In this document: positions 1 through 64,000 of the stretch, one piece after another
Layout: every line of letters begins with the position of its first letter
Numbering within the stretch: position 1 is the stretch's first letter
Assembly: GCA_935421135.1 (NCBI GenBank)
Contig: OW285195.1
Coordinates: 9,206,391-9,270,390 of the forward strand
DNA length: 64,000 bases
Direction of reading: 5' to 3'
Origin: Bugulina stolonifera
Taxonomy: Eukaryota; Bryozoa; Gymnolaemata; Cheilostomatida; Bugulidae
The notes under the pieces: model-generated
What the model was told of the DNA's origin: nothing
The model's database searches: none
The model's input: the letters and a program-made list of their open reading frames with translations, nothing else
Program-made: the position numbers and the translations under genes

Positions 1-3000
1 GTCAGCCATCTATGTATCAGATAACAATCTATGGACAGAAGTTGGTTCGATGAACATGGATACTCAAGATGGTCTGGTAGCCTCACTCCAAGTCAAAATA
101 TTTGCTACTCATTTAGCTCTGGTTGGATCAAGTTCCAATGGTCTATTTATAGATGAGCTTATTGCATTTGGATACACACTGGGTGAGTTGACAATAATTA
201 AATATGTTCTATATTTGTATCCTTTTGACAAAGCTCTTCTGCCCGATAGGACATGTATGAAAACACCCATCCCTGACAAGGGTTTGATCCCAAGGCCCCT
301 GCGGTACCTAATTACCTGGCACACTACCACTACACCGCTCAAATGAAAACTTTAAAAATCCTTGTGAAACCTACTACACATGTAACATGTAACAGCACAT
401 ATGAGAATAATAGCCAAACCTCCAACATCTCAAACACAGACTGTTTCCTCATGTGCAGTTGACTCGATCAGTGCACATCTACTGCCTGCCAGGGAAGCTT
501 CCTTCTGCTGCTAAGCTGGTGTAGTGGTCATATGTTCTGTGCAGGGCGATTAGGCTTAGCAGGGGCCTTGGGATCAAACCCCTGTCAGTGATTGGTGTGA
601 ACTAAGAGACCCCATCTGCTCAAATGACAAATTCAAAAATACTTGCATAGATAAACTAACATATACATACGGTGTATGTTTGTTTTTAATACATTGTAGA
701 TAACTATGCACTGAATAGGACAGCTGTACAGAGTTCTGACTACACAGAAGGTGTTACTATAGCTAGCAATGCTGTTGATGGTGTAATATATGATGGATCT
801 GTTTATGCTCAAACTGAGGCAGTTAGTCATCAATGGTGGAGAGTTGACTTGATGGATGTACATCTGATATATGCTGTTATAATCTACTCTAGTGTTGAGA
901 GTAAGTCTGTATCTGTGTACTACGTAATAAAATTTGGACGTGAGATACAGTAGTATACTGTACATGTAAAACAGGAACTTTTGAATGTAGTTGTATTGCT
1001 ATGAGTATGTGATTTTCTGTGTAAAATTTCAGGTGCTACCACAGCAGATATCCAAATGTTGGGTAGTCAGTCTGTTTCTGTACCAAAACTATCTCTATCA
1101 TCCTCCACATGGCCTATCAGTCTTTTTGAAATGTCTGAGCTGACGTTTTCATATCTTGATATTCTTCTTGAGGAACCAAAGCTAATACGTCATGTCGCTG
1201 TATTGTCTCAACAAAGCAATGGTTTACTCCTCTCTGAAGTACAGGTCATGGGTGATGGTAAGTATTACTGGGTATTTAAACTACATGTATGTTGATATTA
1301 TTTTTTTAAACATATCCCATACTAACTGTAGTTTTGTTGTATCAAAATAAACTCTTATATTGCTCTTTTGGTAGATTATTTGTGCTTATTCAAGACTGGT
1401 GAGGAACATTACGCAAACAAGGCTAAAGGTGGAACTGTGTATAAACCTGCCTATACTGGAGATACATTTGAACTGGATTGTCATAAAACTATGTCAGTTG
1501 TTTGCCCTGACTGTTCAACTAGTGTGATATGTTCTCTAGACCTTGATAAATCAACTGGAGTATTTAATATGTACTGGAATATAACAGATGAACAGAAACT
1601 CTACTGTCAAGGTATTTTTACTACATTAATTGCATGTAAGGTATGTTATTGGCTTTTTACTTTGACTCTCTTCTCCAGCTACATGTACACGTCAAGTTTG
1701 TTATACTCAAAAGAATTCTTGCAATTATTATCAATACATGACATGATTCTCTCTTTACTATGGTGTCTTGCTTTGTAATAGCTAGCATTACAAACATGTT
1801 TCTACAAATACAGGATCCGATGTTTGTTTGACTGGTGACATCGATTGGTCAGCACTTGGAGTGTCAATAGATGTTGAACCAAGTGAAGACAACTCCTTCC
1901 TCTATCCTGGAGAGCACATGCCATACAGATGTGATGTCAGCCATGTTGGACTATCCCATGATGGGAATCTAATGCCATTTGGTTTCATCTTATGCAGGTA
2001 AAATATGGCTTTGAGTGGCTGCATAGAGTTATCTTTTCCTTAGAGACATACATGTAGCTCTGTTTTTTGGCAATTTCATTGATTGATGTAATGTTGGTAG
2101 CCGTTTGTTGGCAGGATTATATGACACTAGCTACTGATTATTGGGTGAAGATAACACATATTATACCAGGTTTGCCATCACTCTGTATCTATCTCCGGCG
2201 CTATACATAGTTATACCATACTTCTCGTGTTTGCCATGTTATAGCTCTGGTGGTGAATGGACACTTGAAGACACAGAAAGTATTGCTACCTGTGTGAACC
2301 GTTCCTCAAATAAGAGAAACCTAGCTTTAAACAAATCTGCTTCCATTAGTTCAATCTCATCTGGAAACCTCTCCAATCTTGCTGATGGTTCATTTGATAA
2401 CCTCTTCTCTACAAATGAGGAAGTTGACCAATGGTGGAAGATGGACTTGCGCAGTATATACAGTGTTACCATGGTTGTTCTCTACACATCCGAAGGTATC
2501 ATTTAGATTTGTTTTCCTTTCATTCATTTTTCTTGCTACGACGTGCAAGGCCTACCTAATAGGTATACTCTGCCTTCATCTCATCCGTTTTAACTGACAT
2601 TGCCTTGATGCTTATTTTCTCTGATGTCAATCTTTTCTCTTTTTAACAGATACCCAGCACAAATTTGGAAAGTTCTATATACTGACCACAAGTGCTATTA
2701 ACCCGGGAACAACACCATTACCTGACATTGGTTCATGGCGTTCTACTTACTGGTTTGAAAGTGTTTCAGAATATCCAGTCATTGTAGCACGGTTTAACAA
2801 TGGTATACCTGCCAGACATGTAGCTATCTTATCTCTCCTTGATGTTGGATTCAGTTTACTGGAAATAGAAGTTTATGGATCTGGTATGTTGCTTAGGAAC
2901 AGACTTACAACATCTACTCAATTGTTATATTGGTTAGATAACAAGTTCACTTCACTATGGTTTAATTTACTTTTACAGATAACCTGGCGCTTTCAAAACC

Positions 3001-6000
3001 AGTTCTTTACAGTGGAATTTCTTCTCAATCAAGATTTCCAAGAACATCAGTTGTTGATGGAATAGTAGGGAATCAGTTATTCTTGGCAACTAATGATAAA
3101 GCACACTCATGGGTTATGGTAGATTTGTTAGAGATGTACAACTTGAGTTCAGTGTTTGTTTTCACTTATGGTAAGTTCATCCACCTGGTCCATCTGCCAA
3201 CAATGGGTTTCTATCGAGACATATACAACAAAAGGATTTTAATCGATCATATACGCAATACTTCATTTCTTAATATGGACATTTCTTTGAAGGTTCTCTG
3301 ACAGAACAGACAGTTCTGCACTTGGCTGGTGGTAGTTCAACTAACTGGGGTGTGGATCCTGTACAGAACTCTGATCTTTGGTCAACTCTTGTTACTCTCA
3401 ATCATTCAGCTGCTAATGAGTTCTCAGCCATGTTTGATGGAACAGCAGCTATACAACTGGTGTCTCTCTACTACATGAATGGACACCCTCTATTCATTGA
3501 GGAAATATTAGTGTTTGGGGCAGCAAGCTCAGGTAGTGCATTTTTCGTATTCTGTGCATATACTTAGTTTAATACAATCAGTTTTAGATGTTGATAATAT
3601 AATACTTGTTTCACGTGTAGATGTTCCGTCTTTGGAGTGCCTTGTGGAGAACATAGCTGTTGACCTACCTGAACTGAATATAGCTAGTAGATATCTACTA
3701 GATGATGTAATATCTGTGGAACTTGGACATGATTTAGCCATCTTTTGTCCTGATGGTGAAAGTCCAAACATAACAGAAGTGGAACAGTCATCAGTTGAGA
3801 GGATCAAATGCAGGTAAATGTGGGGTCCGATAAGATTACTTATTTAAATTGCCCATTGCCCTAATGTGTAGCTTCCCCACATTTTATCCCCAATGCTAGT
3901 GTTTTTTCAAATGCTCATATAGGTTTTTGATTTTGGCCTTTCCTTTAATGGCTCTTTCACAATCTGTCTTACTTGCATTTGTCTCTCTGGTTTTAGCTTT
4001 GACAGTAAATGGGAAAGAGGTGAATCCCAGCTGGAATATGACTGTTTACGTAAGTTTAATTCTTACTTTGTTTTAATGTAGCATGTTTTTCTGTTCATAA
4101 TCTGTGGAAGGATCATATGTGATGTTCTTTAACCCTTTGAGAACCAATTAAACATTGTAATGGTTTTTGGGGGGTTGTGCTGTTGTCCTAAGACGACTCC
4201 CTTGTCCAAAATGAAGAGCCTATGAGTGGTACTAGGCCTTCTCATTACAAGAAAGATCAACCGCTACTAGTAGTCAAATAGCTACTCAAGACGACCCATA
4301 TGGTCCCGAGTCAATGGTTGTTTGCTATACTGAGAAATAGAGTGATCCGACCTAGAAGGCAGTTCGGGTTGCAAGGTTGAAGACCTTGACAACTGGAACG
4401 ACCTATCTACGAAGCGAAAGTCTCTGTATATTAGTATAGATGTGTCTTTATTGAGATCCAAGCATGAACTGAGACAATGAACATAAAAAAAGTGTGCTTT
4501 ATATAGTATAAGAACTTCCGGAGGATATTCCGGTAAAAGCTTGGCATAGTGTCATAAAAAGACGACGAAGTGTCGTCTAGAAATTGCGCAACAATATGGC
4601 AGCTGGAAGCCCGATGGCCGACCCAAAATAGGTCGGGTACAACCAAAGATGCTTAGAATCATCCAAATCATGTACAAAATCAATATCAAGCAATTCTTAG
4701 TGGTCGGTCCTCTTTACATGGGTATAAAAAGGACATGAAGGCTCAGTAATGCACATTCTAGGTATATATGTGACAATCTACTAGATAGACAATTAGTACA
4801 AGCAAGTGTAATGCAATGTAAGTATATATAATTAGTGTCATATAGTCAGGAAGCTACCTTAGAGTTGTACGTGACCATTACAATATCGCAAAACATACCC
4901 GACAGGTCCAATTAATTCTCTTTTCTACAGAAATAGCCTGTGAACCTCCAGCTGATAACTCTACATATAAGTACTATGGTAACTACACAGTAGATAACTT
5001 GATACCTCTGAATGAATCTTTACTACTGAAATGTGTGAATGGAATATCTTATGTGTCTCAGTGTAGTCAAGATGGTAATCTAAGGATTGGTAGATGGATT
5101 CCTCCTCTTAGTTGTGGTAAGTTGCTTATTTGTTCCACATCAATATGTCATTGATTACCTCAAAACAAAGTAGAAGTATGGAATTTACATTATAAAGTAC
5201 TTTCCACTATTTCAGAATATCAAGAGTGTGAGAGAGTAGAACAACTTGATACATGGATGAATGAACTGGAGAACTTGAGAGTAGATAAATATGATGGAGT
5301 TGTCATTCCTTTTAACTCTAGTGTTACATTTGATTGTCTTGGTGACTATTCTGGTGAAAGTACCAGCTATACATGTCAAATGTAAGTATACAGTTAGGAG
5401 TTCCCTGCAAATTTATGTAAATGTCAGTTTCTACTCAATGAAGTGCTATTTTAACTGTGAAGCCTATAGTCTAAAATCGGTTATATCATTTAGGCCAACT
5501 TGCCACTACAAATTCCCTTCTACAACTTTGGTTTCTAATTTATGCATTATTTAACACTTGGCAGTTGGCCAACTTTCGTTCATAAATATGATTATTATGC
5601 TCTTCTGTTTTTTACAGTGACCATTCTGGTAATGCATCTCTGCATCCCAAAACTGAAGGAGTTATATCTAGTTGCAGTTGTAAGTATTTTTTTAAATCAG
5701 CAGTACCCGTAGCACAATAGATAAAGAGATATTGAGTGAACATAGTTAGGAAATGTGTATACACATTGATACATGTATATGCTTATATCTCTGCATTGTG
5801 TATTGTGATAGCCACTGCAATATGTCTGGTCCCTAAGACACCATACCATGTGACCTACAATCCCGCACAGTACAGCATTGACTGCGTAAATGGTGACAAA
5901 TGTCAAGTTGGTGAAACAGTGTCACTTCAGTGTGCAGATGTGGATGGAGAAGTTATGAATGAACATGTTTGTCATACGAGGTCTAACCACACTGCCTGGT

Positions 6001-8981
6001 TTCCTCTGCCTACCTGTGGTGAGTTGAAGGTTTACATACGTTGCATGCATTATTTACTGAATGAAATACCTTGTTGCTTACTAATACATCATACTTCTAT
6101 TTTTCTACAACCTCACTAATAATATCAAATATGTCCACTCAAAATTGTACTGCATTGTAGATGCCCATTGTGGTCTCCCTCCTACAATCTATGGAGTAGG
6201 ATGTACCAGAAACATCCCAGAGAATCTAAACTCTGGTCAACAGAGGTTCTCTAATGGTACCAGACTGAGCTGTTCATGTTTAGATGGATTTCAAAGGATC
6301 TCTGACGATGTTTATATGACTTGTGATGGTATTTCTGGAGATTGGGAGTTATCCCCTCTAAACCCTTGTCTACGTGAGTGTCCTTTAGTACAGAAAGACC
6401 TTGTATTTATCTTGACCAGCTTACAGCATCTTTGACGATATGCGTATAGCAAGTGGCAAGTGTTCATTTGAAATGACCAAATGCAAATTTATCTCTTGTA
6501 CTTTTATAGTTGAAACAGATGAGCTACCAGCTCCTAATAATTCTCAACTCTTGTACGCTGAACATGATAGAGATCCAGTATCTACTATAGTTTGTGATGA
6601 GGGGCACTACCTTGATTTGCCATATTCTTACCAACAACTTGTTCAGGATGTCACACCTACTGGTTCTAATCTGGTTACAGTCAGTGCATGTCTCAGTAAG
6701 TTAGTATAAGGTGTAGACCTGTAAACGGCGTTTTTGTATAACAAACTTGTTAATATGTAATCTGTAATATTGTTGTTATATCAATGACTCGGCCTTGAAG
6801 TATGAACTACATCCTCTATTCTCTATTTGGAAATCGCCACTATATTTAATATAAACACAGTATTATACAAGTGTGATGTAATACTACAGGAGGATGTCCA
6901 GTGGATAGTCTCATATCTATATCCAATAACCTAACAACCACTCCATATAAGGAATTCTATGGTCCTGGTGAAGAGGTGGTACTCGATTGTCTTAACAATA
7001 ATTACACACTAAACGGTTCGGAAGGTAAGTTGAATTCTCATATAAATTATTCACTAAAGGAATACATTTGATGTACAACAATCAATAAAGCAATGCTTAC
7101 CATGAGTTACTGTGATGTGTTGACATATTTTCAGTCTCAGAAAGAATATTCAAATGTATCAAAGTTAGAGAATTCAATGAGGAGACAAATACTGACCAGC
7201 CAGTGTTACAGTGGAACTCTATTCCCTCAGATATTCAGTGTCAAGGTAAGCCATACATTATGGTCATTTTAATCATCTGTATATTAAAGGCAAGTACGTA
7301 CATGGTGGAGTTGTCCCCTAATGCAGAGAAATAAAACTTGGTTCATACAAATGATGCAAATTATATATTTCTTACTATGAAATGTAAATAATGCTGCTAT
7401 TTCGTTTTCTTTAGCTCGAAAAAGAAGTGCAAAACCGCAGTTTGTGGGAAGAATGTAAGTATTTCTTGAATATGAATGTCTCTGGTGTACCTTTATAATT
7501 TGATGAATTGATTAAAGATAGAGGAAGGAAGGGTGCATAATAGGCTGCTCTCCAGTCTAGATGTTCTACAATTTACTTTTCCTTCATCCTAGTTTTAAGA
7601 TTCGAATAGCCGTTACAATGATGCACCGTTCTATGAGCTCTTTCCTGTGTGTCAGTTCTCATAGAGTGGCATTGCCAGTTGGTCTAGAATACTCTACTTA
7701 TGATTAGCACATTACAGTGCAAAGTAGTATAACTCCTTGCACCACTATTATAGCTAGAGTTAGGACAGTCGTTGGTTGAAATGATCCATTTTCCTTCCAT
7801 GCAAATACTTCATTTTATTTCTACCATTATAATGCTTTATTTTAAGGACTGTGACATGTTTGCACCTGTTGTTATTATGAAAGTAGGTTGTCATTCCAGT
7901 GAATTGACTTACATGTATATTCACATGTGTGTGTCTGTTTGTAGGACTTTTGGACCCACAGGATACACAGGTATATATACAGTAATGCTTCATTTACATA
8001 ACAAGTCATGTTTTTCTACTAGATACCTGCTTTAACTCAGTTGTAGTTGTCATGATCAGACTTGTATCTCTATAGAGGTGGATCCACCTCTGCCCTCTTC
8101 AATACAAGAGCAGCCACATCACTGTGGGGCAGGTGAAAAACGGCAGCACCAGCACCGTCTGTTCCAGCCTTGTAGCAGTGCTTCACGCTAGGTGCATAAC
8201 AGGAAGTGACTGAAGAGTGGTGGTGAGAAATTTTTAAGCTCACACACCACTACAAGTTAAGACGCACCTAGCCGTGGTATAAAATACCACCGACATACTC
8301 AGAATTGAGGGTCTGCCATTATCTAGATGTATATCTCTATAGACTGTAATGATTACCAATTAATTCTTATTGATGGTTACCATTTTAGACCAGATAAAAC
8401 TTGCAGTAGTTCCACCAAGTGGGGTTATTGTGAGCTCCTCCTCAGAAAGTCGACATAGACTTGTGGATTACAGGCTAGATCAAGTGTGGCAATCTGAAGC
8501 ATCATCTAATGAATGGGTTATGTTAGACTATGGGATTTTTATATCTGTGTTGGCTGTGAGACTCTACTTGCCAATGGAAACAGGCATGCTTAATAACTAT
8601 ATTTTGTGGGTCTGACTCACCTCTTGTCTATGTTATATAGAATGCATGCACATGATGTATATTCTAGTAGAATAGTTAGGTAGTGTGGTATTTAACAGCA
8701 TGCTATAAATACCTATGCATGTATATCTAAAATTATTATTATTTCAGGTATTCCATCTCTCAAGGAGTTATCTTTTCTCTCTACACTTGTATCTGATACT
8801 GAACTAACACCAGATGTTGAGGATACGTTATGGACACAACATATACACCATAATCAACCAATCAGTGATGAGATAAAGGACTTTAACTTTAACATAAGTG
8901 AAGTGAGGTGTTATAAACTGGCATTGGTTTGTAATAGTTCTGAAGGATTTGCTCTTGAGGAAGTCCAGACATACTACATAG
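1..8981 (+). CDS. Repeat unit 1 (exons B-X, B truncated by the window edge)
   Basis: Exons: B 1-182 (partial), C 700-900, D 1033-1257, E 1375-1611, F 1814-1997, G 2245-2495, H 2650-2883, I 2979-3170, J 3293-3532, K 3621-3813, L 3997-4049, M 4931-5116, N 5216-5381, O 5618-5679, P 5812-6018, Q 6161-6373, R 6510-6695, S 6900 region: 6890-7024, T 7135-7245, U 7415-7454, V 7945-7970, W 8389-8583, X 8748-8981. Odd points: exon W is followed by GC instead of GT; exon U reads ARKRSAKPQ where other copies read GRIWTKPEY or GQQRSKPEY; exon M has a Tyr-rich variant (YKYYGNYT). Long introns: 183-699 (two SINE-like pieces), 4050-4930 (insertion), 7455-7944 (nothing recognised), 7971-8388 (insertion with target-site duplication), 8982-9438 (nothing recognised). 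Confidence 0.8.
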
Positions 8982-11900
8982 GTATAAGCTTAATTATATT
9001 ACGTGTATAATAATGCTTATTGTTTTCCATCACATTTACTGTAATATTAAATCAATCTGCTTCAACTCTTCTACACTGTACGTGTAATTTTCTCTGTACA
9101 CTTTGCAAGAGGAGCAATAAATGTTATCTAGCCATATGATGGCTGGTAACTATGTATTTTTAGACCCACCCATAGAACCAAAATTCATATTTTTGTTTGT
9201 AATATATTTTTATAAGATTAGGGCCAGTTACAACTATTACCTAATTTGTATGGTTTGTTGAAATACCATCATCACTGATTCTAAGGGATCAGCTGCTCAT
9301 ATGGCATTAGTTTCTGCTTAAATCACCAATCAACCAGGTAGAAACAGGTTAGGTGAGAAGATACTCAAGTCTTGCTTAGCTCTTTGCTAATATGCCGATA
9401 TCAGACATTATTTGTCATACTGTTTTTGGCTATTTCAGTCAATCTCCTCCACTCCAACTCTACAGTCAACAGTAGCAGTTCTATCAACAACTCCAATGTA
9501 CTGAATGCTGTTGATGGAATGGTAAGGTCTACCAATGAGATTCATTACTTCATGTCTTCAACTGAGGCTGATCAATGGTTTGCTGTGTATCTGGGTCAAG
9601 GATACTTTGTTATTGATATCCTATTGGTCAATAGTGCTGGTAGTAAGTATATCATATCAACTCTCCACATCTATTAATAGAGTTACATATTTAGTCTGTA
9701 ATACAGTTCTATTACCTGTTTAATGATGTCATTCATTCTCTCTCATAGATAATGACACCTTCAACTCTACCCTTTACTATAAACTGGATACAGACCAGTC
9801 AGCCATCTATGTATCAGATAACAATCTATGGACAGAAGTTGGCTCTATGAACATGGATACTTCAGATGGTCTGGTAGCCTCACTCCAAGTCAAAATATTT
9901 GCTACTCATTTAGCTCTGGTTGGATCAAGTTCAAATGGTCTATTTATAGATGAGTTTATTGTATTTGGATACACACTGGGTGAGTTGATATATACTGCAT
10001 ACGAATTGTTGATAGTTGGTTCGGGTGAGTCGACAATAATTAACTATGTTTTACATACGTAGCTTCTTGTTTAAACGCCACTTCTGCTCAAAATTTCTAG
10101 CTTTGTGATTCAACACTACATCTGTTAGTGAACATTTGGGATTATTGTTTTTTTTTGCAATTTTTCTTCTACACATTTTATTCCCCATAGGTACATGTAT
10201 GTTTGTTTCTGCTTTTATATGCGGCGTAAATTGTGTACTAATGTTTTTATTTGCGTATTTGTGGATAGTTGTGAATGATATCATTAACTGGGATGGGTAT
10301 ATAGATGCTGTCCGCTGGATTTTGTTTGTGAGATAAAGCAGTATATAATTTCAATTTTTAATCTACAGATAACTATGCACTGAATGGGACAGCTGTACAG
10401 AGTTCTGACTACACAGAAGGTGTTACTATAGCTAGCAATGCTGTTGATGGTGTAATATATGATGGATCTGTTTATGCTCAAACTGAGACAGTTAGTAATC
10501 AATGGTGGAGAGTTGACTTGATGGATGTACATCTTGTATATGCTGTTATAATCTACTCTAGTATTGATAGTAAGTCAGAGTGATCAAGTAGATTGTTTCT
10601 ATGAATGTGTATAATTAACCATTGGATGTGAGACAAAGTAGAATGTATATAACATTAGTGCCTGTGGCTAACCACAATGAAATTTATGTGTGACTTTCTC
10701 TGTAAAATTTTAGATTCTACCTCTACAGATATCCAAGTGTTGGGTAGTCAGGATGTTTCTGTGCCAAAACCATCTCTATCCTCCACCACATGGCCTATCA
10801 GTCTTTTTGAAATGTCTGAGATGACGTTTTTATATCTTGATATTCTTCTGGAGGAACCAAAACTAATACGTCACATCGCTGTATTGGCTCAACAGAGCAA
10901 TGGTTTACTGTTCTCTGAAGTACAGGTCATGGGTAACGGTAAGTATACTGGGTATATTTGAATTAGCCTACATCTCTTTGTTCAGCAACGGACATCTGTA
11001 TCAATGGATCCATAATAACAAGGAAAACTTGTCTCTTTTGCTCAGATTACACATGTGTGTTCAAGACTGGTGAGGAACATTACGCAAACATGGCTAAAGA
11101 TGGAACTGTGTATAAGCCTGCATATGCTGGAGATACATTTCAACTGGACTGTCATAAAACTATGTCGGTTGTTTGCCCTGAATGTTCAACTAGTGTGAAG
11201 TGTTCTCTAGACCTTGATAAATCAACTGGAGTATTTAATATGTACTGGAATATAACAGACGAACAGAAATTCTACTGCCAAGGTAATGATATCGATGTAT
11301 TTTTTATGCAGAGATTCTGTATTTTAGGCTGTCAGAGACTGATTTCTCATCCATAAAATTACCAGTCCCTCACTGGGGTGGGGTTTAAACCCAAGGGCCC
11401 CATGGCACCTAATCGCCTAGCACAATGGACAAAATGTATTACAGGTAGGTGCAGAAATGGAGAAATTTGGAAGAGTTACGAAACATTGTAGAAGAGTAAA
11501 AATTTGAAATGTTGGTTGATACATCCATATATAACGTCTCAAATATCTCCACTTCTGCACTTAACGAGTACGAGTACGAGTACAAGCTTAGCAACCATGG
11601 AAAAGAATGCTTTGCCAGGGAGCATTAGGATATGCTCATTGTTGAAGCTTCCATAAGAAATGGTCAAGCCCCTGCTTGTTTTGGTTTTAAAGAACTGCTT
11701 TTGTAAATCTCATCATTTTACATTCTCCTCTCACTGCACTGCACTGCACATGAAATTTCATAATCCTAGCCTTGGGTATTATGTGGTAATATTTTAGTCC
11801 GGTTCACAAAGGCAATCATCTTTTTGATATAGACATTTGTTTTGCTACATCTGGCATTCATTTACACTGGCAGGATCTGATGTATGTTTGACTGGTGACA

Positions 11901-14900
11901 TCGACTGGTCAGTACTTGGACTTCTAGAAGATGTGGAGCTGAGTGAAGACAACTCCTTCCTCTACCCTGGAGAGCACATGCCATACAAATGTGATGCCAG
12001 TCATGTTGGATTATCAGATGAAGGAACTTTAATGCCTTTTGGTTTCATTTCATGCAGGTAGAGTATTGCATGTGATGGTTGTACTGTTAACTTCGCTGTC
12101 ATACACACAGTTTCATAAATTTAATTTTTGCACTCATGCAATTGAAATAGTGTCAATACTTCTCCGTTTTACCTTCTTACAGCTCTGGTGGTGAATGGAC
12201 GTTGGAAGACACAGAAAGTATTTCCCATTGTGTAATCCGTTTTTCAAATGAGAGAAACCTAGCTTTCAACAAATCTGCATCCATTAGTTCCATCTCATCT
12301 GGAAATCTTTCATATCTTGTTGATGGTTCATTTGATAACCTCCTCTCTACAAATGAGGAAGTTAACCAATGGTGGAAGATGGACTTTAAAACTATATACA
12401 GTGTTAATGTGGTTGTTCTCTACACATCTGAAGGTATGAAAAAGGTTCACTCTTTTCTTGGTTACTTAGTTTTGTTAGCTTTTGCGATCTGACTAATCAG
12501 TGCCCTCTGCCTTGCTCAACCAACGAGAGCTTTGCACCCTGTTTTTGTTGTGACCAATGATAACTTTGATCTTGTTATTGGCGCCTCTTTCAACAGACTC
12601 TCTGGGCAGATTTGGAGAAATTTGCACACTTATGACTGTTGCCACAAAACCTTGGACAACGCCTGCACTAAGGACTGGGCCATGGCGTGTGTCTTACTGG
12701 TTCGAAGGTCTTTCAGAATATCCAGTCATTACAGCACGGTTTAACAGTGGAATACCAGCCAGACATGTAGCTATCTTCTCTCTCCATAATGCTGGATTCG
12801 GTTTACTGGAAATAGAAGTTTATGGATCTGGTACGTAACTAGAGAACAGGTGTATAATATTCACTGAACGCATCAATTGTTACCTTGATTAGATAACAAC
12901 TTCCCTTCACCATGGTTTAATGTATGTTCACAGATAACCTGGCTCTCTCAAAACCAGTTCTCTTCAGTGGAGTTTCCTCTCAATCAAGATTTCCCAGAAC
13001 ATCAGTTGTTGATGGAATAGTAGGAAATCAGTTCTTTTTGGCAACTGATGATAAAGCCAGCTCATGGGTTATGGTGGATTTATTAGAGATGTACAACTTG
13101 AGTTCAGTGTTTGTTTTCACGTATGGTAAGTTTTGGTTTAATGAATTGTAGTACTCATTCACCAAAACACTATTTGTATTACTCTTCAACTACTTTTATC
13201 TACAGTATACAATAATAGTCCTCCAGCATGACCCTCAAATTTGAGGATTTGTTTTCACTTATGGTAAGTTTCCATCTACAGTATATGTACGTACATGTAG
13301 TTAGATTTTCGTTATTTGCACCCTTACCTTATGGGTGTCTACTGATTATTTACAGGAGATTATTCTGTGACTATTGCTCTCTACAGTTATGCATCGCAAT
13401 CCCCGTGTTGTAATCTTGCCTTGCAATAACCAGTGAACGGTGATAAAAATCATGTGATTACATGTAGTCAGGTCATTAGCATTGTTTTTTACTAATTATA
13501 CCTAGCAATAATAGCATGAACAGTATTCTTAAACAATTGAAAACATGTATATTTTGATATACACTTTTCTCTGAAGGTTCTCTGACAGAACAGACAGTTC
13601 TGCACTTGGCTGGTAGTAATTCAACTAACTGGGGTGTGGATCCTCTACAGAACTCTGATCTGTGGTCAAATCATGTTACTCTCAATCATTCAGCTACTAA
13701 TGAGTTCTCAGCTGTGTTTGATGGAACAATAGCTATGCAACTGGTGTCTTTCTATGCCGTGAATGAAGGTCCTTTATTCATTGAGGAGTTATTGGTGTTT
13801 AGAACAACAAACTCAGGTAACATGCTGTTCATATTCAAGGCAATGAGTTTCTGCTTGTGAAAAGACTATATAATTTAGTCAAGAAGCACCTACCAATTAA
13901 TCACAAATAGGCAGACAGTATTGTCTAAATAGGTGTGCATTTTCTCTAGGTTTGGGGTCGAGTAGGTGCCCACACAATGTGGTTCAGTACGGTGAAGTTA
14001 ATCATTTAGTACAAAAGCATTGCGAGGTTGGATCCCCTTTGTAACACTACCAATGACATTTATGGGAAAGGAGACTTGTATATCAAGCATAAAAGTTCAG
14101 AGCTCTAGCTCCTAGTCCACAGCTGTTCTCAATATTGTTTCATTAAAGTTAATTAAAATCCTATTTAAGATGTTAATTGAAAATTTAATTTAGATGTTTC
14201 GTCTTTGGAGTGTGTTTTGGAGGACATAGCTGTTGACCTACCTGAACTAAATATAGCTAGTAGATATTTACTAGACGATGTAATATCTGTGGAACTTGGA
14301 CATGATTTAGCTATCTCATGTCCTGATGGTGAAAGTCCAAACATAACAGAAGTGAAACAGTCATCAGTTGAGAGGATCAAGTGCGGGTAAATATCTGTCT
14401 TGGTAGATTGATTATTTAAATTTCTCATTACTAACATCTAACCTATTTCCATTCTACTATCAATGTTGTAGTATTTTCTATGTTTACATTTATATCTTTT
14501 GTTTTCAAGTCTACTTGAGCAGCTTTATCATATTTTGTCCTACGTGTGTTTATTTCTCTGGTTTCAGCTTTGACGGTAAATGGAAAAGAGGTGAACCACA
14601 GATGGAATATGACTGTTTAAGTATGTTTAACTTTTTTTTCATAGAATGTGGACAGCATTAGTTTTATAAGACTGAGCCGATAGAGGATTCTAATAATTGT
14701 TCTTCACCTTTTCAAATAATAAGTGTTACACAGTATGTGTGTGTGTGTGTACATTGATGAATTTGTGCATTAATGTATAAAAGAGAAAGCTTATCCCTGG
14801 TTGGCTGTCGCAACAAACATTGTTTGAGTTGATGTAATTGGCCCTAACATTAGGATGTTGCATTTTAGGTGAATATACTTCGTTGTTTGTGAGTGCATAG

Positions 14901-17225
14901 TATTATCTTTGTTACTAATGCTTAATTCTATGCAACAGTCTTTGTGTAATAACATTTGTTATGATACTTGGATATATTCCTTTCCTACAGAAATATGTGA
15001 CCATTTTTTATGATACATGTATGTTAACATCCTACTTTCCTACAGACTTTTTGTTATCATTTTTTATATCTTCCTTCCCTACAGAAATAGCCTGTGAACC
15101 TCCAGCTGATAATTCTACTTACGAATACTCTGGTAACCTCACAGTAGATAACTTGATACCTCTGAATGAATCTTTACTACTGAAATGTGTTAATGGAATA
15201 TCTTATGAGTCTCAGTGTAGTCAAGATGGTAATCTAAGGATTGGTAGATGGATTCCTCCTCTTAGTTGTGGTAAGTTGTTTATTCATTCCACATCAATAT
15301 GTTGTTGATTACCTGAAAACAAAGTAGAAGTATGGGATTTACATTACAAATATTTTTCCACTATTTCAGAATATCAAGAGTGTGAGAGAGTAGATCAACG
15401 TGATACATGGATGAATGAACTGGAGAACTTGAGAGTAGATAAAGATGATGGAGTTGTCATCCCTTTCAACTCTAGTGTTACATTTGATTGTTTTGTTGGA
15501 TATTCTGGTGATAGTACCAGCTATACATGTCAAATGTAAGTATACAGTTAGTGGTTTCCTGTATTACTTTACCATGCCCTTCACCCTATTTATATTGTTT
15601 TCACCTGGCCAGCTTCTAGTTGTAATTGCTATCTATAATTTCTAATTTTTTACTTGAGCAAAATTACATGTGACATGCATCTACATGTATATGTAGGATT
15701 GTGGTTGTTCTCTTGTTTTCTACAGGGATCAATATGGTAGAGCTATTTTACAAATCCAACAAGACAGGGTTCTGCCAGCTTGTACCAGTAAGTAATTTTT
15801 ACAAGTTCTGTGCTTTTGTAGTTCTTTTGTCTAAACTTGGTGAATTTTTGGATCCTGAACGTTTTTGCACTTATCTCTAGCTATGTCTATAACCCTGCTA
15901 ATCTTGATAGTTATATTTAAACATGGTTCATCTGGTTTTTGCTACTGTGTTTGAACAAAGGAAATTGCTATGTGTAATTGTGTATTGTTATAGCCAACAC
16001 TACATGTCCAGCTCCTGTGACACCATACCATGTGACCTATAGTTCAGCGCACTCCAGTGCAGGCTGTGTAAACGGGGACAGATGTAAAGTTGGGGAAGTA
16101 GTGTCACTTCAGTGTACAGATCTGGATGGAGAAGTTATGAATGAACATGTTTGTGATGCCAGGTCTAACCACACTGACTGGTTTCCTCGACCTTCTTGTA
16201 GTGAGTTTGGGTAGAGGTTCTGACCTTTCCTTCATCGTGATAGTGATTTTATCTGAAACAAGCATCAGTTTTTATCTGTCTCTCTTCTCTGACTGGAATT
16301 TATTACAATGTTCATTTTGATAACTTTTAAAGTGGATCCATTCATTGTTCATATTGCATTGCAGATACTCACTGTGGTCTCCCTCCTACAATTTATGGAG
16401 TCGAATGTACCAGAAACATCCCAGAGAATCTAAACGCTGGTCAACAGAGGTTCTCTAATGGCACCAGGCTCAGCTGTTCATGTTTGAATGGATTCCAAAG
16501 GATCTCTGACAATGTTTATGTGACTTGTGGAGGTAGTTCTGGAGAATGGGAGTTGTCCCCTGCCAACCCATGTCTGCGTGAGTGTCTGTTTTTACTCTAT
16601 GATTGTTTTGCAACATACTTGAAGACATGATTATAGCAAGCATTTGAAATGGCCGCACACAGATTCGCCTATCATACTTTTATAGTTGAAACAGACGAGG
16701 TTCCAGCTCCTAACAACTCTCAACTCTTGTATGCTGAACTGGATGGACATCCAGTTTTTACAACAGTGTGTGATGAGGGGCACTACCTTGATGTGTCATA
16801 TCCTTCTCAACAACTTGTTCAGTCTGTCACACCTACTGGTTCTCATCTGGTGGCAGTTGGTATATGCCTCAGTAAGTATGTCGTATTTTGATCTGTAATC
16901 TGCTGCCATACTAATCACTCTGTTTTAATTTATCAATGTTAAAAAGTATTTACTGCATTCGCTATTCACTGTATACCTAATACTACTATAATATAATCAC
17001 AGTATTATATAAGTGTGATGTAATACTACAGGAGGATGCCCTGCGGATACCCTCATCTCTATATCAAATAACCTAACTACCACTCCTTATAAGGAATTCT
17101 ATGGTTCTGGTGAAGAGGTGGTACTAGACTGTGTTAACAATGACTACACACTAAACGGTTCGGCAGGTAAGTTATATACAGTACTACTGCAAATCCACTC
17201 TGGTGATGCATATGATACATGACAG

Positions 17226-17314
<89 letters not shown>

Positions 17315-20300
17315 CAATCAATAGAGAAGTGCTTGCCATGTGATCATGTGATGTGTTGGAATATTTTAGTTGCAGAGAGAATATTCAAATGTATTCAAAT
17401 TAGAGACTTCAATGAGGAGACAAACACTGCCCAACCTTTGTTACAGTGGAACTCGGTTCCCTCAGATATTCAGTGTCAGGGTAAGTTGTGTATTGTAATT
17501 GTATAGACAAGCAGGGTATCTGATATTCTCTGAGCCTATCCTGTGCCATGTGAAATTTTCCTCTCAGAAAGAGAGCGAGAGAGAGAGCAATTCCACCTTT
17601 TAATTCATGGATGCTGATGATTGCCACCAATGTTCATTACTACAAACAGTGTGCTATAATTATTCTTGCTAAAAAATAGGAATATCTGTCGTTTGTTTTA
17701 TGTAGCTGGACAGCAAAGAAGTAAACCAGAATATGCAGGTAGAAAGTAAGTATACCTTGATAAATACAGTGTAGTATAGTATGACATACTATATTTGTAA
17801 ATCATCTGTTTTTATCTCACATGCACGTGTCTAAGTTTGTTTGGTTGTTAATTTCATAATTAGTTATTGCAATGAATTCCAATGCATGTCTCAGTAATTA
17901 AATCTGCATGTATTTGTCTATTTGTAGGGCATTTGGACCCACAGGATATACAGGTATATAAGTATACAGTAATGCTTCCTTTGCATCATGTTTGCAGCTG
18001 CTATTTACCTGCTTTTAGTTGGATTGCGTTATGTCATTCCTGTAAAGTATGAGGCGTCTATCAATTAATTCCTGATGATGATTCCTATAATTGTAGACCA
18101 GATAAAACTTGCAGTAGTTCCAGTTAGTGATGTTGTTGTGAGCTCTTCTTCAGAAAGTCGGCGTAGACTTGTGGATTACAGGCTAGATCGAGTATGGCAA
18201 TCTGAAGCATCATCCAATCAATGGATCATGTTAGACTATGGGATGTTTATATCTATCTTGGCTGTGAGACTCTACTTACCAATGGAAGCAGGTAAGTTCA
18301 ATAACTATAGTTTTATTTGTCTGACACACTATTTGTCCTTGGAAAGCTGGAATAGCTTTGGAGACTCAGAATCTTACCTCTTCCCAGCAACTTGATGTGT
18401 TCGGTTACAAGATTATACAGTAGTAAATATTGGTACATAAATAATGTTATGTATAGTCTTGTAAAGACTACAGTGCCCTAAGGCAAATCGCCAACTTCCT
18501 CTCTAATGCAGTATCACGCACATGGGTGTATTTAGATTAGACTTGGTAGCAGCTAGGACTTTCCTAGCTTACCTCTTTTCTGCGCAGTTCTGAGAGTCAC
18601 TGGAGCTATGCCAAGCACTCGCTTGCTACCGTAAAAAGCCCTAGTCTCAACAGGTAGCTGTGTCTTTCTGGCATAGGCCCAAGTAACGGTGTAGTCATTT
18701 GACAACAAATTTGCAGTTTGTATCAGTAAGTACAGGCGGTCTATCAGCAGAGTCTACCTCCTTTGAAGTGAATCGTGTTATTTATATAACGATACTTTAG
18801 AGGGTACTGACACACCAATTTTATTGTGTTTAGAGATATTCCTACAATCTCAGCAGCCAACAGTGTCTCTCTTCTTACTCTGTTCAGTCTGTTGCTATCC
18901 ATAGACATCAGCAGTCATGTTTTATTGCTATCAATTATTACAAAACGCCTAAGTTCATGAAGATTGAATTACAAGATTGGGGACTGTAAATACTTCTTGT
19001 ACATAAAGTTTGTGGCTGACCATTATAAACACATGCCCAGTGTATTTGTGGTAATTAAGTATATTATATACGTAGATGTATACAATCTATTTCATAAAGC
19101 CAAGATATTTAATACACAAGAACTTATACATTCACCTCGTACCTTTGTCATGCATAACCCTGTATATACAGTACTTGTAGATAGAAGTTAACTACTGTTG
19201 TAGGTATTCCATCTCTCAAGGAGTTATCTCTTCTCTCTACACTTGTATCTGATACTGAACTAACACCAGATGCTGATGATGTGTTATGGATGCAACATAT
19301 ACACCATGATAAACCAATCAGTGATGAGATAAAGGACTTTAACTTTAACATTGGTGAAGTGAGGTGTTACAAACTGGCATTGATTTGTAATAGTCCTGAA
19401 GGGTTTGCTCTAGAAGAAGTTCAGACATACTATCTAGGTACAATTTTTTGACCGATATTTACATATGACAAAATGCCATGTCCATGTATGTTTTGCCCAA
19501 GTGACACTTCTTTCCGTTTCATAAGTATGAATTCCTGCTATCTGGTGAAGTTTAGTCCATGATCCATTCACATATACAATTATCTTTTCTCATATTCAAC
19601 AACAAATTTTAGTATTGAAATTTAATTTTGATGTTTAGTGCATTCTTGTTTGAATGACATCATCTGATGTAAGGATACTCAGGTTTCACTCTGCTTTATT
19701 TAAATGTTCTAACAGCACCGCATATTTACATATTTTACTGCATTTATTTTAGTCAATCTCCTCCACTCCAACTCTGTAGTCAACAGTAGCAGTTCTATCA
19801 ACAACTCCAATGTACTGAATACTGTTGATGGAATGGTAAGGTCTACCAATGAGATTCATTACTTCATGTCTTCAACTGAGGCTGATCAATGGTTTGCTGT
19901 GTATCTGGGTCAAGGATACTTTGTTATTGATATCCTATTGGTCAATAGCGTTGGTGGTAAGTATATCATATCAACTCTCCACATCTATTAATAGAGTTAC
20001 ATATTTAGTCTGTAATAAACATATATTATCTGTCTATTGATGTCATTCATTCTCTCTCATAGATAATGACACCTTCAACTCTACTCTTTACTATAAACTG
20101 GATATAGACCAGTCAGCCATCTATGTATCAGATAACAATTTATGGACAGAAGTTGGTTCTATGAACATGGATACTCAAGATGGTCTGGTAGCCTCACTCC
20201 AAGTCAAAATATTTGCCACTCATTTAGCTCTGGTTGTATCAAGTTCAGATGGTCTATTTATAGATGAGTTTATTGTATTTGGATACACACTGGGTGAGTT

Positions 20301-23300
20301 TATCATAGGCTACATTGCCAAACTGTACTGTTGTAGTACAGCAGCTGCTTGGCTTTTCGTCCTGGAGAAGGTTTTCCCTCTGTACCATATCAAACTAATA
20401 ATAATATCCAGCTCTAGGAGCCATGGTGGCCCCTTGACTAGCGCTGCTATTGGGCAACCATGTTAAAGAATTGTGTTTGGCGCTATGGATATTATTAATG
20501 TTGATATTATTATTAGATCTGATTTTGGCTAAATAATGCCTAAACCATGATACCTGGCATATAACTGATTGTTCTTGCAGATAACTATGCACTGAATAGG
20601 ACAGCTGCACAGAGTTCTGACTACACAGATAGTGTTACTATAGCTAACAATGCTGTTGATGGTGTAATATACGGTGGATCTGTTTATGCTCAAACCGAGG
20701 CAGTTAGTCATCAATGGTGGAGAGTTGACTTGATGGATGTACATCTTGTATATGCTGTCATAATCTACTCTAGTCTTGATAGTAAGTCAGAGTGATAAAA
20801 TGAAATGTGTCTAATGTGTGCTGTATCATTTATAGTTGAAAATGAGACACTTCGTTTTGAATATAATCATAATGCAATATGCATGTAAGCAGCTTTGCAA
20901 AATTTCAGCTCCTACCTCTACAGATATCAAAGTGTTGGGTAGTCAGTCTGTTTCCGTACCAAAACAATCTCTATCCTCCACCACATGGCCTATCAGTCTT
21001 TTTGAAATGTCTGAGCTGACGTTTTCATATCTTGATATTCTTCTGGATGAACCGAAGCTAATACGTCACGTCGCTGTATCGTCACAACAAAGCAATGGTT
21101 TACTCCTCTCTGAAGTACAGGTCATGGGTAACGGTAAGTATTACTGGGTATTAGAGCTGTTGTCAAATATTTTTCCTAGATTGAGTTGCAGTGTTTCATA
21201 CTCTCTGGTGTGCTTTTAATTTATATATCCATGTATTTATAGTCACCTGTATCAGTTGATGCTTTACGATATCGTATTGAAAAACATTATTTTTTTGGTT
21301 TAAGACTTGTTCAAGACTTGATGTATTTTTAACACTTTCTCTCTGTTCATCAGACTACACGTGCTTGTTCAAGACTGGCGAGGAACATTATGGAAACATG
21401 GCTAAAGATGGAACGATGTTTAAACCCGCATATGCTGGAGATACATTTGAACTGAGCTGTCATAAATCTATGTCAGTTGTCTGCCCTGACTGTTCAACTA
21501 GTGTCAGGTGTTCTCTAGACGTTGATAAATCAACTGGATTATTTAATATGTACTGGAATATAACAGATGAACAGAAACTCTACTGTCAAGGTATTGATAT
21601 TGCAGTAACATCGTAGCAGAGTTCAACATGTTCCCTAACTGCTTACACGTTGTGATGTGCATATGAAGTAGTGCTATATGCTCTTAATTTTTGTTCCATA
21701 TATGCTATAGTATCATTATCAGAGGAAATTAGGTTAACCCAGTTTCTTTATCAATGTTTACATGTATGCTATGACTCTCATTCTCCTAATATCGAACGTC
21801 CATCTGAAGTTTGTGCAAGTTTGTCACTGTTGCAACATATTTTTCATGGATTTAAAAAGTTGTGTTGTTACATTTTGTTTGTTACGAAAATGTGGTTACA
21901 CATACAGGATCTGATGTATGTTTGACCAATGAAATCAGTTGGTCAGTACCTGGAGTGCCAATAGATGTTGAACCAAGTGAAGGCAACACCTTTCTCTACC
22001 CTGGAGAGCACATGCCATACAGATGTGATGTTGGCCATGTTGGATTATCACATGATGGAAATTTAATGCCATTTGGTCGCATTTTATGCCGGTAAAGTAT
22101 TGTGACTATTTATTGTGCTGTTTACTTTATGTAACATAACCTATTTACCATAACTCTATATTTCTCATGGATACCAATACTGTTAGTACAAACATTTTTT
22201 GACTTTACCATGTTACAGCTCTGGTGGTGAATGGACGTTGGAAGACACAGAAAGTATTGCTACCTGTGTGAACCGTTCCTCAAATGAGAGAAACCTAGCA
22301 TTGAACAAATCTGCTTCCATTAGTTCCATCTCATCTGGAAATCTCTCATATCTGGTTGATGGGTCCTTTGATAACCTCCTCTCTACAAATGAGGAAGTTA
22401 ACCAGTGGTGGAAGATGGACTTTCACAGTATATACAGTGTTACTGCAGTTGTTCTCTACACATCTGAAGGTGTGGAATAGATTTATATTATCTTCATTTC
22501 TTGTTCTTGTCACATTTAATTATTTGATTGATAGGGTATGTTGGTCAATTAATGGTAGTTCAGCAAATTTGCCTGATGTATTTAAAAGTTAACTTTCGCT
22601 CTTTTAATAGACTCTCAGGATCAGTTTGGAAAGTTTAATATACTGACCACAGTTGTCGTGATGCCTTCGACAATCTCGTCACCGGAGACTGGGTCATGGA
22701 AATCCGTTTTCTGGTCTGGAGGTCTTTCAGAACATCCAGTCATTATAGCACGGTTCAATAATGGTATACCAGCCAGACATGTGGCTTTCTTATCCCTCCT
22801 TGATGTCGGATTCAGTTTACTGGAAATAGAAGTTTATGGATCTGGTATGTTACTAGAGAACAGGTGTATAATATTCACTGAATGCATCAATTGTTACCTT
22901 GATTAGATAACAACTTCCCTTCACCATGGTTTAATGTATGTTCACAGATAACCTGGCGCTCTCAAAACCAGTTCTCTTCAGTGGAATTTCCTCTCAATCA
23001 AGATTTCCAAGAACATCAGTTGTTGATGGAATAGTAGGGAATCAGTTCTTCTTGGCAACTGATGATAAAACCAGCTCATGGTTTATGGTAGATTTGTTAG
23101 AGATGTACAACTTGAGTTCAGTGTTTGTTTTCACTTATGGTAAGTTTCCATAAGTTCACATCCAATTACAAAGATTTGTGTGCTAGACACCTGTCAAGTG
23201 TTCAGATTACCCAGGGACTATAATTGTGCTCTATGGTTTACCAATATGGCATTCTGCTTCGACAACTGGTACATGTACATGACGTAAACATCGTGTGATG

Positions 23301-26300
23301 GAGGTCTGAAGTACTAAAATGTAGTCATTCAGTTAGTTCAATGCTCCTATCTTTACCGATTAACTTCTTAATTATATTGCAGTCATAAACGGCAGTAGAA
23401 CCGTACATTTTAGTGATATACGACATGTATGTGTACATATTTCCTGAAGGTTCTCTGACTGAGGATACAGTTCTGCACTTGGCTGGTGGTAATTCAACCA
23501 ACTGGGGTGTGGATCCTGTACAGAACTTTGATCTCTGGTCAACTCATGTTACTCTCAATCATTCAGCTACTAATGAGTTCTCTGCTGTCTTTGAGGGAAC
23601 AGAAGCTATGCAACTGGTGTCTCTCTACACCAGGAATGGCAACGCTCTCTTCATCAAAGAGTTACTAGTGTTTGGGGCAACGAGCTCAGGTAGCGCATTT
23701 TTCCTATGCTGGGCAAATACTTACTGTACATTTGCTGCATTCAGCTTAAATTGTTAATGAGATAATATCTACCATGTGTTCAAACAATAATATTTCTTTT
23801 AGATGTGCCATCTTTGAAGTGTCTGGTGGAGAAGATAGCTGTTGATCTGCCTGAATTGAAGGTAGCTAGTAGATATCTACTAGATGATGTAGTATCGGTG
23901 GAACTTGGACATGATTTAGCCATCTCTTGTCCTGATGGTGAAAATCCAAATATAACAGACGTGAATCAGCCATCAGTTGAGAGAATCAAGTGCGGGTAAA
24001 TATCTGGATTTAATAAGACTGCTTGTTTAAATTGACCATACGCAAGTGACCAGCAATGTGTACTTTCCCCACATTTTATTCCCAGTGCTTATGCTTTTCA
24101 AACTTTATATTTTTGACTTGTCACTTTGGGAGTTCTATCACTTTCACTCTCATTTTGCTCTCTGGTTTCAGCTTTGGCGGTAAATGGAAAAGGGGTGAAC
24201 CACAACTGGAGTATGACTGCTTACGTGAGTTTGGCTATGTGGCCCATTCTGCTTAGTTGCAATGTTCATCTGTAATGATGTGTATAAAGATGTATGTCTA
24301 TTGTGTACTTCACACAATTGAAAGGTGTCATAATAATGTGACCATTTGCCATGATTTGTTATTATCCTGCTCTTCTGCAGAAATGGCCTGCGAACCTCCA
24401 ACTAATAACTCTATCTACGAGTACTCTGGTAACCTCACAGTAGATAACTTGATACCTCTGAATGAATCTTTACTACTGAAATGTGTGAATGGAATATCTT
24501 ATGAGTCTCAGTGTAGTCAAGATGGTAATCTAAGGATTGGTAGATGGATTCCTCCTCTTAGTTGTGGTAAGTTATTTATTTATTCCACATCAATATGTCA
24601 TTGAATACCGGAAAACGAAGTAGAAGTATGGAATTTACATTATAAAGTACTTTCCACTATTTCAGAATATCAAGAGTGTGAAAGAGTAGATCAACTTGAT
24701 ACATGGATGAGTGAACTGGAGAACTTGAGAGTAGATAAAGATGATGGAGTTGTCATTCCTTTCAACTCTAGTGTTACATTTGATTGTCTTGGTGACTATT
24801 CTGGTGATAGTACCAGCTATAGTTGTCAAATGTAAGTATGCAGACAGGGGTTTCTTGCAAATTTATGTAAATGTCAGTTTCTACTCAATGAAGTGCTATT
24901 TTAACTGTGAAGCCTATAGTCTAAAATCAGTTATATCATATAGGCCAACTTGCCACTACAAATTCCCTTCTACAACTTTGGTTTTAATTTGTGCATTATT
25001 TAACACTTGGCAGTTGGCCAACTTTTGTCCATAAATATGATTATTATGCTCTTCTGTTTTTTTACAGTGACCATTCTGGTAATGCATCTCTGCATCCCAA
25101 AACTGAAGGAGTTATATCTAGTTGCAGTTGTAAGTATTTTTTTAAATCAGCAGTACCCGTAGCACAATAGATAAAGAGATATCGAGTGAACATAGTTAGG
25201 AAATGTGTATACACATTGATACATGTATATACTTATATCTCTGCATTGTGTATTGTGATAGCCACTGCAATATGTCTGGTCCCTAAGACACCATACCATG
25301 TGACCTACAATCCCGCACAGTACAGCATTGACTGCGTAAACGGTGACAAATGTCAAGTTGGTGAAACAGTGTCACTTCAGTGTACAGATGTGGATGGAGA
25401 AGTTATGAATGAGCATGTCTGTAATGCCAGGTCTAACCACACTGACTGGTTTCCTCTGCCTACCTGTGGTAAGTTAAAGTAAATATTGAAACACTAGGCC
25501 TTGTGGTTGACTAATATTTTAGACATGGCTGCCCTCGCTATTCGATTTATTATGTTCAGCCTATAACCTATATCATTGTAGATACCCACTGTGGTCTTCC
25601 ACCTACTATCTATGGAGTAGAATGTACCAGAAACATCCCAGAGAAAATAAACTCTGGCCAACAGAGGTTCTCTAATGGTACCAGACTGAGCTGTTCATGT
25701 TTAGATGGATTCCAAAGGATCTATGATGATGTTTATATGACTTGTAATGGTAGTTCTGGAGATTGGGAGTTGTCCCCTTTCAACCCTTGTCTACGTAAGT
25801 ACCTTTGGCCACTTGAAAGCTTTCTATTCCAGACACGAAGAGCCTTGATTTTAGAAGCAGATAAAAACCATCGGGTTCCTGAATGCATTGTGCATTGAGT
25901 AACATCTATTATATTCTTAACTTATCTATTATATTTTATAGTTGAAACAGATGGAACACCAGTCCTTAATAACTCTCAACTCATGTATGCTCATCTTGAT
26001 GAATACCCAGTATCTACCATAGTGTGTGATGAGGGGCACTACCTTGATGTGTCATATCGTTATCAACAACTTGTTCAGGATGTTACATCTACCGGTTCTA
26101 ACCTGGTTACAGTCAGTGCATGTCTCAGTAAGTTTGCCAAGTAGACCTTGCTATTTATATAACCAACTTGTCAATATGTAGTCCTTAATCTGTATTAATA
26201 TCATTGTGTTTTAGCTGATTCATGTTACAAAGCATAAGTCGCATCAACTATTCACCGTATACCTATTATTACTATAAATATAAACAGTACTATACAAGTT

Positions 26301-29300
26301 TGATGTAATACTACAGGAGGATGTCCAATGGATACTCTCATCTCTGTATCAAATAACCTAACTACCACTCCATATAAGGAATTCTATGGTCCTGATGAAG
26401 AGGTGGTACTAGACTGTGTTAACAATAACTACACACTGAAAGGTTTGGAAGGTAAATTATATACTTACATGTACTACTACAAATCTACTTTGGTGATGCA
26501 TGTGATATACAGCAATCAGTAGAGAAGTGTTTACTTTGAGGTAATGTGAGATTTTAACACTTTTTAGTTGCAGAGAAAATATTCAAATGTGTCCGAGTTG
26601 GAGAATTCAATGAGGAGAGGAATTCTTACCAGCCAGTGCTACAGTGGAACTCTGTTCCCTCAGATATTCAGTGTCAGGGTAAGTTACACATTATTCTAAT
26701 ATGAGTGATGCACTTTATAGCACTGTAGGCTATATTAATATTAAATAAGTTTACACTCTTTACTTACACCTATGAATCTCAGGTAAAAAAACAATGATCT
26801 CTGGAGATCTGCATACTGGTAACTATACAATAATCGTATGTAAAAAAAGGTATGGCATCCATATAGTTTTGTATCATAAGACAATATGTGCAATGTGAAA
26901 TTGTTCTCTGGTGAGGAGAGAAGAGGTTTATGCCTGTGTCAGTTGTATATACAAAGAGGGTATTCTATGCTACTTTCTGTTATCCAATCATCTGTGACAT
27001 GTGAATATGTCATCTGATCTTCAGATGCTGACCCTCATGTCCGTCAGTTTTGATCTCAAATAATGTACTTTGTTATTCCTAATAATATATGAATTGCATG
27101 TGGTTTTATTTCTACAGTTGGTCGAATATGGACAAAACCAGAGTATGTAGGAAGAAAGTAAGTCCATCTCAATACATATTTTATAGCTCTATCAAAAAAT
27201 GGTTATTCTTGAACAGATGCATTTGAGTCTGCTTATAGTTTTGTTAAAGTTTCTAATGACTCTCATTATAATTAAATGTATATATAAATGTACTTGTAGA
27301 ACTTTTGGACCCACAGGATACACAGGTATATACTACAGTAATGCTTGCTTTGCACTATGTATGCAGCTGCCAATTACTTGCTTAAGTTACCTTTCAGTTA
27401 TCGTAGTCAGCTTTATATTCCTGTAAAGTATGAGGCATCTACCAATTAATTCGTGCTTATGGTTACCATTTTAGACCAGATAAAACTTGCAGCAGTTCCA
27501 GTTAGTGGCGTTAAGGTGAGCTCCTCCTCAGAAAGTCGACATAGACTCGTGGATTACAGGCTAGATCAAGTATGGCAATCTGAAGCATCATCCAATCAGT
27601 GGATTATATTAGACTACGGAATGTTTATATCTGTCTTAGCTGTGAGATTCTACTTACCAATGGAAACAGGTATGCTCAATAACTATTGGTTTTCCGCATA
27701 TGTGTCTGTCCTACAGCTTAATACAGGCTTAATAACTATTGGTCTCTCTTCTTACTCTGTTCAGTCTGTTGCTACCAATTTAGACATCAGCAGTCATGTT
27801 TTACGAAACGCCTAAGTTCATGACGATTGAATTACAAGATTGGGGACTGTAACTACTTCTTGTACATAAAGTTTGTGGCTGACCATTATAAACACATGCC
27901 CGGTGTAGTTGTGGTAATTAAGTATATTATATACGTAGATGTATACAATCGATTTCATAAAGCCAAGATATTTAATACACAAAAATTTATACCTTCACCT
28001 CCTACCTTTGTCATGCATAACCTTGTATATACAGTACTTGTAGATAGAAATTAACTACTGTTGTAGGTATTCCATCTCTCAAGGAGTTATCTCTCCTCTC
28101 TACACTTGTATCTGATACTGAACTAACACCAGATGCTGATGATATGTTATGGATGCAACATATACACCATGATAAACCAATCAGTGATGAGATAAAGGAC
28201 TTTAACTTTAACATTGGTGAAGTGAGGTGTTACAGGCTGGCATTGATTTGTAATAGTTCTGAAGGGTTTGCTCTAGAAGAAGTTCAGACATACTATCTAG
28301 GTACAATTTTTTGACCGATATTTACATATATTTACATATGACGAAATGCCATGTCCATGTATGTTTTGCCCAAGTGACACTTCTTTCCGTTTCATAAGTA
28401 TGAATTCCTGCTATCTGGTGAAGTTTAGTCCATGATCCATTCACATATACAATTATCTTTTCTCATATTCAACAACAAATCTTAGTATTGAAATTTAATT
28501 TTGATGTTTAGTGCATTCTTGTTTGAATAACAGCATCTGGTGTAAGGATACTCAGGTTTCACTCTGCTTTATTTAAATGTTCAAACAGCACCGCATATTT
28601 ACATATTTTTCTGTATCCATTACAGTCAATCTCCTCCACTCCAACTCTACAGTCAACAGTAGCAGTTCTATCAACAACTCCAATATACTGAATACTGTTG
28701 ATGGAAAGGTTATGTCTGCCGATGGGGTCCGCTACTTCATGTCTTCAACTGAAGCTGATCAATGGTTTGCTGTGTATCTAGGTCAAGGATACTTTGTCAT
28801 TGATATCCTATTGGTCAATAATGTTGGTGGTAAGTATGTCATATCAACTCTCCACATCTATTAATAGAGTTACATATTTAGTCTGTAATGAACATATATT
28901 ATCTGTATATTGATGTCATTCATTCTCTCTCATAGATAATGACACCTTCAACTCTACCCTTTACTATAAACTGGATACAGACCAGTCAGCCATCTATGCA
29001 TCAGATAACAATCTATGGACAGAAGTTGGTTCGATGAACATGGATACTCAAGATGGTCTGGTAGCCTCACTCCAAGTCAAAATATTTGCCACTCATTTAG
29101 CTCTAGTTGGATCAAGTTCAGATGGTCTATTTATAGATGAGTTTATTGTATTTGGATACACACTGGGTGAGTTTATCATAGGCTACATTGCCAAACTGTA
29201 CTGTTGTAGTACAGCAGCTGCTTGGCTTTTCGTCCTGGATAAGGTTTTCCCTCTGTACCATATCAAACTAATAATAATATCCAGCTCTAGGAGCCATGGT

Positions 29301-32300
29301 GGCCCCTTGACTAACGTTGCTATTGGGTAGCCACATTAAAGAATTGTGTTTGGCGCTATGGATATTATTAATGTTGTTATTATTATTAGATCTGATTTTG
29401 GCTAAATAATGCCTAAACCATGGTACCTGGCATATAACTGATTATTCTTGTAGATAACTATGCACTGAATAGGACAGCTGTACAGAGTTCTGACTACTCA
29501 GAAGGTGTTACTATAGCTAGCAATGCTGTTGATGGTGTAATATATGATGGATCTGTTTATGCTCAAACTGAGGCAGTTAGTCATCAATGGTGGAGAGTTG
29601 ACTTGATGGATGTACATCTTGTATACGCTGTCATAATCTACTCTAGTCTTGATAGTAAGTCAGAGTGATAAAATGAAATGTGTATGATGTGTGCTGTATA
29701 ACTTATAGTTGAAAATGAGACACTTCGTTTTGAATATAATCACAATGCAATATGCATGTAACCAGCTTTGCAAAATTTCAGGTCCCACCTCCACGGATAT
29801 CCAAGTGTTGGGTAGTCAGTCTGTTTCCGTACCAAAACAATCTCTTTCCTCCTCCACATGGCCTATCAGTCTTTTTGAAATGTCTGAGCTGACGTTTTCA
29901 TATCTTGATATTCTTCTGGAAGAACCAAAGCTAATACGTCACGTGGCTGTATTGTCACAACAAAGCAGTGGTTTACTCCTCTCTGAAGTACAGGTCATGG
30001 GTAACGGTAAGTATACTGGGTATTAGAGCTGTTGTCAAATATTTTTCCTAGGTTGAGTTGCAGTGTTTCATCCTCTCTGGTGTTCTTTTAATTTATATAT
30101 ACATGTATTTATAGTCACCTGTATCAATTGATGCTTTATGATATTGTAAAACATTATTTTTTTATTTTAAGACTTGCTCAAGACTTGATGTATTTTCAAT
30201 ACTCCATTGGTCTCCTGTCTTAGCTAATATATTTTCTCTCTGTTCATCAGACTACACGTGTGTGTTCAAGACTGGTGAGGAACATTATGCAGACATGGCT
30301 AAAGATGGATCTGTGTATAAACCTGCATATGCTGGAGATACATTTGAACTGAGCTGTCATAAATCTATGTCAGTGGTCTGCCCTGACTGTTCAACTAGTG
30401 TCAAGTGTTCTCTAGACATTGATAAATCAACTGGAGTATTTAATATGTACTGGAATATAACAGATGAACAGAAACTCTACTGCCAAGGTAATGATATTGC
30501 ATTAACATCATAGCAGAGTTCAACATGTTCCCTAACTGCTTACACGTTGTGATGTGCATATAAAGTAGTACTATATGCTCTTAATTTTTGTTCCATGTAT
30601 GCCATAGTATCATTATCGGAGGAAATTAGGTTAATCCAGTTCCTTTGTCAATGTCTAAATGTATGCTATGACTCTCATTCTCCTAATATCGAACGTCCTT
30701 CTGAAGTTTGTGCAAGTTTGTCACTGTTGCAACGTATCTTTTATGGATTTAAAAAGTTCTACTGTTACATTTTGTTTGTTACGAAAATGTGGTTACACAT
30801 ACAGGATCTGATGTATGTTTGACCAATGAAATCAGCTGGTCAGTACTTGGAGTTCCAATAGATGTTCAACCAAGTGAAGGCAACATCTTTCTCTACCCTG
30901 GAGAGCACATGCCATACAGATGTGATGTTGGCCATGTTGGATTATCACATGATGGAAATTTAATGCCATTTGGTCGTATCTTGTGCCGGTAAGGTATTGT
31001 GACTATTTATTGTGCTGTTTACTTTATGTAACATACCCTGTTTACCATAACTCTATCTTTCTCATAGATACCAATACTGTCAGTACAAACATTTCTTGAC
31101 TTTACCATGTTACAGCTCTGGTGGTGAATGGACGTTGGAAGACACAGAAAGTATTGCTACCTGTGTGAACCGTTCCTCAAATGAGAGAAACCTAGCATTA
31201 AACAAATCTGCTTCCATTAGTTCCATCTCATCTGGAAATCTCTCATATCTGGTTGATGGCTCCTTTGATAACCTCTTCTCTACAAATGAGGAAGTTAACC
31301 AATGGTGGAAGATGGACTTTCACAGTATATACAGTGTTACTGCAGTTGTTCTCTACACATCTGAAGGTGTGGAATAGATTTACATTATCTACATCTCTCG
31401 TTTTTGCCACATTTAATGATTTGATTGATAGGGTATGTTGGTCAATAAATGGTAGTTCAGCACCTTGCCTGATGTAGTTAAAAGTTACCTTTCGCTTTTT
31501 TAATAGACTCTCAGGATCAGTTCGGAAAGTTTAATATACTGACCACAGTTGTTGTGATGCCTTCGACAATCCCATCACAGGAGACTGGGTCATGGAAATC
31601 CGTTTTCTGGTCTGAAGGTCTTTCAGAACATCCAGTCATTACAGCGCGGTTTAGCAGTGGAATACCAGCCAGACATGTAGCTATCTTATCTCTCCTTGAT
31701 GTCGGATTCAGTTTACTGGAAATAGAAGTTTATGGATCTGGTATGTTACTAGGGAACAGTATTGTATAATATCCACTATCCAATATAACGCATCAATTGT
31801 TGCCTTGACTAAATAACAACTTCCCTTCACCATGGTTTAACGTCTATTCACAGATAACCTGGCGCTCTCAAAACCAGTTCTCTACAGTCGAATTTCCTCT
31901 CAATCAAGATTTCCTAGAACATCAGTTGTTGATGGAATAGTAGGGAATCAGTTATTCTTGGCAACTGATGATAAAGCCAGCTCATGGGTTATGGTAGATT
32001 TGCTAGAGATGTACAACTTGAGTTCAGTGTTTGTTTTCACGTATGGTAAGTTTTGGTTTAATGAATTGTAGTACTCATTCACCAAAACACTATTTGTATT
32101 ACTCTTCAACTACTTTTATCTACAGTATACAGTAATAGTCTTCCAGCATGATCCTCAAATTTGAGGATTTGTATAACATAACTAGCATGAGGTAACAATA
32201 ATCATATTATATTGAGTATCGTTCAGTTATGCTTTAACCTATACCTCATTGCAACCTCTATTTTACTCATTCAAGTTTCTCCCACTTACATGCTGTGTGA

Positions 32301-35300
32301 ATACTGGCGTAATCTGTCCTTCATGGCATTAGCTAGCTAGCTACATGTTCTTGACGATGGCCTAAACCCTCACTGACTTTCACCAATAGTACCTTGCTAT
32401 AAAAAAGTAAAAGCGCTCCAAATATCAATGTAATGCACGTGTTGTTTCTCTGAAGTTGTAATGATATATTTATTTCTCTAAAGGTTCTCTGACAGAACAG
32501 ACAGTTCTACACTTGGCTGGTGGTAATTCAACTAACTGGGGTGTGGATCCTATACAGAACTCTAGTCTCTGGTCAACTCCTGTTACTCTCAATCATTCAG
32601 CTACTAATGAGTTCTCTGCCGTGTTTGATGGAACAATAGCTATACAGCTGGTGTCTCTCTACACCAGGAATGGCAACGTTCTCTTCATCAAAGAGTTACT
32701 AGTGTTTGGGGCAACAAGCTCAGGTAGCGCATTTTCCCTATGCTGGGCAAATTCTTACTGTACATTTACTGCATTCAGCTTAAATTGTTAATGAGATAAT
32801 ATCTACCATGTGTTCAAACAATAATATTTCTTTTAGATGTGCCATCTTTGAAGTGTCTGGTGGACAAGATAGCTGTTGATCTGCCTGAATTGAAGGTAGC
32901 TAGTAGATACCTACTTGATGATGTAATATCTGTGGAACTTGGACATGATTTAGCCATCTCTTGTCCTGATGGTGACAGTCCAAACATAATAGACGTCAAT
33001 CAGCCATCAGTTGAGAAGATCAAGTGCGGGTAAATATCTGAATTTAATAAGGTTGCTTGTTTAAATTGACCATACGCAAGTGACCAGCAATGTGTACTTT
33101 CCCCACATTTTATTCCCATTGCTTATGCTTTTTAAACTTTAAATTTTTGATTTTTTACTTTAACAGTCCTATCACTTTTACTCTCATTTTTTCTCTCTCG
33201 TTTCAGCTTTGGCGGTAAATGGAAAAGGGGTGAACCACAACTGGAGTATGACTGCTTACGTGAGTTTGGCTATGTAGCCCATTCTGCTTAGTTGGAATGT
33301 TCATCTGTAATGATGTGTATAAAGATGTATGTCTTTTGTGTGTATGTACTTCACACAATTGAAAGGTGTCATAATAATGTGACCATTTGCCATGATTTGT
33401 TATTATCCTGCTCTTCTGCAGAAATGGCCTGCGAACCTCCAACTAATAACTCTATCTACGAGTACTCTGGTAACCTCACAGTAGATAACTTGATACCTCT
33501 GAATGAATCTTTACTACTGAAATGTGTGAATGGAATATCTTATGAGTCTCAGTGTAGTCAAGATGGTAATCTAAGGATTGGTAGATGGATTCCTCCTCTT
33601 AGTTGTGGTAAGTTATTTATTTATTCCACATCAATATGTCATTGAATACCGGAAAACGAAGTAGAAGTATGGAATTTACATTATAAAGTACTTTCCACTA
33701 TTTCAGAATATCAAGAGTGTGAAAGAGTACATCAATATGATACATGGATGAATGAACTGGAGAACTTGAGAGTAGATAAAGATGATGGAGTTGTCATTCC
33801 TTTCAACTCTAGTGTTACATTTGATTGTCTTGGTGACTATGCTGGTGATAGTACCAGCTATACATGTCAAATGTAAGTATACAGTTAGGAGTTCTCTGCA
33901 AATTTATGTAAATGTCAGTTTCTACTCATTGAAGTGCTATTTTAACTGTGAAGCCTATAGTCTAAAATCAGTTATATCATTTAGGCCAACTTGTCACTAC
34001 AAATTCCCTTCTACAACCTTGGTTTCTAATTTATGCATTATTTAACAATTGGCAGTCGGCCAACTTTTGTTCATAAATATGATTATTATGCTCTTCTGTT
34101 TTTTTACAGTGATCATTCTGGTAATGCATCTCTGCATCCCAAAACTGAAGGAGTTATATCTAGTTGCAGTTGTAAGTATTTTTTTAAATCAGCAGTAACC
34201 CGTAGCACAATAGATAAAGAGATATTGAGTGAACATAGTTAGGAAATGTGTATACACATTGATACATGTATATACTTATATCTCTGCATTGTGTATTGTG
34301 ATAGCCACTGCAATATGTCTGGTCCCTAAGACACCATACCATGTGACCTACAATCCCGCACAGTACAGCATTGACTGCGTAAACGGTGACAAATGTCTAG
34401 TTGGTGAAACAGTGTCACTTCAGTGTACAGATGTGGATGGAGAAGTTATGAATGATCATGTCTGTGATACGAGCTCTAACACTGATTGGTTTCCTCTGCC
34501 TACCTGTGGTGAGTTAAAGTTAATATTAGAGAAAAGGCCTTGTGGTTCACTAGTATTTTAAACATGGTTACACTCGCTGTTAAACTTATTGTGTTCAACC
34601 TATAACATTGTAGATACCCATTGTGGTCTCCCTCCTACACTCTATGGAGTTGAATGTACCAGAAACATCCCAGAGAATCTAAACTCTGCTCAACAGAGGT
34701 TTTCTAATGCGACCATACTGAGCTGTTCATGTTTAGATGGATTCCAAAGGATCTCGGAGGATGTTTATATGACTTGTGATGGTAGTTCTGGAGAGTGGGA
34801 GTTGTCCCCTCTCAACCCTTGTCTACGTAAGTACTTTTAGTCACTTGAAAGCTTTCTATTCCAGACACGAAGAGCCTTGATTTTAGAAGCGGATGAAAAC
34901 AATTGGGTTCCTGAATGCATTGTGCATTGAGTAACATCTATTATATTCTTCACTTATCTATTATATTTTATAGTTGAAACAGGTGGAACACCAGTCCTTA
35001 ATAACTCTCAACTCATGTATGCTCATCTTGATGAATACCCAGTATCTACCATAGTGTGTGATGAGGGGCACTACCTTGATGTGTCATATCGTTACCAACA
35101 ACTTGTTCAGGATGTCACATCTACTGGTTCTAATCTGGTTACAGTGAGTGCATGTCTCAGTAAGTATAGCAAGTACATCTTGCTATTTATATAACCAACT
35201 TGTCAAATGTAATCCATAATCTGTATTAATTGTGTTTTAGTTGATTCATGTTACAAATCATAAGTTGCATCAACTATTCACCGTATACTCATTACTACTA

Positions 35301-38300
35301 TAATATAAACGTGGTATCGTACAAGTGTGATGTAATGCTACAGGTGGATGTCCAGTGGATACTCTCATTTCTATATCCAATAACCTAACTACCACTCCTT
35401 ATAAGGAATTCTATGGTCTTGGTGAAGAGGTGGTCCTCGATTGTCTTAACAATAACTACACACTAAACGGTTCGGAAGGTAAGTTATATACTTACATGTA
35501 CTACTACAAATCTACTTTGGTGATGCATTTAATATACAACAATCAATAGAGAAGTGTTTACCTTGAGATAATGTAAGATTTTAACACTTTTTAGTTGCAG
35601 AGAGAATATTCAAATGTATCCGAGTTAGAGAATTTAATGAGGAGACAGATTCTTACCAGCCAGTGCTACAGTGGGACTCTGTTCCTTCAGATATTCAGTG
35701 TCAGGGTAAGTTAAAAATTATTCTAATAAGAGTGATGCACTTTATAACTGTATATTAAATAACTTTACACTCTTCACTTCCATCTATTAATCCCAGGTAA
35801 ACAAAAACAATGATCTAAAGATGCATACTGGTAATTATACAATAATTGTATATAAAAAAGTATGGCATCCATATACCCTTGTGTCATAAGACAATATGTG
35901 CAATGTGAAGTTGTTCTCTCATGACGAGAGAAGAGGTTGATGCCTGAGCCAGTTGTATATACAAAGAGGGTATTCTATGCTACTTTCTGTTATGCAATCA
36001 TCTGTGACATGTGAAGTTGTCATCTAGTTAACAGATGATGACCCTCATGTCCGTCAGTTTTGATCTCAAATAATATACTTTGTTTTTCCTAACATAATTT
36101 ATATGAATTGCATGTGGTTTTATTTCTACAGTTGGTCGAATATGGACAAAACCAGAGTATGTAGGAAGAAAGTAAGTCCATCTCAATACATATTTTATAG
36201 CTCTATCAAAAAATGTTTTTTCTTGAACATATGCATTTGAGTCTGCTTATAGTTTTGTTAAAGATTCGCAATTCTAGTGAATCTCATTATAATTATATGT
36301 ATATAATATGTATTTGTAGGACTTTTGGACCAATGAGATTCACAGGTATATAGTACAGTAATGCTTGCTTTGCACCATATACATACATGTATATACGTGC
36401 ATGTAGCTGCTAATTACTTGCTTTAACTCAGCTTTGATTTGTGTAATCAACGCTATGTTTCTGAAGAGTTTGCAGAATCTACCTATTGATTCATATTGAT
36501 GGTTACCATTTTAGACCAGATAAAAATTGCAGTAGTTCCACCAAGTGGGGTTATTGTGAGCTCTTCCTCGGGAAGTCGACATAGACTTGTGGATTACAGG
36601 CTAGATCAAGTATGGCAATCTGAAGCATCATCAAATCAATGGATCATGTTAGACTATGGGATGTTTATATCTGTCTTAGCTGTGAGACTCTACTTACCAA
36701 TGGAAACAGGTATGCTCAATCGCTATTGGTTTTCTGCATATGTGTCTGGCCTACAGCTTCTCCTTGGGAAGCTAGAATAGTTTCGAGGTGCCTGATGTTT
36801 TACAATTTGCAATATAACATCAGCATCTCCAACTAAAATATCCAACAGTGTGTGGTGAATTCATATAGCGACCCCACTTGATGGAAAAAGCCAAAGGAAA
36901 AAAACATAACAACAATCAAGTTTTCCAGTGTTGCTTAAATGGATTGTGCCATGGGTTTTGAGCTAGTATTGAGATACACTCAGCTAAATCTGTACAATAT
37001 TTGTAGCTATATTAGTAAATCCTGTGAATTCTTAGTTTTTTACTGTACTCTTTCTATGCAAGCAGCTTTAACTCAAAAAATCTCTGTATACAATATAGAA
37101 CAAACGCCTTCTTAACAAAGGTACATTAAAGGCAGCATTAAATAGTGTTTGGCGATTCAGTGCGGGCAAGAGGACACAACTCTGCCTATAGTGGCACTAA
37201 TAAAACAAATCCGAGAAAGTAATGCTTCATTGAACACACACATAAACCGCACATCATAGCCCCTTTAATTATCGTTTTAGGCATTCCATCTCTCAAGGAG
37301 TTATTTCTCCGCTCTACACTTGTATCTGATACTGAACTGACACCAGATGTTGATGATACGTTATGGACACAACATATACACCATAATCAACCAATCAGTG
37401 ATGAAATAAAGGACTTTAACTTTAACATTGGTGATGTGAGATGTTATAAACTGGCATTGGTTTGTAATAGTTCTGAAGGATTTGCTCTAGAAGAAGTTCA
37501 GACATACTATCTAGGTACCATCTTGACTGCAATTTTCATATCTAATTAACATGTTGGTTTATTTGGAGGTTTGTTTTTCATGATATTAGCTTTATCCAAG
37601 GATTTTCAATTTGTTCATAGAACGATCATGGACTCGATTTCACATCCATGAACACAACCATCCCAGACTAGGGTTGGAACCCGAGGCCTCTACAGCACTT
37701 ACACTTACATTGTACACCAGCACTGTGCAAAGAACACATTACCACTTCACCTCTTCTTTAAGGTTGTGTAGGTTGTTAAGGTTGTTAAGGTGGTGTCGCG
37801 GTATCCACAGTCAGGGATGGATCTTTTCACGATTATGAAATCAAGTTTCTGACTGCTCCATGAGCTAAGTTAAAATCGTTGCATAAGATGACATCATTAA
37901 TGCTTCCCAAAGTGGCACTTGTCTTACTGTTTCACTAGTACGAATTACTACATTTGGTACAACCATTTGTTACAAAGCCTATTTATCTTCTCTGACCTAT
38001 TGTGTTATTCTGCGTGTTTATTCTTATGTTTCCTGCTATTTATGTATACTACGTGTATTATCTGTTGTCGTATTCTGCATCATCTTCTAGTATGGGATTT
38101 AACTTTGATGGTAGTTGAATTTTTATGGAGTAATATTCACTGATAATAAAGTTCATGTTTTGCTCAACTCTGTATAGATATCCCAACTGTTATAGTTGCA
38201 ACGTGTCTATTTCAGTCAATCTCCTCCACTCCAACTCTACAGTCAACAGTAGCAGTTCTATCAATAACTCCAATGTACTGAATACTGTTGATGGAATGGT

Positions 38301-41300
38301 AATGTCTACCGATGGGATTCATTACTTCATGTCTTCAACTGAAGCTGATCAATGGTTTGCTGTGTATCTGGGTCAAGGATACTTTGTCATTGATATCCTA
38401 TTGGTCAATAGTGCTGGTGGTAAGTATATCATATCAACTCTCCACATCCATTAATAGAGTTACATATTTAGTCTGTAATAAACATATATTATCTGTCTAT
38501 TGATGTCATTCATTCTCTCTCACAGATAATGACACCTTCAACTCTACCCTTTACTATAAACTGGAAACAGACCAGTCAGCCATCTACGTATCAGATAACA
38601 ATCTATGGACAAAAGTTGGTTCTATGAACATGGATACTCAAGATGGTCTGGTAGCCTCACTCCATGTCAAAATATTTGCTACTCATTTAGCTCTGGTTGG
38701 ATCAAGTTCAAATGGTCTATTTATAGATGAGTTTATTGTATTTGGATACACACTGGGTGAGTTGACAATTTACACTATGCCTACATTCATAGCGTCTGTT
38801 TGACATTCTTAGCTCGGTTGTTCCACACTACTTCAGCTTCTTGATCAAACAGTACTTCTGTCAGTGAATGCCAAGTTTTATTTGTAACATTTACTTCTTG
38901 TTTTTTTTCTTTTTTTTGTACATTATACAGTATATATGATTTAATCTACAACATTGTAGATGACTATGCACTGAATGGGACAGCTGTACAGAGTTCTGAC
39001 TACACAGAAGGTGTTACTATAGCTAGCAATGCTGTTGATGGTGTAATATATGATGGATCAGTTTATGCTCAAACTGAGGCAGTTAGTCATCAATGGTGGA
39101 GAGTTGACTTGATGGATGTACATCTTGTATACGCTGTCATAATCTACTCTAGTCTTGATAGTAAGTCTGAGTGATCAAATTAAATATGTATAATGTGTGC
39201 TGTAAAATCAAACGTTGGATGTGAGGTGAAGCACATGACTGTAGTATATATAACATCAGTTGCTGGGTATTATCACAATGTACGTAATGCACATGTAACC
39301 ATCTCTGTAAAATTTCAGGTCCTACCACCGCAGACATCCAAGTGTTTGGTAGTCAGGATGTGTCTGTACCAAAACCATCTCTATTCTCCTCCACATGGTC
39401 TATCAGTCTTTTGGAAATGTCTGAAACGACGTTTTCATATCTTGATATTCTTCTGGATGAACCAAAGCTAATACGTCACGTAGCTGTATTGTCTCAACAA
39501 AGCAATGGTTTACTCCTCTCTGAAGTACAGGTCATGGGTAACGGTAAGTATACTGGGTATTTGAACTACAACCATGTTACTTTCAATATAATATCGGTGT
39601 ACTATACGTATCTAATAATAATTTATGCACAATAAAAATATAATTTTTCTCTGTCCATCAGACTACACGTGTGTGTTCAAAACTGGTGAGGAGCATTATG
39701 GAAACATGGCTAAAGATGGAACTGTGTTTAAACCTGCCTATGCTGGAGATGAATTTGAACTGAGCTGTCATAAGTCTATGTCAGTTGTCTGCCCTGACTG
39801 TTCAACTAGTGTGAAGTGTTCTCTAGACCTTGATAAATCAACAGGAGTATTTAATATGTACTGGAATATAACAGATGAACAGAAACTCTACTGTCAAGGT
39901 AACAACTTCTACCTTGTAACACAGTTCACCACCACGTTTTTACCGTATTCCCAAACGGCATGTATATGTTGATTTTCATTATCTAATCACGGTGCATGCT
40001 ACGGAAGTTGTTACACTTCTGTCATCGATACAGAAGATGATCATTCGACTGATTTAAATTAATTCTCCTGTTATATTTGTTATTGCAAATATATACATGT
40101 CGTTACACATACAGGATCTGATGTATGTTTGACCAATGAGATCAGCTGGTCAATCCTTGGAGTTCCAGAAGGTGTAGAACCAAGTGAAGGCAACACCTTT
40201 CTCTACCCTGGAGAGCACATGCCATATAGATGTGATGTCGGCCATGTTGGATTATCACATGATGGGAATTTAATGCCATTTGGTCGTATCTCATGCAGGT
40301 AAAGTATTGTGACTATTTATTGTGCTGTTTATTTTATGTAACCTACCCTGTTTACCATAGCTCTATATTTTTCATGGATACCAATAGTGTCAGTAAAAGC
40401 ATTTCTTACCTTTACCATGTTACAGCTCTGGTGGTGAATGGACATTGGAAGACACAGCAAGTATTGCTACCTGTGTGAACCGTCCCTCAAATGAGAGAAA
40501 ACTAGCATTGAACAAATCTGCTTCCATTAGTTCAATCTCATCTGGAAATCTCCCATACCTTGTTGACGGCTCCTTTGATAACCTCCTCTCTACAAATGAG
40601 GAACTTAACCAATGGTGGAAGATGGACTTTCACACTATATGCAGTGTTACTGTGGTTGTTCTCTACGCACCTGAAGGTATGATATAGATTTCTTTTCCTT
40701 TCATTCCTCTTTCTTACCACATTTAATGATTTGATTAATAGGATGTGTTTTGTCAATAATGGTAGCTCAGCGTTTGTTTTGTTTTTTTTAATAGACTCTC
40801 AGGATCAGTTTGGAAAGTTTTACATTTTGACCACAATTGTTACGGAGCCTTGGACAACACCGTCACCGGAGACTGGGTCATGGCGACCTACTTTCTGGTC
40901 TGAAGGTCTTTCAGAACATCCAGTCATTACAGCACGGTTTAGCAGTGGAATACCAGCCAGACATGTAGCTATCTTATCCCTTCTTGATGTTGGATTCAGT
41001 TTATTGGAAATAGAAGTTTATGGATCTGGTATGTTACTAGAGAACAGGTGTATAATATTCACTGAACGTATCAATTATTACCTTGATTAGATAACAACTT
41101 CCCTTCACCATGGTTTAATGTAAATTCACAGATAACCTGGCGCTCTCAAAACCAGTTCTTTTCAGTGGAATTCCTTCTCAATCAAGATTTCCCAGAACAT
41201 CAGTCGTTGATGGAATAGTAGGGAATCAGTTCTTCTTGGCAACTGATGGTAAAACCAACACATGGGTTATGGTAGATTTGTTAGAGATGTACAACTTGAG

Positions 41301-44300
41301 TTCAGTGTTTGTTTTCACGTATGGTAAGTTTTGGTTTAATGAATTGTAGTACTCATTCACCAAAACACTATTTGTATTACTCTTCAACTACTTTTATCTA
41401 CAGTATACAGTAATAGTCCTCCAGCATGACCCTCAAATTTGAGGATCTGTAGAACATAACTAGCATGAGGTAACAATAATCATATTATATTGAGTATGGT
41501 TCAGTTATGCTTTAACCTATACCTCATTGCAACCTCCATTTTACTCATTCAAGTTTCTCCCACTTACATGTTGTGTGAATACTGGCGTAATCTGTCCTAC
41601 ATGGCATTAGCTAGCTAGCTACATGTTCTTGACGATGGCCTAAACCCTCACTGACTTTCACCAATAGTATCTTGCTATAAAAAAAGTAAAAGTGCTCCAA
41701 ATATTAATGTAATGCATGTGTTGTTTCTCTGAAGTTGTAATGATATACTTATTTCTCTAAAGGTTCTCTGACAGAACAGACAGTTCTGCACTTGGCTGGT
41801 GGTAATTCAACTAACTGGGGTGTGGATCCTGCACAGAACTCTAGTCTCTGGTCTATTCATGGTACTCTCAATCATTCAGCTACTAATGAGTTCTCAACTG
41901 TGTTTGATGGAACAACGGCTATGCAACTAGTGTCTCTCTATGCTGTGAATGAAGGTCCTTTATTCATTGAGGAGATATTGGTGTTTGGAACAACAAACTC
42001 AGGTAGTGCATCTTTCGTATTCTCTGCATCTACTTAGTTTAATACAATCAGTTTAAAATCTTTGCAATATAACATATTTTTGTAGATGTTCCATCTTTGG
42101 AGTGCCTTGTGGAGAACATAGCCGTTGACCTACCTGAACTGAATATAGCTAGTAGATATCTACTTGATGTTGTAATATCTGTTGAACTTGGACATGATTT
42201 AGCCATCTCTTGTCCTGACGGTGAAAGTCCAAATATAACATACGTGGATCAGCCATCTGTTGAGAAGATCAAGTGCAGGTAAATATCTGATTACTTTGAT
42301 GGTTCTTCTGTGTCTGTAATCAACTAATGATGCTACTTTCTAGTACAACGCTAAGATTCAACTGTTTGCTTTCTTCACATCGGTGTATTTCTCGTTGTAG
42401 CTTAAGACATCAATGGAAAAGGGGTGAACCACTGCTGGAGTATGACTGTTTACGTAAGTTTGACTCTCTTCTATGAATTAATTCTGCTAAATTAGAATGT
42501 TAATCTGTAATGATGTACAGTTGAAGGGTTTCATATGTGTGACCATTTGTTAATTTCCTTCTTTTCTACAGAAATAGCTTGTGAACCTCCAGCTGATAAC
42601 TCTACATATGAGTACTCTGGTAACCTCACAGTAGATAGCTTGATACCTCTGAATGAATCTCTACTACTGAAATGTGTGAATGGAATATCTTATGAGTCTC
42701 AGTGTAGTCAAGATGGTAATCTAAGGATTGGTAGATGGATTCCTCCTCTTAGTTGTGGTAAGTTATTTATTTATTCCACATCAATATGTCATTGATTACC
42801 TGAAAACGAAGTAGAAGTATCGAATTTACATTATAAATACTTTCCACTACTTCAGAAAATCAAGAGTGTAGGAGAGTAGATCAACTTGATACATGGATGA
42901 ATGAACTGGAGAACTTGAGAGTAGATAAAGATGATGGAGTTGTCATTCCTTTCAACTCTAGTGTTACATTTGATTGTCTTGGTGACTATTCTGGTGATAG
43001 TACCAGCTATACATGTCAAATGTAAGTATACTGTCAGAGATTTCCTGTATTACTTAACTATGTTCTTTACCCTATTTATATTGTTTTCACGCGTCCACTT
43101 TCACTGGTAATTGCTATCTATGAATTCTAATGCATTACTTCGGCAAAGTCAAATTTGATGTACGTGTAAATTTAGAATTGTGGTTGTTCTCTTGTCTCTC
43201 CGCAGGGATCAATACGGTAAAACAACTTTACAATTGAAGCAAGATGGAGTTCTACCAACTTGTACCTGTAAGTAATTTGTGTGGATTTTGTGCTAATGGT
43301 TCTTTCTTTCTTACATGATTTTTTGTGACTCTTTAGAGCCTAGCTAACTAGTAGATGATTTTTTGAATTCACAATGAATACGTTTAAAATTGATTCATTT
43401 GTGTTATCTATTACTCTATCTGAACTAAGAAATTTGCTATACATATGATTGTAGCCAACTCTACATGTCCAGCTCCTGTAACACCCTACTATGTGACCTA
43501 CAATCCTTCTCAGTACAGCACAGACTGTGTACATGGTGACGAATGTCAAGTTGGTGAAAGAGTGTCACTTCAGTGTACAGATATGGATGGAGAAGTTATG
43601 AATGAACATGTTTGTGATGCCAGGGTTGACCACACTGCCTGGTTTCCTCTGCCTACCTGTGGTAAGCTTGAGCAGATGTTGGAGGAAAGGACCTTGTGAT
43701 TCTCTAATATTTGACCCATTCAAATTTGTTCTTTTTTCTCCAACTGGGGTTAAGGTGCCAGTTTTGATTTTGATGGTCCCACTCGCAATCAAAGTATGCT
43801 CACACAATAGTCATATTGGATTGTAGATACCCATCACTGTGGTCTTCCTCCTACAATCTATGGAGTAGACTGTACCAGAAATATCCCAGAGAATCTAAAC
43901 TCTGGCCAACAGAGGTTCTCTAATGGTACCAGACTGAGCTGTTCATGTTTAGATGGATTTCAAAGGATCTCTGATGATGTTTATGTGACTTGTAATGGTA
44001 GTTATGGAGATTGGGATTTATACCCTCCTTACCCTTGTATAGGTAAATATCCTCTCCCAACTCTTGTCTAAGTACGTAATTTTTATACAATTATTTCTAA
44101 CCATTACATATCCTTTTATTCTAGGCTTGAGGATACTTGATCATATAACCAGATATAAATCATTGGGGTTCCTGAATGCATTGAGTAATATTACTTATTA
44201 TAATGTTGACTTGCATGTATCTACTTTATTGTTATAGTTGAAACAGACGAGGTACCAGCTCCTAATAATTCTCAACTCTTGTATGCTCAGCTTGATGAAT

Positions 44301-47300
44301 ACCCAGTATCTACTATAGTGTGTGATGAGGGGCACTACCTTGATGTGCCATATCGTTATCAACAACTTGTTCAGGATGTCACATCTACTGGTTCTCACCT
44401 GGTTACAGTGAGTGCATGTCTCAGTAAGTATAAAGCTAAACCTTAGTAATTACTGGTAGTTTATACTACAAACCCAGTATAATGTGTAATATATATATAT
44501 ATATATATACATGGTATATATATATAGCAGACTCTCGTTATCTAGCACGTCGGTGGTATTTTTATGTACCTGTGGCTATATTAAGCGTTCTGTTTTAGTT
44601 TATTGATATTACAAAGCATAAGTTGCATCAACTATTCACCGTATACCCATTATTACTATAATAAAAACACAGTATTATACAAGTTTGATGTAATGCTACA
44701 GGTGGATGCCCTGTGGATACTCTCATTTCTGTATCAAATAACCTAACTACCACTCCTTATAAGGAATTCTATGGTCCTGGTGAAGAAGTGGTACTAGACT
44801 GTGTTAACAATAACTATACACTGAAAGGTTTGGAAGGTAAGTTATATACTCACTGAATGCTAATTGAGGTATGTTGGATATGCAATGTACATGTGAATAT
44901 AAATAGAGTACATGCTCAATCTGCGTACAGTGTGCTGTCTTGGTGTTCGACGCCTCATCAGTGCATATCAGAGATATACCTAGGAGCACAACTTGGCAGT
45001 ACTATATCTTTACAGCAAAACGTATTCACATGTATAAAGTGTGAAATACACTGAGCCAGAGTTCTGAAGCTGCCAGAAGCAGTGAGAATCGCACAAGACT
45101 AGCAGTTCAATGTATGTCCCAGGTAGAAAGCTGAATAGATTGGTATTGCTACCAATTTTGAGCGCAATACTCAACCTGCTTACATACTTGACACTTTAGT
45201 ACATACACTATCATGAATTGATGTGAAATTTTAACACTTTTTAGTCTTGGAAAGAATATTCAAATGTATTCAAGTTAGAGAATTCAGTGAGGAGACAAAT
45301 ACTGACCAATCTGTGTTACAGTGGAACTCGGTTCCCTCAGATATTCAGTGTCAGGGTAAGTTGTGTATTGTACTTGTATAGACAAGCAGGGTATCTGATA
45401 TTCTCTGAGCCTTTCCTGCGCCATGTGAAATTTTCCTCTCAGAAAGAGAGAGAGAGCAATTCCACCTTTTAATTCATGGATGTTGATGATTGCCCCCAAT
45501 GTTAACTACTACAAACAGTGTGCTATAATTATTCTTGCTAAGAAATGGGGTTACATGTGGTTTGTTTGTTTTTTATAGCTGGACAACAAAAAAGCAAACC
45601 AGAATATGCAGGAAGAAAGTACGTAGATCTTAATAAATAGTATATTACAACATGGTATATTATAAATCAATGGTTTTTCGTATCTCACATGCATATGTGT
45701 CAGTTTATCTTGTTGTTAGTTACTGCAATCCTAATAAATCTCATAATTAGTAATTGCAATGAATTCCAATGCATGTCTCCGTAATTAAACCTACATGTAT
45801 TTGTCTATTTGTAGGACTTTTGGACCCACAGGATATATAGGTATATACGTGTATACAGTAATGCTTCCTTTGCATGTTTGCAGCTGCTGTTTACCTGCTT
45901 TTAGTTGGATTGCGTTATGTCATTCCTGTAAAGTATGAGGCGTCTATCAATTAATTCCTGATGATGATTCCTATTGTAGACCAGATAAAACTTGCAGTAG
46001 TTCCAGTTAATGGTGTTGTTGTGAGCTCTTCTTCAGAAAGTCGGCGTAGACTTGTAGATTACAGGCTAGATGGAGTATGGCAGTCTGAAGCATTATCCAA
46101 TCAATGGGTTATGTTAGACTATGGGATGTTTATATCTATCTTGGCTGTGAGACTCTACTTACCAATGGAACCGGGTAAGTTCAATAACTCTTCGTTTTAT
46201 GCTTGTATTTGTAATACAGGATTCGTTCTAATAGAATACTGTTATGGATGGATTTCATAGTATATTCTATTTTGTAGCATATAGTAACTCTCTACGTAAT
46301 TATGTAACTCTCTACCTTGTGTGTTAGTAATCCCATACAGTGTATGCAATCATATGACATGATAGCTAATCCACTAATTTGTGTATGGCCATATTCAGGT
46401 AATAACACTCTCTGAATACATGATGATGAACGTTTATATGGGGAGATAGGGGTTTGGGTAAGAGTGGACAACTTACAAAGTGAAGAGAAGACAGCACTTA
46501 TATCTTGCAAAGTATTCGCTATGTTATGCCATATGCAAAGATTCTTTTCATTTACTAGTTTTATGTAACCAATTATTAGGACCAGGTGGCTTTTAATCCA
46601 TTAGTCCTGATTAAGTAGGAGTGATTAGGAACATACAGTCTATTTAATAAAACCAAGTCATTTAATACACAGCAAGTTATAGCTCTCCTTTGTATCTTTG
46701 TTGCGCGTGATATTGTACATGTGGATAGTAATGCATTATTATTTCAGGCATTCCATTTCCCAAGGAGTTATCTCTTCTCTCTACACTTGTATCTGATACT
46801 GAACTAACACCAGATGTTGATGATATGTTATGGATGCAACATATGCACCATAATCAACCAATCAGTGATGAGATAAAGGACTTTAACTTTAACATTGGTG
46901 AAGTGAGATGTTATAAACTGGCATTGGTTTGTAACAGTTCTGAAGGATTTGCTCTAGAAGAAGTTCAGACATACTATCTAGGTACAATTTTGACTGAAAT
47001 CTACATATGACTAAATGCCATGTCCATGTATGCTTCGTCTAAGTTACACTTTTCTTACCGTTTCACAAGTATGAATTACTGATTCTTCCATTTCCTATTT
47101 TCTGCTGAAGTCTAGTGCATGATCTATTCCCATACACCTAATATTTCTTACAATCGTCAGCAATATTTGGAATCAAATTTTCATTTTGATGGTGGTGTGT
47201 TCTTGTTTGCATAACAACATCTTTGATGTAAGGATACTAGGATGTCATTCTGCTTTATTGAAATGTGCATTTATTTTAGTCAATCTCCTCCACTCGAACT

Positions 47301-50300
47301 CTATAGTCAACAGTAGCAGTTCTATCAACAACTCCAATGTACTGAATACTGTTGATGGAATGGTTTTGTCTACTGATGAGATTCATTACTTCATGTCTTC
47401 AACTGAAGCTGACCAATGGTTTGCTGTGTATCTGGGTCAAGGGTACTTTGTCATTGATATCCTATTGGTCAATAGTGCTGGTAGTAAGTATATCTTATCT
47501 ACTCTCCACATCTATTAATAGAGTTATATACAGTGGAACTTGCTTAATTCAAACGCCAAGAGACCCCCATAATTGGTTTGAATTAGGCACGGGTTTGAAT
47601 TTTGTGATTCCTTCATTTTATATAATGACTTGGATGCCTCTATGACAATAACATATGAATAGTAGATAAATGTAGTAGCACGTGAGTATGCCTGTATGCA
47701 TTAACTTCCATTTGCTTCAACTATGAATACAATTGAGGAAACACAACTTTTAACATGACAGCTTCCCACCTAATAGTGATGTTAAATTCACTCAAAACTG
47801 CGACACTGCAGATGGGCAACAGGTTATGCATCACATGCACAGGATAACACTATAAAAATGCATTTAGCTAAGGTATAGTAAAGCAACCAGTGGGTTTTCC
47901 CAGCTTAGCTTGAGCAAAAGCATATTTTACTAGTAACTACTAATAACTACTAGTAACTACTATTAGGTGACTAATGCTTGCTGTAAAAGCATTATCATTG
48001 ATTATAATATTGCGAAGTTTTAATTACTGATAATAAGGTTGAGAGTTGTGTATTTAGTCTGTAATACAGTTCTATTACCTGTTTAATGATGTCATTCATT
48101 CTTTCTAATAGATAATGACACCTTCAACTCCACCCTTTACTATAAACTGGATACAGACCAGTCAGCTATCTATGTATCAGATAACAATCTATGGACAGAA
48201 GTTGGTTCTATGAACATGGACACTCAAGATGGCCTGGTAGCCTCACTCCAAGTCAAAATATTTGCTACTCATTTAGCTCTGGTTGGATCAAGTTCAAATG
48301 GTCTATTTATAGATGAGTTTATTGTATTTGGATACACACTGGGTGAGTTAACAATAGGCTATATTGCCAAACTGTACTGTTGTAGTACAGCAGCTGCTTG
48401 GCTATGTTAGTCAGCAGCAATCTATCTGCAAGGACATGGATTTGAGTCCAGCCAATGACCTGAAGGTGTTCATCCTGGAGAAGGTTTTCCCTCTGTCCCA
48501 TATCGAACTAATAGTAATATCCAGCTCTAGGAGCCATGGTGGCCCCTTGACTAGCGTTGCTATTGGGTAGCCACATTAAAGAATTGTGTTTGGCGCTATG
48601 GATATTATTAATGTTGTTATTATTGTTAGATCTACTTTTGGCTAAATAATGCCTAAACCATAGTACCTGGCATATAACTGATTGTTCTTGTAGATAACTA
48701 TGCACTGAATAGGACAGCTGTACAGAGTTCTGACTACACAGAAAGTGTTACTATAGCTAGCAAGGCTGTTGATGGTGTGATATATGATGGATCAGTTTAT
48801 GCTCAAACTGAGGCCGTTAGTCATCAATGGTGGAGAGTTGACTTGATGGATGTACATCTTGTATATGCTGTCATAATCTACTCTAGTCTTAATAGTAAGT
48901 CAGAGTGGTAAAATGAAATGTGTCTAATGTGTGCTGTATAATTTATAGTTGAAAATGAGACACTGTGTTTTGAATATAATCATAATGCAATATGCATGTA
49001 ACCAGCTTTGTAAAATTTCAGGTCCTACCTCCACGGATATCCAAGTGTTGGGTAGTCAGTCTGTTTCCGTACCAGAACAATCTCTATCCTCCTCCACATG
49101 GCCTATCAGTCTTTTTGAAATGTCTGAGCTGACGTTTTCATATCTTGATATTCTTCTGGATGAACCAAAGCTAATACGTCACGTGGCTGTCTTGTCTCAA
49201 CAAAGCAATGGTTTACTCCTCTCTGAAGTACAGGTCATGGGTAACGGTAAGTATACTGGGTATTAGAGCTGTTGTCAAACATTTTTCCTAGGTTGAGTTG
49301 CAGTGTTTCATCCTCTCTGTTGTTCTTTTAATTTATATATACATGTACATGTATTTATAGTCACCTGTATCAATTGATGCTTTATGATATTGTAAAACAT
49401 TATTTTTTTGCTTTAAGACTTGCTCAAGACTTCATGTATTTTCAACACTCCATTGGTCTCCTGTCTTAACTAATACATTTTCTCTCTGTTCATCAGACTA
49501 CACGTGTGTGTTCAAGACTGGTGAGGAACATTATGCAGACATGGCTAAAGATGGAACTGTGTATAAACCTGCATACGCTGGAGATACATTTGAACTGAGC
49601 TGTCATAAATCTATGTCAGTTGTCTGCCCTGACTGTTCAACTAGTGTGAAGTGTTCTCTAGACCTTGATAAATCAACTGGATTATTTAATATGTACTGGA
49701 ATATAACAGATGAACAGAAACTCTATTGCCAAGGTAATGATATTGCATTAACATCATAGCAGAGTTCAACATGTTCCCTAACTGCTTACATGTTGTGATG
49801 TGCATATAAAGTAGTACTATATGCTCTTAATTTTTGTTCCATATATGCCATAGTATCATTATCAGAGGAAATTCGGTTAATCCAGTTTCTTTGTCAATGT
49901 CTACATGTATGCTATGACTCTCATTCTCCTAATATCGAACGTCCTTCTGAAGTTTGTGCAAGTTTGTCACTGTTGAAACATATCTTTTATGGATTTAAAA
50001 AGTTGTATTGTTACATTTTGTTTGTTACGAAAATGTGGTTACACATACAGGATCTGATGTATGTTTGACCAATGAAATCAGTTGGTCAGTACTTGGAGTG
50101 CCAATAGATGTTGAACCAAGTGAAGGCTACACCTTTCTCTACCCTGGAGAGCACATGCCATACAGATGTGATGTTGGCCATGTTGGATTATCACATGATG
50201 GAAATTTAATGCCATTTGGTCGCATCTTATGCCGGTAAAGTATTGTGACTATTTATTGTGCTGTTTACTTTATGTAACATACCCTGTTTACCAAAACTCT

Positions 50301-53300
50301 ATATTTCTCATGGATACCAATACTGTGAGTACAAACATTTCTTGACTTTACCATGTTACAGCTCTGGTGGTGAATGGATGTTGGAAGACACAGAAAGTAT
50401 TGCTACCTGTGTGAACCGTTCCTCAAATGAGAGAAACCTAGCATTAAACAAATCTGCTTCCATTAGTTCCATCTCATCTGGAAATCTCTCATATCTGGTT
50501 GATGGCTCCTTTGATAACCTCTTCTCTACAAATGAGGGAGTTAACCAATGGTGGAAGATGGACTTGCGCAGTATATACAGTGTTACTGCGGTTGTTCTCT
50601 ACACATCTGAAGGTGTGGAATAGATTTACATTATCTACATCTTTCGTTCTTGCCACATTTAATGATTTGATTGATAGGGTATGTTGGTCAATAAATGGTA
50701 GTTCAGCAACATTGCCTGATGTATTTAAAAGTTAACTTTCGCTTTTTTAATAGACTCTCAGGATCAGTTTGGAAAGTTTAATATACTGACCACAGTTGTT
50801 GTGATGCCTTCGACAATCCCATCACAGGAGACTGGGTCATGGAAATCCGTTTTCTGGTCTGAAGGTCTTTCAGAACATCCAGTCATTATAGCACGGTTTA
50901 GCAGTGGTATACCTGCCAGACATGTGGCTCTCCTATTTCTCCTTGATGTCGGATTCAGTTTACTGGAAATAGAAGTTTATGGATCTGGTACGTAACTAGA
51001 GAACAGGTGTATAATATTCACTGAACGCATCAATTGTTACCTTGATTAGATAACAACTTTCCTTCATTATGGTTTAATGTATATTCACAGATAACCTGGC
51101 GCTCTCAAAACCAGTTCTCTACAGTGGAATTTTCTCTCAATCAAGATTTCCTAGAACATCGGTCGTTGATGGAATAGTAGGGAATCAGTTATTCTTGGCA
51201 ACTGATGATAAAGCCAGCTCATGGGTTATGGTAGATTTGTTAGAGATGTACAACTTGAGTTCAGTGTTTGTTTTCACGTATGGTAAGTTTTGGTTTAATG
51301 AGTTGTAGTACTCATTCACCAAAACACTATTTGTATTACTCTTCAACTACTTTTATCTACAGTATACAGTAATAGTCTTCTAGCATGACCCTCAAATTTG
51401 AGGATTTGTATAACATAACTAGCATGAGGTAACAATAATCATATTATATTGAGTATGGTTCAGTTATGCTTAAACCTATACCTCATTGCAACCTCTATTT
51501 TACTCATTCAAGTTTCTCCCACTTACATGTTGTGTGAATACTGGCGTAATCTGTCCTTCATGGCTTTAGCTGGCTAGCTACATGTTCTTGACGATGGCTT
51601 AAACCTGACTTTCACCAATAGTACCTTGCTATAAAAAAAGTAAAAGTGCTCCAAATATCAATGTAATGCACGTGCTGTTTCTCTTCAAGTTGTAATGATA
51701 TACTTATTTCTCTAAAGGTTCTCTGACAGAACAGACAGTTCTGCACTTGGCTGGTGGTAATTCAACTAACTGGGGTGTGGATCCTATACAGAACTCTGAT
51801 CTCTGGTCAACTCATGTTACTCTCAATCATTCAGCTACTAATGAATTCTCTGCCGTGTTTGATGGGACAGCAGCTATACAGCTGGTGTCTCTCTACACCA
51901 GGAATGGCAACGTTCTCTTCATCAAAGAGTTACTAGTGTTTGGGGCAACAAGCTCAGGTAGCGCATTTTTCCTATGCTGGGCAAGTACTTACTGTACATT
52001 TACTGCATTCAGCTTAAATTGTTGATGAGATAATATCTACCATGTGTTCAAACAATAATATTTCTTTTAGATGTGCCATCTTTGAAGTGTCTGGTGGAGA
52101 AGATAGCTGTTGATCTGCCTGAATTGAAGGTAGCTAGTAGATACCTACTTGATGATGTAATATCTGTGGAACTTGGACATGATTTAGCCATCTCTTGTCC
52201 TGATGGTGAAAGTCCAAACATAACAGACGTCAATCAGCTATCAGTTGAGAGGATCAAGTGCGGGTAAATATCTGGATCTAATAAGTTTGCTTGTTTAAAT
52301 TGACCATACGCAACTGACCAGCAATGTGTACTTTCCCCACATTTTATTCCCAGTGCTTCTGCTTTTCAAACTTTATATTTTTATATTTTTACTTTAACAG
52401 TTCTATCACTTTTACTCTCATTTTTCTCTCTCGTTTCAGCTTTGGCGGTAAATGGAAAAGGGGTGAACCACAACTGGAGCATGACTGCTTACGTGAGTTT
52501 GGCTATGTGGCCCATTCTGCTTAGTTGGAATGTTCATCTGTAATGATGTGTATAAAAATGTATGTCTATTGTGTGTATGTACTTCACACAATTGAAAGTT
52601 GTCATAATAATGTAACCATTTGCCATGATTTGTTAATATCCTGCTCTTCTGCAGAAATGGCCTGCGAACCTCCAACTAATAGCTCTATCTACGAATACTC
52701 TGGTAACCTCACAGTAGATAACTTGATACATCTGAATGAATCTTTACTACTGAAATGTGTGAATGGAATATCTTATGAGTCTCAGTGTAGTCAAGATGGT
52801 AATCTAAGGATTGGTAGATGGATTCCTCCTCTTAGTTGTGGTGAGTTACTTATTTATTCCACATCAATATGTCATTGAATACTGAAAACGAAGTAGAAGT
52901 ATGGAATTTACATTATAAAGTACTTTCCACTATTTCAGAATATCAAGAGTGTGAAAGAGTCAACCAACTTGATACATGGATGAATGAACTGGAGAACTTG
53001 AGAGTAGATAAAGATGATGGAGTTGTCATTCCTTTCAACTCTAGTGTTACATTTGATTGTCTTGGTGACTATTCTGGTGAAAGTACCAGTTATACATGTA
53101 AAATGTAAGTATGCAGTTAGGGGTTTCCTGCAAATTTATGTAAATGTCAGTTTCTACTCAATGAAGTGCTATGTTAACTGTGAAGCCTATAGTCCAAAAT
53201 CAGTTATATCATGTAGGCCAACTTGCCACTGCAAATTCCCTTCTACAACTTTGGTTTTAATTTATGCATTATTTAACACTTGGCAGTTGGCCAACTTTCG

Positions 53301-56300
53301 CCCATAAATATGATTATTATGCTCTTCTGTTTTTTACAGTGACCATTCTGGTAATGCATCTCTGCATCCCAAAACTGAAGGAGTTATATCTAGTTGCAGT
53401 TGTAAGTATTCTTTTTAAATCAGCAGTACCCGTAGCACAACAGATAAAGAGATATTGAGTAAACATAGTTAGGAAATGTGTATACACATTGATACATGTA
53501 TATGCTTATATCTCTGCATTGTGTATTGTGATAGCCACTGCAATATGCCTGGTCCCTAAGACACCATACCATGTGACCTACAATCCCGCACAGTACAGCA
53601 CTGACTGCGTGAACGGTGACAAATGTCAAGTTGGTGAAGTAGTGTCACTTCAGTGTATGGATGTGGACGGAGAAGTTATGAATGAACATGTTTGTCATAC
53701 GAGCTCTAACACTGATTGGTTTCCTCTGCCTACCTGTGGTGAGTTAAAGTTAATATTCGAGAAAAGGCCTCGTGGTTCACTAGTATTTTAAACATGGTTA
53801 CACTCGCTGTTAAACTTATTATGTTCAACCTATAACATTGTAGATACCCACTGTGGTCTCCCTCCTACACTCTATGGAGTAGAATGTACCAGAAACATCC
53901 CGGAGAATCTGAACTCTGGCCAACAGAGGTTCTCTAATGGGACCATACTGAGCTGTTCATGTTTAGATGGATTCCAAAGGATCTCTGATGATGTTTATAT
54001 GACTTGTAATGGTAGTTCTGGAGATTGGGAGTTGTCCCCTTTTAACCCTTGTCTACGTAAGTACTTTTAGTCACTTGAAAGCTTTCTATTCCAGACACGA
54101 AGAGCCTTGATTTTAGAAGCGGATGAAAACCATCGGGTTCCTGTATGCATTGTGCATTGAGTAACATCTATTATATTCCTAACTTGTCTATTATATTTTA
54201 TAGTTGAAACAGATGGAACACCAGTCCTTAATAACTCTCAACTCATGTATGCTCATCTTGATGAATACCCAGTATCTACTACAGTGTGTGATGAGGGGCA
54301 CTACCTTGATGTGTCATATCGTTACCAACAACTTGTTCAGGATGTCACATCTACTGGTTCTCACCTGGTTACAGTGAGTGCATGTCTCAGTAAGTATAGC
54401 AAGTACACCTTGCTATTTATATAACCAACTTGTCAATATGTAATCCATAATCTGTATTAATTGTGTTTTAGTTGATTCATGTTACAAAGCATAAGTTGTA
54501 TCAACTATTCACCGTATATCCATTACTACTATAATATAAGCACAGCGTCATATAAGTTTGATGTAATGCTACAGGTGGATGTCCAGTGGATACTCTCATC
54601 TCTATATCCAATAACCTAACTACCACTCCTTATAAGGAATTCTATGGTCCTGGTGAAGAGGTGGTCCTCGATTGTCTTAACAATAACTACACACTAAACG
54701 GTTCGGAAGGTAAGTTATATACTTACATGTACTACTACAAATCTACTTTGGTGATGCATTTAATATACAACAATCAATAGAGAAGTGTTTACCTTGAGAT
54801 AATGTAAGATTTTAACACTTTTTAGTTGCAGAGAGAATATTCAAATGTATCCGAGTTAGAGAATTTAATGAGGAGACAGATTCTTACCAGCCAGTGCTAC
54901 AGTGGGACTCTGTTCCTTCAGATATTCAGTGTCAGGGTAAGTTAAAAATTATTCTAATAAGAGTGATGCACTTTATAACTGTATATTAAATAACTTTACA
55001 CTCTTCACTTCCATCTATTAATCCCAGGTAAACAAAAACAATGATCTAAAGATGCATACTGGTAATTATACAATAATTGTATATAAAAAAGTATGGCATC
55101 CATATACCCTTGTGTCATAAGACAATATGTGCAATGTGAAGTTGTTCTCTCATGACGAGAGAAGAGGTTGATGCCTGAGCCATATATATACAAAGAGGGT
55201 ATTCTATGCTACTTTCTGTTATGCAATCATCTGTGACATGTGAAGTTGTCATCTAATTAACAGATGATGACCCTCATGTCCGTCAGTTTTGATCTCAAAT
55301 AATAATATACTTTGTTTTTCCTAACATAATTTATATGAATTGCATGTGGTTTTATTTCTACAGTTGGTCGAATATGGACAAAACCAGAGTATGTAGGAAG
55401 AAAGTAAGTCCATCTCAATACATATTTTATAGCTCTATCAAAAAATGTTTTTTCTTGAACATATGCATTTGAGTCTGCTTATAGTTTTGTTAAAGATTCG
55501 CAATTCTAGTGAATCTCATTATAATTATATGTATACAATATGTATTTGTAGGACTTTTGGACCAATGAGATTCACAGGTATATAGTACAGTAATGCTTGC
55601 TTTGCACCATATACATACATGTATATACGTGCATGTAGCTGCTAATTACTTGCTTTAACTCAGCTTTGATTTGTGTAATCAGCGCTATGTTTCTGAAGAG
55701 TTTGCAGAATCCACCTATTGATTCAAATTGATGGTTACCATTTTAGACCAAATAAAACTTGCAGTAGTTCCACCAAGTGGGGTTATTGTGAGCTCTTCCT
55801 CAGGAAGTCGACATAGACTTGTGGATTACAGGCTAGATCAAGTATGGCAATCTGAAGCATCATCCAATCAATGGATCATGTTAGACTATGGGATGTTTAT
55901 ATCTATCTTGGCTGTGAGACTCTACTTGCCAATGGAAGCTGGTAAGTTCAACAGCTGTAGTTTATTTGTCTGACTCACCACTTTACCTTGGAAAGCTGGA
56001 ATAGTTTGGAGGTGTCTGGTGTTTGACAACTTTCAATATAACACCAGCACCTCCAACTCGGACATCCAGCAGGCTGCTTCATATAGCAACAGCTCGATTG
56101 GTCCGCAGTGGCGACCCCACTCGATGGGAAGAGCCAGAGGACAGAGGAAAAAAGCATAACAACAATCGAGTTTAAATTGTTGGTTAAATAGATTGTGTCA
56201 TGTGTTTTGAGCTAGTATTGAGATACACTCAGCTGAATTTGTACGAAATTGGTGCCTCGACTGATCACTGCTAGGTAAAATGTATATGCTAGTACTGCAG

Positions 56301-59300
56301 CAAATTGCATGTTTTGGCCTTATGGCGATATTTATAACAGTAAACTGCAATACTTGTACAGGTCTATGGAAGAAACAATATAATGTAGCTGTCTTGTATA
56401 CAGTGTGGTCAGATGAAATATTGGACCTAACCAAAAAGGCAGCCATTTCTCGCCAGCAATAAACAAGCCCACAAAAGTTTAAAAACTTGTTGAAGTTGTC
56501 TTACAGCAATATTAGTAAAGTCTGTGAATTCTTAGTTTTCTATGTAAGCAGATTTAATTCAAAATATTTCTCTATAAGATATGAAACAAGCAACTTTTTA
56601 ACAAACGTGCGTTAATAGTGTTTGGTGGTTCAGTATGGGCAAGAGGACACAACTCTGCCTATAGTGGCACTAATAGAACAAAGCTCTACTGAACGCACCT
56701 AAACCGCACACCATAGCCCCTTTGATTATCGTTGTAGGTATTCCATCTCTCAAGGTGTTATCTTTTCTCTCTACACTTGTATCTGATACTGAACTAACAC
56801 CAGATGTTGATATGTTATGGACACAACATATACACCATAATCAACCAATCAGTGATGAGATAAAGGACTTTAACTTTAACATTGGTGAAGTGAGGTGTTA
56901 TAAACTGGTGTTGGTTTGTAATAGTTCTGAAGGATTTGCTCTCAAGGAAGTCCAGACATACTATCTAGGTACTATCTTGACTGCAATTTTCACATCTAAT
57001 AAGCATGTTGGTTTATTTGGGGGTTTGACCATCTATATATTTCATGATATTAGTTTTATCCAAGGATTTTCAATTTGTGCATAGAGTGGTCATAGACTCG
57101 ATTTCACATCCTTGAACACACCCGTCCCAGACTAGGGTTGGAACCCGAGGCCTCTACAGCACCTAATTGCCTAGCACTGTGCAAAGGACACATTACCACT
57201 ACACCACTCCTTTTTAAAGGTTGTCAGGGATGGATCTTTTCATGGATATGAAATCGAGTTTCTGACTGCTCTATGAACTCATTTAATATCCTTACATAAC
57301 ATGACATCATTAATGCTTCCCAAAGTGGCACTTGTCTTACTGTTTCACTAGTAAAAATCACTAAATTTGTTACAACCATTTGTTACAAAACCTATTTATC
57401 TTCTCTGGCCTATTGTGTTATTCTGTGTGTTTATTCTTATGTTTCCTGCTATTTACATGTATGTATACTATGTGTATTATCTGTTGTCGTATTCTGCTTC
57501 ATCTTCTAGTATGGGATTTAACTTTGATGGTAGTTGAATTTTTATGGAGTAAGATTCACTGATAATAAAGTTCATGTTTTGCTCAACTCTGTATAGATAT
57601 CCAAACTGTTATAGTTGCAACGTGTCTATTTCAGTCAATCTGCTCCACTCCAACTCTACAGTCAACAGTAGCAGTTCTATCAATAACTCCAATGTACTGA
57701 ATACTGTTGATGGAATGGTAATGTCTACTGATGGGATTCATTACTTCATGTCTTCAACTGAAGCTGACCAATGGTTTGCTGTGTATCTGGGTCAAGGATA
57801 CTTTCTCATTGATATCCTATTGGTCAATAGTGCTGGTAGTAAGTATATCATATCTATTCTCCACATCTATTAATAGAGTTATATATTTAGTCTGTAATAC
57901 AGTTCTATTACCTGTTTAATGATGTCATCCATTCTCTCTGATAGATAATGACACCTTCAACTCTACCCTTTACTATAAACTGGATACAGACCAGTCAGCC
58001 ATCTATGTATCAGATAACAATCTATGGACAGAAGTTGGTTCTATGAACATGGATACTCAAGATGGTCTGGTAGCCTCACTCCAAGTCAAAATATTTGCTA
58101 CTCATTTAGCTCTGGTTGGATCAAGTTCAAATGGTCTATTTATAGATGAGTTTATTGCATTTGGTTACACACTGGGTGAGTTAAAAATTAACTATGTTCT
58201 ATATTTGTAGCTACATTCACAGTGTATATTCACAGTATATTGATCCTACACTGCTTCTCTTAGCGGATACCTGGTGTCATTAATCACTTCCTTGCTTGTG
58301 TATATTATATAGCCTTATATTTGTTTATGCATACATTGTATATACATTTATGTTTGTTTCTAATTACCTTGTAGATAACTTTGTTGCTTTTTGCTTTCTT
58401 GTGCATTATACGGGTACATGTGTATGTGAATAATGTCTAAACCATATAGTACTTGGCATATAACTGATTTTTCTTGTAGATAACTATGCACTGAATAGGA
58501 CAGCTGTACAGAGTTCTGACTACACAGAAGGTGTTACTATAGCTAGCAATGCTGTTGATGGTGTAATATATGGTGGATCAATTTATGCTCAAACTGAGAC
58601 AGTTAGCCATCAATGGTGGAGAGTTGACTTGACGGATGTACATCTGATATACGCTGTCATAATCTGCTCTAGTCTTGATAGTAAGTCAGAGTGATCAAAT
58701 TAAATGTGTATAATGTGTGCTGTAAAGTCAAACATTGGATGTGAGGTGAAGCACATGATTGTAGTATATATAATATCAGTTGCTGGGTGTTATCACAATG
58801 TACGTGATGCACATGTAACCATCTCTGTAAAATTTCAGGTCCTACCACCGCAGACATCCAAGTGTTTGGTAGTCAGGATGTGTCTGTACCAAAACCATCT
58901 CTATTCTCCTCCACATGGCCTATCAGTCTTTTGGAAATGTCTGAGACGACGTTTTCATATCTTGATATTCTTCTGGAGGAACCAAAGCTAATACGTCACG
59001 TGGCTGTATTGTCTCAACAAAGCAATGGTTTACTCCTCTCTGAAGTACAGGTCATGGGTAACGGTAAGTACACTGGGTATTTGAACTACAACCATGTTAC
59101 TTTCAATATAATGTCGGTGTACTATACGTATCTAATAATAATTTATGCACAATAAAAATATAATTTTTCTCCGTTCATCAGACTACACGTGTGTGTTCAA
59201 AACTGGTGAGGAGCATTATGGAAACATGGCTAAAGACGGAACTGTGTATAAACCTGCATATGCTGGAGATACATTTGAACTGAATTGTCATAAATCTATG

Positions 59301-62300
59301 TCAGTTGTCTGCCCTGATTGTTCAACTAGTGTGAAGTGTTCTCTAGACCTTGATAAATCAACTGGAGTATTTAATATGCACTGGAATATAACAGATGAAC
59401 AGAAAGTCTACTGTCAAGGTAACAACTTCTACCTTATAACAGAGTTCAATATCACGTTTTTTGCCATGTATGTGATTATTTTCATTATCCAATCATGGTG
59501 CATGTTACAGAAGCTGTTACACTTCTGTCACTGATGCAGAAGATTATCATTCTACTGATTTGGTAAACTCTCTTGTTATATTTGTTATTGCAAATGTATA
59601 CATGTCGTTACACATACAGGATCTGATGTATGTCTGACCAATGAGATCAGCTGGTCAGCCCTTGGAGTTCCAGAAGGCGTAGAACCAAGTGAAGACAACA
59701 CCTTTCTTTACCCTGGAGAGCACATGCCATATAGATGTGATGTCGGCCATGTTGGATTATCACATGCAGGAAGTTTAATGCCATTTGGTCGTATTTCATG
59801 CAGGTAAAGTATTGTGACTATTTATTGTGCTGTTTACTTTATGCAACATACCCTGTTTACCATAGCTCTATATTTCTCATGAATACCATTTAAGTAGTGT
59901 CAGTACAAGCATTTCTTGACATGTTACAGCTCTGGTGGTGAATGGACGTTGGAAGACACGGAAAGCCTTGCTACATGTGTGAACAGTTCCTCAAATGAGA
60001 AAAACCTAGCATTGAACAAATCTGCTTCCATTAGTTCCATTTCAGCTGGAAATCTCTCCTATCTTGTTGATGGTTCATTTGATAACCTCCTCTCTACGAA
60101 TGAGGAAGTTAACCAATGGTGGCAGATGGACTTTCACACTATATCCAGTGTTACTGTGGTTGTTCTCTACTCATCTGAAGGTATGTGTAATAACTTTGTA
60201 TTTCCTCCATTTCTATTTCTGGTCAAGTTTAGCAACCTGTTTGATCAACATCTTCCATCCGCTAAAGCTTTGGCTTACTCATCTGTTGCAAAGATGATTA
60301 GTTTCATCCCATTATTCTTTATTTTCTTAACAGACTCTCTGCCCAGATTTGGGGAATTTTACATACTGAACACGATAGTTACTGAACCCTGGACTGCACC
60401 GTCACCTGGGACTGGGTCATGGAGACTATTTTACTGGTTTGAAGATCTTTCAGAATATCCAGTCATTACAGCACGGCTTAACGGTGGAATACCTGCCAGA
60501 CATGTAGCTATCTTATCCCTCCATGATGTCGGATTCAGTTTACTGGAAATAGAAGTTTATGGATCTGGTATGTTACTAGAGAACAGGTGTATAATATTCA
60601 CTGAACATATCAATTATTACCTTGATTAGATAACAACTTCCCTTCACCATGGTTTAATATATATTCACAGATAACCTGGCTCTCTCAAAACCAGTTCTTT
60701 ACAGTGGAATTTCCTCTCAATCAAGATTTCCCAGAACATCAGTTGTTGATGGACAAGTGGGGAATCAGTTATTCTTGGCAACTGATGGTAAAGCCAGCTC
60801 ATGGGTTATGGTAGATTTGTTAGAGGTGTACAACTTGAGTTCAGTGTTTGTTTTCACTTATGGTAAGTTTCTATAATTTCCCATAAGTTCACATCTAATT
60901 ACAAAGATTTGCGTACTAGACTCCTTTATCCAGACTTGATTGGATGTCCTTCCTAACACATCAAATGAATATGAACAGAGATTTCTCACTTGGAAATCCA
61001 AGGCTCTAACCAGTAGGCAATGACCTATAAACACAAATGATGTATCGCTAAATTGAGAATTGGCAATATTCCACATCTCAATATACATGTACATTTTCTT
61101 TCTCTGAAGGTTCTCTGACTGAGGATACACTTCTGCACTTGGCTGGAGATAATTCAACTAATTGGGGTGTGGATCCTGTACAGAACTTTGATCTCTGGTC
61201 AACTCATGTTACTCTCAATCAATCAGCTACTAATGAGTTCTCTGCTGTGTTTGATGGAACAGCAACTATACAGCTGATGTCTCTCCATGCAGAGAGTGAA
61301 GGTCCTCTATTCATTGAAGAGTTATTGGTCTTTGGGGCATCAAGCTCAGGTAGCGAATTCTCTTTTACTTTCTTTAACTTTATATCTTGTTGGTTGAAAA
61401 TTGTTGTGTAATGCAATAATTAAGGAATTAAGGTTCTGTTTCAGACGTTTGAAGTGTCTTTCTGGTTTAAGATCTTCATAATAACATTAATTATTTTAGA
61501 TGTTCCCCCTTTGGAGTGCCTTGTGAAGAACATAGCCGTTGACCTCCCTGAACTGAATATAGCTAGTAGATATCTACTTGATGTTGTAATATCTGTGGAA
61601 CTTGGACATGATTTAGCCATCTCTTGTCCTGACGGTGAAAGTCCAAACATAACAGACGTCAATCAGCCATCAGTTGAGAAGATCAAGTGCGGGTAAATAT
61701 CTGATTACGTTGCTGGTTCTTCTGTGTCTGTGATCAACTAATAATACTGCTTTCTAGTACAACGCTAAGATTTAACTGTCCGTCTTTCTTGTTCTAGTTC
61801 AAGCCATCAATGGAAAAGGGGTGAACCACAGCTGGAGTATGACTGTTTACGTGAGTTTGGCTCTCTTCTATAAATTAATTCTGCTAAATTGGAATGTTAA
61901 TCTGTAATGATGTACATATAAAGGTGTATATTATGCATATGCAATATACATATATTTGTGCCGTCACTTCACGAAATTGAAAGGCTTCATATGTGGCCTT
62001 TTGTTATCATTTTTTATATCTTCCTTCCCTACAGAAATAGCCTGTGAGCCTCCAGCTAATAACTCTATCTACGAGTACTCTGGTAACCTCACAGTAGATA
62101 ACTTGATACCTCTGAATGAATCTTTACTACTGAAATGTGTGAATGGAATATCTTATGAGTCTCAGTGTAGTCAAGACGGTAATTTAAAGATTGGTAGATG
62201 GATTCCTCCTCTCTCCTGTGGTACGTTGTTTATTTATTCCACATCAATATGTCATTATTTACCTGAAAATTAAGTACAATTATAGAATTTACATTACGAA

Positions 62301-63860
62301 GAACTTTCCACTATTTCAGAATATCAAGAGTGTGAGAGAGTAGATCAACTTGATACATGGATGGATGAACTGGAGAACTTGAGAGTAGATAAAGATGATG
62401 GAGTTGTCATTCCTTTCAACTCTAGTGTTACATTTGATTGTCTGGGTGACTATTCTGGTGAGAGTACCAGTTATACATGTCAAATGTAAGTATACTGTGA
62501 AGTCTACTACACATTTATGTAGATGTCAGTTTCTACGCTAAATTTTTATTATAACTGTGAGCCCTATAGCCCAAAATGAGTCGGATCATTGGTGTCCACT
62601 CTATGAAGATTTATAATAACTGTACTTGTAAAACTTGACACCTTGCTCATAATGTAAATCATTTGATCTACTGCATTTCCCTTTGATGTCTCTGATGCTG
62701 TATTCACAATCTAGGCATAAAATATTTAACAGTTGGCCAACTTTCACCATTCTATTTCTTTACAGGGACCAATCTGGTAGTGCATCTCTACATTCAAAAA
62801 CTGAAGGAGTTGTATCTAGTTGCAGTTGTAAGTAATTTGTTTGAAATCAGCAATATCTGTAGCACCATAGATAATGAAAAATTTAGTGAATATACATGGA
62901 GCTAAGAAATATTTTGAAGTTAGTTGCTGTTAGTATAATGAAAAACCCCTGCATTGGTATTATTGTAGCCACTACTATATGCTCAGCTCCTGTGATGCCG
63001 TACCATGTAACCTATAGTCTTTCACAGTACAGCACCAGCTGTGTAAATGGTGTCAGCTGCGATGTCGGTGATACAGTTACACTTCAGTGTGCGGGTATTG
63101 ATGGGGAAGTTATGAATGACCATATCTGTAAGGTTACTAGCTCTAATCACGCTGACTGGTTCCCTCCAACTACCTGTGGTAAGTTAAAGTAAATGTTAGG
63201 CTTTTTGGTTTACTAATATTTTAAACACGGGTGCACTAGCTATTATATATCATAATATTATGTTCACCCACTAGGCATATACATGTAACGTTGTAGATAC
63301 CCACTGTGGTCTCCCTCCTACACTCTATGGGCTAGAATGTACCAGAAACATTCCAGAGAATCTAAACTCTGGTCAACAGAGGTTCTCTAATGGTACCAGA
63401 CTGAGCTGTTCATGTTTAGATGGATTCCAAAGGATCTCTGATGATGTTTATATTACTTGTGATGGTAGTTCCGGAGAGTGGGAGTTGTCCCCTCCCAAAC
63501 CATGTTTACGTGAGTACTTTTAGTTGAATCATTTTAACGACTTCAAAGCTTTCTTGTCCAGACATGAAGAACCCTGATTACACTGTAGAAAGGGATATGA
63601 ATCACTGGGTTACTGAATGCATTTAGTAATATATTATCTATTATATTCTTAACTTATCTAGCATATTTTTATAGTTGAAACAGACGAAATACTAGCTCCT
63701 AATAACTCTCAACGCTTGCATGCTGAACTTAATGATCATCCAGTATCTACTATAGTCTGTGATGAAGGGCACTACCTTGATCTGTCATATCCTTATCAAC
63801 AACTTGTTCAGGATGTCACACCTACTGGTTCTAATCCAGTTACGGTCAGTGCATGTTTCA
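1..63860 (+). CDS. Giant tandem-repeat discoidin/CCP (sushi) protein gene, internal part, open at both ends
   Basis: This is 161 spliced exons in seven copies of a 24-exon unit, about 28.4 kb coding. Exons were placed from acceptor (AG) and donor (mostly GTAAGT) signals, reading-frame continuity and agreement between copies; every exon length fits its phases. Introns between modules are phase 1. Three CCPs (F/G, K/L, N/O) are cut by a phase 2 intron after the third Cys, and the linker exons U/V also meet at phase 2. Exon X of each unit joins exon A of the next in phase 1, with no start-like signal peptide, stop or recurring poly(A) signal between units, so I read one gene. The product should be extracellular: Cys-paired CCPs, many Asn-X-Ser/Thr sites and discoidin-like lectin folds point to adhesion or recognition. 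An alternative is several adjacent genes whose first and last exons I cannot see. No name is assigned. Confidence 0.72.
271..345 (-). mobile_element. tRNA-derived SINE-like fragment in the B/C intron of unit 1
   Basis: On the minus strand this reads GGTGTAGTGGTAGTG (A-box-like) followed about 30 bases later by GGGATCAAACCC (B-box-like, related to GGTTCGAATCC). It is similar, in inverted orientation, to the piece at 511-590. Boundaries are approximate. Confidence 0.45.
511..590 (+). mobile_element. tRNA-derived SINE-like fragment, inverted relative to 271-345
   Basis: Contains GCTGGTGTAGTGGTCATATG (A-box-like) and GGGATCAAACCCC (B-box-like) about 45 bases apart, plus the shared core GGGGCCTTGGGATC. 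With 271-345 it makes an inverted repeat that fills most of this 517-bp intron. Confidence 0.5.
4118..4800. mobile_element. Unit-1-specific insertion in the L/M intron (candidate non-autonomous element)
   Basis: The L/M intron is 881 bp here against 114-464 bp in other units, and the extra sequence has no counterpart in the window. It holds short perfect hairpins: AGACGAC-GAAGT-GTCGTCT (4560-4578) and CCGACC...GGTCGG (4618-4636). It is more G+C-rich than the surrounding introns. I see no open frame or clear terminal repeat; the boundaries are estimated. Confidence 0.4.
8065..8342 (+). mobile_element. 256-bp foldback insertion with 11-bp target-site duplication (V/W intron, unit 1)
   Basis: TATCTCTATAG occurs perfectly at 8065-8075 and again at 8332-8342. 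Removing one copy plus the 256 bp between restores an intron that aligns with unit 3 (CTTTATATTCCTGTAAAG followed by the same ACCAATTAATTC). The insert starts with an 18-bp perfect palindrome overlapping the junction (AGAGGTGGATCCACCTCT, 8074-8091) and contains a long imperfect stem bounded by GCTAGGTGC (8187-8195) and GCACCTAGC (8264-8272). No coding capacity. It is a non-autonomous element of unknown class. Confidence 0.7.
8581..8590 (+). promoter_or_regulatory. GC 5' splice site after exon W of unit 1
   Basis: The boundary reads ACAG|GCATGC. The corresponding site in units 3 and 4 is ACAG|GTATGC, so one T-to-C change converted a GT donor into a GC donor. GC-AG introns are a known minor class. 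Without splicing, translation stops about 11 codons on. Confidence 0.6.
9439..9979 (+). CDS. Module A+B (archetype copy, unit 2): discoidin-like domain 1, N-glycan-rich
   Basis: Two exons encode one domain of 145 residues. Exon A ends EADQWFAVYLGQGYFV..ILLVN, matching the middle strand block of F5/8 type C domains (QWW.VDL...Y.V..V.I). Exon B ends THLALVGSSSNGLFIDEFIV.G, matching the terminal strand pair of the fucolectin branch (RYV......LCEVEVYG). The intron falls between the two halves in phase 1. There are no cysteines. Five Asn-X-Ser/Thr sequons sit close together across the A N-terminus (NST, NSS, NNS) and the B N-terminus (NDT, NST). Assignment rests on the shared two-half pattern with C+D and G+H; on sequence alone it is divergent. 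A ligand is not predictable. Confidence 0.65.
9439..19437 (+). CDS. Repeat unit 2 (complete, exons A-X)
   Basis: Exons: A 9439-9642, B 9749-9979, C 10369-10569, D 10714-10938, E 11046-11282, F 11874-12057, G 12183-12433, H 12597-12830, I 12934-13125, J 13577-13816, K 14194-14386, L 14568-14620, M 15085-15270, N 15370-15535, O 15726-15787, P 15994-16200, Q 16365-16577, R 16686-16871, S 17032-17166, T 17370-17480, U 17706-17745, V 17928-17953, W 18097-18291, X 19204-19437; 4,206 nt, 1,402 codons. Exon H is the most divergent copy (SLGRFGEICTLMTVATKPW). Long introns: 9980-10368 and 13817-14193 (nothing recognised), 11283-11873 (SINE-like piece plus short tandem repeats), 13126-13576 (palindrome), 14621-15084 (extra acceptors), 18292-19203 (about 0.5 kb longer than in unit 3, with inverted repeats), 19438-19752 (shared with unit 3). 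Confidence 0.85.
10369..10938 (+). CDS. Module C+D (unit 2): discoidin-like domain 2
   Basis: Exon C begins NYALNGTAVQSS and carries a clear QWWRVDLMDVHLVYAVIIYS block, the F5/8C/fucolectin signature around the WW-V/M-D-L strand. Exon D (75 residues) closes with RHIAVLAQQSNGLLFSEVQVMG, the terminal strand pair. It has no cysteines. The first half also holds AVDG, the usual 'A.DG' turn of the family. Together with G+H this is the most convincing discoidin copy in the unit. Residues equivalent to a fucose-binding His/Arg triad could not be identified by eye, so sugar binding is not claimed. Confidence 0.75.
11046..11282 (+). CDS. Module E (unit 2): CCP/sushi domain 1 with an extra Cys pair
   Basis: One symmetric 1-1 exon of 79 codons. 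Six cysteines: the four CCP positions (YTC, LDC, VKC, FYC), the conserved Trp between Cys 3 and 4 (MYWNITDEQ), and an additional pair CPxC between the second and third canonical positions. The added pair is present in all seven copies (CPDC in six, CPEC here). It is preceded by a Gly-Glu-His-Tyr turn and a PAYAGDTF strand, typical of the hypervariable loop and second strand of CCPs. It sits directly between discoidin domain 2 and CCP 2. Confidence 0.75.
11366..11430 (-). mobile_element. Degraded SINE-like fragment in the E/F intron of unit 2
   Basis: The minus strand holds the core GGGCCCTTGGGTTTAAACCC, related to the pieces in unit 1 and to those at 37660 and 57123, with GCTAGGCGATTAGGTGCC upstream. 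The B-box region is a 12-bp palindrome (11381-11392). The A-box side is poor. Short tandem repeats follow in the same intron: (ACGAGT)3 near 11565-11583 and ACTGC repeats near 11733-11750. Confidence 0.4.
11874..12231 (+). CDS. Module F + start of G (unit 2): CCP/sushi domain 2
   Basis: A classic CCP: Cys 1 in SDVCLTGDI, Cys 2 in MPYKCDASH after a PGE turn, Cys 3 in ISC, then SGGEW with the conserved Trp and Cys 4 in SHC. The phase 2 intron lies directly after Cys 3, a split known from many vertebrate CCP genes. The domain ends inside exon G, which then continues into discoidin domain 3, so exon G is a fused exon that lacks an intron at the module boundary in every copy. Confidence 0.8.
12232..12830 (+). 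CDS. Module rest of G + H (unit 2): discoidin-like domain 3 with variable segment
   Basis: The first half starts NLAFNKSASISSISSGNLSY (NLALNKSAS in most copies), followed by LVDGSFDN and QWWKMDF..IYSV..VVLY, an easily recognised F5/8C/fucolectin N-terminal half. Exon H ends RHVAIFSLHNAGFGLLEIEVYG, the matching terminal strands. The first half of H differs strongly between units (for example SLGRFGEICTLMTVATKPW here, SQDQFGKFYILTTIVTEPW in unit 5) while flanking sequence is nearly fixed. This is the best-supported lectin-like domain in the repeat. Confidence 0.8.
12934..13816 (+). CDS. Module I+J (unit 2): discoidin-like domain 4
   Basis: Exon I starts DNLALSKPVLFSGVSSQSRF, then VVDGIVGN and SSWVMVDLLEMYNLSSVFVF, a good match to the N-terminal half pattern although the WW is reduced to SW. 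Exon J (80 codons) contains LAGSNSTNWGVDP and closes MQLVSFYAVNEGPLFIEELL.FG. The short loop before the last strand varies by unit: YAVNEGP (2, 5), YTRNGN (3, 4, 6), YYMNGHP (1), HAESEGP (7). No cysteines. The acceptor of J is unusual in being CTGAAG or CTAAAG rather than CAG or TAG in all copies. Confidence 0.7.
14194..14620 (+). CDS. Module K+L (unit 2): CCP/sushi domain 3 split by a phase 2 intron
   Basis: Exon K carries Cys 1 (ECVLEDIAV), Cys 2 (LAISCPDG) and Cys 3 (IKC) at its very end. The 53-bp exon L supplies the rest: a Trp (GKWKRGEP) and Cys 4 (EYDC). The phase 2 split after Cys 3 matches that of F/G. Exon L comes in two kinds: FDGKW, FDSKW or FGGKW in units 1-4 and 6, and LRHQW or SSHQW in units 5 and 7. 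Confidence 0.78.
14737..14750. repeat. Short (TG)n run in the L/M intron of unit 2
   Basis: About seven TG units, unit-specific. The rest of this 464-bp intron holds extra acceptor-like sites near its 3' end. Confidence 0.7.
15036..15084 (+). promoter_or_regulatory. Tandem 3' splice sites before exon M of unit 2, one in frame
   Basis: TTCCTACAG ends at 14990 and again at 15045, and the expected acceptor TCCCTACAG ends at 15084. Use of 15045 would add 39 nt in frame: 13 mostly hydrophobic residues with no stop. Use of 14990 runs into a stop within a few codons. Other units lack the upstream copies. Confidence 0.5.
15085..15270 (+). CDS. Module M (unit 2): CCP/sushi domain 4
   Basis: A single 62-codon 1-1 exon with the compact CCP layout: IACEPP (Cys 1), LLLKC (Cys 2), SQCSQDG (Cys 3), RIGRW (Trp), PPLSC (Cys 4). 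It is the most conserved exon of the unit; units 2-6 differ at only a few codons, and unit 1 has a small Tyr-rich variant. The adjoining M/N intron is also closely similar in all seven copies. In this unit an extra upstream acceptor is in frame with the exon. Confidence 0.85.
15370..15787 (+). CDS. Module N+O (unit 2): CCP/sushi domain 5, lacking the usual Trp
   Basis: Exon N: Cys 1 (QECERV), an acidic stretch ELENLRVDKDDGVVIPF, Cys 2 (TFDC), Cys 3 (SYTC). Exon O (62 bp): Cys 4 near its end. A phase 2 intron separates them, as in F/G and K/L. No Trp is present between Cys 3 and Cys 4 in any copy, so this is a degenerate CCP. Exon O has two types: DHSGNASLHPKTEG with final SSCS (units 1, 3, 4, 6; unit 7 a DQSGSASLHSKTEG relative), and DQYGxxxLxxxQD with final xxCT (units 2, 5). 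Confidence 0.68.
15994..16200 (+). CDS. Module P (unit 2): CCP/sushi domain 6 with an extra Cys pair
   Basis: A 69-codon 1-1 exon. Canonical Cys positions: TTCPAPVTP, VSLQC, EHVC and RPSC, with Trp in HTDWFP. An added pair lies in GCVNGDRC between Cys 1 and Cys 2 and is present in every copy with small changes. A sequon (NHT) precedes the Trp in units 1-3. Lengths are 68 codons in units 4 and 6 and 70 in unit 7, the only CCP here with length change at this loop. Confidence 0.78.
16365..16577 (+). CDS. Module Q (unit 2): CCP/sushi domain 7
   Basis: A strong CCP: HCGLPPTIYG (Cys 1), TRLSCSC (Cys 2 and an extra Cys), NVYVTC (Cys 3), SSGEWE (Trp), NPCL (Cys 4). A sixth Cys in YGVECTRN could pair with the extra Cys of CSC. 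HCGLPP and the GEW...PC end are textbook for complement-control modules. It is bounded by phase 1 introns. The copy in unit 5 has one extra His and a changed final segment. Confidence 0.85.
16686..16871 (+). CDS. Module R (unit 2): Cys-poor CCP-like module
   Basis: A 62-codon 1-1 exon beginning VETDEVPAPNNSQLLYAELD, then TTVCDEGHYLDVSY and a final GICL. Only two cysteines are present, in positions that would fit CCP Cys 2 (VCDEGHYL resembles the Y.C..GY.L strand) and Cys 4; Cys 1, Cys 3 and the Trp are absent in all seven copies. It could be a CCP that lost one disulfide or a separate small module. It lies between two good CCPs, so CCP ancestry is the more likely reading. Confidence 0.55.
17032..17480 (+). 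CDS. Module S+T (unit 2): CCP/sushi domain 9, phase 1 split between Cys 2 and Cys 3
   Basis: Exon S: GGCPADTL (Cys 1), sequon NLT, FYGSGEEVVLDC (Cys 2). Exon T: ERIFKC (Cys 3), LLQWNSVPSD (Trp), IQC (Cys 4). Unlike the other split CCPs, the intron is phase 1 and lies before Cys 3, so it arose separately. Exon T starts VAER in units 2-4 and 6, VSER in unit 1, and VLER in unit 5. The S/T intron of this unit holds the (TCAA)n repeat. Confidence 0.78.
17226..17323 (+). repeat. (TCAA)n tetranucleotide microsatellite
   Basis: About 24 nearly perfect TCAA units in the S/T intron of unit 2, with one T-for-A change near the 3' end. None of the other S/T introns has an expanded version; units 1, 4 and 6 show only a single CAATCAATA at the same place, the probable seed. 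Confidence 0.95.
17706..17953 (+). CDS. Module U+V (unit 2): short basic Gly/Pro linker from two mini-exons (40 and 26 bp)
   Basis: The two exons give about 22 residues: GQQRSKPEYAGRK then AFGPTGYTG. Every copy keeps the K/R-P-[EQ]-[YF]-[AV]-G-R pattern and the FGP core. It has no Cys and too few residues for a domain, so I read it as a linker separating the CCP run from discoidin domain 5. The exons are real because the frame only continues through both (phase 1 to 2, then 2 to 1) and they recur in six units. Unit 1 carries a run of three basic residues (RKR) here. Confidence 0.72.
18097..19437 (+). CDS. Module W+X (unit 2): discoidin-like domain 5 with a Cys pair
   Basis: Exon W: DQIKLAVVPVSDVVVSSSSE, then VDYRLDRVWQSE and NQWIMLDYGMFISILAVRLY, which follows the N-terminal half pattern. 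Exon X ends CYKLALICNSPEGFALEEVQ with the terminal strand pair pattern; in X two cysteines six residues apart (RCYKLAL.C) are unique among the five discoidin-like domains and could form a disulfide. The intron is at the same place and phase as in the other four. This domain abuts A+B of the next unit, giving three discoidin-like domains in a row across each unit junction. Confidence 0.68.
18420..18900. other. Extra segment with inverted repeats in the W/X intron of unit 2
   Basis: Compared with unit 3, this intron carries about 0.5 kb more. It includes facing segments around TTGGTAGCAGCTAGG (about 18543-18557) and GCTTGCTACC...CCCTAGTC (about 18622-18653), an imperfect inverted repeat that suggests a decayed foldback element. 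The 3' part, from about 18890, is shared with unit 3. Confidence 0.35.
19753..28300 (+). CDS. Repeat unit 3 (complete, exons A-X)
   Basis: Exons: A 19753-19956, B 20063-20293, C 20581-20781, D 20909-21133, E 21354-21590, F 21908-22091, G 22219-22469, H 22611-22844, I 22948-23139, J 23450-23689, K 23803-23995, L 24172-24224, M 24381-24566, N 24666-24831, O 25068-25129, P 25262-25468, Q 25582-25794, R 25942-26127, S 26317-26451, T 26568-26678, U 27118-27157, V 27300-27325, W 27475-27669, X 28067-28300; 4,206 nt. It is the shortest full period and has few unit-specific insertions. Introns of 310-440 bp at 21591-21907, 23140-23449, 26679-27117, 27670-28066 and 28301-28625 hold only sequence shared with other units; the first and third closely match units 4 and 6. 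Exon J has the YTRNGN loop also seen in units 4 and 6. Confidence 0.85.
28626..37514 (+). CDS. Repeat unit 4 (complete, exons A-X)
   Basis: Exons: A 28626-28829, B 28936-29166, C 29454-29654, D 29782-30006, E 30251-30487, F 30805-30988, G 31116-31366, H 31507-31740, I 31854-32045, J 32484-32723, K 32837-33029, L 33207-33259, M 33422-33607, N 33707-33872, O 34110-34171, P 34305-34508, Q 34614-34826, R 34974-35159, S 35344-35478, T 35595-35705, U 36132-36171, V 36320-36345, W 36515-36709, X 37281-37514; 4,203 nt. Exon P is one codon short (SSNTDW for SNHTDW), and exon V reads TFGPMRFTG rather than TFGPTGYTG; both variants recur only in unit 6. Long introns: 30488-30804, 32046-32483 and 35706-36131 (shared with other units), 36710-37280 (foldback), 37515-38215 (SINE-like piece). 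Confidence 0.85.
32151..32168. repeat. Perfect palindrome in the I/J intron (unit 4); 14-bp core repeated in units 2, 5, 6
   Basis: ATCCTCAAATTTGAGGAT is fully self-complementary. The core CCTCAAATTTGAGG is also at 13233-13246, 41431-41444 and 51390-51403. The flanking intron is homologous in these units, so the shared core is inherited rather than independent. Function unknown. Confidence 0.7.
36784..36830 (+). repeat. Foldback in the W/X intron of unit 4
   Basis: GAGGTG-C-CTGATGTT pairs with AACATCAG-CATCTC across a 16-base AT-rich loop. It is orthologous to the foldback at 56008-56054 in unit 6. The rest of this 571-bp intron is shared with unit 6 and shows nothing else recognisable. Confidence 0.6.
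37660..37752 (-). mobile_element. tRNA-derived SINE-like fragment in the X/A intron between units 4 and 5
   Basis: The minus strand shows GAAGTGGTAATGTG, then GGCCTCGGGTTCCAACCC, which is a good B-box (GGTTCNANNCC). It is the same insertion as 57123-57211, carried along by the larger duplication. A short (TTGTTAAGG)-type tandem repeat follows at about 37762-37790. Confidence 0.5.
38216..46981 (+). CDS. Repeat unit 5 (complete, exons A-X)
   Basis: Exons: A 38216-38419, B 38526-38756, C 38960-39160, D 39319-39543, E 39662-39898, F 40115-40298, G 40426-40676, H 40795-41028, I 41132-41323, J 41763-42002, K 42086-42278, L 42401-42453, M 42572-42757, N 42856-43021, O 43206-43267, P 43455-43661, Q 43827-44042, R 44238-44423, S 44702-44836, T 45245-45355, U 45579-45618, V 45815-45840, W 45980-46174, X 46748-46981; 4,209 nt. 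Exon Q has an extra His codon (THHCGLPP) and a divergent C-terminus (DLYPPYPCI). Exon L reads SLRHQWKRGE, close to unit 7. Long introns: 41324-41762 (palindrome; matches units 4 and 6), 44837-45244 (unit-specific extra of about 0.3 kb), 46175-46747 (nothing recognised). Confidence 0.85.
44488..44526. repeat. (TA)n microsatellite in the R/S intron of unit 5
   Basis: Two AT dinucleotide runs interrupted by ACATGG. Directly 3' lies AGCAGACTCTCGTTATCTAG, which looks like the end of a MITE, but no partner end was found. The other R/S introns lack this stretch. Confidence 0.8.
44850..45180. other. Unit-5-specific extra sequence in the S/T intron
   Basis: The intron is 408 bp here against about 110-200 bp elsewhere. 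The extra segment has no long frame, no clear terminal repeats and no similarity that I can see to other parts of the window. Its edges are approximate. Confidence 0.4.
47280..56968 (+). CDS. Repeat unit 6 (complete, exons A-X)
   Basis: Exons: A 47280-47483, B 48112-48342, C 48694-48894, D 49022-49246, E 49497-49733, F 50051-50234, G 50362-50612, H 50754-50987, I 51091-51282, J 51718-51957, K 52071-52263, L 52440-52492, M 52655-52840, N 52939-53104, O 53340-53401, P 53535-53738, Q 53844-54056, R 54204-54389, S 54575-54709, T 54826-54936, U 55364-55403, V 55552-55577, W 55747-55941, X 56738-56968; 4,200 nt. Exon P has the unit-4 one-codon deletion, exon V the unit-4 MRFTG variant, and exon X lacks one codon (DVDMLW for DVDDxLW). 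Long introns: 47484-48111 (insertion), 48343-48693 (tRNA-like SINE), 49734-50050, 51283-51717 and 54937-55363 (shared with unit 4), 55942-56737 (foldback), 56969-57634 (SINE-like piece). Confidence 0.85.
47531..48042 (+). mobile_element. Insertion in the A/B intron of unit 6
   Basis: The A/B intron is about 100 bp in the other copies and 628 bp here. The break is inside GAGTTATATATTTAGTC as seen intact in unit 7. The extra segment starts TA-CAGTGGAACTTGCTTAATTC, the style of a Tc1/mariner-pogo MITE end. It is flanked by an imperfect 10-bp direct repeat (47521-47530 and 48043-48052). No matching inverted end was found, so the class is uncertain. A small tandem repeat of ACTAGTAACTACTAATA type lies at about 47929-47966. 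Confidence 0.45.
48362..48630 (+). mobile_element. Second tRNA-like SINE in the B/C intron of unit 6
   Basis: At 48392-48452 the sequence is tRNA-like: GGCTATGTTAGTCAGCAGC, then ATCTATCTGCAAGG and GGATTTGAGTCC (B-box-like). A non-tRNA body follows (AGGAGCCATGGTGGCCCC) and an AT-rich (ATT/GTT)n tail ends near 48630. Units 3 (about 20312-20520) and 4 (about 29185-29393) carry the same element with about 66 bp of the tRNA-like part deleted. Confidence 0.5.
56008..56054 (+). repeat. Foldback in the W/X intron of unit 6
   Basis: GGAGGTG-T-CTGGTGTT pairs perfectly with AACACCAG-CACCTCC across a 16-base loop, with one bulged T. The surrounding 796-bp intron also contains about 0.2 kb near 56240-56470 that I could not match to unit 4. 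Confidence 0.65.
57123..57211 (-). mobile_element. tRNA-derived SINE-like fragment in the X/A intron between units 6 and 7
   Basis: Minus strand: GTGGTGTAGTGGTAATGTG (A-box-like), GCTAGGCAATTAGGTGC, and GGCCTCGGGTTCCAACCC (B-box-like), in tRNA order. It is the best-preserved copy of this family in the window and orthologous to 37660-37752. Confidence 0.55.
57635..63860 (+). CDS. Repeat unit 7 (exons A-R; S-X lie beyond the window)
   Basis: Exons: A 57635-57838, B 57945-58175, C 58480-58680, D 58839-59063, E 59182-59418, F 59620-59803, G 59930-60180, H 60334-60567, I 60671-60862, J 61110-61349, K 61500-61692, L 61798-61850, M 62035-62220, N 62320-62485, O 62766-62827, P 62969-63178, Q 63297-63509, R 63675-63860. 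The 5' part (A-L) resembles unit 5, including introns. Odd points: the G/H intron is stop-free and a multiple of three; exon P has one extra codon (KVTSSNHADW); exon L reads GSSHQWKRGE; exon J has the divergent loop HAESEGP. The intron at 58176-58479 holds nothing recognised. The last 140 bp (63861-64000) is the start of the R/S intron, and exon S falls outside the window. Confidence 0.83.
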
Positions 63861-64000
63861 GTAAGTATAGGTGTAGACCTACCTAAATAAATCATAATAT
63901 AGCAAATCCAGTGATATGCAATCCATAATCTATTATTATCTGTTTCGGTTGATTGATGTTACAAAGTACTGTGTGCACTGTTCACTGTATACTCATTACT

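Follow-up and report, generated by a model that had tools for sequence, protein, structure and literature searches.

In CR1, a long homologous repeat of seven CCP modules stands in tandem within a protein of about 2,000 residues that has neither F-type lectin/F5-8C-like (D) modules nor a mucin stalk, and MUC16 and Dumpy are giant extracellular proteins of about 20,000 residues. SpCRL of the sea urchin and furrowed/CG9095 of Drosophila are mosaics of F-type lectin domains and CCPs, SpCRL with an S/T/P domain in addition, and proteins of this group carry 1–5 F-type domains alongside FIMAC, C-type lectin or transmembrane regions (PMC5712786, in its accessible part). That F-type domains occur together with CCPs and with S/T/P domains is, according to the same part of this source, already known.

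We analysed a locus of the bryozoan Bugulina stolonifera that encodes D modules, S modules (CCP/Sushi in seven of nine classes) and a mucin exon. COX1 on the mitochondrial contig of this genome, translated with table 5, is a 90% match to Bugula neritina COX1, which led us to discard a sponge origin. The window is a 64,000-nucleotide stretch of chromosome 9 (contig OW285195.1); all positions below are relative to it (position 1 is 9,206,391, negative numbers lie upstream), and together with 80 kb of flank per side the analysed sequence amounted to 224 kb with no N present. An earlier note, made from the letters of the window, had described an array without visible gene ends, which is true inside the window, but the array continues on both sides and both ends exist outside it. 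A single open model runs on the plus strand from an ATG at -35,327 to an end at 104,131, a gene of ~139,000 bases. The curated model comprises 287 exons and 62,652 nt and encodes 20,883 residues (2.285 MDa), with one terminal stop and all phases joining. Its 286 introns (285 GT-AG, one GC-AG) fall into phase 1 (239) and phase 2 (47), with none in phase 0. Taken as a whole, we consider it likely that this is one gene for a giant secreted, probably GPI-anchored glycoprotein that would act as an avidity binder and whose array would have arisen by duplication and exon exchange.

Exons were called ab initio, with a finder that had been trained on this locus, used no homology and forbade stops inside exons. 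Because the finder cannot place stops there, the open reading of the model is not evidence by itself, and its independent support comes from repeated exon lengths, other-frame stops, selection and end controls. Among exons of at least 60 nt, with the mucin exon left out, other-frame stops were found in 249 of 249 in one frame and in 226 of 249 in the second. The run without homology gave most window exons and their phases before any boost, in agreement with the constant exon order and phases that the earlier note had reported across units. Exceptions were S and T, which it overlooked or truncated in several units, and individual exons of unit 4 (J, U), unit 5 (R) and unit 7 (C); it also split the mucin exon and gave a few small spurious exons. 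For the curated model, class-profile matches and the mucin frame were boosted in the finder, manual boosts were applied to S, T and the two end regions, positions 77200-82100 were barred from coding, and several terminal exons were picked by hand. Manual curation removed or re-cut exons at -35342, -27868, -25873, -23088, -22401, -12272, 8389, 8671, 17226, 30224, 74310, 76028 and 103992 and added exons at -34212, -23454, -23114, -22387, -12230, 17376, 30251, 89911 and -29431. Weak splice sites of the model are the acceptors at -27868 (-0.7) and 90490 (0.6) and the GC donor at 8583 (-0.6). The weak acceptor at 90490, at the start of the mucin exon, and the behaviour of modules S1 and S8 described below slightly lower our confidence in the overall reading.

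Between roughly -33.8 kb and 89.7 kb, exon-class profiles found the same modules on the plus strand and delimited 12 head-to-tail units (-34,802 to 90,021), of which units 1, 2 and 12 are divergent. Upstream, unit 1 (-34802..-21271) has 26 exons and one extra D module, unit 2 (-20922..-10216) is a mosaic of 24 exons, and unit 3 (-9656..182) reaches into window positions 1..182 with its exon X (-48..182). Then follow unit 4 (700..9979; 1,400 codons, GC-AG intron at 8584), unit 5 (10369..20293; 1,400 codons), unit 6 (20581..29166; 1,400 codons), unit 7 (29454..38756; 1,399 codons), unit 8 (38960..48342; 1,403 codons), unit 9 (48694..58175; 1,398 codons) and unit 10 (58480..67030; 1,403 codons), whose exons A–P (58480-63860) lie inside the window; units 3 to 10 have 24 exons and 1,398–1,403 codons each. 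Downstream, unit 11 (67382..82483) has 24 exons and 1,429 codons, and unit 12 (82836..90021) has 16 exons and 956 codons with three D and seven S modules. The uninterrupted 24-exon array seen earlier in the window is therefore real and consists of six complete units (starts 700..48694), exons A–P of a seventh and the end of the preceding exon X. The unit size of 1,400–1,403 codons given for it was near, the complete window units measuring 1,398–1,403, and the more than 9,480 residues claimed for the window compare with the 9,411 codons counted here in 160 whole exons.

Standard exon lengths (in nt) are A 201, B 225, C 237, D 184, E 251, F 234, G 192, H 240, I 193, J 53, K 186, L 166, M 62, N 207, O 213, P 186, Q 135, R 105–111, S 40, T 26, U 195, V 234, W 204 and X 231; in some units N, O and V deviate from these lengths by 3 nt. 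Self-similarity of the locus is far above chance, e.g. 7,816 bp at 95%. Each unit encodes D1 (exons AB), S1 (C), S2 (DE), D2 (EF), D3 (GH), S3 (IJ), S4 (K), S5 (LM), S6 (N), S7 (O), S8 (P), S9 (QR), a linker (ST), D4 (UV) and D5 (WX). The order D-D-S-S-D-D-S(7)-linker-D read previously is right up to rotation, since the unit boundaries give D-S-S-D-D-S7-linker-D-D. Exon O has been affected by the loss or gain of an intron in units 1 and 12, as has the stretch between T and U in unit 1. At 76028-76084 exon U is partly duplicated, and one intron of the array holds an unrelated open frame.

In the 12 units, 59 D modules matched a profile built from the locus. A profile of 16 D modules found the F-type lectin FBP32 as its best match (E 3.8e-20), followed by hPAF and fucolectins; it also matched eel lectin (E 1.9e-7) and, weakly, neuropilin and factor V. 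Pfam searches with the 16 D sequences gave F5_F8_type_C_2 in 13 and F5_F8_type_C, the profile that the earlier note had proposed as a check, in 11 (E up to 1). At the profile level the F-type jelly-roll signature is present, and by sequence the D modules are relatives of the F-type/F5-8C family. The fucose motif of F-type lectins, HX24RXDX4[RK] (PMC5712786, in its accessible part), had no match in the pre-mucin part of a 20,811-residue version of the model, even with D/E allowed at the acidic place, and a far looser pattern (H, 23–27 residues, R, any residue, D/E) gave three matches. Fucose binding by the D modules is thus not expected from the motif, so that the designation "lectin" holds for the F-type/F5-8C signature but not for the fucose motif. 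A second F5/8C cluster, on contig C5, was considered as a copy of the gene and rejected as weakly related (best 20.7 bits).

The S modules proved to be CCPs in seven of nine classes. S2–S7 and S9 share four invariant Cys in an alignment of 21 sequences, and the profile of these sequences had CR1 as its best PDB match (E 1.2e-54), followed by CR2 and factor H. Pfam Sushi, also proposed as a check, was found in 8 of the 21 single sequences at E up to 1 but stayed below its cut-off in the whole unit, which indicates that the S modules are divergent CCPs. Our own CCP profile found 81 of the 106 S modules of the 12 units, comprising all 70 S2–S7 and S9 modules of units 2–11 and 11 modules in units 1 and 12. 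Built without S1 and S8, it recovered none of the 20 S1 and S8 modules of units 2–11, and comparison of S1 and S8 with the CCP profile by hhalign gave probabilities of 0.8 and 1.9. A CCP identity of S1 (exon C) and S8 (exon P) is therefore unsupported by our own profile or by profile–profile comparison; S8 has two Cys, and its assignment as a D module was likewise dropped, with no match to the D profile. Structure prediction for the single-exon modules O and P gave pLDDT values of 41 and 40. The ~33 discoidin-like and ~60 CCP modules estimated for the window agree with 33 D and 62 S by plan, the CCP count including the two classes that failed the profile tests. Genome-wide, PF00754 had 23 matches with none in the array, and PF00084 had none in the array among at least 150 matches listed, as the domains are split between exons or divergent.

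The predicted product would thus carry a signal peptide, 12 units with 59 D and 106 S modules (81 of them CCP-supported), a mucin stalk of ~4,270 residues and a GPI-type tail. In the mechanism that we propose, the putatively O-glycosylated stalk would keep ~16,500 residues of repeated weak-binding modules off the membrane, and the many near-identical D and CCP modules would bind microbes, neighbouring cells or the substrate by avidity. As a rule of thumb, a module spans 3–4 nm and a mucin residue ~0.25 nm; by these dimensions the molecule would exceed 1 micrometre. Because the stalk would hold the modules away from the membrane, avid binding to glycan- or protein-coated surfaces is conceivable, and we hold the role of a long multivalent sensor or adhesin at about even confidence. 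A somewhat less probable, though real, possibility is that the protein is structural, i.e. a component of the matrix, the cuticle or larval attachment (a Dumpy-like cable or a holdfast glue) rather than a recognition molecule. Giant size, a mucin domain and repeated modules would suit such a role in a sessile animal with an attaching larva, and F5/8C and CCP modules are also present in matrix proteins. Against it, the modules are nearest to soluble or surface recognition proteins, namely CR1, factor H and F-type lectins, and the protein ends in a GPI-like tail.

Past unit 12, a stop-free frame runs to 103,313 and was modelled as one mucin exon (90490..103308; 4,273 codons, 12.8 kb, start uncertain). 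Its translation contains 45% T, 10% S and 7% P and is built from a 29-residue Thr-rich repeat with a period of 87 bp (98 copies within one analysed stretch; 72% identity at lag 87), in line with the Thr/Ser/Pro-rich tandem repeats by which mucins are recognised. Alternative in-frame acceptors at 90,496 (3.4) and 90,682 (4.7) would cost 2 or 64 residues. The exon is followed by a 60-nt exon (103516..103575) and by the last exon (103992..104131), which encodes a GPI-like hydrophobic tail ending in LNSSLVLIGLSILLHLSIKA and the stop. GPI-like last exons occur three times on the plus and once on the minus strand in 224 kb, by criteria fixed after the candidates were known, and one of them is this exon, 0.7 kb past the mucin exon. 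With an N-terminal signal peptide and a C-terminal hydrophobic tail both present by sequence, the product is probably GPI-anchored. It is unlikely, though less so than the gene-level alternatives below, that the one giant gene instead yields a secreted protein, or both forms by alternative splicing. Without the last splice the mucin frame would stop at 103,314-103,316, the frame being open to 103,313, and the splice sites on the way to the tail are of moderate strength (mucin donor 4.2; 60-nt exon acceptor 3.0 and donor 2.5). The acceptor of the last exon, in contrast, scores 6.0 at its position just beyond the mucin exon, and such hydrophobic tails are as rare as the strand counts above indicate.

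At the other end, exon 1 (-35327..-35272; MRLSVLHGCIILGFALII) carries the ATG and the signal peptide and has a good donor; it joins in phase, via a 44-nt exon 2 (-35031..-34988), to exon A of unit 1. In 224 kb, strict signal-peptide-like first exons were found at three independent places (four hits), of which one lies 525 bp upstream of unit 1; here too, the criteria had been fixed with the candidates already known. The upstream signal-peptide exon and the downstream terminal exon that the earlier note had suggested looking for are hence both present, one each, in phase with the array. Within the array, exon X joins exon A from phase 1 to phase 1 at 11 of 11 junctions, seven of them leading into window units, which extends the six of six in-frame junctions claimed before. 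The X/A introns measure 203–559 bp (3.9 kb in total) and leave little room for separate gene ends. None of them contained a strict signal-peptide-like exon in the scan of 224 kb, and relaxed candidates occurred there at the background rate (1 in 3.9 kb vs 17 in 73 kb of 274 other introns).

These features make it very unlikely that the locus is a cluster of ~12 separate lectin/CCP genes, with a promoter and an end for each unit. Animal genomes often contain related genes in tandem, and other Sushi clusters exist in this one, but strict first exons precede unit 1 or lie at two further sites and never in X/A introns, these introns are short with every junction in phase 1, and there is a single mucin exon with a GPI-like end. 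The one-gene reading is strongly favoured by the single signal-peptide exon, the single stop-bearing last exon and the short X/A introns, and from this sequence evidence we infer that the array is the middle of one gene read into a single mRNA. Unit-skipping isoforms would remain in frame.

An expansion of the array by assembly artefact is marginally less probable still. The MUC16 repeats were earlier overestimated, with 63 from short reads vs 19 in a long-read model (PMC10829539, accessible part). The Bugulina stolonifera assembly tzBugStol2.1, however, is based on PacBio HiFi reads at 52x with QV 55.5 (PMC10213821, accessible part), no N is present in the 224 kb, the longest near-identical stretch (units 7 vs 9) is still 5% different over 7.8 kb, and introns differ in length and sequence among units.

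Core units 3–11 are 82–95% identical among themselves at the protein level, and identity to the core is 66–67% for unit 2, 48–51% for unit 12 and 38–39% for unit 1 (determined before its extra exon was added). Across the 45 pairs of units 2–11, median dN is 0.083 and dS 0.243, with a dN/dS of 0.34 (range 0.28–0.38), and none of the 24 exon classes of units 3–11 reaches a dN/dS of 0.6. A decayed relic without function, to which the GC-AG intron, the partial exon U duplicate (76028-76084) and the unrelated open frame in an intron might point, is hardly credible given this constraint on every exon class and 20,883 codons in phase. Processing as a polyprotein by furin, prompted by an RKRS in the linker of unit 4, was ruled out, as R.[KR]R occurs zero times in the protein.

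We propose that the ancestral gene had a single unit and that the array grew when a block with phase-1 boundaries was duplicated in frame within it. The nearest neighbour of a unit switches exon by exon, with the exception of units 7 and 9, which are mutual nearest neighbours in 16 and 17 of 24 exons and share 95% identity in protein and 94% in introns. Their closeness in most exons and in introns indicates a recent block duplication atop mosaic exchange.

In the end units, concerted evolution is largely confined to exons. Single exons of these divergent units (K, N, A, C and V) resemble the core down to their silent sites, and several of their flanking introns look unrelated. Among the 24 exons of unit 2, dS to the best core exon is 0.02–0.14 for A, K, N, V, W and X and 0.21–0.26 for C, O and P, rising to 0.38 for S, 0.44 for U, 0.67–1.21 for B, D, E, F, H, I, J, L, M and T and 2.04 for R, with G and Q saturated. 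Only K (dS 0.10) and N (0.22) are core-like among 15 exons tested in unit 1, and only A (0.05), C (0.07) and N (0.35) among 13 in unit 12. Flanking intron identity was scored over 60 bp, and the highest value among nine core units was taken, a procedure with an upward bias; random intron pairs have a mean of 0.54 and a 95% level of 0.62. By this measure, the flanks of K and N in unit 2 show 0.57–0.58 on both sides, and those of A (0.55, 0.65), V (0.65, 0.57) and C (0.58, 0.65) in unit 2 and of C in unit 12 (0.67, 0.58) lie at or little above random; some divergent exons show a similar level, e.g. B of unit 2 (0.67, 0.67). Clearly related flanks accompany W and X (0.72–0.93), O (0.68, 0.77) and, upstream, P (0.80) in unit 2, K and N downstream in unit 1 (0.85, 0.75) and A upstream in unit 12 (0.98), and these favour tracts that extend into the intron.

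An alignment of exon K from six units illustrates both situations: in unit 2 the identity begins at CAG|exon and ends at GTAAG, with unrelated introns outside, whereas the downstream intron of unit 1 is like that of the core. Exon N is itself diverse among core units (dS 0.40), so the N copies of the end units were drawn from a core pool and are not frozen. Protein-level selection fails to explain the matching silent sites. These patterns are most simply explained if gene conversion acts on exons with enough shared homology, while exons below the threshold escape singly; nucleotide-level constraint may be an alternative for exon K, and RNA-templated conversion of exons is possible. The intron loss or gain in O and between T and U would suit plain or RNA-templated conversion. 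The units would accordingly be kept alike in part by exchange largely confined to exons, as the flanking introns have drifted apart. Homogenised exons, nearly identical at silent sites and in several cases flanked by unrelated-looking introns, offer a clear natural example in which to study how the borders of gene conversion are determined.

We know of no molecular basis described for bryozoan colony recognition. A distinctly improbable but far-reaching extension of our proposal is that the ~2.3-MDa protein is a GPI-tethered lectin-like/CCP polymer for self/non-self or microbe recognition, that gains or loses units through unequal exchange in frame and whose exons are homogenised with borders at the exon edges, possibly by conversion templated by spliced RNA, making it a candidate basis of colony recognition. 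Apart from this extension, the gene would be a testable candidate for a role in bryozoan surface recognition or adhesion.

A protein search with the first 786 aa of unit 5 returned three fish proteins (candidates of ~432–1,375 aa), and a 2,653-aa query scored on residues 1–1400 returned none at E 0.001 (candidates of ~1,460–4,640 aa); beyond the three fish proteins, no relatives outside the locus were found among candidates up to ~4,640 aa. In the genome, the 85 listed matches of unit 5, from 33 of 234 candidates scored, all lie in the array and point to no second similar locus, although a divergent copy elsewhere would escape this query, since units 1 and 12 themselves are not listed for it. 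The combination of modules, the size, the mucin exon and the GPI end were unmet in the literature among the matches listed and in the length-limited protein searches, and the earlier statement that no protein with this repeat had been described stands within the same range.

In comparison with known systems, the locus resembles CR1 in its CCP arrays made from a repeated multi-module block and in the best PDB match of its CCP profile, but CR1, with a PDB chain of 1,931 residues, lacks D modules and a mucin stalk. If expressed as modelled, the bryozoan protein would be among the largest predicted animal proteins, judged by the sizes of titin, Dumpy and MUC16. With MUC16 and Dumpy it shares the size class and Thr/Ser-rich domains, but the repeats of MUC16 carry SEA domains (PMC10829539, accessible part) and those of Dumpy, in the part of the record available, EGF-like regions, and not a CCP/F-type unit. 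Unlike SpCRL and furrowed, the bryozoan gene combines D modules without the fucose motif, 59 in number, with 81 supported CCPs in 12 repeated units, and adds a mucin stalk as well as a GPI-like tail.

Two of the nine S modules in each unit, S1 and S8, encoded by exons C and P (for example, 1375-1611 and 6510-6695, respectively), are conserved and bear cysteines. In a profile search of units 2-11 and in profile-profile comparison, neither module was recognized by the CCP profile, which was built from the array's own modules without S1 and S8, and S8 was likewise not recognized by the profile of the D modules.

In unit 4, the intron 3' of exon U (8584-8747) is of the GC-AG type and represents the sole non-GT intron in the gene model. 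Comparison by eye showed that the J/K intron of the same unit (4100-4880) and a flanking piece downstream of the gene (L021:1220-1950) contain a similar repeat-like stretch. A (TCAA)24 microsatellite lies immediately 5' of exon R in unit 5 (17226-17322); it is open in frame, and the gene finder was misled there. Downstream of the window, exon W of unit 11 (76849-77130) measures 282 nt compared to the usual 204 nt, because a short NNSNSTVNSSSSI stretch is repeated. A partial duplicate of exon U was also seen in this unit (76028-76084). Its W/X intron extends over 5.1 kb (77200-82200; L018) and harbors an unrelated Pro-rich open frame (78737-80890 and 81068-81289), which is probably an inserted element.

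Upstream of the gene, inspection by eye revealed an open frame of 1,337 codons (-73058 to -69048; L009/L010) that looks like a retroelement polyprotein, and a minus-strand open frame (-46238 to -45759; L012) that resembles an acyl-CoA dehydrogenase and would represent a neighboring gene.

Elsewhere in the genome, additional COX1-like genes with in-frame TGA were found at G000:C26:34375-36051 and G000:C12:7199-8926, which may be nuclear copies or mitochondrial DNA from another organism. Among the matches listed in a genome-wide PF00084 scan, Sushi-domain genes form dense clusters at 9.06-9.25 Mb of contig G000:C10, and, also among the matches listed, those at 32.167-32.179 Mb of contig G000:C1 recur at 32.203-32.214 Mb with an offset of 35,180 bp.
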